Shown here: positions 1-64,000 of the stretch, piece after piece
How positions within the stretch are numbered: the stretch's first letter is position 1
Layout of the letters: each line of letters starts with the position of its first letter
DNA from: Halichondria panicea
Taxonomy: Eukaryota; Porifera; Demospongiae; Suberitida; Halichondriidae
Direction: 5' to 3'
Assembly: GCF_963675165.1 (NCBI RefSeq)
Contig: NC_087382.1
Location: 5,309,963 to 5,373,962, forward strand
Length of the DNA: 64,000 nt
The notes under the pieces: model-generated
The model's database searches: none
Told to the model about the DNA's origin: nothing
Seen by the model: only the letters and a program-made list of their open reading frames with translations
Position numbers and translations under genes: made by a program

Positions 1-202
1 TATGGTTATCAGTCGGCTAGTAGTCGGAACCTTGATGCTTCATTTAGGAACAAAATTAATGTGCATACCTTGAGTTGTGAAAAAATGTGTTTGAATTCTG
101 TACAATACATGTACGTGTGCAATTAATGTATGAGGGCTTAGTCATCTGCACATTCAGAGCACATGATTACATACTATCATTGTTGTTAAACTATCCCCCC
201 AG

Positions 203-3200
203 GGACGGGGATGGTGCTGTGGTGAGACCACTCCCTCGTGCCAAACGCTTCCTCTCGGAGGCTAACACTCTCCCACACATCGTACAGCTCTTGTTGACCT
301 TTGACCCCATTCTAGTCGAGCGGGTAGTCATTCTCATCAACATCATACTCGAGGACAACCCCAACCTCTCGCGTGGTTTCTCCACTGGTGTGTTCTTCTT
401 CATCATGATGTACACCGGCTCCAACATTCTCCCCATTGCCAAGTTCTTGAAGTGCTCCCACACCAAGCAGTCCTTCCGGCCGGATGAGGTGTGTGGTGGG
501 TGGGTGTGTGTGTGGGTGTATGTTTAGGGGAATTCCCATATAGAAATGACAACCTTGTTATGTGGCTATTGCATGCAAGGTTGTTACAACCATGTGTAAC
601 CATGGGTTTAGATGACAACCTTGTAACAAGCTTGATAAACTAATATTATGATCTAATATGAGCTTAATACATACATACATGTGCGTGTACGTTAGAAATT
701 GAGTGGATCATGGTTGTGTGTGTATAACAAACTTCTTATAATCATTGTAAACTGTACTGTAGAATACATTATAGCTGGTAATTTTCGTGGGGCAAAAGTC
801 ACTAAATATTGCTCAACCACGAATGTTTTGCCCCCCGAAAATTACTTGCTATACGGTATATACAGTACTATACACATTGAGTCGTACTAACACTCACTCT
901 CCCCCCCCCCCCCCTCTTCGTAGTCTGCCACCTCTGACATCATGCTGCGTAGCATCCTGGGACAGCTGATGCCTGAGGCCATGGTCTGCTTCCTGGAGAA
1001 TTATGGTGAGTGTGTGTTTTTCTGTACACTAGCACAGCAACTATTAATTTCTTTTTATACTTATATGCCATCAAAAAATGATTGGGAATGTTGATTTGTG
1101 CTCCATTGATACTGTGACTAACCACACCCCTACCCTCCATATCACTACAGCCCCCGAGAAGTTCAGTGAGATATTCCTAGGGGAGTTTGACACCCCTGAG
1201 GCCATCTGGAGCAGTGAGATGCGACAACTGATGATCCAGAAGATAGCTGCTCACATTGCCGACTTCACTCCTCGCCTGCTTAGCAACACCAGAGCTACTT
1301 ACCAGGTGGGTGGTTACACAAAAATATCTATATCTATATAGCGAACACCCTTGTGCAGATCAAAATGGCCGTATAAATAAAAAGGTGGCTAGCTAGTACA
1401 GTGAGTGTACATGTACATGTTGAAACACATGCTATGGAGACTTTAAGACCCATTAACCTGGCTGTATTATATAGAGAGTTACCTGCTTACAGGGTGACCA
1501 CAATAAGCAGTCTCACTAATTAAGTTGGATATACGTATGTACATTTCGTACTACCTTGTCATTCATGTGTCTGTACTAATAAACCACACCCCCTCGACAC
1601 ATGCAGTACTGTGCAATGCCAGTAGTCCAGTATCCTCAACTGGAGAACGAGTTGTTCTGCAACATCTACTACCTTCGCCACTTGTGTGACACTGTCAAGT
1701 TCCCCGACTGGCCCATCAAAGAACCAGTGAGTCCGGTCTCCATGACCGGGGGTGTGGCTGGGGGATTTGGTTTAGTACAGCAAGCGCACCTTTCTTTCAT
1801 GTAAATGTACATTAGATCAGTTATTTAGGCTCGCTAGAGTAGATTCTCTTTTTCACGGCTGTATATGCTACTGTATGGATACTGGGTAAAAAAAAAAGAT
1901 TATACAATGTACTGTGTAATGTGAACAGCACAACACTACAAAATGATGTGTAGTGGTACAGTGTTTGCATGTACACATGTAATAATAATTGATCAGCTTG
2001 CTGTTCAAATCCGCCCTTTCAGGTGAAACTGCTCAAAGACGTGCTGCAAGAGTGGAAGAAGGAGGTTGAGAAGAAGCCTCCGGAGATGTCAGTCGACCAG
2101 GCCTACGACACCCTCGGCCTCAAGACTGGCGTGGGAGGGTACGTATTTATGGTCTCTATTGAATTTAACTGTGGGTAAATTTTGATGAGCTTAATTCAAG
2201 TGCAATTTGAAAATGGGAGGCCTGCTACAAAAGGTCCCTTAAAGCTGCTGTGTTTGTTACATCAGAATTCATGTACTCCTGGTTACATATATGACAGCGT
2301 TGAATGAACTAATTGTAGGGCAATGAATGATGGGTACTGCATTGCAATTACGCATCAACAATCTCTTGGTGTGTTTAGTTCAAGGACTATTATACAAGGT
2401 GATGTATGTGTTTTGTTCCTTTTCAGACATGAAGAATCAGTGATTAGAAAAGCCTACTTCAAGCTGGCTCAGAAGTACCATCCTGACAAGAACCCCGATG
2501 GAAGGGTAAGGGCCGATTGCTGAATTGCAACTTAGTGTGGATTCCAATAGGAACGTTTCTGCATTACAGTAGTTTTTAAGTCAGCCTTTATGTGGCCAGC
2601 TGTATGTATTGCAGCAACTTGTTCGTGAAGGCCATTGCCTATAATGTTCTGTACACTGTCTACCTATAAGTTCGAATAGTCATGTTTATAGTTATAATCA
2701 TACATGTAGATCTGAAGCCTCTATGAAAGTGTCTAGCTGCTACGTGTACATGTTTGATTACATACTCTCCCGTATTGTAGGATATATTCGAGTCTGTGAA
2801 CAAAGCTTACGAGTTCTTGTGCTCCAAGTCGGCCAAGAGGACGGAGGGACCTGACCCGATACGCATTGTGCTGCTGCTGAAAACACAGACCATTCTATTC
2901 ACGAGATACAAAGACAGTAAGATAATTATATGCTAAAATACATAATTATACACCACACTGATACTATGCTAGACTCCACCTGTCATAATTATATATATAT
3001 GCAGTGATGAATGCTGAATTTTGTGCAGAAGCTCTTCGGAGATCAATGTAGTGCTCTAGTTCAGTTAGTACGTATGATGACAAGAACCACTACATTAATA
3101 ACTGGCACACAATTATATATAGTCCTTGAGCCTTCAATGGAGCTATAGAATTCTAATGGTTGATCCCTTATGCCACACCCCACCCCCATGTAGTCCTCCA

Positions 3201-4263
3201 ACCGTACAAGTACGCTGGCTACCCGATGCTTATCAAGACCATCAGCCTGGAGTCGACAGATGACGACCTGTTCTCCAAGAGTGCCCCCATCCTAACAGCA
3301 TCGAGTGAGGTGGCCTTCCATACAATGAACACTAGCGCTCTCAACGCAGAGGAGCTGCAGAGAGAGGATGGCATTGTGGTAAGGGACTGTCCCCTCTGTG
3401 ATGGGGGTTTCCCTAGTTGAGACACTTGGCTGTGTGTAGGGGTTGTTCCTGTTGAGTGGTGTGAATGGGTGTGTGGGGTCCATTGATAGGGAATCCCAGG
3501 TTTCTGTAAGGTTTCCACCCTCATTCATTATGCCTCGGTGCGCATGCGCAAGCGAGGTATACGGTAGTGTGTTTGTGTGTCTGTGTGTCTGTCTGTCTGT
3601 CTGTGTAGACTGCTACAGCTGCTCAAGGATGAATCAAGTGCAAGTAAGAGTTTCTATAGGCTTCTAGTCATGTTTACTTGGATTTTAATTCGTGGATTTG
3701 CAAAATAATGCTTCGTTCTCAAGTTATGCCTAGTTTTGCTTACTTGGAATGCCATTGCAGCCTTTTCAGAAGAGCACGTAGCCAAACTTGTTTACCGAGT
3801 GTTACTACTCTACTTAGTAGTTAGCTCTGCACTAGAACGCTAGCTATTGGTAGCTGCAAGAGTGAGAAAGAGAGCTGCAAGGCTCTGCTGATGGCAGCCA
3901 TTAATTTTACACTTAAACTTTTGGCATCGATCGTTTTTAACAACAATCATGGTCGATCATTACCCACTCTTTGAGTTTGCACAGCAAAATGCAAAAATGT
4001 TCAAGCTATTAGTAGCTTTTATGTTATGTAGCTTTGGCATCTCCACCGAGGCATCAGCACCTGCGGTGCTTTCATTTCCCACTGTACTCCTTAAGAAATG
4101 TACATATAAGTGCTTGTACATGTTTGCAGTACCTGAATTACAACGTGTACTTCTCACTGTACATACATGTACACAGCTGCATGTAGTATACTGTATACAC
4201 TGCACACTGTAGCCTCAATCTCTCTCTGTACATGCATGTGCGTGTATGTCCTATTGTAGCATT

Positions 4264-4304
<41 letters not shown>

Positions 4305-7300
4305 GTTCACAGGTGCTTCAGAGTGCGTTTGCACGTTGCGTGAGTGTGCTGTCCCAGTCGAGCACTCCTGAGGATATGGCAGTGGAGGTGTGCACACACA
4401 TCTGTCGCTGCTATCGAGTCTCCGCCCAGTTTGAAAAGTGTCAGGAGGCTATCGTCGAAGTGCCAGATATTATACGAGACGTGTGCAGAGTCCTGTACTT
4501 CAAGGTGGGTGTGGTCAGCACTCGTTCTAGAGTAGACCAGCTGTAACTGTATTGTAGAGTGTGGTTTACTGTAATAGCACTAACTGGCTTACTGCAGTAG
4601 AACTCCATTTTAAAGGACACATTTGGAGAACAACATTTGGCCATTTGTAAATACGTGTACATGTACATGCATAATTATATAGGTGGCAAATGTGAAGAGT
4701 CAAAAGCTGTTCATTTAGGACCCGGGTGCTTGCATGGTTTTATATCAGAGTTGACTTTGTTTAGGGATGGCCTTTACGAGAGGTTAAACTGTACCTTCAA
4801 GAGATTAGCCTATTGGGGAATTCTTCAATCCTTAGTTGTGTCAGGGATACAAAAGAAAGGGGATTGGAAACGACCGCCCACGCCCTATGTAAAAGGACTG
4901 ACATCCAGTGAAGCACTCCGTGTAATTAGTTGCGCTCGCAAATAATTACATGAAGGACTGCACTACGGCTTTGTATCCCTGGTTTCTAACTATCCTATCC
5001 ACTAGCGATCACTCAGGGCCTGGGAGATACTCGAGAGAAGTAAGCTTATACCACTGACAAGCTCTAAGTCCGTTGTCTTTACTCTGTTTCCAATTTTTTT
5101 GAGTTTAGCTTGAATTACTCTATGTCAACTTTTCTCTGTCCCTCCTGTGAAGTTAAAACAGCAAAGGACATTGCTTGACTTGGTTATTATGTATCTAAGT
5201 GCTACATAGAATGGCTTCATGCTATAAATAAGCTGTACTGTTCATAAACGTTTGCAGTATAGTCCTTCAAACTGCTTTAGTATACTTTTAGACACACCAC
5301 GGGCCTGTCCCTCCTACGACTTCATAGTAAAGGCTATTTCTTCTTGCATAGCATTTATTTGTCTAGTAATAGTGGCTGCATGACTTAGTCAACTTTTTAG
5401 AGCTAAATTCTCTTTACTTTTTAGAAAAATCAACATTAAAAATGATTAATTTCACTGTTTCTATGTACAGCACATTGTAGTGCAGTCAAGACAGGTAATG
5501 AGCATGCTGACTATAAATATAATCCTTTGTAGATTTAGCCACGCCCTATAACGTGGAGTGTTTCACGTAATAATTGTCGTTTCCAATCCCCTTTCCCTGG
5601 TTGTGCACATAGTGATCAAACACTGCCCTCCCCTCACACAACACACACACACACACACACACACACAGCAACTGACGAAGCTAAACTGTGTGGCTGCTCA
5701 GACAGTGGCAGCCTTCGCAGTAGACGAGTGGCTACAAACCAACCTCCTTCACAAAGGAGTGCTGTTCCATCTCATGATTTTCCTCTTTAACTATGACTAC
5801 ACACTGGATGAGGGAGGTGTCGAGACCAGTGATGAGTCCAATCAACAAGAAGTGGCCAACAACCTGGCTCGCCTGTCTATAGAGGCTGTCGCACGGCTGG
5901 GTGGATACAAGTGTGAGTGTGTGAGGGGTGAGGGTGTGGATATGTGAGGGCCGGTATACATCACTTTATCCGGCCTGTGAAGTTTACTAGTGTTAGCTAG
6001 CATCTGCTCATTAAACCATTAGCTGTGTACGTACATGTATAACCCATTAGCTGTATAGGTACATGTGTATGTACATGTATATGATTCATTAGCTGTGTAC
6101 GTACATGTCATTAGCTGTGTATGTACATGTGTATGATCCATTAGTTGTATAAGTACATGTGTATGACCCATTGATTAGCATGTGTACGTACACTGTACAT
6201 GTCAATGTATGATCCATTAGCTGTGCGTACATGTATAACCTGCCTCCTCCACAGTTGGCAGTGAGAAAGACTCCACTCCCGAGAACCCAGACATCAAGAA
6301 GGTGTTAGTGTCTCTACTCACTCCCTATCTCACCAAAAAGATCTCAGAGCTACCCACAAACGAGGTACTGTATTCCTGCATCCATTAATGGCATTTGTGT
6401 ATTCTCTTGCACATTATTTTTCAAAATACGGCGTTTATCTATTGGCCTTTTCACAATCTTTAAGGAGTCATTTAACGGTCATATTTTAGAAACCCATGAT
6501 TCGTTCACAATGCATCAATGAACGTACGTATTTTAATTGGAACTGCGGCATGTGTATCAAACTATTAAGCATGCATTAGAACGTGCCGAATGAAAGTCAC
6601 TAACAACTCCCCTCTCCCCCCCTCCCCCCTCCCCCCTCTCCCTCCCCCTCCCTCCCTCCCCCTCCCTCCCTCTTCTCTCCCTCTCCCTCTCTCCCCCTCC
6701 CTCCCTCTCCTTCACAGTTACTGAAGCTGCTGAACAGTAACAGTGAGAACCCGTACCTGATCTGGGACAACCGGACACGCACAGAACTTACCAAGTACCT
6801 GGAGGAACAGCAGAAGAGCATTATCAGATCGGTGAGGCATCATTGTCGGTTATAATCAGCGTTCGAAAAAAATGTTCTGTGTTACTTTGTATCCACCTCT
6901 TGTAGTTTTGCTTTTGCCCCACGTATAAATTGTCCATAATTATGCGTTTGTGCGCCCTATCAGCACATCCTTCTACTGAAAACGCCACTGCATTGTCATT
7001 GTATGATGACATGTAGATACTTGCCAGGTAGAAAGTAGATTTTGTTCTCAAACACATCTTCCCCCAAATTATAGGTTCACTTATGCTGTAATTGTGTGTT
7101 GTTTTGAGTTGTTGGTAGCCTATTATTGCATCATCTTTTTAGGGAGAGTGTGACATGACGTTCGGGGCGGATTTCAAGTACGACACGCTAAAGGACGAGC
7201 TGGTTATCGGGGAGATCTACGTCAGAGTCTACAATGAGCAGCCAACCTACGTTCTTGAGGTACACGTAGTTAACCAACAGTCTAACTGTTACCAAATCTC

Positions 7301-10300
7301 GTATCTCTCAACAAGCTAAGATATTGTGTACATAGAGTTGGGCGCTGCCTATTTGATGGTGAAGTTTCCAATCAGAGAATGGTTGCATTGAAAAATATAT
7401 ATCACCTTTTCTATGCAAGCAGTTTCGATCTGCACACACAAGCTTACACTCGTAGTTAAAACCCACATAATTTTATAGTAGTCATTGCAGACACACACAT
7501 GTAGAATCCTCATTTCTACACTGTACCCCAACCCCTTTACAAGCTGCACGTACACACACACATATACCCTTATACATGTACCATCCCCTCCTCCGACAGA
7601 ACCCCAAGGCGTTTGCGACATGTTTGCTGGATTTCATTGGCAGCAACGCCCAGTACCTCTATTCCAAGATGGTGATGACCAGCTCTGACGTTGACACCAG
7701 CAAAGATGGCCAGCATGCCAACAGGCTCAAACAGGTGAACAAAAGGGGACTACATGTACATATGTATAATTTCGCTCCTTTACAAAGTAGCTAGTACTGC
7801 TCTCACTCTTTGTCTCCTCCCCCGACTAACATGCACCACTACGGGCTTTTATATAATGGAGAGGAGCTTACAAGTTCATGTACATCTGGTTATACGTATT
7901 ATACAATTTTACATGCATCAGTACTTGATAGGATCAATCAGTGCCGACCATTGCCCCTCTAGAATATTGATCTTGTAATTCACTCTAGTACGTATAACTC
8001 CATGCACCCCAGCTGTCTAATAATGTTTTGAGTACTGTTAAGTGTATACATGTATGAGTCACTGTTACAATGATAGCATGTGGTGTCACTTACCTGCTAC
8101 CATGGTCTGACAGGTTGAGATGGCCCTAGAGGCGCTGTACAACGTGATCCATAACAACGCAGGAGTGGAGACACAGTGCAATGGACATTTTAAACTCCTC
8201 TTCTCATTCTTCAGATTCCAGGGTGCCAAGAAGCTGCAAATGCTCACTCTCAAGGTACACAAAACACGCACTCCACGATTGATTTGGGTGTGACTTTACC
8301 TCATAATGGTATGAAAATAAAGGTATAGATTACAAAGATGGGGTGGGGCTATTGCTGTGAGCAAAGTCTTGTCCTGATTTGTGAAAAGGTTGTTTTTTAG
8401 GGAGGGCAGGGAGGGGGCGTAATCTACACAGTCTCAAAACGTAGAAGTGTAAACATGTTATTGTAAGCAAAAATTCAGAGTTTATAGTTCAAAGTTTTGA
8501 TATTGTTAGGTGAGAATGAGCAGGTTTGATTCTTGGGCTACTAGATCCATTGGCAGCACGTTCAATTTAATGGGGTGGCCTTGAGACGATCTTGCACCCG
8601 CGAAAAGGTATACACTCACGAACATTACCCGCTACAGCTAGTGTATACAGTATCATGGCTTGTGTTATTATTCCTTTAAGCCACTCGTGTACGTAGCTTA
8701 TGTATACATGTGTAGGTGTGATATCATGATTATGTAGTGTTTGTATTACAAATGCTCGAATTGTTACCTATACATGTACTGAAGCTATGTCAACTGAAAA
8801 TTAATTTGCCCGAAAAATTAATTTCCTACAGTACTTGCAATGTACATAAAACAAATACATAAAACAAAACCTTCTACAGTGAATACCTTCAATGTACATT
8901 GTATATCACTATTAGTTATCAATCTAGCGTATAGTATATAGTGTTCAATGCTGAGCTGACAAGTATCGATCATAGACCTCCTCCACAACAGCTTGTACAT
9001 TGTAGTCCTCGTCTCTAACTCTCCTTTTGTACCAGCGAGCCAGGAGACAGTACAAGATGAATCCAAACAAACTGATGCCTGTCTTCACTCCGAATATGAC
9101 CAGCGAGTACTTTAAGTCTAATTCTAAATTTATCTCTATAATATAAAACATTAAAACGAGTACATTCGTGTAGCCAGTTAGAAGCCCTCTCATTCTGTAT
9201 GGAGCTTGAGCACAAACTAACTCCAGCATAGCGCAAATGAGTATCATTCGTAGCAAACCGTTTGATATTGAAGTTAAGTACAATATTATGACAACCATTT
9301 GTTTGTTCATTGAGTATTGAGTTAGGCTCAAATGTATAACGAGAAAAGCGATGTTGAGAATGGTATTCACAAAAGACACTAGGCCAATTCTTTTTAGAAT
9401 ACTCGGAAACTTGTTTCTGAATACCGGGTAGATAACAAACTCGTTAATCAAGGTACATATCATTCCGTACCACCAAGTGTTGTAGGTTACCAAGCCAATT
9501 AATAGTGAATTACAATAGGTTGAACCTAGTGGATTTATCTTTGCAATCATTCGTGAGTTATTGAGCATAAGAGGGAAGCAGACAAACCATAGTGAAATAC
9601 TGAGAGTAAACAGGCGTAGGATGGTCTTCACATCTTCGACTTGCTCTGTAGTGAATGGACCACCGTATCTCGACTTTCCCAGGTCCATTCTTGAAGGTAC
9701 GTCTTCCTCCCAGTATGTGAGAGCACTGCGATTGAGGGGAGCTTTGTGCTTGGCTGCAAACTTGAGAACTTGGTAGATGGTTTTTATAGCTTGTGGTGAA
9801 TTGGGCTCAATAATCAACCATGACTTGGCTAAGATGAAATCCAAAACAAGAATGATACTCATGCATAAAGGTGGTACAATTAACAATAGCTGGGTACTAT
9901 TTGTGTTGTGAAGCACACTTGTGCAACTCTTCGAGAAACAATAAACGGCAATAAAACTGAGCCACACGCCAACAAAAATACTGAAAATGTACCAAGCAAT
10001 GAATGCAGTGATGCTTGAGGAAGAGGCATCTGGCATTTGGTCCAAACCAAGCTGTAGTGATGTTACAATGGAGGCTACCAACCCCACCATAAAGATGCTA
10101 CCCCCCAAAGTGAACAAAGTATAGGCTACGTAGTAATTTTGTAAGTTCGTGGGGACTAGAAAAAATGCGCTGAAAGCCATTTTTGTGAGAAATAACAGTA
10201 TCCAACCAATCCGAAGTACTTTGTAGTTTCCAAGTCTTGCGTCTGCTACCCACCCTGATATAACACTTGCCAGCAAGCCAAACAAACAAACAGGAATACC

Positions 10301-13300
10301 AATCCACCATTTCTGGAAGTTGCGTTCTTTTATATAGCTGGAAAGTATGCTTAATAATGTGAAGCATGCTATGCTTGCCAAAGTAACATTGAACAGGAGA
10401 AGAAACGCTCCCTTAGAGTAAAACCATCTTACTTGATAGTGACATTTGCAGCGGTGTCTTGTGTTTGGTAGATTACTTGTAGAATTGAACTGATTCATTT
10501 CTCTCGAACTTGCAAATCATATGCACTAAATCAAATGAACCAAACTATTGTTGATGTTCATTCATGCTTAAAAGAAACACATGTCATGTGTGTATATGTA
10601 GTACTTCATTGTTTTCATGGAAAATGAAAGGTACAGTGCAGTAACTGTGCATGCATGCATGGGCGTTCGTTTTTCTTGCTATTCGTAATCTGCTCAGTTA
10701 GTAGTTTTCTAGAGCCTGAATATACTATTACCGTGACACTATCCCGTGATAACATGCAGCTATGAAATATGAAATAGGCAAATAGTGACTTTGCAGGTGA
10801 CCTAAATATTGATGCACTGGAATTCGTACAGTGAAACAAAGTCTGAATACCATAACACAATAGTGGGTCAACTTGGCGAGGAAATTCGTTTGGCAAATCT
10901 TGATAGGATTAATTATGTTCTTTTGATTGCGCACGTAATCAACAATGCATGCTAAGCAAAATCCCTAATTTATAGAATGTGCATGCAATTGCTATAGCAG
11001 CTTGCCATGTTTTCCCACTATCTTATTATAATTATATTTTATGGAAATGTCTTGTGTTATTGCATGGATGCCATTGAGTTAATTTGGGGACAAGTTCACC
11101 TTTACGTGTGTATATCGCTGCAGTTGGTGTCAAGCGTGACAGGGAACAAAAGTTGTGTGTCCAGCATTGCAGAGTCCAACGTCCTGCAGTACCTCTTACT
11201 GGTGCTCTACATGCTTCCCACTTGTAAGTCGCTATACATGACCGTGTAAATATCCTTTGCAGCTAGTATATGAATTTACCAGTTCAACTTTTGAGTGAAG
11301 GACACTTATAACTCCAGAGATTCACTGATTTTTATCCCCATGAATCGAGCCTGTACACAACCACTATACATACAGCGTGCATGCATGACATGGCTTCTTA
11401 TAATTATATCGCTTTGGCTTGTGTTGCAGCCCATGAATTGGTACTGGAAGTGTTCCAAGCCCTCACTTCAAACACTCAGATTGTCAAGGAGAGCATTCAA
11501 AAAGGTTGGGCTTGCATTACACACACATTACTTGACACAGTGTTTATATAATTTAGGTGTCCTGTACAGTAAGTTCCTCTTACTGCATGACGTAAACTAT
11601 CATTGCCATGCATGCACATTATCTTCCATTCTACATGCATTACCTTAATATGTACATGTATAAGCACAATGCATTTCAGAGACCATCCGTAAATATAATA
11701 CCTGCGATCTGCCATCATAATAATATGTAACAACAAGAATGCCTTGCCTGGTTGCATGGTTGGAGTTAGTATAGTATTATACACGTACAGACAACACAGG
11801 AAAACTATACTAACTGGTGTACTACTCAAGGCTCCTCTGCCCATACAGGTGCCCTGATTTACCTCCTTCAGTTGTTCTGCAACTCTCAGAACCCGACCGT
11901 TCGTGAAGAGACTGCCTCCCTTCTTGCCAAGATGATCACCGACAAATTAGTGGGTCCTAAAGTGAGAATTGTCCTTTCCAAGTTCTTACCTCTCATCTTC
12001 ATGGACGCCATGCGAGACAACTCTGAGGCCAGCGTTCACATGTTCGAGAGTGAGTAAACACAAATTAAGGATTAAACTGTGAATTGGTAGCTTCCTAAAT
12101 AAGTACCAAAGGGTCACGCTCTATAGGAAATTGCATTAACAGTTACTGGTATCATAGTTTGAAAACATGTTTTGTTTGTGAATTTAGGTGTTTTAGTTCT
12201 CTTGCTCAATTAAAAAAAGAACCTCTTTTTACATAAAGTGTGAAATGGTGGTGTAGCTTCGTTAATTAAGGTCACGCTTAAGTGCATTAACGGTTACTGG
12301 TATGTAGGTTGAAAGCCAGGTTGTTTTCTTTGTGTAAAACACACGAAATAAATGCACGCAGTTACTTTCATTATATTATTATTCGTTGTTTTAGTTATCT
12401 TGCTCAATTAAAAGAAACTCTTTGTAATTTCAGACAATCAGGAGAACCCGGAGCTGATTTGGAACGACGAGGCCAGAGAGAAAGTGTCGGGAGTAGTGTC
12501 TAAAATGAACAAGGAGTGAGTTGAGGGTTTCGATGGTTTACGTTGTATTGACTCGGGTTATGGAGTGTTGTTCACGAAAACAATTCAGAAGGGTCCCTGA
12601 TGTGTGATGGATTGTGAATATATGTAGTCACTAGCTAACTTTGAATGGCCATAAACTATTCAAATCCAAAAGTAAAAAGATGCATTCTGTAGCTGTATAA
12701 CGATCTCATGGTATTATGTTACTTTTTTCCCTATAATAGGTTCTTCCTCAAGCAGAAGGAAGACCCCGACACTCTGTGGAGGTTGCCCGACAATTTTGAG
12801 GTGGTCTATTCACAGGTACAAGGGGAGATCATGGTGGGCGGAGTCTTCTTAAGGATATTTATATCGCAGCCTACTTGGGTGAGTGTCAAGTGATCGACTA
12901 GATGCTCCTAGCTATTGCTGTTAATTATGCGTTGTATGATTATGTACGTGTCTGCCTTTACATGTAGTATAATTTTATTGTGTAGGTTCTGAGGAAACCA
13001 AAGGAGTTTCTGATATCACTACTCGACAAGTTTGGACAGCTCTCACAGTCTGCTCATCCTGATGTGAGTGAATATTTTATGTGCTAAATGTGTGTGCGTT
13101 TTATAGTAAAAATTAGTCACATACTGTTGTTACGGAGTATGTTACGGTACATTTGTTGAGGGGTTAATTAGAAAAGATATGCAATTATTAAAATGTACGT
13201 ATAATAAATTTGTTGTTACACCAAAATTCCATTCAAATTTATTCTGCGTTTACACTGTATAACTCCAATTGTCAGACTTACTACCTAACCCCCCCCCTCC

Positions 13301-14564
13301 AGGGAGAGATCCTGGAAACAGTGACAGAGGCTTGTGTTTGTCTCTTTACTGCCCAACCATCACTAGCGGACCAGGTAAGCTCCTAGAGTGATGGAAGCTA
13401 GCCCCCCTTAACGATCACCCGTGGGTGGTGGAAAGGTCAACCATGCATGCATGTACCATAACAAATTGTTCCATAACAAATTGTTCTTGTTCCAGGTTCC
13501 ACCGCTGGGTCACATTCCCAGGATCCTGGCCCGAATGAAGGCTGACAACGAAGTTATTCCAAAAGCTTGTCTTCAGGTCACGCACATACTGGCAGACAGT
13601 GAGGTAAAAATACAATACATTCATAATACAACTGTACAAGTAATAAGAGTCAAACGTACCTGCTACACGTTATGTACTGTTGCTCACCATTCTCATTTAC
13701 CTTTGATTTAGTGAAGCACTTTTTCTATTTAAGCTTGCGGGTTGCACAAAATTATTGAATGTGTCAAGCTTGTCTTAGTTTCTCTTTTTCTGTGGTTACT
13801 GTACCAGCAAAATAATAATTTAACTCGATAAGCATCAATTTTTATTTTCTATTGCCAGTATTGAGTTGGTTGTTACAGTTTCTCTTAACTTTCACAGGTT
13901 TGTGTGCGAACGATGTCCAAGTGTGACACAGTGGTTCCGTTGATCTGTGCCATGAAGAAGAGGAAAGACAGTGTACACGTTGCCGCAGAGACCATCAAAA
14001 AGCTATATGACCTCATGATTCCCGAGCTAGTGGTACAGGTATGTGAATCGTATGGAATACTAGGAACTATAATTGATTGACATATTCACATAAGTGTTAA
14101 TAAGTGACTCATCCCTGTTCCACGTACACAGGCCGTGAATGGAGAGTTGATCCCGTTCCTACTGAAGCTGCTTGAGGATCCTCTGTCTGAGTGTGACAAG
14201 CCGTCAGCCGCTAAAGCACTCATAGCTGAGTCCCTCAAAAACATGGCTAAAGACCTTGCCAATGGAGAGAGGGTAAGTACATAGCTCAACAAATAGTACC
14301 CTACAGATTATTCATAGTTGAACCATAATTATGTATACAGCTTGAGGATGTACCTGTACATGTACATTGTAGCTCTTCTATGATCATTAGTATGAACCGA
14401 AACTCAACCTAAATAAGCACATGTGTAGACAAAAATTAATGATGATCGCTCCCTATAGTTATTGCATGTGTTTCACTGACAATTTGTGTGAATTTGCTTA
14501 TCAATACATTTCAATCTTGGTTGCCAGGAAGTTTAACGAATCACACGCTCACCCACCCCCTTCT

Positions 14565-14598
<34 letters not shown>

Positions 14599-14835
14599 CC
14601 ACAGATATTAGAGATACTGGAAAAATCCCCTGTGTGGTCGGCGTACAAAGACCAGAAACATGATCTCTTTCTCTCCAACACGACTGTATCTGGTTACCTT
14701 ACGGGTCCGTCTGGCGTAGCTGGTTACCTCACTGCTGGAAGCTCATCGTCGGCTAACAATGCAAACAGTTCTGCCCCACCCCCACTAGAGCCGCCGGAGG
14801 ACACACCCACTGGCGATGATGACGATGATGACTAG
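203..14835 (+). CDS. DNAJC13: DNAJC13 / RME-8 (endosomal DnaJ protein), 3' half, 26 exons, 5' part lies outside the window
   Basis: Known role of the family: a large J-domain cochaperone on early endosomes that recruits Hsc70 and works with sorting nexin/retromer and WASH in receptor recycling. Exons read with GT/AG borders: 203-488, 924-1005, 1151-1305, 1607-1726, 2023-2138, 2427-2505, 2781-2916, 3194-3378, 4313-4504, 5669-5912, 6255-6364, 6718-6831, 7143-7259, 7600-7734, 8114-8254, 11124-11223, 11430-11504, 11849-12049, 12434-12515, 12740-12878, 12986-13063, 13303-13374, 13496-13603, 13898-14038, 14132-14272, 14605-14835. They total 3580 nt and give 1192 residues without a break, an internal check on the model. 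Recognisable family blocks are [16 protein letters not shown], the J domain with its [12 protein letters not shown] and the terminal [14 protein letters not shown]. The protein ends in an acidic D-rich tail and a TAG stop. Human DNAJC13 is about 2240 residues, so roughly the C-terminal half is present. Confidence 0.95.
770..858. repeat. Short TA-flanked inverted-repeat element (CCGTATAGC family) in DNAJC13 intron
   Basis: About 90 bp in the intron after exon 203-488. The left arm (GGTAATTTTCGTGGGGCAAAA-like, from about 770) is inverted against the right arm, which ends TTGCTATACGGTA at 858. The left terminus looks clipped relative to the right one. The end sequence matches the elements at 51817-52085 and 59006-59239. 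Confidence 0.6.
2023..2916 (+). other. DNAJC13: J-domain-encoding exons of DNAJC13
   Basis: Exons 2023-2138, 2427-2505 and 2781-2916 carry the J domain. The first leads in with a QAYDTLGL helix-I-like start. The second holds [20 protein letters not shown] with the invariant HPD needed to stimulate Hsp70 ATPase. The third gives [13 protein letters not shown]. As in RME-8 generally, the J domain lies internally rather than at the N terminus. All key residues are present, so cochaperone activity is expected. Confidence 0.93.
3529..4070 (+). mobile_element. Non-autonomous inverted-repeat element (TGCCTCGGTG ends) with terminal hairpin, in DNAJC13 intron 8
   Basis: The ends TGCCTCGGTG (3531-3540) and CACCGAGGCA (4044-4053) are perfect 10-bp inverted repeats. 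Beyond the right repeat lies a small palindrome, AGCACC-TGC-GGTGCT (4056-4070). The interior has a CGCATGCGC motif, a TG/TC-rich run and no convincing coding sequence. It is the same family, in opposite orientation, as 33011-33516, and related to 44407-45575. It sits wholly in the 3379-4312 intron and should not disturb splicing. Confidence 0.75.
4263..4302 (+). repeat. (AC)n microsatellite next to a 3' splice site
   Basis: An uninterrupted CA/AC dinucleotide run directly upstream of the acceptor of exon 4313-4504. Similar runs lie just before the acceptors of exons 5669 and 14605. Confidence 0.9.
4855..5595. mobile_element. Candidate TIR element in DNAJC13 intron 9
   Basis: GAAAGGGGATTGGAAACGA at 4855-4873 is a perfect 19-bp inverted repeat of 5577-5595. 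The enclosed 700 bp has no clear coding sequence. No target duplication was recognised, and a further CAGGGATACAAA-like motif occurs inverted near 4970-4985, so the true boundaries may be more complex. It lies inside intron 4505-5668. Confidence 0.55.
5640..5667 (+). repeat. (AC)n microsatellite forming the polypurine/pyrimidine lead to an acceptor
   Basis: An AC dinucleotide run that ends in the AG acceptor of exon 5669-5912. Confidence 0.9.
6010..6240 (+). repeat. Degenerate minisatellite (CCATTAGCTGTGTACGTACATGT-like units)
   Basis: Seven or so imperfect units of about 25-35 bp fill most of the intron between exons ending at 5912 and starting at 6255. Each combines an ATTAGCTGT core with a TACATGTA palindrome-rich stretch. 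There is no coding potential. Confidence 0.75.
6607..6714 (+). repeat. C/T-rich low-complexity tract before exon 6718
   Basis: About 100 bp of CTCCC/CCTCC repeats forms an exceptionally long polypyrimidine tract ending at the acceptor of exon 6718-6831. Confidence 0.9.
8945..10498 (-). CDS. POT/PTR (SLC15-like) transporter family protein, single exon, nested antisense in DNAJC13 intron 15
   Basis: A 517-residue uninterrupted frame with an ATG at 10498-10496. By family it is a multi-span proton-coupled oligopeptide/nitrate-type carrier, with substrate unknown. It shows hydrophobic spans throughout. The [14 protein letters not shown] motif matches the POT loop after TM2, and [12 protein letters not shown] followed by an aromatic helix matches the second POT region. 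There is a central cytosolic loop with [19 protein letters not shown] and a basic tail [15 protein letters not shown]. The classic ExxER proton-coupling motif of TM1 is not visible: the equivalent stretch reads [10 protein letters not shown]. It lies wholly inside intron 8255-11123 on the opposite strand. It is the most divergent copy in its membrane segments, yet its loop and tail are nearly identical to those of the array genes at DNA level. The lack of introns suggests a retrocopy origin (inference). Confidence 0.85.
   Translation of the reverse strand: MNQFNSTSNLPNTRHRCKCHYQVRWFYSKGAFLLLFNVTLASIACFTLLSILSSYIKERNFQKWWIGIPVCLFGLLASVISGWVADARLGNYKVLRIGWILLFLTKMAFSAFFLVPTNLQNYYVAYTLFTLGGSIFMVGLVASIVTSLQLGLDQMPDASSSSITAFIAWYIFSIFVGVWLSFIAVYCFSKSCTSVLHNTNSTQLLLIVPPLCMSIILVLDFILAKSWLIIEPNSPQAIKTIYQVLKFAAKHKAPLNRSALTYWEEDVPSRMDLGKSRYGGPFTTEQVEDVKTILRLFTLSISLWFVCFPLMLNNSRMIAKINPLGSTYCNSLLIGLVTYNTWWYGMICTLINEFVIYPVFRNKFPSILKRIGLVSFVNTILNIAFLVIHLSLTQYSMNKQMVVIILYLTSISNGLLRMILICAMLELVCAQAPYRMRGLLTGYTNVLVLMFYIIEINLELDLKYSLVIFGVKTGISLFGFILYCLLARWYKRRVRDEDYNVQAVVEEVYDRYLSAQH
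10499..11123. other. Intron 15 remainder and 5' flank of the antisense POT-like gene
   Basis: AT-rich sequence with no recognisable gene or repeat. It should contain the promoter and 5' UTR of the antisense transporter gene and ends at the acceptor of DNAJC13 exon 11124. Confidence 0.5.
14566..14597 (+). repeat. (AC)n microsatellite before the last DNAJC13 exon
   Basis: An AC run upstream of the acceptor of exon 14605-14835. Its length varies between the duplicated copies: short near 28800 and long near 38231-38256. It is a useful copy-specific marker. Confidence 0.85.
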
Positions 14836-16330
14836 CTGTATCTTAGGTTGTTATATAATTATATTTGAGTTGTGAGTACAAAAACTGCTTTCTATTTTTA
14901 AAGTCTGTAATAATTAATAATTGTATCGTGGATTTTGAGGTACATGACATAATACATTTTAATTTTGATTATGGTAAAGATCATGCAGTTGAAAACTGAT
15001 AATCATGTATGACTGTGAAAGTGTCTCTTTGTGATGTCAGGAGTGCATGAATATTGAGTCATGCACTCCTAGGTCCTGGTGATATGAACTGTACGTGATT
15101 TGGATCTGAGGCAGTTCTTAGTTCAGATTAAAATTCGCATTAAATTTATGCATGCATGCATATCGGCGTGTTCCTCTGGAATGATGGTGCATGGCGCTTA
15201 TGAATAATCAAACAGCTGCCGGATGAAAACGGATGTACGAAAAACAAGAAGCTGATTTTTCACCCGACAATGTATAGGTCTACCTATGAAAAAAAATTTG
15301 GCATGACATTTGCAATATAATTTATGATCTGTGTCTGATAAATTGCTGTTGAAGTTCCACCATGCTCTAGTGTAAATTATTGTTTTTATGTCAGGTAACC
15401 TGCATGAACGTATATGCATGATTGTCTTCAGCATATCAAGTCTCTGCATGCATGATGTAAACCACATTGAAAATAATAACCAACACCAACCCATTTTGTT
15501 TACGTCCTTTTAATTTAACCATTAGCTACATGCTTATTTTAACTCCAACTGTGTTCCTTAGTTTGAAGAACTGAAGAGATATCATTGAGCGGCTCAGCCA
15601 GCCCTATACTTCCTATATACCATTTTAGAAAACTTCCTTATTTGTACACTTTTTCCTCACTTTAGATTGCTTTTTTCTATTTTCGACTCAACCCTAATAC
15701 TAATGTGTCTCGTATAGACAGACGTCTAAGGCTTGACAAATATACAACTGCTATATATATGGTATAATTATACTTGATATTTCTCTGTGGCTGTTTTAGT
15801 TTCATTTTCCAGTATATAATTATAATTATGTATTAGACGGTACAATTATATGAATGTGGTATGAGGTTTGTTTTGACCGTTAATGGGAGAGGTATTTTGT
15901 TTTTCCAAATGCACATATTCACCATTCTGCCATGTAGTATATATGCAAACAGTTTGTCAATGGGCACTTTATTTTGATGCATTTTGAGCTTGTATTAACA
16001 ATCGATGGGATATTAATACTGAAAATTAAAGCAATAACATGACTCTGCTCATGACTATATTTAGACAAAGTAGTAAATCACTTCGTTCAACATTTACATA
16101 CGTACATGTGCATTGCTGCATGATTGTGTATCTTCATGTGCATATAATTATATATAGGCCTGCTGCAAGAACTATAGTTTTACTCAGGAACGCAATCCAA
16201 TTAATAGCCAATAGATGCATTGCTTCATGCAGCTATAGTACCTAATTATATAGTTACATGAAACTCTCCTAGTTACAGTATTTAATTTAGTGTTTAGCAG
16301 CCATCTCTACATGTGCACTGTGTGAGTGTT
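14836..16330 (+). other. DNAJC13 3' flank / spacer to the POT-like gene (duplicated at 29055-30524, 38496-39954 and 44327-46924)
   Basis: This begins as the DNAJC13 3' UTR and continues into AT-rich spacer. No supported coding gene is seen. It contains the hairpin at 15039-15070. The same sequence recurs downstream of each DNAJC13 copy with small indels; the fourth occurrence carries a 1.17-kb insertion. The segment 15841-16330 is the immediate 5' flank of the POT-like gene. Confidence 0.7.
15039..15070. other. Perfect 12-bp stem-loop downstream of DNAJC13
   Basis: AGGAGTGCATGA and TCATGCACTCCT form a perfect stem with an 8-nt loop (ATATTGAG). Copies are at 29260-29291 and 45700-45731 (perfect), and at 38699-38730, where one arm has a C-to-T change. 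It could be a 3' processing structure, a small hairpin RNA or a remnant repeat; the sequence does not decide. Confidence 0.6.
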
Positions 16331-17891
16331 ATGAGACAAACTAACTCTACGAGCGAAGGCAGTCCTCTGGTATCGAGGAATGGCTGCAAGTGCAAGTACA
16401 GAGTGAGGTGGTTCTATTCCAAGGGAGCATTTCTTATTCTGGTCTGGAATATACTAGCTGTTGACCATAGCCTGTATGTCAGTGTCTCATATATTCCGTA
16501 AACGACATGATGTCAATTTTGTAACTTCAGAATGGCAACTTGCTATCCCTATTGTGTTCAGTTTTTTTGGAGCTGTTTTCTCAGGATGGCTAGCTGACGC
16601 TAAGCTGGGGAACTACAGAGTGATGAAATACAGTTTTGTACTGTTATTTCTTACAACTTTGCTTTCTAGTGCCGCCACCCTAGTTCCTGGCGTTGCTCAT
16701 TACGTGTATGTTGTGAGTGTCGTGTACTGCATAGGTGGGAGTCTCTCTATAGTAGCTGTGGTAGCATGCTTTATTACCTTATTACAGCTTGGCCTGGATC
16801 AGATGCCTGATGCTTCATCTTCCAATATCACTAGTTTTATTGCCTGGTTTGCATTCAGTATCTATGCTGGTATTTGGATCCCGAATGTTTCCAATTTACC
16901 CATTATATCTGGTACTTTGTGTAGTCAAATACCATACCGGGTTGTCCAACTTTACAGTTTGTTGCCACCTTTGTGTATGAGTGCTGTTCTTATTCTTGAC
17001 TTCCTACTAGCTAAGAAATGGCTTATAATTGAGCCAAAGTCACCTCAGTCTCTAACAACCATCTACCGTGTTCTCAAGTTTGCAGCCAAGCACAAGGCTC
17101 CCCTCAATCGCAGTGCTCTCACATACTGGGAGGAAAACGTACCTTCAAGAATGGACCTGGGAAAGTCAAGATACGGTGGACCATTCACTACAGAGCAAGT
17201 TGAAGATGTGAAGACCATCCTACGTTTGTTACCCTTATGTTTAACACTATGGCTTCTTGGGTACTCACTTGCAATATTCCGTCCACCACATGAATCATTG
17301 TATCTCCCCGATGTGAATAGTATATATGTTTCAGAGCTTCTGGCCTTAATCACATACAACTCTTGGTGGTGTGGTATGGTTTGGACGGTCTTTTATGAAT
17401 TTATTCTATACCCTGTGATTCGTAATAGGCTTCCCAGCATTCTTAGAAAAATCGGAATCATTTCTTTCTTAATCACGGCTCTCAACATTGTGTTTGCAAT
17501 TCTAGGACTAGTCCACTACTATCACAGTGATTTAGTGGCAGTTCATTATGTCATTGTGATATTACATTCAGTTTCTCAAGGTTTGTTCATGATGTTGCTT
17601 GCTAGTGCCATGCTGCAGTTAGTTTGTGCTCAGGCTCCATACAACATGAGAGGAGTGTTTGGAGGGTGTATGGCACTTGTGTTGATGTCACCTTCATTTA
17701 TCAGCGATTCTTTTCCATTGAAATTCACATTAACGATATTATATGGGATTAAAGCCGCTGTCAGTCTGCTTGGATTCATCGTGTACTGCCTCCTGGCTCG
17801 CTGGTACAAAAGGAGAGTTAGAGACGAGGACTACAATGTACAAGCTGTTGTGGAGGAGGTGTATGATCGATACTTGTCAGCTCAACATTGA
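16331..17891 (+). pseudogene. POT-like transporter gene with a 4-bp frameshifting insertion
   Basis: The ATG at 16331 opens MRQTNSTSEG as in its paralogues. After about 40 codons, 4 extra bases (AGCT, about 16455-16458) relative to the sister genes put the rest in another frame. That frame is then open to the stop at 17889-17891. Re-initiation at the ATG near 16476 would give a protein of about 471 residues lacking the first membrane segment. All later features are intact: [24 protein letters not shown], the [16 protein letters not shown] loop and the [13 protein letters not shown] tail. A real null allele, a usable shorter protein and a sequence error are all possible. Confidence 0.75.
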
Positions 17892-18787
17892 CTAAATTTT
17901 GTTCTGTTACGACTGCATGATACGTTTTATCCTCTGTCTTTTTGTCGATCATACATGTTCAGAACAATTAGATCTATACGTAAATGAGTGAACTATATAC
18001 ATGTAGCATTGTGTTTGGCTGTGTTGGTATGTGTACTGGCGTGGTGTGTTGTGATCTATCTTGATCTACCCTGTTCTATCCTGATGTGTTTTGTTATGTA
18101 TTTATCACACTATTGTTGTGTCATCACTTTTGTTATGATTATCATGCACCTTTCGTTTCTGGATTGTTCTGGACTATTCTCGATTATTCTCTTATTCTCG
18201 ATCAGCCCCCTGGGACTTGACTCTTATAAATAGCATTACCTTTTTCAATTGTTGTTGTTGCTGATACCATGTACTTATTGTGAATTTACTTACGAAGTAA
18301 AAAATATTTATTGGCAGTCAATCTCTGAACTTGAAACAATAGCAATAAATAGTCTAGCCTGTCTAGCTATATACTCTTTTGCATGGTTGCAAGAAGAATC
18401 CAACAGGCTGTTTTGCACACATAATTAGTTTAATCATTCTCTAATACAGTCATGCAATTTATCATTGGACACCTTTGATTATCTTTGAGCTTGTATTAAC
18501 GATCAATGTATGTACAAATACTGAAACTACGCTCATAGCAACATGATTATTATGGCCATTTGGGAGAAATCTGTTGAAGTTCCACCATGCACTATAACTA
18601 TGTTGACTTATTGTACGAACCACTCCATGGCACTGACTGTATGAATAGATTCACTCAGGTGTGTCTCTGAGCACTGGATATGATGAAGAATAGATTCACT
18701 CAGGATTGTTGCCACCAATAGTTATTGCGCAACTGTCCCTATAATTAGATATACCTGTGTGTGTGTGTGTCTGTGTCTGTGTCTGTT
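17892..18787 (+). other. POT-like gene 3' flank, repeated after most array members
   Basis: About 900 bp is conserved after the genes ending at 17891, 23144, 24469, 32084, 41508, 48478 and 53897, so it travels with the gene as its 3' UTR/flank. An AATAAA at 18344-18349 is a candidate polyadenylation signal. A hydrophobic open stretch of about 80 codons starts without an ATG and is broken in the 41.6-kb copy, so I do not call it a gene. The end runs into a TG-rich stretch preceding a decayed POT copy. Confidence 0.65.
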
Positions 18788-19925
18788 ATGAGACAAACTA
18801 ACTCTATACGAACGAAGGCAGCCCTCTGGTATCAAAAAATGGCTGCTAGTGCAAGTACACGTACAAAGCATTCCAACAAAGCATTTCTCTTCTTTTACCC
18901 CCCTGGTCTTCGCTACCACAGGTGGCCTTGGCCCAGCAGCTGGAGCCTTCTACAAACGCCTGGCCAGCATGCTCTCGGACAAATGGAAGCAACCATACAG
19001 CACCACCATTGGCTGGCTAAGATGTAGAATATCATTCTCACTACTCAGATCCTCTATCATGTGTCTGAGAGGTGCCAAATCTTCGAAGTCATCCTTCAAC
19101 GACCATCTAGCTGCTTCCCGCGTGGACCTCACCATTGCGGACTCCAACCTCTCTGCATGTCTGAACTCTGAATAATTATAGCTTCACATTACCTTGCCTT
19201 ATTCATTTCTCAGCCTCACAATAATATTTCAATACATGTTTAAAAAAAACAGAGCATTTCTCGTTTTGGTCTGGAGTATGCTGCATGTTTAGTGTCTCAT
19301 GTATTCCTTCAACGACCTGATGTCAATTTTGAAATGGCTAGATCTAGATGCTATCCCTATAATTGCGTTTGGTTGTTTGGAACTGTTTTCTCAGGATGGC
19401 TAGTTGACCCTAAGCTGGGGAACTATATAGATCTATATAGAGTAATTGTTAATTGTTCCTCCTCCAATATTTGTTTTCTAGTGCCATACTAATTCCTGAC
19501 ATTGCTCATTACTTGAGCTTGTTTCTAATTCTGGAACCAGTCTACTACTATATCACAGTGATTTAGGCAGTCCATTATATCATAGATATACATGTAGTAG
19601 AGGGATATAATCTACTATCTATGATTATAATTTTCATTGACATAATTATTACATTCAGTTTCTCAAAGTTTGCTCACAATGTTACTTGCTATATAGTACC
19701 ATGTGCAGCTATAGATATATAGTTTGTGCTCAGGCTCCATACAACATGAGAGGAGTGCATGTTTGGAGGGTGCATGGCACTTGCGCTGATGTCACCTTCA
19801 ATTATCAGCTCTTCTTTTCTATTGAACATCACTATAATCATTATATGGGATTAAAGCCGCTGTCAGTCTGCTTGGCTTCATCCTGTACTTGTCTCCTGGC
19901 TCGCTGGTACAAGAGGAGACTTTGA
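18788..19925 (+). pseudogene. Decayed POT-like pseudogene interrupted by a retroelement fragment (copy P1)
   Basis: It starts ATGAGACAAACTAACTC like the functional paralogues and reads MRQTNSI. After about 100 bp it is interrupted by a 363-bp insertion (18890-19252). It then continues as POT sequence with many indels: fragments corresponding to GWL-D-KLGNY, CAQAPYNMRG and the LLARWYKRR tail can be recognised in shifting frames. The whole middle, including the cytosolic loop, has been lost. Sister copies with the same insertion are at 32986, 42381, 49365 and 54766. Confidence 0.85.
18890..19252 (+). mobile_element. 5'-truncated LINE-like retroelement fragment with poly-A and 10-bp target duplication
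   Basis: Flanked on both sides by AGCATTTCTC (18880-18889 and 19253-19262), a single-copy piece of the host POT gene. It encodes the C-terminal end of what I recognise as a reverse-transcriptase-type polyprotein, with residues such as GLGPAAGAFYKRLASMLSDK and RSSIMCLRGAKSS. This stops in ...LNSE, followed by a short 3' UTR and a poly-A run just before the duplication. That is the expected form of target-primed retroposition. The element class is inferred. Confidence 0.7.
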
Positions 19926-20250
19926 GATGAGGACACAAGCTTTGTGGAGGAGCTCTATATGATCTGACACGTTTTTTTATCATCTGCATGTCTGTCAATC
20001 ATGCATGTATGTCGTAGAATGTAAATGTGTTACTACATTATACAAAAATTTTATTTTTCATTTGTTGTGTTTCCACACATAATTATTTTCATCAGTAGAT
20101 CTCTATATACAGTCATGCAATTTGTCAATGGACACCTCTGATAATAATTAGCTTGTCTGCATGTGTTAACGATCGATTGTATGTACGAATCTGAAACTAA
20201 ACTTCTAATAGCAACATGATTCCTTTGAAGTTCCACTATAATTAAGTAGA
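19926..20250. other. Spacer after P1 pseudogene
   Basis: AT-rich; no gene seen. It matches spacers after the other decayed copies (34881-35177, 43430-43865, 50511-50832, 55818-56236). In the paralogues it runs straight into the 5' flank of a POT-like gene. Confidence 0.55.
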
Positions 20251-21489
20251 GATGTCAGACCGGAAGTATTGCGTGGGCGTATTTTCGTACAGTAGGTAAA
20301 AACCTGACCAGAAAGTGAGTGAACAAGAAGGGCTTTCCGCAAGCCCTGGAAGAGTCTAGCAAACAACAGCTGTTCCCAGGGGTAAAAAATAGCGTAGAAT
20401 TTGATTTTTATAACAGTTTTTATGATTTTAGCATTTGATGCTTGTTCTGTGTGTGATTTTTTCTCAAAGGTGATCATCATTTTCTCAACCAAACATGAAA
20501 ATGAACAAAAACACAAGTGAGCATGTCTTTTATCTCTAACTCTCTCCAGATTATGCAAAAAGTTGCTACAATAAGCTTTTATTTCTTGCGGAATCACATA
20601 TTGCATGGATAGATGGGTGGAGCTGAGAATAGAAATGCAGTAAAATCAAGCCAAGTGTACCAATTGCTGTATTTATTTCTTAGAAGTTCTTAGAAGTTAC
20701 TGATAGTAATTATTGAAAGCCTCTGTTGAAAAGAAACAAGAAAAATTGAAGAGAATTCCAGGGACAACAATGTAATCTACCAAAACTATTAAATTGCAAG
20801 AACTGATTCAATTTGCACACAAAACAACACAAGAGTAATCTACTGTATTAATTAGAAGCTGTCAACAGAGTGTATCATAGATTTATAGTTGTATGGCCTT
20901 AAATCTACATCACACTAATAACGAATTATTTAGACCAAATGAAATTGACAGCTTTTAAAGATCAAGAAACAGATACAAGCGTAGGTGGACATTGATGAGA
21001 GTTCTGAAACAAGATACCATATACTGTACGAAATAAAAGATAGCATGGTTACTTTAAATCCAAAAGAACTCTCTGAAGCAGGAGACATCATACCATTATA
21101 GGGACATCATAAAGTGAATCGAGGCTACAGATATGCTAACTTTAAGATCATTTCCGGTATTAACAACAATTTCATAAGTCCCGCCCAAGTACATTAAAAT
21201 GCAGTAAATTTTTGTACAAATTTTTTCCTAACTATAGTGTTCTTCAAAACACTGTATCTCTGCATTCGCTTGACCAAATCTAGCCTCGATCCCAGGCCGA
21301 GTTTTCGCTTTTATAACGGTTAGGCGAACAACCTGTTTGCCTAACCGTTATAAAAGCGAAAACTCGGCCTGGGATCGAGGCTAGACCAAATCCAGTGCAG
21401 TAAAGTTTTTCTGGTTTGCCTGGAGTGTTCAAAAGAGATAGTAATACATAGGAGTTAGAAATAGCAAAAATGAAAATCGGTCTGACATC
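20251..21489. mobile_element. TIR-bearing non-autonomous DNA element (GATGTCAGACCG ends), carrying a nested foldback element
   Basis: GATGTCAGACCG at the left end is inverted as CGGTCTGACATC at the right end. The paralogous spacers near 43745 and 56105 run across the position without it, so it is an insertion. A 133-residue antisense open frame inside has no recognisable domain. Removing the nested insertion and its target duplication (112 bp) leaves 1127 bp, exactly the core length of the copy at 50833-52230. Confidence 0.75.
21281..21383. mobile_element. 103-bp near-perfect foldback element with 9-bp target duplication
   Basis: Two perfect 45-bp arms, beginning TAGCCTCGATCCCAGGCC and ending with its complement, surround a 13-nt loop. 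The flanks are GACCAAATC repeated at 21272-21280 and 21384-21392. The paralogous sequence near 52125 has one GACCAAATC and no insert, giving a direct empty-site comparison. Confidence 0.92.
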
Positions 21490-21602
21490 GCTATTATAAG
21501 AACCACACAGTATAGTTACAAATCATTGCAATACTAGATTTTGCTCTCCTATAGTTTCAACAATAGTGTTGGCAGCCATCCCTACATGTGTGTGCATCTG
21601 TT

Positions 21603-23144
21603 ATGAGACAAACTAACTCTACGAGCGAAGGCAGCCCTCTGGTATCAAGGAATGGCTGTTGCAAGTACAGAGTGAGATGGTTTTATTCCAAAGGAGCATT
21701 TCTCGTTCTGGTCTGGATTATGCTGTTGACTATAGCCTGTATATCAGTGTCTCATATATTTCGTAACGTCAATTTTGTAATTTCAAAATGGCTATTTGCT
21801 ATTCCTATTGTGTTTTGTTTGTTGGGAGCTGTTTTCTCAGGATGGCTAGCCAACGCTAAGCTGGGGAACTACAGCGTGATGAAATACAGTTTTGTACTGT
21901 TGTTTCTTACAACTTTGTTTTCTAGTGCCGTCACCCTAGTTCCTGGCATTGCTCATTACGTGTATGTTGTGAGTGTCGTGTACTGCATAGGCGGGAGTCT
22001 CTCTATAGTAGCTGTGGTAGCATGCTTTGTTACCTTATTACAGCTTGGCCTGGATCAGATGCCTGATGCTTCACCTTCCAATATCACTAGTTTTATTGCC
22101 TGGTTTGTATTCAGTATCTATGCTGGTGTTTGGATCCCGAACGTTTCTAATTTACCCATTTCATCTGGTACTTTGTGTAGTCAAATGCCATACTGGGTTG
22201 TCCAACTTTACAGTTTGCTGCCACCTTTGTGTATGAGTGCTGTTCTTATTCTTGATTTTCTCCTAGCTAAGAAATGGCTTATAATTGAGCCAAAGTCACC
22301 TCAGTCTCTAACAACCATCTACCGTGTTCTCAAGTTTGCAGCCAAGCACAAGGCTCCCCTCAATCGCAGTGCTCTCACATATTGGGAGGAAAACGTACCT
22401 TCGAGAATGGACCTGGGAAAGTCAAGATATGGTGGACCATTCACTACGGACCAAGTTGAAGATGTGAAGACCATCCTACGTTTGTTACCCCTCTGCTTAA
22501 CACTATGGCTTCTTGGGTGCTCACTTGCAATATTCCATCCACCACATGAAACATTGTATCTCCCCGATATGAACAGTTATGTTTCAGAGCTTCTGGCCTT
22601 AATCACATACAACTCTTGGTGGTGTGGTATGGTTTGGACTGTCTTTTATGAATTTATTCTATACCCTGTGATTCGTAATAGGCTTCCCAGCATTCTTAGA
22701 AAAATCGGAATCATTTCTTTCTTAATCACGGCTCTCAATATTGTGCTTGTAATTCTAGGACTAGTCCACTACTATCACAGTGATTTAATGGAAGTTCATT
22801 ATGTCATTGTGATATTATATTCAGTTTCTCAAGGTTTGCTCACAATGTTGCTTGCTAGTGCCATGCTGCAGTTAGTTTGTGCTCAGGCTCCATACAACAT
22901 GAGAGGAGTGTTTGGAGGGTGTATAACATTTGCGTTGATGTCACCTTCGATTATCAGCCATTCTTTTCCATTGAAATTCACATTAAGAATATTATATGGG
23001 ATTAAAGCCGCTGTCAGTCTGCTTGGATTCATCGTGTACTGCCTCCTGGCTCGCTGGTACAAAAGGAGAGTTAGAGACGAGGACTACAATGTACAAGCTG
23101 TTGTGGAGGAGGTGTATGATCGATACTTGTCAGCTCAACATTGA
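21603..23144 (+). CDS. POT/PTR (SLC15-like) transporter family protein, single exon
   Basis: An intact 513-residue frame. The start is the ATG of MRQTNS; upstream in-frame codons include only GTG, not ATG. It has about 12 hydrophobic spans. Counted on the closely similar 517-residue paralogue at 39955, the [11 protein letters not shown]-type loop falls near residues 83-93 (here with N for D: GWLANAKLGNY), [10 protein letters not shown] near 151-160, the cytosolic loop near 232-295, and the basic tail from about 485. The N replacing the POT-motif aspartate is unusual and may affect transport. Its closest relative is the gene at 52356, which keeps the D. TM1 lacks an ExxER motif. Substrate unknown. 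Confidence 0.85.
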   Translation: MRQTNSTSEGSPLVSRNGCCKYRVRWFYSKGAFLVLVWIMLLTIACISVSHIFRNVNFVISKWLFAIPIVFCLLGAVFSGWLANAKLGNYSVMKYSFVLLFLTTLFSSAVTLVPGIAHYVYVVSVVYCIGGSLSIVAVVACFVTLLQLGLDQMPDASPSNITSFIAWFVFSIYAGVWIPNVSNLPISSGTLCSQMPYWVVQLYSLLPPLCMSAVLILDFLLAKKWLIIEPKSPQSLTTIYRVLKFAAKHKAPLNRSALTYWEENVPSRMDLGKSRYGGPFTTDQVEDVKTILRLLPLCLTLWLLGCSLAIFHPPHETLYLPDMNSYVSELLALITYNSWWCGMVWTVFYEFILYPVIRNRLPSILRKIGIISFLITALNIVLVILGLVHYYHSDLMEVHYVIVILYSVSQGLLTMLLASAMLQLVCAQAPYNMRGVFGGCITFALMSPSIISHSFPLKFTLRILYGIKAAVSLLGFIVYCLLARWYKRRVRDEDYNVQAVVEEVYDRYLSAQH

Positions 23145-23965
23145 CTAAATTTTGTTCTGTTACGACTGCATGATACGTTTTATCCTCTGTCTTTTTGTCG
23201 ATCATACATGTTCAGAACAATTATACGTAAATGAGTGAACTATATACATGTAGCATTGTGTTTGGGTGTGTTGGTATGTGTACTGGCGTGGTGTGTTGTG
23301 ATCTATCTTGATCTACCCTGTTCTATCCTGATGTGTTTTGTTATGTATTTATCACACTATTGTTGTGTGATCACTTTTGTTATGATTATCATGCACCTTT
23401 CGTTTCTGGATTGTTCTGGACTATTCTCGATTATTCTCTTATTCTCGATCAGCCCCCTGGGACTTAACTCTTATAAATAGCATTACCTTTTTCAATTGTT
23501 GTTGTTGCTGATACCATGTACTTATTGTGAATTTACTTATGAAGTAAAAAATGTTTATTGGCAGTCAATCTCTGAACTTGAAACAATAGCAATAAATAGT
23601 CTAGCCTGTCTAGCTATATACTGTTTTGCATGGTTGCAAGAAGAATCCAACAGGCTGTTTTGCACACATAATTAGTTAAATTATTCTCTAATACAGTCAT
23701 GCAATTTATCATTGGACATCTTTGATTATCTTTGAGCTTGTATTAACGATCAATGCATGTACAAATACGCTCATAGCAACATAATTATTATGGCCATTTG
23801 GGAGAAATCTGTTGAAGTTCCACCATGCACTATAACTATGTTGACTTATTGTACGAACCACTCCATGCATGGGCACTGTATGAATAGATTCACTCAGGTG
23901 TGTCTCTGAGCACTGGATATGATGAAGAATAGATTCACTCAGGATCGTTGCCACCAATAGATATT
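23145..23965 (+). other. POT-like gene 3' flank copy
   Basis: Same sequence family as 17892-18787, but it runs directly into a truncated POT gene at 23966 instead of into a TG-rich stretch. No additional gene seen. Confidence 0.6.
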
Positions 23966-24469
23966 GTCTTTTATGAATTTGTTCTATACCCTGTGATTCG
24001 TAACAGGCTTCCCAGCATTCTTAGAAAAATCGGAATCATTTCTTTCTTAATCACGGCTCTCAACATTGTGTTTGTAATTCTAGGACTAGTCCACTACTAT
24101 CACAGTGATTTAATGGCAGTTCATTATGTCATTGTGATATTATATTCAGTTTCTCAAGGTATGTTCATAATGTTGCTTGCTAGTGCCGTGCTGCAGTTAG
24201 TTTGTGCTCAGGCTCCATACAACATGAGAGGAATGTTTGGAGGGTGTATAACACTTTCGTTGATGTTACCTTCGATTATCAGCTATTCTTTACCATTTAA
24301 ATTCACATTACCAATACTATATGGGATTAAAGCCGCTGTCAGTCTGCTTGGATTCATCGTGTACTGCCTCCTGGCTCGCTGGTACAAGAGGAGAGTTAGA
24401 GACAAGGACTACAATGTACAAGCTGTTGTGGAGGAGGTGTATGATCGATACTTGTTAGCTCAACATTGA
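23966..24469 (+). pseudogene. 5'-truncated POT-like gene fragment (last ~167 codons)
   Basis: The coding similarity begins abruptly at VFYEFVLYPVIRN, equivalent to residue 351 of a 517-residue paralogue, and stays open to the normal stop. The upstream flank is the spacer sequence that normally precedes a decayed copy, so the 5' two thirds of the gene were removed at the breakpoint. Several tail residues differ from the consensus (RDKDYN, LLAQH). No start context is present, so expression as a transporter is unlikely. Confidence 0.85.
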
Positions 24470-25365
24470 CTAAATTTTGTTCTGTTACGACTGCATGATA
24501 TGTTTTATCCTCTGTCTTTTTGTCGATCATACATCTTCAGAACAATTATACGTAAATGAGTGAACTATATACATGTAGCATTGTGTTTGGGTGTGTTGGT
24601 ATGTGTACTGGCGTGGTGTGTTGTGATCTATCTTGATCTACCCTATTCTATCCTGATGTGTTTTGTTATGTATTTATCACACCATTGTTGTGTGATCACT
24701 TTTGTTATGATTATTATGCACCTTTCGTTTCTGGATTGTTCTGGACTATTCTCGATTATTCTCTTATTCACGATCAGCCCCCTGGGACCTGACTCTTATA
24801 AATAGCATTACCTTTTTCAATTGTTGTTGTTGCTGATACCATGTACTTATTGTGCATTTACCTTGTTACTTACGAAGTAAAAAATGTTTATTGGCAGTCA
24901 ATCTCTGAACTTGAAACAATAGCAATAAATAGTCTAGCCTGTCTAGCTATATACTCTTTTGCATGGTTGCAAGAAGAATCCAACAGGCTGTTTTTTGCAC
25001 ATATAATTAGTTAAATCATTCTCTAATACAGTCATGCAATTTATCATTGGACACCTTTGATTATCATTGAGCTTGTATTAACGATCAATGCATGTACAAA
25101 TACTGAAACTACGCTCATAGCAACATGATTATTATGGCCATTTGGGAGAAATCTGTTAAGTTCCACCGTGCACTATAACTATGTTGACTTATTGTACGAA
25201 CCACTCCATGGCACTGACTGTATGAATAGATTCACTCAGGTGTGTCTCTGAGCACTGGATATGATGAAGAATAGATTCACTCAGGATTGTTGCCACCAAT
25301 AGATATTGCGCAACCGTCCCTATAATTAGATATATCTGTGTGTGTGTGTGTGTGTCTGTGTCTGT
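24470..25365 (+). other. POT-like gene 3' flank copy
   Basis: A repeat of the 17892-18787 flank, ending in a TG-rich tract before another POT start remnant. No gene seen. Confidence 0.6.
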
Positions 25366-25429
25366 TATGAGACAAACTAACTCTATACGAACGAAGGCAG
25401 CCCTCTGGTATCAAGGAATGGCTGCTAGT
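25366..25429 (+). pseudogene. Stub of a decayed POT copy cut by a duplication junction
   Basis: It begins ATGAGACAAACTAACTC and follows the decayed copies for about 60 bp (MRQTNSIRTKAALWYQ). At GCTAGT (25424-25429) it switches to DNAJC13 intron sequence. The same six bases occur at 11262-11267 in the parental intron, so the junction has 6 bp of microhomology. Confidence 0.85.
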
Positions 25430-28400
25430 ATATGAATTTACCAGTTCAACTTTTGAGTGAAGGACACTTATAAAGTCATGACTTTGTAGATATATACATT
25501 TTCAAAAGGGTTGTATGCAATCACTAATTTATGGGCAAAAGTACTGTCCTCCGTCTTTTTTCACTGATTTTTATCCCCATGAATCGAGCCTGTACACAAC
25601 CACTGTATACATACAGCGTGCATGCATGACATGGCTTCTTGTAATTATATCGCTTTGTCTTGTGTTGCAGCCCATGAATTGGTACTGGAAGTGTTCCAAG
25701 CCCTCACTTCAAACACTCAGATTGTCAAGGAGAGCATTCAAAAAGGTTGGGCTTGCATATTACACACACATAAGCACACACATTAATTAATTGACACAGT
25801 GTTTAATTGGTGTGTCCTGTACAGCATGTGCCTTGTTACTGAATGGCTTGTACGTATCATTGGCATGCACATTATCTTCCATATTCTACTAATATATGTA
25901 CATGTATATACATTTCAGAGATCCATCCGTAAATAGAATACCTGCGATCTGCCATCGTAACAAGAATGCCTTGCCTGGTTGCATGGTTGGGGTTAGTATA
26001 GTAATATACACGTACAGAAAACACAGATACTAACTGGTGTACTACTCAAGGCTCCTCTGCCCATACAGGTGCCCTGATTTACCTCCTTCAGTTGTTCTGC
26101 AACTCTCAGAACCCGACCGTTCGTGAAGAGACTGCCTCCCTTCTTGCCAAGATGATTACTGACAAATTGGTGGGTCCTAAAGTGAGAATTGTCCTCTCCA
26201 AGTTCTTACCTCTAATCTTCATGGACGCCATGCGAGACAACTCTGAGGCCAGCGTTCACATGTTCGAGAGTGAGTAAACACAAAAGATTAAACTGTGAAT
26301 TGGTGCATGGTAGCTTCCTAATTAAGTACCAAAGGGTCACGCTCTTGGAAATTGCATTAACAGTTACTGGTATGTTGTGAATTTAGGTGTTTTAGTTCTC
26401 TTGCTCAATTAAAAGAACCTCTTTGTAACACAAAGGATTAAAGTGTAAAATGGTCGTGTAGCTTCGTTAATTAAGGTCACGCTTTAGTGCATTAACGGTT
26501 ACTGGTATGTAGGTTGAAAAACCAGGTTGTTATGTTTGTGTCAAACACACAAAATGAATGTACGCAGTTACTTTCATTATATATTATTCTTTCTCTTGTT
26601 CCATTGAAAGAAATTCTTTGTAATTTCAGACAATCAGGAGAACCCGGAGCTAATTTGGAACGACGAGGCCAGAGAGAAAGTGTCGGGAGTAGTGTCTAAA
26701 ATGAATAAGGAATGAGTTGAGAGTTTCGGTGGTTTACGTTGTATTTAATTTGACTCAGGTAATGGAGCGTTGTTCACTTCAGTAGAAAACAATTCAGAAG
26801 TTTCCCTGATGTGTGAATATATGTAGTCACTAGCTAACTTTGAATGGCCATAAACTATTCAAATTCAAAGTAAAAAAGATGCATTCTGTAACTGTATAAC
26901 GATCTCATGGTATGTTAGTTTAAATAACTTTTTTCCCTATAATAGGTTCTTCCTCAAGCAGAAGGAAGACCCCGACACTCTGTGGAGGTTGCCCGACAAT
27001 TTGAGGTGGTCTATTCACAGGTACAAGGGGAGATCATGGTGGGCGGAGTCTTCTTAAGGATATTTATATCGCAGCCTACTTGGGTGAGTGTCCACTGATC
27101 GACTAAACGTACTAGATGTTCCTAGCTATTGCTGTTATGAATTGTATGATTATGTACGTATCTGCCTTTACATGTAGCATAATTTTATTGTGTAGGTTCT
27201 GAGGAAACCAAAGGAGTTTCTGATATCACTACTCGACAAGTTTGGACAACTCTCACAGTCTGCTCATCCTGATGTGAGTGAATATTTTATGTGCTAAATG
27301 TGTTTGTGTGTTTTATAGTAAAAATTAGTCACATATATCTACTGTTGTTACGGTACTTTTGTTGAGGGGTTAATTAGAAAAGATGTGCAATTATTAAAAT
27401 GTACGTATAATAAATTTGTTGTTACACCAAAATTCCGTTCAAATTTATTCTGCATTTACACTGTATAACTCCAATTGTTAGACTTACTATCCTAACCCCC
27501 CCCCCCCCCTCCAGGGAGAGATCCTGGAGACAGTGACAGAGGCTTGTGTTTGTCTCTTTACTGCCCAACCATCACTAGCGGACCAGGTAAGCTCCTAGAG
27601 TGATGGAAGCTAGCCCCTCTTAACGATCACCCGTGCGTGGTGGAAAGGTCAACCATGCATGCATGTACCATAACAAATTAATTGATAATTATTCTGTAAT
27701 TATCAGTCCTCTCAATCTATCTCCGGTTCTTGTTCCAGGTTCCACCGCTGGGTCACATTCCCAGGATCCTGGCCCGAATGAAGGCTGACAACGAAGTTAT
27801 TCCAAAAGCTTGTCTTCAGGTCACACACATACTGGCGGACAGCGAGGTAAAAATACAATACATTCATAATACAACTGTACAAGTAATAAGAGTCAAACGT
27901 ACCTGCTACACGTTATGTAATGTTGCTCACCATTCTCATTTACCTTTGATTTAGTGAAGCACTTTTTCTATCTAAGCTTGCGGGTTGTACAAAATTAATG
28001 AATGTGTCAAGCTTGTCTTAGTTTCTCTTTTTCTGTGGTTACTGTACCAGTAAAATAATAATTTAGCTCGATAAGCATCCATTTTTATTTTCTATTGCCA
28101 GTATTGAGTTGGTTGTTAAGGTTAACTTTTACAGGTTTGTGTGCGAACGATGTCCAAGTGTGACACAGTGGTTCCGTTGATCTGTGCCATGAAGAAGAGG
28201 AAAGACAGTGTACACGTTGCCGCAGAGACCATCAAAAAGCTGTATGACCTCATGATTCCCGAGCTAGTGGTACAGGTATGTGAATGTATGGAATACTAGG
28301 AACTATAATTGATTGACATATTCACATACGTGTTAATAAGTGACTCCTCCCTGTTCCACGTACACAGGCCGTGAATGGAGAGTTGATTCCGTTCCTACTG

Positions 28401-29054
28401 AAGCTGCTTGAGGATCCTCTGTCTGAGTGTGACAAGCCGTCAGCTGCTAAAGCACTCATAGCTGAGTCACTCAAGAACATGGCTAAAGACCTCGCCAATG
28501 GAGAGAGGGTCAGTACATAGCTCAAAACAAAATAGTACCCCACAGATTAATCATAGTTGAACCATAATTATGTATTATACAGCTTGAGGATGTACCTGTA
28601 CATGTACATTGTAGCTCTTCTATGATCATTAGTATGAACCAAAACTCAACCTAAATAAGCAAATGTGTAGACGATGATGATTAATTAATGATGACCGCTC
28701 CCTGTAGTAGTATTGCACTGACAATTTGTGTGAATTTGCTTATCATCAATCTTGTTTGCCAGGAAGTTTAACGAATCACACGCTCACCCACCCCCTTCTC
28801 CACACACACACCCACAACCACAGATATTAGAGATACTGGAAAAATCCCCTGTGTGGTCGGCGTACAAAGACCAGAAACATGATCTCTTTCTTACCAACAC
28901 GACTGTATCTGGTTACCTTACGGGTCCGTCTGGCGTAGCTGGTTACCTCACGGCTGGAAGCTCATCGTCGGCTAACAATGCAAACAGTTCTGCCCCACCC
29001 CCACTAGAGCCGCCGGAGGACACACCCACTGGCGATGATGACGATGATGACTAG
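25424..29054 (+). pseudogene. Duplicated 3' end of DNAJC13, copy 2 (exons 17-26), broken
   Basis: Exon equivalents: 25671-25745, 26069-26269, 26630-26711, 26946-27083, 27196-27273, 27515-27586, 27739-27846, 28135-28275, 28368-28508, 28824-29054. The copy starts inside intron 16, so it has no promoter or 5' exons. Two disabling changes are visible. The donor after exon 26630-26711 is AT instead of GT (G to A at 26712). Exon 26946-27083 is 138 nt instead of 139, with one T lost near 27000, shifting the frame. The remaining exons and the D-rich terminus are nearly identical to the parent, so the copy is young. Confidence 0.9.
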
Positions 29055-30524
29055 CTGTATCTTAGGTTGTTATATAATTGTATTTGAGTTGTGAGTACAA
29101 AAACTGCTTTCTATTTTTAAAGTCTGTAATAATTAATAATTGTATCGTGGATTTTGAGGTACATGACATAATACATTTTAATTTTGATTATGGTAAAGAT
29201 CATACAGTTGAAAACTGATAATCATGTATGACTGTGTGAAAGTGTCGCTTTGTGATGTCAGGAGTGCATGAATATTGAGTCATGCACTCCTAGGTCCTGG
29301 TGATGTGAACTGTACGTGATTTGGATCTGAGGCAGTTCTTAGTTCAGATCAAAGTTCGCATTAAATTTATGCATGCATGCATATCGGCGTATTCCTCTGG
29401 AATGATGGTGCATGGCGCTTATGAATAATCAAACAGCTGCCGGATGAAAACGGATGTACGAAAAACAAGAAGCTGATTTTTCGCCCGACAATGTATAGGT
29501 CTACCTATGAACAACATTATAATTAAAAATGATAGTCCATGCAATTCTAAAAAAAATTTTTGGCATGACGTTTGCAATATAATTTTATGATCTGTGTCTG
29601 ATAAATTGCATAATATTCTGTTGAAGTTCCACCATGCTCTAGTGTAAATTATCGTTTTTATGTCAGGTAACCTGCATGAACGTATATGCATGATTGTCGA
29701 TCTTCAGCATATCAAGTCTCTGCTGCTCATACTGCATGCATGCATGATGTAAACCACATTGAAAATAATAACCAACACCAACCCATTTTGTTTACGTCCT
29801 TTTAATTTAACCATTAGATCTAGCTACATGCTTATTTTTTAACTCCAACTGTGTTCCTTAGTTTGAAGAACTGAAGAGATATCATTGGAGCAGCTCAGCC
29901 AGCCCTATACTTCCTCCCATTTTAGCCTTATTTGTACACTTTCTTCCCCAAATCGTATACATTTAGATCGCTTTTTTCTATTTTTGACTCAACCCTAATA
30001 CTAGACGTCTAAGGCTTGACAAATACAAGTGCTATACGGTATAATTATACTTGATATTTCTCTGTGGCTGTTTTAGTTTCATTTTTCCAGTATATATAAT
30101 TATGTATTAGACGGTACAATTATATTAACTGTATGAATGTGGTATGAGGTTTGTTTTGATCGTTAATGGGAGAGGTATTTTGTTTTTCCAAATGTACATA
30201 TTCACCATTCTTCGCCATGTAGTATATATGCAAACAGTTTGTCAATGGGCACTTATTTTGATGCTTTTTGAGCTTGTATTAACAATCGATGGGATATTAA
30301 TACTGAAAATTAAAGCAATAACATGACTCTGCTCATGACTATATTTAGTCAAAGTAGTAAACCACTTCGTTCAACATTTACATACGTACATGCACAAGTG
30401 CATTGCATGATTGTGCATGCATGTATCTTCATGCATATGCATATATATAGGCCTACTGCAAGAACTATATTTAGTATTAGTGTTTAGCAGCCATCCCTAT
30501 ATACATGTGCACTGTGTGTCTGTT
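29055..30524 (+). other. Duplicate of the DNAJC13-to-POT spacer
   Basis: Collinear with 14836-16330 with small indels, and includes the stem-loop (29260-29291). No gene supported. It holds the promoter region of the POT-like gene at 30525. Confidence 0.65.
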
Positions 30525-32084
30525 ATGAGACAAACTAACTCTACGAGCGGAGGCAGTCCTCTGGTATCAAGGAATGGCTGTTGCAAGTACAGAGTGAGGT
30601 GGTTCTACTCCAAGGGAGCCTTTCTTATTCTGGTCTGGAATATACTGTTGACCATAGCCTGTATGTCAGTGTCTAATATATTCCGTAAACAACATGATGT
30701 CAATTTTGTAATTTCAAAATGGCTACTTGCTATCCCTATTGTGTTCGGTGTTTTTGGAGCTGTTTTCTCAGGATGGTTAGCTGACGCTAAGCTGGGAAAC
30801 TATAGAGTGATGAAATACAGTTTTGTATTGTTGTTTCTTATAACTTTGCTTTCTAGTGTCTTCACCCTAGTTCCTGGGATTGCTCAATACGTGTATGTTG
30901 TGAGCGTCGTGTACTGCATAGGCGGGAGTCTTTTTACAGTAGCTGTGGTAGCATGCTTTGCTACCTTATTACAGCTTGGCCTGGATCAGATGCCTGATGC
31001 TTCATCTTCCAATATTACTAGTTTTATTGCCTGGTTTGTATTCAATATCTATGCTGGTGTTTGGATCCAAAAAGTTTCCAATTTTCCCATTATATCTGGT
31101 GCTTTGTGTAGCAGTCAAATACCATACTGTAACTGGGTTGTCCAACTTTACAGTTTGCTGCCACCTTTGTGTGTGAGTGCTGTTCTTATTCTTAATTTTC
31201 TCCTAGCTAAGAAATGGCTTATAATTGAGCCAAAGTCACCTCAGTCTCTAACAACCATCTACCGTGTTCTCAAGTTTGCAGCCAAGCACAAAGCTCCCCT
31301 CAATCGCAGTGCTCTCACATATTGGGAGGAAAACGTACCTTCAAGAATGGACCTGGGAAAGTCAAGATACGGTGGACCATTCACTACAGAGCAAGTTGAA
31401 GATGTGAAGACCATCCTACGTTTGTTACCCCTATGTTTAACACTATGGCTTCTTGAGTGCTCACTTGCAATATTCCATCCACCACATGGAACATTGTATC
31501 TTCCCGATGTGAATAGTTATGTTTCAGAGCTTTTGGCCTTAATTACATACAACTCTTGGTGGTGTGGTATGGTTTGGACGGTCTTTTATGAATTTGTTCT
31601 ATACCCTGTGATTCGTAATAGGCTTCCCAGCATTCTTAGAAAAATCGGAATCATTTCTTTCTTAATCACGGCTCTCAACATTGTGTTTGTAATTCTAGAA
31701 CTAGTCCACTACTATCACAGTGATTTAGTGGCAATTCATTATGTCATTGTGATATTACATTCAGTTTCTCAAGGTTTGTTCACAATGTTGCTTGCTAGTG
31801 CCATGCTGCAGTTAGTTTGTGCTCAGGCTCCATACAACATGAGAGGAGTGTTTGGAGGGTGTATGGTACTTGCGTTTATGTCACCTTCAATTATCAACTA
31901 TTCTTTTCCATTGAAATTCACATTAACGATAATATGTGGGATTAAAGCCGCTGTCAGTCTGCTTGGATTCATCGTGTACTGCCTCCTGGCTCGCTGGTAC
32001 AAGAGGAGAGTTAGAGACGAGGACTACAATGTACAAGCTGTTGTGGAGGAGGTGTATGATCGATACTTGTCAGCTCAACCTTGA
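30525..32084 (+). CDS. POT/PTR (SLC15-like) transporter family protein, single exon
   Basis: An intact 519-residue frame from the conserved MRQTNS ATG. The frame is open a further 38 codons upstream, but sister genes share the MRQTNS start and the upstream part begins without a comparable ATG. It contains [25 protein letters not shown], the [16 protein letters not shown] loop and the [13 protein letters not shown] tail ending SAQP rather than SAQH. Its extracytosolic loop around CSSQIPYCNW has small in-frame insertions compared with other copies, so loop length varies between members. Confidence 0.86.
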   Translation: MRQTNSTSGGSPLVSRNGCCKYRVRWFYSKGAFLILVWNILLTIACMSVSNIFRKQHDVNFVISKWLLAIPIVFGVFGAVFSGWLADAKLGNYRVMKYSFVLLFLITLLSSVFTLVPGIAQYVYVVSVVYCIGGSLFTVAVVACFATLLQLGLDQMPDASSSNITSFIAWFVFNIYAGVWIQKVSNFPIISGALCSSQIPYCNWVVQLYSLLPPLCVSAVLILNFLLAKKWLIIEPKSPQSLTTIYRVLKFAAKHKAPLNRSALTYWEENVPSRMDLGKSRYGGPFTTEQVEDVKTILRLLPLCLTLWLLECSLAIFHPPHGTLYLPDVNSYVSELLALITYNSWWCGMVWTVFYEFVLYPVIRNRLPSILRKIGIISFLITALNIVFVILELVHYYHSDLVAIHYVIVILHSVSQGLFTMLLASAMLQLVCAQAPYNMRGVFGGCMVLAFMSPSIINYSFPLKFTLTIICGIKAAVSLLGFIVYCLLARWYKRRVRDEDYNVQAVVEEVYDRYLSAQP

Positions 32085-32985
32085 CTAAATTTTGTTTTGT
32101 TACGACTGCATGATACGTTTTATCCTCTGTCTTTTTGTCGATCATACATGTTCAGAACAATTATACGTAAATGAGTGAACTATATACATGTAGCATTGTG
32201 TTTGGCTGTGTTGGTATGTGTACTGGCGTGGTGTGTTGTGATCTATCTTGATCTACCCTATTCTATCCTGATGTGTTTTGTTATGTATTTATCACACCAT
32301 TGTTGTGTGATCACTTTTGTTATGATTATCATGCACCTTTCGTTTCTGGATTGTTCTGGACTATTCTCGATTATTCTCTTATTCTCGATCAGCCCCCTGG
32401 GACTTGACTCTTATAAATAGCATTACCTTTTTTAATTGTTGTTGTTGCTGATACCATGTACTTATTGTGAATTTACCTTGTTACTTACGAAGTAAAAAAT
32501 GTTTATTGGCAGTCAATCTCTGAACTTGAAACAATAGCAATAAATAGTATAGCCTGTCTAGCTATAATTATACTCTTTTGCATGGTTGCAAGAAGAATCC
32601 AACAGGCTGTTTTGCACACATAATTAGTTTAATCATTCTCTAATACAAGTATGCAATTTATCATTGGACACCTTTGATTATCTTTGAGCTTGTATTAACG
32701 ATCAATGCATGTACAAATACTGAAACTACGCTCATAGCAACATGATTATTATGGCCATTTGGGAGAAATCTGTTGAAGTTCCACCGTGCACTATAACTAT
32801 GTTGACTTATTGTACGAACCACTCCATGGGCACTGACTGTATGAATAGATTCACTCAGGTGTGTCTCTGAGCACTGGATATGATGAAGAATAGATTCACT
32901 CAGGATTGTTGCCACCAATAGATATTGCGCAACCGTCCCTATAATTAGATATATCTGTGTGTGTGTGTCTGTGTGTGTGTCTGTT
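32085..32985 (+). other. POT-like gene 3' flank copy
   Basis: A repeat of the 17892-18787 flank; no separate gene. It ends in a TG-rich run before the next decayed copy. Confidence 0.6.
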
Positions 32986-33010
32986 ATGAGACAAACTAAC
33001 TCTATACGAA

Positions 33011-33516
33011 TGAAAGCACCGCAGGTGCTGATGCCTCGGTGAAGATGCCAAAGCTACATAACATAAAGCTACTGATAATTTTGCTGCATGCAAAAACTCA
33101 CAGAGTGGGTAATGATCGACCATTATTATTGTTAAAAACGATTGATGCCAAAAGTTCAAGTCTAAAATTAATGGCATTAGCAGAGCCTTGCAGCTCTCTT
33201 CTCACTCTTGCAGCTAGCGTTTTAGTGCAGAGCTAACTACTAAGTAGAGTAGCAACACTCTGTAAACAAGTTTGGCTACGTGCTCTTCTGAAAAGACTGC
33301 AATGGCATTCCAAGTAAGCAAAACTAGGTATAACTCGAGAACGAAGCATTATTTTGTAAATCCACGAATTAAAATCCAAGTAAATATGACTAGAAGCCTA
33401 TAGAAACTCTTACTTGCACTTGATTCATCCTTAAGCAGCTGTAGCAGTCTACACAGACACGCAGACACACAAACACACTACCGTATACCTCGCTTGCGCA
33501 TGCGCACCGAGGCATA
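33011..33516 (-). mobile_element. Non-autonomous TGCCTCGGTG inverted-repeat element with terminal hairpin, 5-bp target duplication
   Basis: TGCCTCGGTG (33032-33041) is inverted as CACCGAGGCA (33505-33514). The outer hairpin AGCACC/GGTGCT lies outside the left repeat. The flanks ACGAA (33006-33010 and 33517-33521) repeat a stretch that is single-copy (TATACGAACGAAGG) in the sister pseudogenes, so the empty site is known. The interior is the reverse complement of 3529-4070 with modest divergence. Confidence 0.82.
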
Positions 33517-33595
33517 ACGAAGGCAGCCCTCTGGTATCAAGGAATGGCTGCTAGTGCAAGTACACGTACAAAGCTATTCCAACGAAGCATTTCTC

Positions 33596-33955
33596 TTCTT
33601 TTACCCTCTGGTCTTCGCTATCACAGGTGGCCTTGGCCCAGCAGCTGGAGCCTTCTACAAACGCCTGGCCAGCATGCTCTCGGACAATGAAAGCAACCAT
33701 ACAGTACCACCATTGGCTGGCTAAGATGTAGAATATCATTCTCACTACTCAGATCCTTCTATCATGTGTCTGAGAGGTGCCAAATCTTTGAAGTCATCCT
33801 TCAACGGCCATCTAGCTGCTTCCCGCGTGGACCTCACCATTGCGGACTCCAACCTCTCTGTCTGAACTCTGAATAATTATAGCTTCACATTACCTTGCCT
33901 TATCCGTTTCTCAGCCTCACAATAATATTTCAATACATGTTTAAAAAAAAAACAG
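33596..33955 (+). mobile_element. Shared LINE-like fragment in copy P2
   Basis: The same insertion as 18890-19252, with AGCATTTCTC at 33586-33595 and 33956-33965 and a poly-A run before the right repeat. Small deletions break its frame. Confidence 0.75.
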
Positions 33956-34647
33956 AGCATTTCTCGTTTTGGTCTGGAGTATGCTGTTTATGATCAGTTA
34001 GTGTCTCATGTATTCCGTCAATCGACCTGGTGTCAATTTTGAAATGGAAGATGCTATCCCTATAATTGCGTTTGGTTTTTTCAGGATGGCTAGTTGACCC
34101 TAAGCTGGGGAACTAATAGAGTAATTGTTGTTCCTCCGATATTTGTTTTCTAGTGCCACACTATAGTTCCTGACATTGCTCATTACTTGAGCTTGTTTCT
34201 AATTCTGGAACCAGTCTACTACTATATCACAGTGATTTAGGCAGTCCATTATAATTGAAATATTACATTCGGTTTCTCAAAGTTTGCTCACATGCAATGT
34301 TACTTGCTAGCATGTGCAGCTATAGTTTGTGCTCAGGCTCCATACAACATGAGAGGAGTGTTTGGTGGGTGTATGGCACTTGTGTTGATGTCACCTTCAA
34401 TTATCACCTCTATTGAACATCACTATACTATAATTATGGGATTAAAGCCGCTGTCAGTCTGCTTGTCCTGGCTTGCTGGTACAAGAGGAGAGCTTGAGAT
34501 GAGGACACAAGCTTTTGTGGAGGAGGTCTATATGATCTGTTATACAGACACATTTTGTTCATCATCTGCATGTCTGTCAATCATGCATGTAGACTATGTC
34601 GTAAAATATAAATTTGTTACTACATGATGTAAAAATATAATATTCAG

Positions 34648-34880
34648 TTGTTGTGTTCTATAGATCTAGTTTGTACTCAGGCTCCATACAACATGAGAGG
34701 AGTGTTTGGTGGGTGTATGGCACTTGTGTTGATGTCACCTTCAATTATCAGCTCTTCTTTTCTATTGAACATTACTATTATAATTAGGATTAAAGCAGCT
34801 CTGTCAGTCTGCTTGGCTTCATCCTGTAGATCTACTTGTTTCCTGCATGGCTTACTGGTATACAAGAGGAGAGCTTGAGA
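34648..34880 (+). pseudogene. Second POT C-terminal remnant (local duplication within P2)
   Basis: It repeats the CTQAPYNMRGVFGGCMALVLMS to KRRA portion seen just upstream at about 34320-34500, with its own indels. It ends in a broken tail at KRRA and has no start. Confidence 0.7.
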
Positions 34881-35177
34881 TGAGGACACATATAATATTG
34901 TTGTATTTCTACACATAATTACTTTCATCTCTCTATACACAGTCATGCAATTTGTCAATGGACACCTCTGATAATAATTATGTATTAACAATCGATTGTA
35001 TGTACGAATACTGAAACTAAACTTCTAATAGCAACATGATTCCTTTGAAGTTCCACTATAATTATATATTTGTCTTTATAAGAACCACACGTGCAGTAGT
35101 TACAAGTTTCACTCATTGCAACAAATAGATTGTGCTCTCCTACAATAGTGTTTGCCATCCCTACATGTGCATCAGTT
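34881..35177. other. Spacer / 5' flank of truncated POT gene
   Basis: AT-rich, no gene seen. Collinear with 43440-43865 and 55900-56236. Confidence 0.5.
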
Positions 35178-35528
35178 ATGAGACAAAGTAACTCTATATC
35201 AAGGAATGGCTGGTGCAAGTACAGAGTGAGGTGGTTCTATTCCAAAGGAGCATTTCTCGTTCTGGTCTGGGTTATGCTGTTGACTATAGCCTGTATATCA
35301 GTGTACCATGTGTTCCATCAACAACCTTATGTCAATTCTGTAATTTCAAAATGGCTACTTGCTATCCCATTTGTGTTTGGTTTGTTCAGAACTGTTTTCT
35401 CAGGATGGTTAGCTGACTCTAAGCTTGGAAACTACAGAGTGATGAAATACAGTTTTGTGCTGTTATTTCTTACACAGATACTAACTGGTGTACTACTCAA
35501 GGCTCCTCTGCCCATACATGTGCCCTGA
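35178..35528 (+). pseudogene. POT-like N-terminal fragment fused to DNAJC13 sequence (chimeric frame)
   Basis: The ATG at 35178 opens MRQSNS and about 98 codons of POT: TM1, TM2 and [18 protein letters not shown]. At about 35474-35477 it crosses into DNAJC13 intron 17 sequence and stops at 35528 after some 15 junction codons. ACA is shared by both parents at the junction. A short membrane-anchored product with two or three spans is conceivable but unsupported. Transport function is not expected. Confidence 0.8.
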
Positions 35529-38495
35529 TTTACCTCCTTCAGTTGTTCTGCAACTCTCAGAACCCGACCGTTCGTGAAGAGACTGCCTCCCTTCTTGCCA
35601 AGATGATCACTGACAAATTGGTGGGTCCTAAAGTGAGAATTGTCCTCTCCAAGTTCTTACCTTTAATCTTTATGGACGCCATGAGAGACAACTCTGAGGC
35701 CAGTGTTCACATGTTCGAGAGTGAGTAAACACAAATTAAGGATTAAACTGTGAATTGGTGCATATAGTAGCTCCTAATTAAGTAGCAAAGGGACACGCTC
35801 TAGGAAATTGCATTAACGGTTACTGGTATCATAGTTTGAAACTTGTTTTGTTTATGAATTTAGGTGTTTTAGTTCTCTTGCTCAATTAAAAAAAGAACCT
35901 CTTTTTACATAAAGTGTAAAATGGTGGTGTAGCTTCGTTAACTAAGGTCACGCTTTAGTGCATTAACGGTTACTGGTATGTACGTTGAAAGCCATGTTGT
36001 TTTGTTTGTGTCAAACACACGAAATGAATGCACGCAATTACTTTTTCATTATTATATTATTCGGTGTTTTAGTTCTCTTGCTCAATTAAAATAAACTTTT
36101 TGTAATTTCAGACAATCAGGAGAACCCAGAGCTGATTTGGAACGACGAGGCCAGAGAAAAAGTGTCAGGAGTAGTGTCTAAAATGAACAAGGAGTGAGTG
36201 TTTCGGTGGTTTACAATGTACGTTGTATTTAATTTGACTCAGGTAATGGAGCATTGTTCACTTCAGTAGAAAACAATTCAGAAGGGTCCCTGATGTGTGA
36301 TGGATTGTGAATATATGTAGTCACTATAGCTATAACTTTGAATGGCCATAAACTATTCAAATCCAAAGTAAAAAAGATGCATTCTGTAACTGTATAACGA
36401 TCTCATGGTATGTTAGTTTGAATAACTTTTTTCCCTATAATAGGTTCTTCCTTAAGCAGAAGGAAGACCCCAACACTCTGTGGAGGTTGCCCGACAATTT
36501 TAAGGTGGTCTATTCACAGGTACAAGGAGAGATCATGGTGGGCGGAGTCTTCTTAAGGATATTTATATCGCAGCCTACTTGGGTGAGTGTCAACTGATCG
36601 ACTAAACGTACTAGATGCTCCTAGCTATTGCTGTTATGCGATTATGTACATATCTGCCTTTACATGTAGCATAATTTTATTGTGTAGGTTCTGAGGAAAC
36701 CAAAGGAGTTTTTGATATCACTACTCGACAAGTTTGGACAGCTCTCACAGTCTGCTCATCCTGATGTGAGTGAATGTTTTATGTGCTAAATGTGTGTGTG
36801 TTTTATTAGTCACATACTGTTGTTACGGTACATTTGTTGAGGGGTTAGATGTGCAATTATTAAAATGTACGTATAATAAATTTTTTGTTACACCAAAATT
36901 CCTTATTCTGCGTTTACACTGTATAACTCCAATTGTCAGACTTACTATCCTAACCCCCCCCCTCCAGGGAGAGATCCTGGAGACAGTGACAGAGGCTTGT
37001 GTTTGTCTCTTTACTGCCCAACCATCACTAGCGGACCAGGTAAGCTCCTAGAGTAATGGAAGCTAGCCCCTCTTAACGATCACCCGTGCGTGGTGGAAAG
37101 GTCAACCATGCATGCATGTACCTTAATTGATAATTATTCTGTAATTATCAGTCCTCTCAATCTATCTCCGGTTCTTGTTCCAGGTTCCACCGCTGGGTCA
37201 CATCCCAGGATCCTGGCCCGAATGAAGGCTGACAACGAAGTTATTCCAAAAGCTTGTCTTCAGGTCACACACATACTGGCAGACAGCGAGGTAAAAATAC
37301 AATACATTCATTTAATACAACTGTACAAGTTCAAACGTACCTGCTACACGTTATGTAATGTTGCTCACCATTCTCATTTACCTTTGATTTAGTGAAGCAC
37401 TTTTTCTAAGCTTGCGGGTTGTACAATATTAATGAATGTGTCAAGCTTGTCTTAGTTTCTCTTTTTCTGTGGTTACTGTACCAGCAAAATAATAATTTAA
37501 CTCGATAAGCATCAATTTTTATTTTCTATTGCCAGTATTGAGTTGGTTGTTAAGGTTTCTCTTAACTTTCACAGGTTTGTGTGCGAACGATGTCCAAGTG
37601 TGACACCGTGGTTCCGTTGATCTGTGCCATGAAGAAGAGGAAAGACAGTGTACACGTTGCCGCAGAGACCATCAAAAAGCTGTATGACCTCATGATTCCC
37701 GAGCTAGTGGTACAGGTATGTGAATCGTATGGAATACTAGGAACTATAATTGATTGACATATTCACATACGTGTTAATAAGTGACTCCTCCCTGTTTCAC
37801 GTACACAGGCCGTGAATGGAGAGTTGATCCCGTTCCTACTGAAGCTGCTTGAGGATCCTCTGTCTGAGTGTGACAAGCCGTCAGCCGCTAAAGCACTCAT
37901 AGCTGAGTCCCTCAAGAACATGGCTAAAAACCTCGCCAATGAAGAGAGGGTCAGTACATAGCTCAAAACAAAATAGTACCCCACAGATTAATCATAGTTG
38001 AACCATAATTATGTATACAGCTTGAGGATGTACCTGTACATGTACATTGTAGCTCTTATGACCATTAGTATGAACCGAAACTCAACCTAAATAAGCACAT
38101 GTGTAGACAAAAATTAATGATGATCGCTCCCTGTAGTAGTATTGCACTGACAATTTGTGTGAATTTGCTTATCATCAATCTTGGTTGCCAGGAAGTTTAA
38201 CGAATCACACGCTCACCCACCCCCTTCTCCACACACACACACACACACACACACACAACCACAGATATTAGAGATACTGGAAAAATCCCCTGTGTGGTCG
38301 GCGTACAAAGACCAGAAACATGATCTCTTTCTCACCAACACGACTGTATCTGGTTACCTTACGGGTCCGTCTGGCGTAGCTGGTTACCTCACGGCTGGAA
38401 CCTCGTCGTCGGCTAGCAATGCAAACAGTTCTGCCCCACCCCCACTAGAGCCGCCGGAGGACACACCCACTGGCGATGATGACGATGATGACTAG
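35475..38495 (+). pseudogene. Duplicated 3' end of DNAJC13, copy 3 (exons 18-26), broken
   Basis: Exon equivalents: 35520-35720, 36112-36193, 36444-36582, 36688-36765, 36968-37039, 37184-37290, 37575-37715, 37809-37949, 38265-38495. The first acceptor has become AT instead of AG (35519). Exon 37184-37290 is 107 nt instead of 108 (one T lost in the GGTCACATCCCAGG stretch), shifting the frame. The defects differ from those of copy 2, so the copies decayed independently. The upstream neighbour is the POT N-terminal fragment. Confidence 0.9.
38231..38256 (+). repeat. (AC)n microsatellite in DNAJC13 copy 3
   Basis: Counterpart of 14566-14597, upstream of the last exon copy. Confidence 0.85.
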
Positions 38496-39954
38496 CTGTA
38501 TCTTAGGTTGTTATATAATTGTATTTGAGTTGTGAGTACAAAAACTGCTTTCTATTTTTAAAGTCTGTAATAATTAATAATTGTATCGTGGATTTTGAGG
38601 TACATGACATAATACATTTTAATTTTGATTATGGTAAAGATCATGCAGTTGAAAACTGATAATCATGTATGACTGTGAAAGTGTCTCTTTGTGATGTCAG
38701 GAGTGCATGAATATTGAGTCATGCATTCCTAGGTCCTGGTGATGTGAACTGTATGTGATTTGGATCTGAGGCAGCTCTTAGTTCAGATCAAAGTTCGCAT
38801 TAAATTTATGCATGCATGCATATCGGCGTATTCCTCTGGAATGATGGTGCATGGCGCTTATGAATAATCAAACAGCTGCCGGATGAAAACGGATGTACGA
38901 AAAACAAGAAGCTGATTTTTCACCTGACAATGTATAGGTCTACTTATGAACAACATTATAATTAAAAATGATAGTCCATGCAATTCTAAAAAAAATTTGG
39001 CATATGACATTTGCAATATAATTATGATCTGTGTCTGATAAATTGCATAATATTCTGTTGAAGTTCCACCATGGTCTAGTGTAAATCATTGTTTTTATGT
39101 CGGGTAACCTGCATGAACGTATATGCATGATTGTCTTCAGCATATCAAGTCTCTGCTGCTCATACTGCATGCATGATGTAAACCACATTGAAAGTAATAA
39201 CCAACACCAACCCATTTTGTTTACGTCCTTTTAATTTAACCATTAGATCTAGCTACATGCTTATTTTAACTCCAACTGTGTTCCTTAGTTTGAAGAACTG
39301 AAGAGATATCATTGAGCGGCTCAGCCAGCCCTATACTTCCTCCCATTTTAGCCTTATTTGTACATTTTCTTCCCCAAATCGTATACATTTAGATCGCTTT
39401 TTTCTATTTTCGACTCAACCCTAATACTAGACGTCTAAGGCTTGACAAATACAAGTGCTATACGGTATAATTATACTTGATATTTCTCTGTGGCTGTTTT
39501 AGTTTCATTTTCCAGTATATATATAATTATGTATTAGATGGTACAATTATATTAACTGTATGAATGTGGTATGAGGTTTGTTTTGACCTTTAATGGGAGA
39601 GGTATTTTGTTTTTCCAAATGCACATATTCACCATTCTTCGCCATGTAGTATATATGCAAACAGTTTGTCAATGGGCACTTATTTTGATGCTTTTTGAGC
39701 TTGTATATTTCAATCAATGGGATATTAATACTGAAAATTAAAGCAATAACATGACTCTGCTCATGACTATATTTAGTCAAAGTAGTAAACCACTTCGTTC
39801 AACATTTACATATACGTACATGCACAAGTGCATTGCATGATTGTGCATGCATGTATCTTCATGCATATGCATATATATAGGCCTACTGCAAGAACTATAT
39901 TTAGTATTAGTGTTTAGCAGCCATCCCTATATACATGTGCACTGTGTGTCTGTT
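38496..39954 (+). other. Duplicate of the DNAJC13-to-POT spacer
   Basis: Collinear with 14836-16330. The stem-loop at 38699-38730 has one mismatch. From about 38940 on it is nearly identical to the matching part of the 44-46.9 kb unit. No gene supported. Confidence 0.65.
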
Positions 39955-41508
39955 ATGAGACAAACTAACTCTACGAGCGGAGGCAGCCCTCTGGTATCAA
40001 GGAATGGCTGTTGCAAGTACAGAGTGAGGTGGTTCTATTCCAAGGGAGCATTTCTTGTTCTGGTCTGGAATATGCTGTTGACCATAGCCTGTATGTCAGG
40101 GTCTAATATATTCCATATACGACACGATGTCAATTTTGTAATTTCAGAATGGCAACTTGCTATCCCTATTGTGTTCGGTTTTTTTGGAGCTGTTTTCTCA
40201 GGATGGTTAGCTGACGCTAAGCTGGGGAACTACAGAGTGATGAAATACAGTTTTGTACTGTTGTTTCTTATAAGTTTGCTTTCTAGTACCGTCACCCTAG
40301 TTCCTGGCATTGCTCATTACGTGTATGTTGTGAGTGTCGTGTACTGCATAGGCGGGAGTCTCTCTATAGTAGCTGTGGTAGCATGCTTTGTTACATTATT
40401 ACAGCTTGGCCTGGATCAGATGCCTGATGCTTCATCTTCCAATATCACTAGTTTTATTGCCTGGTTTGTATTCAATATGTATGCTGGTGTTTGGATCTCA
40501 AACGTTTCCAATTTACCCATTATATCTGGTACTTTGTGTAGTCAAATGCCATACTGGGTTGTCCAACTTTACAGTTTACTGCCACCTTTGTGTGTGAGTG
40601 CTGTTCTTATTCTTGATTTTCTCCTTGCTAAGAAATGGCTGATAATTGAGCCAAAGTCATCTCAGTCTCTAACAACCATCTACCGTGTTCTCAAGTTTGC
40701 AGCCAAGCACAAAGCTCCCCTCAATCGCAGTGCTCTCACATATTGGGAGGAAAACGTACCTTCAAGAATGGACCTGGGAAAGTCAAGATATGGTGGACCA
40801 TTCACTACAGAGCAAGTTGAAGATGTGAAGACCATCCTACGTTTGTTACCCTTATGTTTAACACTATGGCTTCTTGGGTGCTCACTTGCAATATTCCGTC
40901 CACCACATGAATCATTGTATCTCCCCGATGTGAATAGTATATATGTTTCAGAGCTTCTGGTCTTAATCACATACAACTCTTGGTGGTGTGGTATGGTTTG
41001 GACGGTCTTTTATGAATTTATTCTATACCCTGTGATTCGTAATAGGCTTCCCAGCATTCTTAGAAAAATCGGAATCATTTCTTTCTTAATCACGGCTCTC
41101 AACATTGTGTTTGTAATTCTAGGACTAGTCCACTACTATCACAGTGATTTAGTGGCAGTTCATTATGTCATTGTGATATTACATTCAGTTTCTCAAGGTT
41201 TGTTCATGATGTTGCTTGCTAGTGCCATGCTGCAGTTAGTTTGTGCTCAGGCTCCATACAACATGAGAGGAGTGTTTGGAGGGTGTATGGCACTTGTGTT
41301 GATGTCACCTTCATTTATCAGCGATTCTTTTCCATTGAAATTCACATTAACGATATTATATGGGATTAAAGCCGCTGTCAGTCTGCTTGGATTCATCGTG
41401 TACTGCCTCCTGGCTCGCTGGTACAAAAGGAGAGTTAGAGACGAGGACTACAATGTACAAGCTGTTGTGGAGGAGGTGTATGATCGATACTTGTCAGCTC
41501 AACATTGA
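39955..41508 (+). CDS. POT/PTR (SLC15-like) transporter family protein, single exon
   Basis: An intact 517-residue frame from the MRQTNS ATG. By residue: the N-terminal CCKYRVRWFYSK to 30, TM1 about 31-52, TM2 about 66-84, the motif [13 protein letters not shown] 82-94, TM3-4 about 98-148, [13 protein letters not shown] 151-163, the cytosolic loop with the [15 protein letters not shown] motif about 230-295, further spans to about 485, and the tail [13 protein letters not shown] about 488-500. It differs from the gene at 46925 by only about nine residues, so the duplication is very recent. The second half is almost identical to the frameshifted gene at 16331. Confidence 0.87.
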   Translation: MRQTNSTSGGSPLVSRNGCCKYRVRWFYSKGAFLVLVWNMLLTIACMSGSNIFHIRHDVNFVISEWQLAIPIVFGFFGAVFSGWLADAKLGNYRVMKYSFVLLFLISLLSSTVTLVPGIAHYVYVVSVVYCIGGSLSIVAVVACFVTLLQLGLDQMPDASSSNITSFIAWFVFNMYAGVWISNVSNLPIISGTLCSQMPYWVVQLYSLLPPLCVSAVLILDFLLAKKWLIIEPKSSQSLTTIYRVLKFAAKHKAPLNRSALTYWEENVPSRMDLGKSRYGGPFTTEQVEDVKTILRLLPLCLTLWLLGCSLAIFRPPHESLYLPDVNSIYVSELLVLITYNSWWCGMVWTVFYEFILYPVIRNRLPSILRKIGIISFLITALNIVFVILGLVHYYHSDLVAVHYVIVILHSVSQGLFMMLLASAMLQLVCAQAPYNMRGVFGGCMALVLMSPSFISDSFPLKFTLTILYGIKAAVSLLGFIVYCLLARWYKRRVRDEDYNVQAVVEEVYDRYLSAQH

Positions 41509-42380
41509 CTAAATTTTGTTCTGTTACGACTGCATGATACGTTTTATCCTCTGTCTTTTTGTCGATCATACATCTTCAGAACAATTATACGTAAATGAGT
41601 GAACTATATACATGTAGCATTGTGTTTGGCTGTGTTGGTATGTGTACTGGCGTGGTGTGTTGTGATCTATCTTGATCTACCCTGTTCTATCCTGATGTGT
41701 TTTGTTATGTATTTATCACACATTGTTGTGTCATCACTTTTGTTATGATTATCATGCACCTTTCGTTTCTGGATTGTTCTGGACTATTCTCGATTATTCT
41801 CTTATTCTCGATCAGCCCCCTGGGACTTGACTCTTATAAATAGCATTACCTTTTTCAATTGTTGTTGTTGCTGATACCATGTACTTATTGTGAATTTACT
41901 TACGAAGTAAAAAATATTTATTGGCAGTCAATCTCTGAACTTGAAACAATAGCAATAAATAGTCTAGCCTGTCTAGCTATATACTCTTTTGCATGGTTGC
42001 AAGAAGAATCCAACAGGCTGTTTTGCACACATAATTAGTTAAATCATTCTCTAATACAGTCATGCAATTTATCATTGGACACCTTTGATTATCTTTGAGC
42101 TTGTATTAATCAATGCATGTACAAATACTGAAACTACGCTCATAGCAACATGATTATTATGGCCATTTGGGAGAAATTTGTTGAAGTTCCACTGCTATAA
42201 CTATGTTGACTTATTGTACGAACCACTCCATGCATGGGCACTGTATGAATAGATTCACTCAGGTGTGTCTCTGAGCACTGGATATGATGAATAGATTCAC
42301 TCAGGATTGTTGCCACCAATAGATATTGCTCGCAACTGTCTGTATAATTAGATATACCTGTGTGTGTGTGTGTGTCTGTT
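41509..42380 (+). other. POT-like gene 3' flank copy
   Basis: A repeat of 17892-18787. A 2-base loss in the ATCACACATTGTTG stretch breaks the hydrophobic open frame seen elsewhere, supporting a non-coding interpretation. No gene seen. Confidence 0.6.
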
Positions 42381-43430
42381 ATGAGACAAACTAACTCTAT
42401 ACGAACGAAGGCGGCCCTCTGGTATCAAGGAATGGCTGCTAGTGCAAGTACATGTACAAAGCTAATCCAACAGATGCATTTCTCTTCTTTTACCCCCCTG
42501 GTCTTCACTACCACAGGTGGCCTTGGCCCAGCAGCTACATCCTTCTACAAACGCCTGGCCAGCATGCTCTCAGACAAATGGAAGCAACCATACAGCACCA
42601 TGCACCATTGGCTGGCTAAGATCATTCTCACTACTCAGATCCTCTATCATGTGCCTGAGAGGTGCCAAATCTTCGAAGTCATCCTTCAACGGCCATCTAT
42701 ATAGCTGCTTCCGTGGACCTCACCATTGCGGACTCCAACCTTTCTGTCTGAACTCTGAATAATTATAGCTTCACATTACCTTGCCTTATCCATTTCTCAG
42801 CCTCTGTCACTCAAAATTATTCAATACACGTTAAAAAAAACAAAACAGAGCATTTCTCGTTTGGGTCTGGAGTATGCTGTTTATGATCATGTATTCCGTC
42901 AACGACCTGATGTCAATTTTGAAATGGCTAGATCTAGATGCTATCCCTGTAATTGCGTTTGGTTTTTTGGAGCTGTTTTTTCAGGATGGCTAGTTGACGC
43001 TAAGCTGGGAACTATATAGAGTAGTGTTGTTCCTCCAGTATTTGTTTTCTAGTGCCAACTATAGCTCCTGGCATTGCTCATTACTTGAGCTTGTTTCTAA
43101 TTCTGGAACCAGTCTACTACCATATCACAGTGATTTATAGGCAGTCCATTATAATTGAAATATTACATTCGGTTTCTCAAAGTTGCTCACAATGTTACTT
43201 GCTATAATTATAGTACCATGTGCAGCTATAGATCTAATTTGTGCTCAAGCTCCATACAACAAGAGAGGAGTACATGTTTGGAGGGTACATACGGCACTTG
43301 CGCTGATGTCACCTTCAATTATCAGCGTTTCTTTTCTATTGAACATCACTATATTATAGCCGCTGTCAGTCTGCTTGGCTTCATCCTATACTTGTCTCCT
43401 GGCTCGCTGGTACAAGAGGAGAGTTTGAGA
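42381..43430 (+). pseudogene. Decayed POT-like pseudogene with retroelement insertion (copy P3)
   Basis: It starts ATGAGACAAACTAACTC. The shared retroelement fragment occupies about 42485-42848, with GCATTTCTC on both sides. POT remnants continue to a broken LLARWYKRR-like tail near 43430, with many indels. Confidence 0.85.
42485..42848 (+). mobile_element. Shared LINE-like fragment in copy P3
   Basis: Same insertion point and content as 18890-19252. The left duplication has one change (TGCATTTCTC, 42475-42484) against AGCATTTCTC on the right (42849-42858). An A-rich run precedes the right copy. Confidence 0.72.
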
Positions 43431-43865
43431 TGAGGACACAAGCTTTTGTGGAGGAATTCTATATAATCTGTTATATACACACGTTTTTTTCATCATCTGC
43501 AATCATGCATGTATGTCGTAAAATGTAAATGTGTTCCTAGATATAAAAATATTATTTTTTATTTGCTGTGTTTCCACACATAATTATTTTCATCAGTAGA
43601 TCTCTATAATTATACAGTCATGCAATTTGTCAATGGACACCTCTGATAATATATATTTTAGCTTGTCTGTACTAACGATCGATTGTATGTACGAATCTGA
43701 AACTAAACTTCTAATAGCAACATGATTCCTTTGAAGTTCCACTACAATTATATATATTTTATAAGAACCACACAGTAGTTACAAGTTTCACTCATTGCAA
43801 CAAATAGATTTTGCTCTCCTATAGTTACAACAATAGTGTTTGCCATCCCTACATGTGCATCAGTT
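43431..43865. other. Spacer / 5' flank of truncated POT gene
   Basis: AT-rich spacer collinear with 55818-56236; no gene seen. Confidence 0.5.
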
Positions 43866-44210
43866 ATGAGACAAAGTAACTCTACGAACGAAGCCAGGCC
43901 TCTGGTATCAAGGAATGGCTGGTGCAAGTACAGAGTGAGGTGGTTCTATTCCAAGGGAGCATTTCTCGTTCTGGTCTGGGTTATGCTGTTGACTATAGCC
44001 TGTATATCAGTGTACCATGTGTTCCATCAACAATCTTATGTCAATTCTGTAATTTCGAAATGGCTACTTGCTATCCCATCTGTGTTTGGTTTGTTCGGAA
44101 CTGTTTTTTCAGGATGGTTAGCTGACGCTAAGCTTGGAAACTACAGAAACATGATCTCTTTCTCACCAACACGACTGTATCTGGTTACCTTACGGGTCCG
44201 TCTGGCGTAG
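43866..44210 (+). pseudogene. POT-like N-terminal fragment fused to the last DNAJC13 exon (out of frame)
   Basis: The ATG at 43866 opens MRQSNS, and POT coding continues through [12 protein letters not shown]. At CAGA (44144-44147) it joins the middle of the last DNAJC13 exon. The POT frame reads that exon in a wrong frame and stops at 44210. CAGA is common to both parents at the breakpoint. The POT part is about 94 codons. Confidence 0.82.
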
Positions 44211-44326
44211 CTGGTTACCTCACGGCTGGAAGCTCATCGTCGGCTAACAATGCAAACAGTTCTGCCCCACCCCCACTAGAGCCGCCGGAGGACGCACTCA
44301 CTGGCGATGATGACGATGATGACTAG
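44144..44326 (+). pseudogene. Fragment of the last DNAJC13 exon, copy 4
   Basis: This corresponds to about the last 180 nt of the last exon, from KHDLF to the D-rich end and TAG stop. It differs from the parent by a few substitutions (for example GACGCACTCACT). No splice acceptor is retained. Confidence 0.88.
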
Positions 44327-44761
44327 CTGTATCTTAGGTTGTTATATAATTGCATGAGTTGTGAGTACAAAAAAACTGCTTTCTATTTTTAAAGTCTGTA
44401 ATAATTATGCCTCGAGGCGTAGCCGCACGAGGGATACGGTAAAGCTGACTGTGTGTGTGTGTGTCTGTGTGTCTGTGTGTCTGTTCCAGCTGTAACTGCT
44501 CAACGGTTGCAATGCGACGAAAACTAACAGCTTCTATAGGCTTCTAGCCACGTTCTCTTGGATTTTGATTTGTGGATTAGCAAACTAAAGCTTCTTTCTC
44601 GAGTTATGGCTAGTTTGACTCACATTGAAGGCTGTTGCAGTCTCTTCAGAATCTTTCATAGCATCATCTGTCCGCACAAACTTTCTATTCAACATATGAG
44701 TTAGCCTTGCACTAAAGCGCTAGCTTTTTGTTAGCTACAAGACTCAGAAAATACCTGTTAA

Positions 44762-44970
44762 CATAGGCGTAGGAACCAGGGGGGCAAGGGGGGCAGTTGC
44801 CCCCCTCAGCCAAATATTTTGCTTTTTCGCCCCCCTTAGCCAGCACTGCTCTCTAATTGAAAAAATATTGTGAGCATATTAAATATTGGAGAATTTTAAA
44901 TTGTGTCTCAGTGATATTGGTATAACATATTGTTTGCCCCCCTTAGGTAAAACATCTTCCTACCCCTATG
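44762..44970. repeat. Nested G/C-run element with CATAGG-GTAGGAA inverted ends
   Basis: The left end CATAGGCGTAGGAA and right end TTCCTACCCCTATG are inverted with one mismatch. The interior has GGGGGGCAAGGGGGGC and complementary CCCCCC stretches that can fold. I have the impression that similar repeats occur widely in marine invertebrate genomes; that is recollection, not a search result. Confidence 0.55.
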
Positions 44971-45102
44971 GTTAAAACAGCTAGCTAGCAGTAGCCATTT
45001 GTGAAATTGATCTCTTTAGACACACCCTTTAATTATTCCTATGGATGTAATGCGCATGCGCGCTCATTCCCCAGATCCAGATCCTCCTGGCAGAATCATA
45101 TT

Positions 45103-45480
45103 TTTCTTGAGGGCCTGGTAAGCCACAAAACACTACTATAGATAACAATATGCATGTACACAAGTCTTTTCTTCTTAAATATTATAATTATACACTGCAT
45201 GAACTACAGATCCAATTTTCTTCTTTCTTGAGGTCCTGGTATTAAAGCCACATAATACAACAATAGATGCATGTAATAAGTCTTTTCTTCTCAGTGACTT
45301 TATAATTAGATAAGCTAACTTTATGAAATAATTATGCACTTTTCCGCTTATAATTAATTGAAAACAAAATCTTCTTTGTTGCTTCCTAGATCCTTGAGGT
45401 CCTGGTATAAGCAGCCACAAAACACAACAATGATACCATAATTATACAATTGCAAGTCAGTTTTAGACAGATTATTTTAT
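45103..45480 (+). repeat. Three imperfect tandem units of about 130 bp
   Basis: Each unit begins with a TTGAGG(G/T)CCTGGTA stretch, followed by GCCACA-AA-ACA and a CAAGTC(T/A) piece, starting near 45107, 45229 and 45392. No coding potential; it lies inside the 1.17-kb insertion. Confidence 0.6.
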
Positions 45481-45575
45481 ACACTTTTTCCTCTTCTATA
45501 CTTTCTCTTCTATACTTTTGAGCGAAAGCAAATCATGGCGAGAGGCATTAGCACAGCGCCAGCTTGAACACTAGT

Positions 45576-46924
45576 TAATAATTGTATCGTGGATTTTGAG
45601 GTACATGACATATTACATTTTAATTTTGATTATGGTAAAGATCATGCAGTTGAAAACTGATAATCATGTATGACTGTGAAAGTGTCTCTTTGTGATGTCA
45701 GGAGTGCATGAATATTGAGTCATGCACTCCTAGGTCGTGGTGATGTGAACTGTACGTGATTTGGATCTGAGGCAGCTCTTAGTTCAGATCAAAGTTCGCA
45801 TTAAATTTATGCATGCATGCATATCGGCGTATTCCTCTGGAATGATGGTGCATGGCGCTTATGAATAATCAAACAGCTGCCGGATGAAAACGGATATACG
45901 AAAAACAAGAAGCTGATTTTTCACCCGACAATGTATAGGTCTACTTATGAACAACATTATAATTAAAAATGATAGTCCATGCAATTCTAAAAAAAATTTG
46001 GCATATGACATTTGCAATATAATTATGATCTGTGTCTGATAAATTGCATAATATTCTGTTGAAGTTCCACCATGCTCTAGTGTAAATCATTGTTTTTATG
46101 TCGGGTAACCTGCATGAACGTATATGCATGATTGTCTTCAGCATATCAAGTCTCTGCTGCTCATACTGCATGCCAACACCAACCCATTTTGTTTACGTCC
46201 TTTTAATTTAACCATTAGATCTAGCTACATGCTTATTTTAACTCCAACTGTGTTCCTTAGTTTGAAGAACTGAAGAGATATCATTGAGCGGCTCAGCCAG
46301 CCCTATACTTCCTCCCATTTTAGCCTTATTTGTACATTTTCTTCCCCAAATCGTATACATTTAGATCGCTTTTTTCTATTTTCGACTCAACCCTAATACT
46401 AGACGTCTAAGGCTTGACAAATACAAGTGCTATACGGTATAATTATACTTGATATTTCTCTGTGGCTGTTTTAGTTTCATTTTCCAGTATATATATAATT
46501 ATGTATTAGATGGTACAATTATATTAACTGTATGAATGTGGTATGAGGTTTGTTTTGACCTTTAATGGGAGAGGTATTTTGTTTTTCCAAATGCACATAT
46601 TCACCATTCTTCGCCATGTAGTATATATGCAAACAGTTTGTCAATGGGCACTTATTTTGATGCTTTTTGAGCTTGTATATTTCAATCAATGGGATATTAA
46701 TACTGAAAATTAAAGCAATAACATGACTCTGCTCATGACTATATTTAGTCAAAGTAGTAAACCACTTCGTTCAACATTTACATACGTACATGCACAAGTG
46801 CATTGCATGATTGTGCATGCATGTATCTTCATGCATATGCATATATATAGGCCTACTGCAAGAACTATATTTAGTATTAGTGTTTAGCAGCCATCCCTAT
46901 ATACATGTGCACTGTGTGTCTGTT
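45576..46924 (+). other. Duplicate of the DNAJC13-to-POT spacer (after insertion)
   Basis: It resumes the 14836-16330 type sequence, with the stem-loop at 45700-45731. It is nearly identical to 38590-39954 except for a small deletion near 46170. No gene supported. Confidence 0.65.
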
Positions 46925-48478
46925 ATGAGACAAACTAACTCTACGAGCGGAGGCAGCCCTCTGGTATCAAGGAATGGCTGTTGCAAGTACAGAGTGAGGT
47001 GGTTCTATTCCAAGGGAGCATTTCTTGTTCTGGTCTGGAATATGCTGTTGACCATAGCCTGTATGTCAGGGTCTAATATATTCCGTAAACGACATGATGT
47101 CAATTTTGTAATTTCAGAATGGCAACTTGCTATCCCTATTGTGTTCGGTTTTTTTGGAGCTGTTTTCTCAGGATGGCTAGCTGACGCTAAGCTGGGGAAC
47201 TACAGAGTGATGAAATACAGTTTTGTACTGTTATTTCTTATAAGTTTGCTTTCTAGTACCGTCACCCTAGTTCCTGGCATTGCTCATTACGTGTATGTTG
47301 TGAGTGTCGTGTACTGCATAGGCGGGAGTCTCTCTATAGTAGCTGTGGTAGCATGCTTTGTTACATTATTACAGCTTGGCCTGGATCAGATGCCTGATGC
47401 TTCATCTTCCAATATCACTAGTTTTATTGCCTGGTTTGTATTCAATATGTATGCTGGTGTTTGGATCTCAAACGTTTCCAATTTACCCATTATATCTGGT
47501 ACTTTGTGTAGACAAATGCCATACTGGGTTGTCCAACTTTACAGTTTACTGCCACCTTTGTGTGTGAGTGCTGTTCTTATTCTTGATTTTCTCCTTGCTA
47601 AGAAATGGCTGATAATTGAGCCAAAGACATCTCAGTCTCTAACAACCATCTACCGTGTTCTCAAGTTTGCAGCCAAGCACAAAGCTCCCCTCAATCGCAG
47701 TGCTCTCACATATTGGGAGGAAAACGTACCTTCAAGAATGGACCTGGGAAAGTCAAGATATGGTGGACCATTCACTACAGAGCAAGTTGAAGATGTGAAG
47801 ACCATCCTACGTTTGTTACCCTTATATTTAACACTATGGCTTCTTGGGTGCTCACTTGCAATATTCCGTCCACCACATGAATCATTGTATCTCCCCGATG
47901 TGAATAGTATATATGTTTCAGAGCTTCTGGTCTTAATCACATACAACTCTTGGTGGTGTGGTATGGTTTGGACGGTCTTTTATGAATTTATTCTATACCC
48001 TGTGATTCGTAATAGGCTTCCCAGCATTCTTAGAAAAATCGGAATCATTTCTTTCTTAATCACGACTCTCGACATTGTGTTTGTAATTCTAGGACTAGTC
48101 CACTACTATCACAGTGATTTAATGGCAGTTCATTATGTCATTGTGATATTACATTCAGTTTCTCAAGGTTTGTTCATGATGTTGCTTGCTAGTGCCATGC
48201 TGCAGTTAGTTTGTGCTCAGGCTCCATACAACATGAGAGGAGTGTTTGGAGGGTGTATGGCACTTGTGTTGATGTCACCTTCATTTATCAGCGATTCTTT
48301 TCCATTGAAATTCACATTAACGATATTATATGGGATTAAAGCCGCTGTCAGTCTGCTTGGATTCATCGTGTACTGCCTCCTGGCTCGCTGGTACAAAAGG
48401 AGAGTTAGAGACGAGGACTACAATGTACAAGCTGTTGTGGAGGAGGTGTATGATCGATACTTGTCAGCTCAACATTGA
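46925..48478 (+). CDS. POT/PTR (SLC15-like) transporter family protein, single exon
   Basis: An intact 517-residue frame from the MRQTNS ATG, near-identical to 39955-41508. Differences include FRKRHD for FHIRHD, CRQMPY for CSQMPY, PKTSQ for PKSSQ, PLYLT for PLCLT, and TTLDIVF for TALNIVF. All family motifs are intact. It is followed by a retroelement-bearing decayed copy, the TIR element and the gene at 52356, the same order as after the gene at 16331. Confidence 0.87.
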   Translation: MRQTNSTSGGSPLVSRNGCCKYRVRWFYSKGAFLVLVWNMLLTIACMSGSNIFRKRHDVNFVISEWQLAIPIVFGFFGAVFSGWLADAKLGNYRVMKYSFVLLFLISLLSSTVTLVPGIAHYVYVVSVVYCIGGSLSIVAVVACFVTLLQLGLDQMPDASSSNITSFIAWFVFNMYAGVWISNVSNLPIISGTLCRQMPYWVVQLYSLLPPLCVSAVLILDFLLAKKWLIIEPKTSQSLTTIYRVLKFAAKHKAPLNRSALTYWEENVPSRMDLGKSRYGGPFTTEQVEDVKTILRLLPLYLTLWLLGCSLAIFRPPHESLYLPDVNSIYVSELLVLITYNSWWCGMVWTVFYEFILYPVIRNRLPSILRKIGIISFLITTLDIVFVILGLVHYYHSDLMAVHYVIVILHSVSQGLFMMLLASAMLQLVCAQAPYNMRGVFGGCMALVLMSPSFISDSFPLKFTLTILYGIKAAVSLLGFIVYCLLARWYKRRVRDEDYNVQAVVEEVYDRYLSAQH

Positions 48479-49364
48479 CTAAATATTGTTCTGTTACGAC
48501 TGCATGATACGTTTTATCCTCTGTCTTTTTGTCGATCATACATGTTCAGAACAATTAGATCTATACGTAAATGAGTGAACTATATACATGTAGCATTGTG
48601 TTTGGCTGTGTTGGTATGTGTACTGGCGTGGTGTGTTGTGATCTATCTTGATCTACCCTGTTCTATCCTGATGTGTTTTGTTATGTATTTATCACACTAT
48701 TGTTGTGTCATCACTTTTGTTATGATTACATGCACCTTTCGTTTCTGGATTGTTCTGGACTATTCTCGATTATTCTCTTATTCTCGATCAGCCCCCTGGG
48801 ACTTGACTCTTATAAATAGCATTACCTTTTTCAATTGTTGTTGTTGCTGATACCATGTGAATTTACTTACGAAGTAAAAAATATTTATTGGGAGTCAATC
48901 TCTGAACTTGAAACAATAGCAATAAATAGTCTAGCCTGTCTAGCTATATACTCTTTTGCATGGTTGCAAGAAGAATCCAACAGGCTGTTTTGCACACATA
49001 ATTAGTTAAATCATTCTCTAATACAGTCATGCAATTTATCATTGGACACCTTTGATTATCTTTGAGCTTGTATTAACGATCAATGCATGTACAAATACTG
49101 AAACTACGCTCATAGCAACATGATTATTATGGCCATTTGGGAGAAATCTGTTGAAGTTCCACCATGCACTATAACTATGTTGACTTATTGTACGAACCAC
49201 TCCATGGCACTGACTGTATGAATAGATTCACTCAGGTGTGTCTCTGAGCACTGGATATGATGAAGAATAGATTCACTCAGGATTGTTGCCACCAATAGTT
49301 ATTGCGCAACTGTCCCTATAATTAGATATACCTGTGTGTGTGTGTGTCTGTGTCTGTGTCTGTT
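48479..49364 (+). other. POT-like gene 3' flank copy
   Basis: A repeat of 17892-18787, closest to that first copy (shared AATTAGATCTATACG). No gene supported. Confidence 0.6.
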
Positions 49365-50510
49365 ATGAGACAAACTAACTCTATACGAACGAAGGCAGCC
49401 CTCTGGTATCAAGGAATGGCTGCTAGTGCAAGTACACGTACAAAGCATTCCAACAAAGCATTTCTCTTCTTTTACCCCCCTGGTCTTCGCTACCACAGGT
49501 GGCCTTGGCCCAGCAGCTGGAGCCTTCTACAAACGCCTGGCCAGCATGCTCTCGGACAAATGGAAGCAACCATACTGCACCACCATTGGCTGGCTAAGAT
49601 GTAGAATATCGTTCTCACTACTCAGATCCTCTATCATGTGTCTGAGAGGTGCCAAATCTTCGAAGTCATCCTTCAACGACCATCTAGCTGCTTCCCGCAT
49701 GGACCTCACCATTGCGGACTCCAACCTCTCTGCATGTCTGAACTCTGAATAATTATAGCTTCACATTACCTTGCCTTATTCATTTCTCAGCCTCACAATA
49801 ATATTTCAATACATGTTTAAAAAAAAACAGAGCATTTCTCGTTTTGGTCTGGAGTATGCTGCATGTTTAGTGTCTCATGTATTCCTTCAACAACCTGATG
49901 TCAATTTTGAAATGGCTAGATCTAGATGCTATCCCTATAATTGCGTTTGGTTGTTTGGAACTGTTTTCTCAGGATGGCTAGTTGACCCTAAGCTGGGGAA
50001 CTATATAGATCTATATAGAGTAATTGTTAATTGTTCCTCCTCCAATATTTGTTTTCTAGTGCCATACTAATTCCTGACATTGCTCATTACTTGAGCTTGT
50101 TTCTAATTCTGGAACCAGTCTACTACTATATCACAGTGATTTAGGCAGTCCATTATATATTATCATAGATATACATGTAGTAGAGGGATATAATCTACTA
50201 TCTATGATTATAATTTTCATTGACATAATTATTACATTCAGTTTCTTAAAGTTTGCTCACAATGTTACTTGCTATATTATAGTACCATGGCAGCTATAGA
50301 TATATAGTTTGTGCTCAGGCTCCATACAACATGAGAGGAGTGCATGTTTGGAGGGTGCATGGCACTTGCGCTGATGTCACCTTCAATTATCAGCTCTTCT
50401 TTTCTATTGAACATCACTATAATCATTATATGGGATTAAAGCCGCTGTCAGTCTGCTTGGCTTCATCCTGTACTTGTCTCCTGGCTCGCTGGTACAAGAG
50501 GAGACTTTGA
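49365..50510 (+). pseudogene. Decayed POT-like pseudogene with retroelement insertion (copy P4)
   Basis: Nearly identical to P1 (18788-19925), including the insertion and the downstream deletions. It ends with the same RRL-stop-like broken tail. This confirms the large paralogous block 16.3-23.9 kb against 46.9-54.7 kb. Confidence 0.88.
49467..49830 (+). mobile_element. Shared LINE-like fragment in copy P4
   Basis: Flanked by AGCATTTCTC at 49457-49466 and 49831-49840, with a poly-A run before the right copy. The coding end reads as in P1 with a few substitutions. Confidence 0.76.
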
Positions 50511-50832
50511 GATGAGGAAACAAGCTTTGTGGAGGAGCTCTATATGATCTGACACGTTTTTTTCATCATCTGCATGTCTGTCAATCATGCATGTATGTCG
50601 TAGAATGTAAATGTGTTACTATATGATACAAAAATATTATTTTTCATTTGTTGTGTTTCCACACATAATTATTTTCATCAGTAGATCTCTATATACAGTC
50701 ATGCAATTTGTCAATGGACACCTCTGATAATAATTAGCTTGTCTGTGTTAACGATCGATTGTATGTACGAATCTGAAACTAAACTTCTAATAGCAACATG
50801 ATTTCTTTGAAGTTCCACTATAATTAAGTAGA

Positions 50833-52230
50833 GATGTCAGACCGGAAGTATTGCGTGGGCGTATTTTCGTACAGTAGGTAAAAACCGGACCAGAAAGTGA
50901 GTGAACAAGAAGGGCTTTCCGCAAGCCCTGGAAGAGTCTAGCAAACAACAGCTGTTCCCAGGGGTAAAAAATAGCGTAGAATTTGATTTTTATAACAGTT
51001 TTTATGATTTTAGCATTTGATGCTTGTTCTGTGTGTGATTTTTTCTCAAAGGTGATCATCATTTTCTCAACCAAACATGAAAATGAACAAAAACACAAGT
51101 GAGCATGTCTTTTATCTCTAACTCTCTCCAGATTATGCAAAAAGTTGCTACAATAAGCTTTTATTTCTTGCGGAATCACATATTGCATGGATAGATGGGT
51201 GGAGCTGAGAATAGAAATGCAGTAAAATCAAGCCAAGTGTACCAATTGCTGTATTTATTTCTTAGAAGTTCTTAGAAGTTACTGAAAGTAATTATTGAAA
51301 GCCTCTGTTGAAAAGAAACAAGAAAAATTGAAGAGAATTCCAGGGACAACAATGTAATCTACCAAAACTATCAAATTGCAAGAACTGATTCAATTTGCAC
51401 ACAAAACAACACAAGAGTAATCTACTGTATTAATTAGAAGCTGTCAACAGAGTGTATCATAGATTTATAGTTGTATGGCCTTAAATCTACATCACACTAA
51501 TAACGAATTATTTAGACCAAATGAAATTGACAGCTTTTAAAGATCAAGAAACAGATACAAGCGTAGGTGGACATTGATGAGAGTTCTGAAACAAGATACC
51601 ATATACTGTACGAAATAAAAGATAGCATGGTTACTTTAAATCCAAAAGAACTCTCTGAAGCAGGAGACATCATACCATTATAGGGACATCATAAAGTGAA
51701 TCGAGGCTACAGATATGCTAACTTTAAGATCATTTCCGGTATTAACAACAATTTCATAAGTCCCGCCCAAGTACATTAAAATGCGGTAAATTTTTGTACG
51801 AATTTTTTCCTAACTACCGTATAGCGGGTATATTTCGAGGGTATAAATGTTCGCGGTTTTCGCGGATTGAGCCTGTACCGCGAAAATTTATACCCACGAA
51901 AATTTATAATAGTAGGTGTGTTCAGTATTATGGATTCGAGGCTAACAGTGGAGTGGTACAGCTGCATGTTGATGTGCGCATGCGCCAAAAGGCTGGAACT
52001 CAGACCACGAAAATAAAATCCGCGAAATCCTTTGTAATGGTCCATCCGCGAAAATTTATACCCTCGAAATATACCCGCTATACGGTATAGTGTTCTTCAA
52101 AACACTGTATCTCTGCATTCGCTTGACCAAATCCAGTGCAGTAAAGTTTTTCTGGTTTGCCTGAAGTGTTCAAAAGAGATAGTAATACATAGGAGTTAGA
52201 AATAGCAAAAATGAAAATCGGTCTGACATC
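50833..52230. mobile_element. TIR-bearing non-autonomous DNA element, second copy, carrying a nested TA-flanked MITE
   Basis: GATGTCAGACCG at the left and CGGTCTGACATC at the right. The length is 1398 bp; subtracting the nested MITE and its TA duplication (271 bp) leaves 1127 bp, exactly as in 20251-21489. The two copies differ by scattered substitutions only, and came with the block duplication rather than by separate insertion. Confidence 0.77.
51817..52085. mobile_element. 269-bp MITE with CCGTATAGCGGGTA ends and TA target duplication
   Basis: The ends are inverted repeats of about 40 bp, starting CCGTATAGCGGGTATATTTC. The flanks are TA at 51815-51816 and 52086-52087. The paralogous copy near 21235 reads ...AACTATAGTG without the insert, so the empty site is directly visible. 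TA duplication is typical of Tc1/mariner-type integration. Confidence 0.92.
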
Positions 52231-52355
52231 GCTATTATAAGAACCACACAGTATAGTTACAAATCATTGCAAATCAAAATCTCTACTGAGATTTTGCTCT
52301 CTTATAGTTTCAACAATAGTATTGGCAGCCATCCCTACATGTGTGTGCATCTGTT

Positions 52356-53897
52356 ATGAGACAAACTAACTCTACGAGCGAAGGCAGCCCTCTGGTATCA
52401 AGGAATGGCTGTTGCAAGTACAGAGTGAGGTGGTTTTATTCCAAAGGAGCATTTCTCGTTCTGGTCTGGATTATGCTGTTGACTATAGCCTGTATATCAG
52501 TGTCTCATATATTTCGTAACGTCAATTTTGTAATTTCAAAATGGCTATTTGCTATTCCTATTGTGTTTTGTTTGTTGGGAGCTGTTTTCTCAGGATGGCT
52601 AGCCGACGCTAAGCTGGGGAACTACAGCGTGATGAAATACAGTTTTGTACTGTTGTTTCTTACAACTTTGCTTTCTAGTGTCGTCACCCTAGTTCCTGGC
52701 ATTGCTCATTACGTGTATGTTGTGAGTGTCGTGTACTGCATAGGTGGGAGCCTCTCTATAGTAGCTGTGGTAGCATGCTTTGTTACCTTATTACAGCTTG
52801 GCCTGGATCAGATGCCTGATGCTTCATCTTCCAATATCACTAGTTTTATTGCCTGGTTTGCATTCAGTATCTATGCTGGTGTTTGGATCCCGAACGTTTT
52901 CAATTTACCCATTATATCTGATACTTTGTGTAGTCAAATGCCATACTGGGTTGTTCAACTTTACAGTTTACTGCCACCTTTGTGTGTGAGTGCTGTTCTT
53001 ATTCTTGACTTTCTCCTTGCTAAGAAATGGCTTATAATTGAGCCAAAGTCACCTCAGTCTCTAACAACCATCTACCGTGTTCTCAAGTTTGCAGCCAAGC
53101 ACAAAGCTCCCCTCAATCGCAGTGCTCTCACATATTGGGAGGAAAACGTACCTTCGAGAATGGACCTGGGAAAGTCAAGATATGGTGGACCATTCACTAC
53201 GGAGCAAGTTGAAGATGTGAAGACCATCCTACGTTTGTTACCCCTCTGCTTAACACTATGGCTTCTTGGGTGCTCACTTGCAATATTCCATCCACCACAT
53301 GAAACATTGTATCTTCCCGATGTGAATAGTTATGTTTCAGAGCTTCTGGCCTTAATTACATACAACTCTTGGTGGTGTGGTATGGTTTGGACGGTCTTTT
53401 ATGAATTTATTCTATACCCTGTGATTCGTAATAGGCTTCCCAGCATTCTTAGAAAAATCGGAATCATTTCTTTCTTAATCACGGCTCTCAACATTGTGCT
53501 TGTAATTCTAGGACTAGTCCACTACTATCACAGTGATTTAATGGCAGTTCATCATGTCATTGTGATATTATATTCAGTTTCTCAAGGTTTGCTCACAATG
53601 TTGCTTGCTAGTGCCATGCTGCAGTTAGTTTGTGCTCAGGCTCCATACAACATGAGAGGAGTGTTTGGTGGGTGTATAACACTTGTGTTGATGTCACCTT
53701 CGATTATCAGCGATTCTTTTCCATTGAAATTCACATTAACAATATTATATGGGATTAAAGCCGCTGTCAGTCTGCTTGGATTCATCGTGTACTGCCTCCT
53801 GGCTCGCTGGTACAAAAGGAGAGTTAGAGACGAGGACTACAATGTACAAGCTGTTGTGGAGGAGGTGTATGATCGATACTTGTCAGCTCAACATTGA
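52356..53897 (+). CDS. POT/PTR (SLC15-like) transporter family protein, single exon
   Basis: An intact 513-residue frame from the MRQTNS ATG; the in-frame codons just upstream give no ATG. It is the sister of 21603-23144: both share a 4-residue shorter stretch after the first span (FRNVNFV). It keeps the [11 protein letters not shown] aspartate that the sister has lost. The loop [15 protein letters not shown] and the tail are intact. The 3' flank follows as in other units. Confidence 0.87.
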   Translation: MRQTNSTSEGSPLVSRNGCCKYRVRWFYSKGAFLVLVWIMLLTIACISVSHIFRNVNFVISKWLFAIPIVFCLLGAVFSGWLADAKLGNYSVMKYSFVLLFLTTLLSSVVTLVPGIAHYVYVVSVVYCIGGSLSIVAVVACFVTLLQLGLDQMPDASSSNITSFIAWFAFSIYAGVWIPNVFNLPIISDTLCSQMPYWVVQLYSLLPPLCVSAVLILDFLLAKKWLIIEPKSPQSLTTIYRVLKFAAKHKAPLNRSALTYWEENVPSRMDLGKSRYGGPFTTEQVEDVKTILRLLPLCLTLWLLGCSLAIFHPPHETLYLPDVNSYVSELLALITYNSWWCGMVWTVFYEFILYPVIRNRLPSILRKIGIISFLITALNIVLVILGLVHYYHSDLMAVHHVIVILYSVSQGLLTMLLASAMLQLVCAQAPYNMRGVFGGCITLVLMSPSIISDSFPLKFTLTILYGIKAAVSLLGFIVYCLLARWYKRRVRDEDYNVQAVVEEVYDRYLSAQH

Positions 53898-54765
53898 CTA
53901 AATATTGTTCTGTTACGACTGCATGATACGTTTTATCCTCTGTCTTTTTGTCGATCATACATGTTCAGAACAATTATACGTAAATGAGTGAACTATAATT
54001 ATACATGTAGCATTGTGTTTGGCTGTGTTGGTATGTGTACTGGCGTGGTGTGTTGTGATCTATCTTGATCTACCCTGTTCTAACCTGATGTGTTTTGTTA
54101 TGTATTTATCACACTATTGTTGTGTCATCACTTTTGTTATGATTATCATGCACCTTTCGTTTCTGGATTGTTCTGGACTATTCTCGATTATTCTCTTATT
54201 CTCGATCAGCCCCCTGGGACTTGACTCTTATAAATAGCATTACCTTTTTCAATTGTTGTTGTTGGTGATACTATGTACTTATTGTGAATTTACTTACAAA
54301 GTAAAAAATATTTATTGGCAGTCAATCTCTGAACTTGAAACAATAGCAATAAATAGTCTAGCCTGTCTAGCTATAATCTTTTGCATGGTTGCAAGAAGAA
54401 TCTAACAGGCTGTTTTGCACACATAATTAGCTCTAATACAGTCATGCAATTTATCATTGGACACCTTTGATTATCTTTGAGCTTGTATTAACGATCAATG
54501 CATGTACAAATACTGAAACTACGCTCATAGCAACATGATTATTAGGCCATTTGGGAGAAATCTGTTGAAGTTCCACCATGCACTATAACTATGTTGACTT
54601 ATTGTACGAACCACTCCATGCATGGGCACTGTATGAATAGATTCACTCAGGTGTGTCTCTGAGCACTGGATATGATGAATAGATTCACTCAGGATTGTTG
54701 CCACCAATAGATATTGCTTGCAACTGTCCCTATAATTAGATATACTGTGTGTGTGTGTGTCTGTT
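53898..54765 (+). other. POT-like gene 3' flank copy
   Basis: A repeat of 17892-18787 with small deletions. No gene supported. Confidence 0.6.
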
Positions 54766-55817
54766 ATGAGACAAATTAACTCTATACGAACGAAGGCAGC
54801 CCTCTGGTATCAAGGAATGGCTGCTAGTGCAAGTACATGTACAAAGCTATTCCAACAAAGCATTTCTCTTCTTTTACCCCCCTGGTCTTCGCTACCACAC
54901 GTGGCCTTGGCCCAGCAGCTACATCCTTCTACAAATGCCTGGCCAGAATGCTCTCGAACAAATGGAAGCAACCATACAGCACCATGCACCATTGGCTGGC
55001 TAAGATCATTCTCACTACTCAGATCCTCTATCATGTGTCTGAGAGGTGCTAAATCTTCCAAGTCATCCTTCAACGGCCATCTATAGCTGCTTCCGTGGAC
55101 CTCACCATTGCGGACTCCAACCTCTCTGTCTGAACTCTGAATAATTATAGCTTCACATTACCTTGCCTTATCCATTTCTCAGCCTCCGTCACTCGAAATT
55201 ATTCAATACATGTTAAAAAAAAAAACAGAGCATTTCTCGTTGGGGGCTGGAGTATGCTGTTTGATCAGTTAGTGTCTCATGTATTCCGTCAACGACCTAA
55301 TGTCATTTTGAAATGGCTAGATCTAGATGCTATCCCATAATTGCGTTTGGTTTTTTGGAGCTGTTTTCTCAGGATGGCTAGTTGACGCTAAGCTGGGGAA
55401 CTATATAGAGTAGTGTTGTTCCTCCAGTATTTGTTTTCTAGTGCCACACTATAGTTCCTGACATTGCTCATTACTTGAGCTTGTTTCTAATTCTGGAACC
55501 AGTCTACTACTATATATCACAGTGATTTAGGCAGTCCATTATAATTGAAATATTACATTCGGTTTCTCAAAGTTTGCTCACAATGTTACTTGCTAGTGTC
55601 ATGTGCAGCTATAGTTTGTGCTCAGGCTCCATACAACATGAGAGGAGTGTTTGGTGGGTGTATGGCACTTGTGTTGATGTCACCTTCAATTATCAGCTCT
55701 TTTTTTCTATTGAACATCACTATTATAATTAAGATTAAAGCCGATCTGTCAGTCTGCTTGGCTTCATCCTGTAGATCTACTTGTCTCCTGGCTTACTGGT
55801 ACAAGAGGAGAGCTTGA
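54766..55817 (+). pseudogene. Decayed POT-like pseudogene with retroelement insertion (copy P5)
   Basis: It starts ATGAGACAAATTAACTC. The shared insertion is at 54869-55228. POT remnants continue to a CAQAPYNMRGVFGGCMALVLMS fragment and a broken KRRA tail near 55817. It is closest to copy P3 in the inserted part. Confidence 0.85.
54869..55228 (+). mobile_element. Shared LINE-like fragment in copy P5
   Basis: AGCATTTCTC at 54859-54868 and 55229-55238, with an A-run before the right copy. Same site as in P1-P4. Confidence 0.75.
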
Positions 55818-56236
55818 GATGAGATGAGGACACAAACTTTTGGAGGAAGTCTATATAATCTGTTATATAGACACTTTTTTTCATCTGCATGTCTGTCAAT
55901 CATGCATGTCGTAAAATGTAAATGTGTTACTACATGATGTAATAATTATTGTTGTATTTCTACACATAATTACTTTCATCTCTCTATACACAGTCATGCA
56001 ATTTGTCAATGGACACCTCTGATAATAATTATGTATTAACAATCGATTGCATGTACGAATACTGAAACTAAACTTTAATAGCAACATGATTCCTTTGAAG
56101 TTCCACTATAATTATATATTTGTCTTTATAAGAACCACACATGCAGTAGTTACAAGTTTCACTCATTGCAACAAATAGATTTTGCTCTCCTATAGTTACA
56201 ACAATAGTGTTTGCCATCCCTACATGTGCATCAGCT
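55818..56236. other. Spacer / 5' flank of POT-like gene
   Basis: AT-rich, no gene seen. It represents the unfilled state of the site carrying the TIR element at 20251 and 50833 (ATAATTATATATTTGTC region near 56108). Confidence 0.55.
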
Positions 56237-57791
56237 ATGAGACAAAGTAACTCTACGAACGAAGCCAGCCCTCTGGTATCAAGGAATGGCTGTTGCAAGT
56301 ACAGAGTGAGGTGGTTCTATTCCAAGGGAGCATTTCTCGTGCTGGTCTGGGTTATGCTGTTGACTATAGCCTGTATATCAGTGTACCATGTGTTCCATCA
56401 ACAACCTTATGTCAATTCTGTAATTTCGAAATGGCTACTTGCTATCCCACCTGTGTTTGGTTTGTTCGGAACTGTTTTCTCAGGATGGTTAGCTGACGCT
56501 AAGCTTGGGAACTACAGAGTGATGAAATACAGTTTTGTGCTGTTATTTCTTATAAGTTTGTTTTCTAGTACCGCCACCCTAGTTCCTGGCATTGCTCATT
56601 ACGTGTATGTTGTGAGTGTCGTGTACTGCATTGGTGGGAGTATCTCTATAGTAGCTGTGGTAGCATGCTATGTTACTTCACTACAACTTGGCCTGGATCA
56701 GATGCCTGATGCTTCATCTTCCAATATCACTAGTTTTATTGCCTGGTTTGCATTCAGTATCTATGCTGGTGCTTGGATTCCTTATGTTGTCGATTCACCC
56801 ATTATAGCTGGTACTTTGTGTAGCAGTCAATTACCATACTGGGTTGTTCAACTTTACAGTTTACTGCCACCTTTGTGTTTGAGTGTTGTTCTTATTCTCG
56901 ATTTTCTCCTAGCTAAGAAATGGCTTATAATTGAGCCAAAGTCACCTCAGTCTCTAACAACCATCTACCGTGTTCTCAAGTTTGCAGCCAAGCACAAGGC
57001 TCCCCTCAATCGCAGTGCTCTCACATACTGGAAGGAAGACGTACCTTCAAGAATGGACCTGGGAAAGTTAAGATATGGTGGACCATTCACTACGGAGCAA
57101 GTTGAAGATGTGAAGACCATCCTACGTTTGTTACCCCTCTGCTTAACTCTATGGCTTCTTGGGTGCTCACTTGCAATATTCCATCCGCTAAACCATGCTT
57201 ATAGTGTTTATCATCCAGATTGGAATTGTTATGTTTCAAGGCTTCTGTCTTTGTTCACATATCACAATTTGTATGGTTTGGATAATCTTTTATGAATTTG
57301 TTCTATACCCAGTGATTTGTAACAAGCTTCCTAGCATCCTTAGAAGAATTGAGATAATTTCTCTCTTCAATATGACTCTCAGTATTGTGTTTCTAATTAT
57401 GGAACTACTACAAACCAATTTCGATGATTTAGATGCAATCAAGTATGTTACAATCGTCTTAACTTCAATTTCTAGAGGTTTGCTCACAATGTTGCTTGCT
57501 ACTACCATGCTGGAGTTAATTTGTGCTCAAGCTCCATACAACATGAGAGGATTGTTTGGAGGGTGTTTGGTGCTGGTGTTGTTCTCATCTTTTATTATTG
57601 GCTATTGCTTTCCATTGAACGTCAGACTCACAATATATGAGGTTATTATTAGAGTAGGCATCAGTCTGCTTGGATTTATCCTGTACTGCCTCCTTGCTCG
57701 CTGGTATAAAAGGAGAGTTAGAGACGAGGACTACAATGCACACAGAGTGGTGGAGGAGGTATATGATCGATATTTGTCAGCTCAGCATTGA
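56237..57791 (+). pseudogene. POT-like transporter gene, frameshifted and mosaic
   Basis: The ATG at 56237 opens MRQSNSTNEA, and the frame is open through the motif [12 protein letters not shown], the [13 protein letters not shown] region and the loop [15 protein letters not shown]. About 8 bp are missing near 57260-57270 relative to paralogues, in the TYNSWWCGMVW segment, and the frame is lost (stop at 57295). From about 57275 another frame continues to the normal stop. The part after the shift is much more divergent than the first part, until the near-identical [13 protein letters not shown] tail. It is likely a conversion or recombination mosaic. It is called a pseudogene unless the indel is a sequence error. 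Confidence 0.78.
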
Positions 57792-58205
57792 GATATCTGC
57801 CTTTTTATCTATGCACAGAACCATTTATGTTGGTATAGATGTACAGGTGATTCATTGTGAACAGCTTGCACACACACGTACATATATAAACAGTTTTAGT
57901 ATGCTCACCGCACTTCTTTTTTTTTTCATCAGTCTTGCAATTTATCATTGGACACCTTTGATTATCTTTGAGCTTGTATTAACGATTGATGGCATGTACG
58001 AATACTGAAACCAATAACCCTTTCAGGGAAGATAGTTGCTATGATTGTAGGTGTGTCGCACTGCATGCAAGAATAATATAATTTCACTCAGTATTACAAT
58101 ACAATAATAATAGAAACTTAGATTTTGCTCTACTAATTACAGTATATGTTTAGCAACCATCCCTACATGACTGTGTGTGTGTGTGTGTGACTGTCTGCAT
58201 GTTAT
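57792..58205 (+). other. Spacer after the mosaic POT gene
   Basis: It contains a T-run and a stretch like other array spacers (ATTTATCATTGGACACC near 57941-57957). No gene seen. Confidence 0.5.
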
Positions 58206-58917
58206 ATGGGACAAACTATAAACTCTACAAATGAAGACAGCCCTCACAGTGAGGTGGTTCTATTCCAAAGGAGCATTTCTCCTTCTGGTCTGAATTCTGC
58301 TGTTGACTATAGCCTGTTCCTCGGTGTCCTGGTGTATCCCCCTGGTGCCAATGTAATAGTTTCGAAATGGCTACCTGCATGCTACTGGTTTGTTAGGAGC
58401 TGCATGTTTTCTCAGGATGGTTAGCTGACGCTAAACTACTTGGGAACTACAGAGTAAGTTGTTTCTTCCTATATGTTTGCTTTCTAGTCACCTGCACCCT
58501 AGTTCCTGGCGTTGCTCAATATACGTGAATGTCTTGTGCTGCATAGGTGCATGGGAGTCTCTTTATCGTAGCAGGAGTAGCATGTTTTGTTACCTCATGC
58601 ACTATACAACTCAGCCTGGATCAGATGTCTGACGCTTCGTTTGGATCCTTGACTTTTCCAATTTGCCCATTCGATGTGTAGCAGTCTATTACGAATTTAC
58701 CATACTGGGTTGTCCAGTTTACTGCCACCTTTGTGTTTGAGTGTTGTTTTTATTTTTAAATTTCTCCTAAGCTAATTAAGAAATGGCTTATAATTGAGCC
58801 AAAGTCACCTCAGTCTCTCACAACCATCTACCAAGTTCTCAAGTTTGCAGCCAAGCACAAGACTCCCCTCAATTGCAGTGCTCTCACATACTGGGAAGAA
58901 GACATACCCCGGACCCC
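58206..58917 (+). pseudogene. Heavily decayed POT-like pseudogene, 3' part deleted
   Basis: It starts ATGGGACAAACTATAAACTC. Scattered pieces match the gene through [17 protein letters not shown] and DQM-DAS. A well-preserved piece of the cytosolic loop ([21 protein letters not shown]) ends at about 58917, after which similarity stops. It lacks the retroelement seen in P1-P5, so it is a separate lineage of decay. Confidence 0.8.
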
Positions 58918-59005
58918 CATCAATCAACACTCACCAAGAAACTGGAAAACACCCAATCGTTTCATAACAAAAAAATGGAAATCTGACATAATTATCTCTC
59001 TACTA

Positions 59006-59239
59006 CCGTATAGCGCGAAATGTTCGAGGGGCTTAATTTTCGCGGATTTCGTGGGTTAGAATTCTATTCGAAAATTAAGTCCACGAAAATTGTTCTTTAA
59101 TTAGAATTACCTGCTATCGTGCAAATATTTAAAGGTGTGGCTTCCGGTAAGCAGTCATTCCGCGAACATTGTGCAACGAAATGGTTTTTAGAGGCCAATC
59201 CACGAAATATAAGTGCCTCGAAAATTTCGCGCTATACGG
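59006..59239. mobile_element. TA-flanked MITE (CCGTATAGCGCGAAA ends)
   Basis: CCGTATAGCGCGAAAT at the left is inverted at the right (TTTCGCGCTATACGG), with TA on both sides. Internal CGCGGATTTCGTGGG-type motifs resemble 51817-52085 but are divergent. It lies just after the truncated POT remnant. Confidence 0.82.
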
Positions 59240-59600
59240 TATATAACAATAAAACTCCATTATTTTAAAGACTGCAGGAATATATCAAAACTTTAAGTAT
59301 TCTGTAAAATCATTAACAACAATTACTGCAAATGAAAAAATCGCATAGTAAGTATGCCATATACATGTATACATGACTTGTAGTTATGTCAATGTCAATG
59401 GAATACAAATGTAATTACTTATGAAGCTCTTGGAAAGGCTTACTATATTATGATAGGACAAAATAAATTTGCCATAATTATTTTGAGAAGGTATACCATC
59501 AACTTGGGTATTTCCGAAAAAACATGTGGCCGTTTGGCAACTGCTTTACAAAGCCATTAAAGAAATAATCATCAATAACTAAAGCTAAAACATAATTATA

Positions 59601-59802
59601 CCGTATAGCAGGTAATTTTCGTCAGGTAAAACATTTGTAATTTCGTGGGCAAGCTGACCTCACCGAACCACGAAAACCTAGGTATTAATTTTACCGGCAA
59701 TGATTTAATGCAATGAAGCAAATGCAGTTTTTTTACTCACAAAAGTCACTGTTGTTCAAGTCGAATGAATTTTTTACCCCAAGAAAATTACCCACTCTAC
59801 AG
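59601..59802. repeat. Diverged CCGTATAGC-family element
   Basis: The left end TA-CCGTATAGCAGGTAATTTTCG is clear. The right end (AAGAAAATTACCCACTCTACAG) is a weak inverted match. A one-ended or decayed family member. Confidence 0.5.
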
Positions 59803-60221
59803 ATCTAGCATATCCCACATTGTGGGGCTTCTTGTTTCACAGGAGCTTCCGTGGTTACTGGGGAACTACAGGGGAAGTACTAAGTCTACCCCAATGTCAG
59901 ACAATCAGATGGCCATGCCATTATGTGGTTGAACTGGTGCTTTCTTTCAAACTTCCCTAGGTGCATAGCATGAGGAAATCATCATGACACAATATTTAAA
60001 GTGCTTCTTAACAAGTAAAAGTAGTGAAAAACAGCTAGTATACTGAAACAGACAGAAGTGGAGCATCCATTGAACAGTGAGTTTAAGATCACAATTATCA
60101 TTGTAGTTACTATAATTATGGCATGCATTGTATATACAATAGGTATACATAACCATTCTTGGAGCAGCATAACTGTAACATACGTACCAATTAACAGCCA
60201 TCCCATACATGCACCTCAGAT
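59803..60221. other. 5' flank of the beta-helix membrane protein gene
   Basis: No gene or clear repeat seen. It should include the promoter of the downstream gene. Confidence 0.45.
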
Positions 60222-63200
60222 ATGCTGTCTATAAGTATTCTCAGCTGGTTAGTGCTGGTACTGACCCTAGCTACTGTTACCAGGAGTGAGCACTATCACA
60301 TTGTGCCAGTGGATTCAACTGACTTTTGTCATGACTATCGAAATGGAACTTGTTTCAGCAGACGTGTTATCTGGTGGAGACAATCTCACCTTAAGCTTTC
60401 TACCTGGAGATCATGTTTTAACTGATCGTTTATTGATTCGTAACTTCTCACATGTGCAAATCACTGGCCAGAACACAAGTACAACTGTAGTTGAATTTCT
60501 TAGCAATGGTGAGATATTTTTTGTTAGTATTTCTGAATTAAATATCGAAAACGTTGGTTTTGTTAGAGCGAATTTAGGACCTCAAAACAATGATCAAACT
60601 TTTATCATTGACGGTGCCAATAATGTGCACATCAAAGACCGCTATTTTTCAGACTTGGAAAACCAGCTCGTTAAAATTGCTAATACTCGAACTGCAACAA
60701 TTGAGAGCACTCTCTTTGAACAACACTGGTCAAGCACTACATGTTGAGGCTGACAATGTGAACATAACAAATAGCGAGTTCACTAGGAATGATGGAGGTG
60801 CAGTTTACATTGAATCAAACAATACGCTGATCACCAACACAGAGTTCAACTACAACAGTGATGTAATCGGAGGAGCATTACAAGTGGTATCTGGTGTAAC
60901 TTCACAAACAACAGTGCTGACTGTGGTGGAGCGATTGATGTTGTCTCAGGCAGTGTGTCCATCTCCAACAGTGAGCTGACAAACAACAGTGCTGACTATG
61001 GTGGAGCGATTGGTGTTGTCTCAGGCAGTCATGATATATGTTTCTACGTCTTTCTTGATATTTAAAGACACTAACATTGCTAATAACATGGCCAGTTCTA
61101 TGGAGGATGGAGGCATTATTTATGTTTCTGACAGTCGAGTCGACTTTAATGGACCTACAACATTCAGTAATTCGGGGTATGCTTGGAGGAGCCATCAGTG
61201 CTGAACAGAGTCGAATATACATTAACACGGAAGGAGTGATCATCACCAACAACACGGCTACCTTTGGAGGAGGGATATTTCTGAGAGAAAGTACACTCTT
61301 CATATATAAGCCAATAAATATCTATCAAAACACAGCACACCAGGATGGTGGAGGGATTTATGCTTTTTCAAGTACAATTGAATTTCACATTCCAAGTAAA
61401 CAAAGTGAGATTACTGAAAACATTGCCGAGAATGGTGGAGGTATTAATGCATTAGCAACAACCCGGCCTTAACCTTACTCAATCGTACGTTAACATTGAC
61501 TCAAACACAGCTAATGCTATTGGAGATGGAATGTATCTACAGCAATTTTCGAAACTGTACCTATTTAAAAAGAAAAATTTAACATATGTCATGTTGATGA
61601 TTAACAACAACGTGGCTCAGTATGGAGGGGGGATATTTGTGGCAGATGACACACAGAGGAGCCCGTGTGGAGGAGGGGCCACAGAAGATGATGCTACTCA
61701 AACTATTTTTGCTGAATGCTTTTTCAAACAATTAAATTGTATAATCATGGCTCCGTAAACTATTTCAACACATTGACTAACAACACAGCTACCCAGTCAG
61801 GAGCAGACATATACGGAGGTCTGTTGGACAGGTGTACAGCAAGTTAAGTAAAAAGGCTGAATATAAATCTTCAAAAGGGTTGGACTACATCAGTAACGCT
61901 TATAAAATCCTCCACCAAATTGTCAATATCCTCTAGACCTGTTCAAGTATTTCTTTAATTGCAAAAATGACTATAAAATTATTTCCACAAGAAAGGGATA
62001 CACATTTAAAATCAGTGTTATGGCTGTTGACCAAGTTGAAAATCCAATAAATGCAACAATTTGCAGTTCTGTTATCACTGAGAGTAGAGTTGGTCGTCTC
62101 AAAGAAGGACAGGCAGAACAAGAAGTTGGCAATCAGTGCACAGAATTAGAGTACAATGTATTCTCACAAGACAGCTCTGCTCAAGTGGAACTCTATGCTG
62201 AAGGTCCATGCATTAATTTGGGAATTTCAAGACAACTTATCAATATTTCTTTTCAAATCTGCTCATGCCCTATTGGGCTCAAATCTGTCGAGTCCGATAT
62301 TGAGTGCAAGTGTGTTTGTGATCTAGACTTGCAACAAAGATATCGGATAACAAACTGTTTTGAGGAAAATGGAACTGTAACGCTGGAAAGAAATAACAAC
62401 ATGTGGATAGAAGTCATAAATACTACGAACGAAACAGGTTACGTTGTTAGCAGTACACTTGACTATTGTGTGCAAAAACCAGTCAACATCCGTCTAAGCA
62501 ACCCTGACAAACAGTGTGCCTACAATCGAAGTGGTGTCTTGTGTGGAGAATGTGAACCAGGACTCAGTCTTGTATTAGCTACGTCAAACTGTAAAGAATG
62601 CTCTGATCTTTACCTTCTTCTACTAATACCATTTGCGCTGGCAGGCATATTGCTAGTTGCTTTAATTCTCGTGCTCAACATCACTATAGCAACTGGAACT
62701 ATTCATGGCCTCATATTTTACGCCAACATAGTAGTTGCTAATAAAGCAATTTTTTTTTCTATATAGTTTAAACAACTTTTTATCAGTTTTTGTATCATGG
62801 TTGAATCTTGACCTGGGAATCGAGACATGCTTTTACGATGGAATGAACTCTCAAGCAAAAGTACTCCTTCAAGTTGTCTTTCCCGCTTACCTGTTTCTTC
62901 TTATGTTTCTTATTATCATTTTGAGCAAGTACTTTGACTCATTTGCAAAGCTCCTCTCCAAAAGGAACCCAGTTGCTGCCCTAGGCACTCTCGTTTTATT
63001 CTCTTATCAAAAATGTTTACAGTTTATCATTGATGCACTATAAAACAGGGTCTTGGAATATCCTGACGGATCCACCAAGACAGTATGGTTGTTTAACGGC
63101 AATGTGCTATACTTCACTCCCAAACACATCCCTCAGTTTGTTGATGCAGCCATAATCCTCATTGCTGGTGGATTGTTCACTGTGCTGCTCTTTTTTGGAC

Positions 63201-63908
63201 AATAGTTTCCGCGCTGTTCCAAGGTTATGAAATAGACCAAAAAACAAAGTACATTGGTTTCATGGACGCATATCATGCTCCATTCACTCCCAAGCATCGC
63301 TACTGGGTGGGACTGCTCCTCTTTGCTCTTATTGTTCACAATATACTAGCTTCCATGGCTCCAGACAATTTTCTTCCCGTGCTATCATCTGGGGCTGTAT
63401 CAGTTGGACTGATTGGATGGAAACTACTGAATAATCGTTTGTTAAAAGTAGCTAAGTTCTGTGATTCCCTCGGAAATCTCTATCTACTCAACGTTGCTAT
63501 TCTAGCATTTGGCACCTCCTATGTCAAAGATACAAATAAAGATCAGTCAGCACTAGCCAATATTTCAATGGCTATATTATTTACCCTATTTGTGACAGCC
63601 CTCAGCTACCATTTTTACCAATAATATTCGTACTCAAGAAGAGTAGTACATGGCTGAAGATAGAGGACACCATAAGGAACTTAGGAGCAGGTGCTGCAGA
63701 CATGAGACTCCGACGAGCTAAAAATGCCCGGGAAATGTATCAGCTGGTAGCCGATGAAAACAATGATAATGAATTACTCGAAGCAGTAGACAAATATGAT
63801 CAAAGAGACCCCGTGTACCCACCTTACACTGATGGAGCAGAGGAAGAAGCTGACCCTGATCATTACATCACTCCTCCCATCATCAGACCAGCCACCAGGC
63901 CTGACTAG
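60222..63908 (+). pseudogene. Beta-helix (Pmp-like repeat) / cysteine-rich / multi-span membrane protein, single-exon layout with several frameshifts
   Basis: The ATG at 60222 gives a signal-peptide-like LSISILSWLVLVLTLATVT. A right-handed beta-helix-type region follows with N-rich turns and repeated GGA(I/V)YV, GGGIFL and GGGIYAF motifs (about 60760-61660). Next is a Cys-rich stretch (CSCPIGLKSVESDIECKC, CGECEPGLSLV), a first membrane span (LLLLIPFALAGILLVALILVL, about 62600), further spans with ETCFYDGM and DAYHAPFTPKHRYW, and a charged tail to 63908. Family knowledge: such proteins are numerous in sponges/cnidarians and have no assigned function. The frame changes near 60345, 60730, 61180, 61470, 61720, 62755 (poly-T), 63040, 63200 and 63610, with stops between, so as read it is broken. 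Short unseen introns or sequence errors could explain some shifts, but not obviously all. Confidence 0.75.
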
Positions 63909-64000
63909 CTGAGACTATCCTACAGAGACGAGCTAGCCCCCCTCACCACAGAGGACTACAGAAGACCAGCCCAAGGTGAATGACAACCACAATGCAAGGT

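Follow-up and report, generated by a model that had tools for sequence, protein, structure and literature searches.

The window, that is, the whole stretch of 64,000 nucleotides analysed here, contains the right-hand part of an apparently full-length DNAJC13 gene and the beginning of a tandem array of transporter genes and DNAJC13 tails. The analysis was made on one assembled haplotype, and positions to the right of the window are given on an extended scale, in which the window coordinates are continued rightward. The array spans positions 7954 to about 222,100 on this scale (approximately 214 kb) and overruns the window, on the right of which approximately 158 kb more of it carry six further DNAJC13 tails. 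The apparently full-length gene forms the left edge, and nine 3' copies (C1–C9) lie to its right. The array is organized into four superunits, each with a DNAJC13 tail, SLC15A4-like transporter genes and a PMP-repeat gene. A joint between the PMP-like gene and position 7954 of DNAJC13, common to positions 64112, 137172 and 194658 (extended scale), defines the superunits. The copied stretch, in head-to-tail orientation, is bounded by DNAJC13 on the left and the PMP-like gene on the right. The transporter family is expanded in one cluster, and the unrelated neighbours co-duplicated with it are the DNAJC13 tails and the PMP-like gene. The features are as follows (a–l, last 12 DNAJC13 exons):

1–14835, + strand, right-hand part of the apparently full-length DNAJC13, which starts left of the window; exons a–l at 8114–14835
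7954–64000, + strand, superunit 0, made up of a DNAJC13 tail, the transporters and a PMP-like gene whose final 111 bases fall past the window, to 64111; three more superunits to the right
8945–10498, − strand, open SLC15A4-like gene lying within the a–b intron of DNAJC13 (human SLC15A4 matched by phmmer at E 2.8e-11)
14836–16327, + strand, spacer carried by the units, with the element 15930–16060
16328–17891, + strand, SLC15A4-like gene, frame broken near 16457
21600–23144, + strand, open SLC15A4-like gene
23966–24469, + strand, transporter fragment, 5'-truncated
25424–30472, + strand, tail copy C1 and spacer; exons c–l, start equivalent to 11262 of the original; exon e without its donor, exon f frameshifted
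30522–32084, + strand, open SLC15A4-like gene
35130–35477, + strand, transporter 5' end, cut at the C2 joint
35475–39902, + strand, tail copy C2 and spacer; exons d–l, start equivalent to 11807 of the original; exon d without its acceptor, exon i frameshifted
39952–41508, + strand, open SLC15A4-like gene
43863–44147, + strand, transporter 5' end, cut at the C3 joint
44144–46872, + strand, copy C3 with spacer, keeping the terminal 183 bases of the last DNAJC13 exon and interrupted by an insertion (44408–45571)
46922–48478, + strand, open SLC15A4-like gene
52353–53897, + strand, open SLC15A4-like gene
56237–57791, + strand, SLC15A4-like gene, frame broken near 57270
59282–64000 (to 64111 on the extended scale), + strand, decayed copy of the right-hand neighbour, the PMP-repeat gene; Chlam_PMP repeats, weak DUF7630 match

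The Pfam domains RME-8_N, GYF_2 and DnaJ were matched on separate pieces of the first gene, all of one locus, which by these matches is DNAJC13 / RME-8. The exon model, which covers the 3' end from position 8114 on, shows consistent splice sites and a single open frame down to a stop codon at 14833–14835. Ten exons (c–l) follow position 11262 and are present in the copy at 25424, and nine (d–l) in the copy at 35475. The copy at 44144 retains 183 bases of the last exon, whose full length is 231. The counts of 10, 9 and a fraction of one exon given in the preliminary description thus fit the 12-exon model. Its idea of a DNAJC13 part that shrinks steadily was rejected: the three copies at 64112, 137172 and 194658, which lie beyond the right end of the window, have their start at 7954 and comprise 12 exons each. 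Copy C5 has all 12 exons and no frameshift, with one acceptor lost. Copies C6 and C8 start 16 bases upstream of exon g, and the start of C2 falls in the interval from exon c to exon d. All eight multi-exon copies have a lesion of the frame or of a splice site; most splice sites were kept. When the tail protein was searched, all 94 matches among those listed fell at contig C6:5318076-5513871 (here C6 is the label of the contig, not of the tail copy).

The transporter genes are SLC15/POT-like by sequence and are predicted to encode transporters, with putative proton-coupled peptide transport activity and a putative twelve-helix MFS fold. Of the proteins with solved structures, human SLC15A4 matched best by sequence (profile E 2.7e-18); it was also the first Foldseek hit (TM about 0.50) of a low-confidence model (mean pLDDT 50.7), which was taken as weak support. 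The sequence match indicates homology to SLC15 proteins; identity in the structural alignment was about 16%. Two transporters searched against Pfam gave no match at E 0.001 and, for one of them, two chance-like hits at E 10; no transporter match was obtained with NCBIfam. In the POT family an ExxER motif, with its glutamates, lies in the first helix, and a 14-row alignment of the transporters showed no such glutamates around that helix. The element 15930–16060 recurs 134–272 bp upstream of 24 of the 33 transporter starts among the matches listed. The nested gene was copied along with the three 12-exon tails, its own copies being at 65094, 138145 and 195655, and its frame is broken in two of these copies. 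Positive selection on the transporters was considered and rejected. Ten near-complete genes, including the frame-broken one at 16328, showed 34 silent and 83 replacement private changes and no stop, a near-neutral ratio. Pairwise dN/dS among the nine open genes was 0.57 outside the conserved blocks and 0.10 inside (0.50 and 0.15, respectively, for three genes of a second subgroup), and these values point to relaxed constraint rather than positive selection.

Self-BLAST of the window recovered the repeats at the positions first noted. The segment 11321–16179 recurs at 25560–30472 (88.5% identity), 11807–16179 at 35478–39902 (90.1%), and 14653–14916 at 44144–44407, the last match being separated by the insertion from that of 14911–16179 with 45572–46872 (86.2%). 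The length and identity of these repeats exclude chance. The joint multiplication of the DNAJC13 3' end and the transporter genes, as first proposed, was borne out, in an array larger than had been noted. Three of the four proposed unit starts (25424, 35475–35478 and 44144) are joints between transporter-gene DNA or its flank and DNAJC13. The fourth, 11262, is no joint: it lies within the working gene and marks the left end of the segment copied into one unit.

Five distinct joints were found on the DNAJC13 side, at positions 7954, 11262, 11807, 12970 and 14653, all of them with their left ends within the last 7 kb of the gene. Since the duplications have their left ends at different points of DNAJC13, the tail carried as a passenger differs in length. 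Three of the four inner joints show microhomology of 6, 4 and 7 bp (chance about 2e-5 under a simple model), and the fourth shows none, with an insert of 3 bp. This supports the use of new breakpoints, as had been suggested, but not the further claim that breakpoints in place of equal crossing over account fully for the array. Two or three copies share each of three joints by descent, out of the five, and the DNAJC13 segments are mosaic, so homologous exchange also acted. Together, the microhomology and the recurring joints indicate end-joined duplications followed by homologous re-duplication and exchange.

The mosaic structure was seen in several ways. For three of the four sequence sets, none of the 1000 permutations gave a PHI value as low as the observed one; these include the set of the copies only, the original being left out (0 of 1000), and the copies are thus clearly mosaic among themselves. 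For the set containing C6 and C8 it was not significant (54 of 1000); with this reservation for one of the four sets, recurring joints and mosaics are signs of non-allelic homologous exchange. Divergence among the C4, C5 and C9 tails is 1–7% depending on the segment, compared with 2.4–3.2% across their common joint, and between those of C6 and C8 it is 1–5.5%, compared with 1.7%. The reverse pattern was observed for C1 and C7, with 0–0.2% within DNAJC13 and 1.1% across the joint. Copies C2 and C5 differ by 1.0–1.6% over 12434–15500 and by 6% to the left of it, despite their different joints.

Truncated and lesioned as they are, the tails still bear the mark of selection at the protein level. 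Compared with the original, the eight multi-exon copies gave dN/dS values of 0.01–0.16, with dS of 0.067–0.086. The private coding changes amounted to 36 silent, 23 replacement and no stop, when approximately 42 replacements out of 59 would be expected under neutrality (P about 2e-7), and the private rate in exons was 0.45 times that in introns (P 5e-9). These counts are small and polarity was assigned by majority, without a rooted tree. Copy C1 has seven private silent changes and no replacement, although it bears two lesions. Taken singly, C6 (4:4 private) and C3 (0:1; 1:3 compared with the original) show little constraint. The other passengers contrast with the tails and look neutral: the interior PMP-like copies, with 12 silent and 39 replacement changes and five stops (P 2.5e-5 for the contrast), and 12 decayed transporter fragments, with 3:10 private and 5:22 shared changes (P 7e-5). 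Because the PMP-like gene is weakly constrained even at the right edge of the array (4:9), the comparison demonstrates that the count can return a neutral ratio and not that these copies escape exchange.

These observations suggest that the broken tails trade DNA with the working gene. We propose, with moderate confidence, that the array was formed by repeated duplication with the DNAJC13 tails as passengers, by homologous re-copying, and then by recent exchange with, or capture from, working alleles. In this model, the array grew by repeated head-to-tail duplication between DNAJC13 and its PMP-like neighbour, and the SLC15A4-like genes may be the reason why it was kept or tolerated. The joints show that unrelated ends were brought together in at least five duplications, in three cases with 4–7 bp of microhomology, each duplication having its left end at its own point in DNAJC13 and a passenger tail of its own length. 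Homologous recombination later re-copied three joints, giving the four superunits and the mosaic tails. The tails would recently have been replaced or captured from alleles of the working gene, array haplotypes exchanging sequence through gene conversion or unequal crossing over; the working alleles would be about 7% apart at silent sites, and the lesions would have arisen afterwards. The model leans on a very diverse population, because seeding of the tails from a single lineage predicts more replacement changes than were seen. Such seeding was set aside, as our own arithmetic gives about 1.3 replacements per silent change compared with the original, and 0.05–0.54 were found in the eight multi-exon copies. 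No heterozygosity figure for comparison was found among the papers listed or in one sponge paper.

The low dN/dS of the multi-exon copies, the retention of most splice sites, and the 12 exons of C5 without a frameshift would also be expected if the tails were in use until very recently or still are, each under direct selection, whether they serve as alternative 3' ends joined by splicing to the upstream exons of the working gene or encode truncated proteins of their own. This is quite improbable, since every multi-exon copy carries a lesion, C6, C8, C2 and C3 have no common start, and up to about 187 kb with transporter genes separate the tails from the working gene. The same lesions and the truncated anatomy are what plain passenger pseudogenes would show, but neutral decay since copying fits poorly with the deficit of replacement changes and the lack of stops when the PMP-like and transporter passengers do look neutral, and we give this reading little credence. 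It is unlikely that gene conversion among the copies produced the mosaics without input from working alleles, the low dN/dS being due to chance or to a fault of majority polarisation. The copies are indeed mosaic without the original, but non-working copies cannot shed replacement changes selectively, the private rates of exons and introns differ, and the working gene has site patterns in common with C4, C9, C1 and C5 in different stretches.

The preliminary description had named haplotypes stacked by the assembly as the finding that would overturn the array. Some long stretches are nearly identical (21564–33018 and 151879–163339, 97.5%, for instance) and the divergence between copies could be allelic in size. 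In the genome-wide search, however, window positions 1–7953 were found once, apart from two transposon-like stretches, the 94 listed matches of the tail protein all fall in the single interval given above, and stacking cannot make joints of transporter or PMP-like DNA with DNAJC13 at five points. An end-to-end assembly of the haplotypes of one locus was rejected as the main account and is very improbable, whereas partial mis-joins within the array are conceivable.

If exchange with working alleles is confirmed, growth of an array can draw the coding sequence of a neighbour into concerted evolution, and the locus would give a direct readout of allele exchange between array haplotypes. It is possible, although doubtful, that the detached tails form a pool exchanging the last 500 codons in both directions with the working DNAJC13, re-seeding keeping the broken tails young. 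The 3' end of DNAJC13 would then evolve as part of a multigene array although the gene is present once. The tails are natural tags: the duplications can be put in order from the five readable joints, and having one passenger under constraint next to others that decay neutrally makes it possible to tell decay from exchange with the working gene.

No open-licence literature on this locus was found among the matches listed. In gene–pseudogene pairs of the CYP21A2/CYP21A1P type, sequence passes between a functional gene and a damaged copy close by; here, the tails are of five lengths and are spread over about 190 kb. The non-syntenic regions of Acropora are described as clusters of gene families with recurrent tandem duplication, attributed to non-allelic homologous recombination, in which functionally unrelated neighbours and transposons expand by hitchhiking (Takeuchi et al. 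2025, PMC12314368). The present array differs from that description in that one passenger is no more than the tail of a single-copy gene, that five joints can be read, that microhomology occurs, and that the broken copies bear a selection signature; the terms gene conversion, truncated, breakpoint and microhomology are absent from the main text of that article. Partial gene duplicates, in the account given by a 2012 review (PMC3449122), are truncated copies that arise when the endpoints of a duplication fall inside a gene, and are frequent in worms and flies. In comparison, the array at the sponge locus contains as many as nine partial copies, all of the same gene, which show constraint and have undergone homologous exchange.

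The genome searched comprised 131 Mb in 39 contigs, and its genes are spliced. Neighboring sequence of the same contig was examined besides the window (180 kb, then 8 kb more; coordinates are on the extended scale, contig position minus 5309962). The repetition of transporter genes and 3' ends of DNAJC13 given in the preliminary description was borne out by self-comparison of the sequence, and the array spans positions 7954 to about 222,100. One DNAJC13 gene lies at its left edge, with RME-8_N, GYF_2 and DnaJ matched on separate pieces of the locus. The last 12 exons were modeled (a–l, 8114–14835) and show consistent splice sites and a single open frame. Window positions 1–7953, covered by the search, occur once in the genome, two transposon-like stretches aside. 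With 471 of the 503 residues of the tail protein as the query, all 94 matches listed fall within positions 5318076–5513871 of this contig. A stretch of about 750 bp inside the DNAJC13 locus (4842–5595), with at least 37 further long matches of 94–97% identity on 14 contigs, is a young mobile element. The locus also holds a minisatellite (-10477 to -9035; loci L017 and L018) of VEGSLLGRHWVQ-type repeats, in which one frame is open over long stretches.

Copied 3' parts of DNAJC13 (tails): start, exons, lesions
C1: 25424, exons c–l; frameshift in f, donor of e lost
C2: 35475/8, exons d–l; acceptor of d lost, frameshift in i
C3: 44144, 183 of the 231 bases of exon l
C4: 64112, exons a–l; d and e each frameshifted; splice donor altered in d (to GC) and h (to AT)
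C5: 137172, exons a–l; acceptor of g lost
C6: 149501, exons g–l; frameshift in i
C7: 155760, exons c–l; lesions as in C1
C8: 173523, exons g–l; 8-base and 1-base losses in k
C9: 194658, exons a–l; b and f frameshifted, as is i at its beginning

PMP-like gene (Chlam_PMP repeats and a weak DUF7630 match)
About 217,600–222,100: right-edge copy, frames in pieces
59.3–64.1, 132.3–137.2 and 189.6–194.7 kb: further copies, each immediately 5' of a 12-exon tail
93.6 kb: 5' piece

Since PMP-like copies directly precede the 12-exon tails, the array consists of four superunits, each with tail, transporters and PMP-like gene. The second holds a block of about 33 kb almost without array repeats (94600–128000; loci L004–L007). 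One of its two long frames has COR-A and Roc matches under Pfam cut-offs, and a Pfam search with the other gave no match; further frames, at 124.3–127.8 kb, are retroelement-like.

Open transporter copies consist of a single frame of about 515–520 amino acids, recognized by neither Pfam nor NCBIfam; the closest solved relative is human SLC15A4. At least 87 matches (pieces counted apart) were found on the window-bearing contig C6 and on contigs C14, C5, C7 and C8, a lower bound, as 84 of 703 first-look candidates were scored. An element of about 130 bp (15930–16060), a putative promoter part, sits 134–272 bp upstream of 24 of the 33 listed transporter starts, some of them decayed. It was not found at that place before the other nine, including 21600, 52353 and 166290; 19 of its 43 matches are located elsewhere, and it also matches DNA 5' of a transporter on contig C14. 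A second transporter array on contig C14 (3140000–3175999; loci L019–L022) has a 20-kb step, repeated at 98% identity for 15 kb or more. Comparison of window copies 8945–10498 and 52353–53897 with outside loci L003, L014, L019 and L023–L028 revealed four blocks (residues 145–162, 238–296, 425–436 and 484–511) much more conserved than the remainder. Fourfold-degenerate sites of distant pairs are about 57–87% identical within the blocks versus about 24–50% outside, also between chromosomes; block-wise gene conversion, constraint at the DNA level or codon bias may each account for this. A minus-strand frame of 133 codons, without a match in a Pfam search at 20205–20606, recurs at 50787–51188 with two amino-acid differences.

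The nine tails begin at five points of the original DNAJC13: 7954, 11262, 11807, 12970 and 14653. Tails C4, C5 and C9 have in common a joint between PMP-like gene DNA and position 7954, which contains a hairpin-bearing filler of about 120 bp. C1 and C7 share a joint to a transporter flank, C6 and C8 one to DNA preceding the PMP-like gene, and the left partner of both the C2 and C3 joints is transporter coding sequence. Three of the four inner joints display microhomology (6, 4 and 7 bp); under a simple model, the probability of at least 4 bp at three of four is about 2e-5. The C2 joint has none and 3 extra bases. We propose that the joints arose when unrelated sequences were connected by end joining or replication switching, and that homologous copying came afterwards.

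The PHI statistic for the original with C1, C2, C4, C5 and C9 (87 informative sites) lay under all 1000 permutations, as in two more sequence sets; in the set including C6 and C8 (39 sites) it was reached by 54 of 1000. Left of the shared joint, C4, C5 and C9 differ by 2.4–3.2% versus 1–7% in the tails, by segment, and C6 and C8 by 1.7% versus 1–5.5%. The situation is reversed in C1 and C7, with 0–0.2% in the DNAJC13 part versus 1.1% left of the joint. Tails and flanks therefore have separate histories. Tail C9 carries an apparent CA dinucleotide repeat of up to about 1 kb (202149–203113, locus L014), recognized from matches stepping by two bases, versus 32 bases in the original.

Against the original, the eight multi-exon tails showed dS of 0.067–0.086 and dN of 0.001–0.012; the short tail C3 had 1 silent and 3 replacement changes. 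Changes private to one tail amounted to 36 silent, 23 replacement and no stop (eight copies, with C3 and without C7, a near-duplicate of C1; excluding gapped codons and sites with coverage below three sequences), and those of the original to 8 silent and no replacement. The neutral expectation for this sequence is 2.4–3.2 replacements per silent change (P about 2e-7 for the observed count at 2.53). Private changes were also rarer in exons (58/8514 sites) than in introns (253/16,784; P 5e-9; counted over the seven copies other than C3 and C7). The tails differ in this count from both the interior PMP-like copies (12 silent changes, 39 replacements and 5 stops; 17 unassignable sites left out) and 12 decayed transporter fragments (silent to replacement 3:10 private, 5:22 shared). 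These controls show that neutrally evolving sequence yields a neutral ratio in this count; they have no bearing on exchange. The right-edge PMP-like copy, at 4:9, indicates that this gene is little constrained even there.

That selection acts directly on every copied tail is hard to believe, the copies being broken and starting at five unrelated points. Shedding of every tail from a single lineage of working DNAJC13, with decay afterwards, would lead us to expect about 1.3 replacements per silent change against the original (our own arithmetic), whereas the eight multi-exon copies gave 0.05–0.54. This leaves the account of a recent origin of the tails from different working DNAJC13 alleles, which would presuppose comparably divergent alleles in this species. 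Divergence of the needed size exists in another species: according to a study of the barnacle Balanus improvisus (PMC8270832), the octopamine receptor shows dS of 0.061–0.12 and dN/dS of 0.042–0.11 inside four single adults.

For corals, Takeuchi et al. 2025 (PMC12314368) propose that tandem duplication recurs through non-allelic recombination, neighbors being carried along by hitchhiking. The present array is of the same kind, but differs in having a constrained passenger and a readable series of joints.
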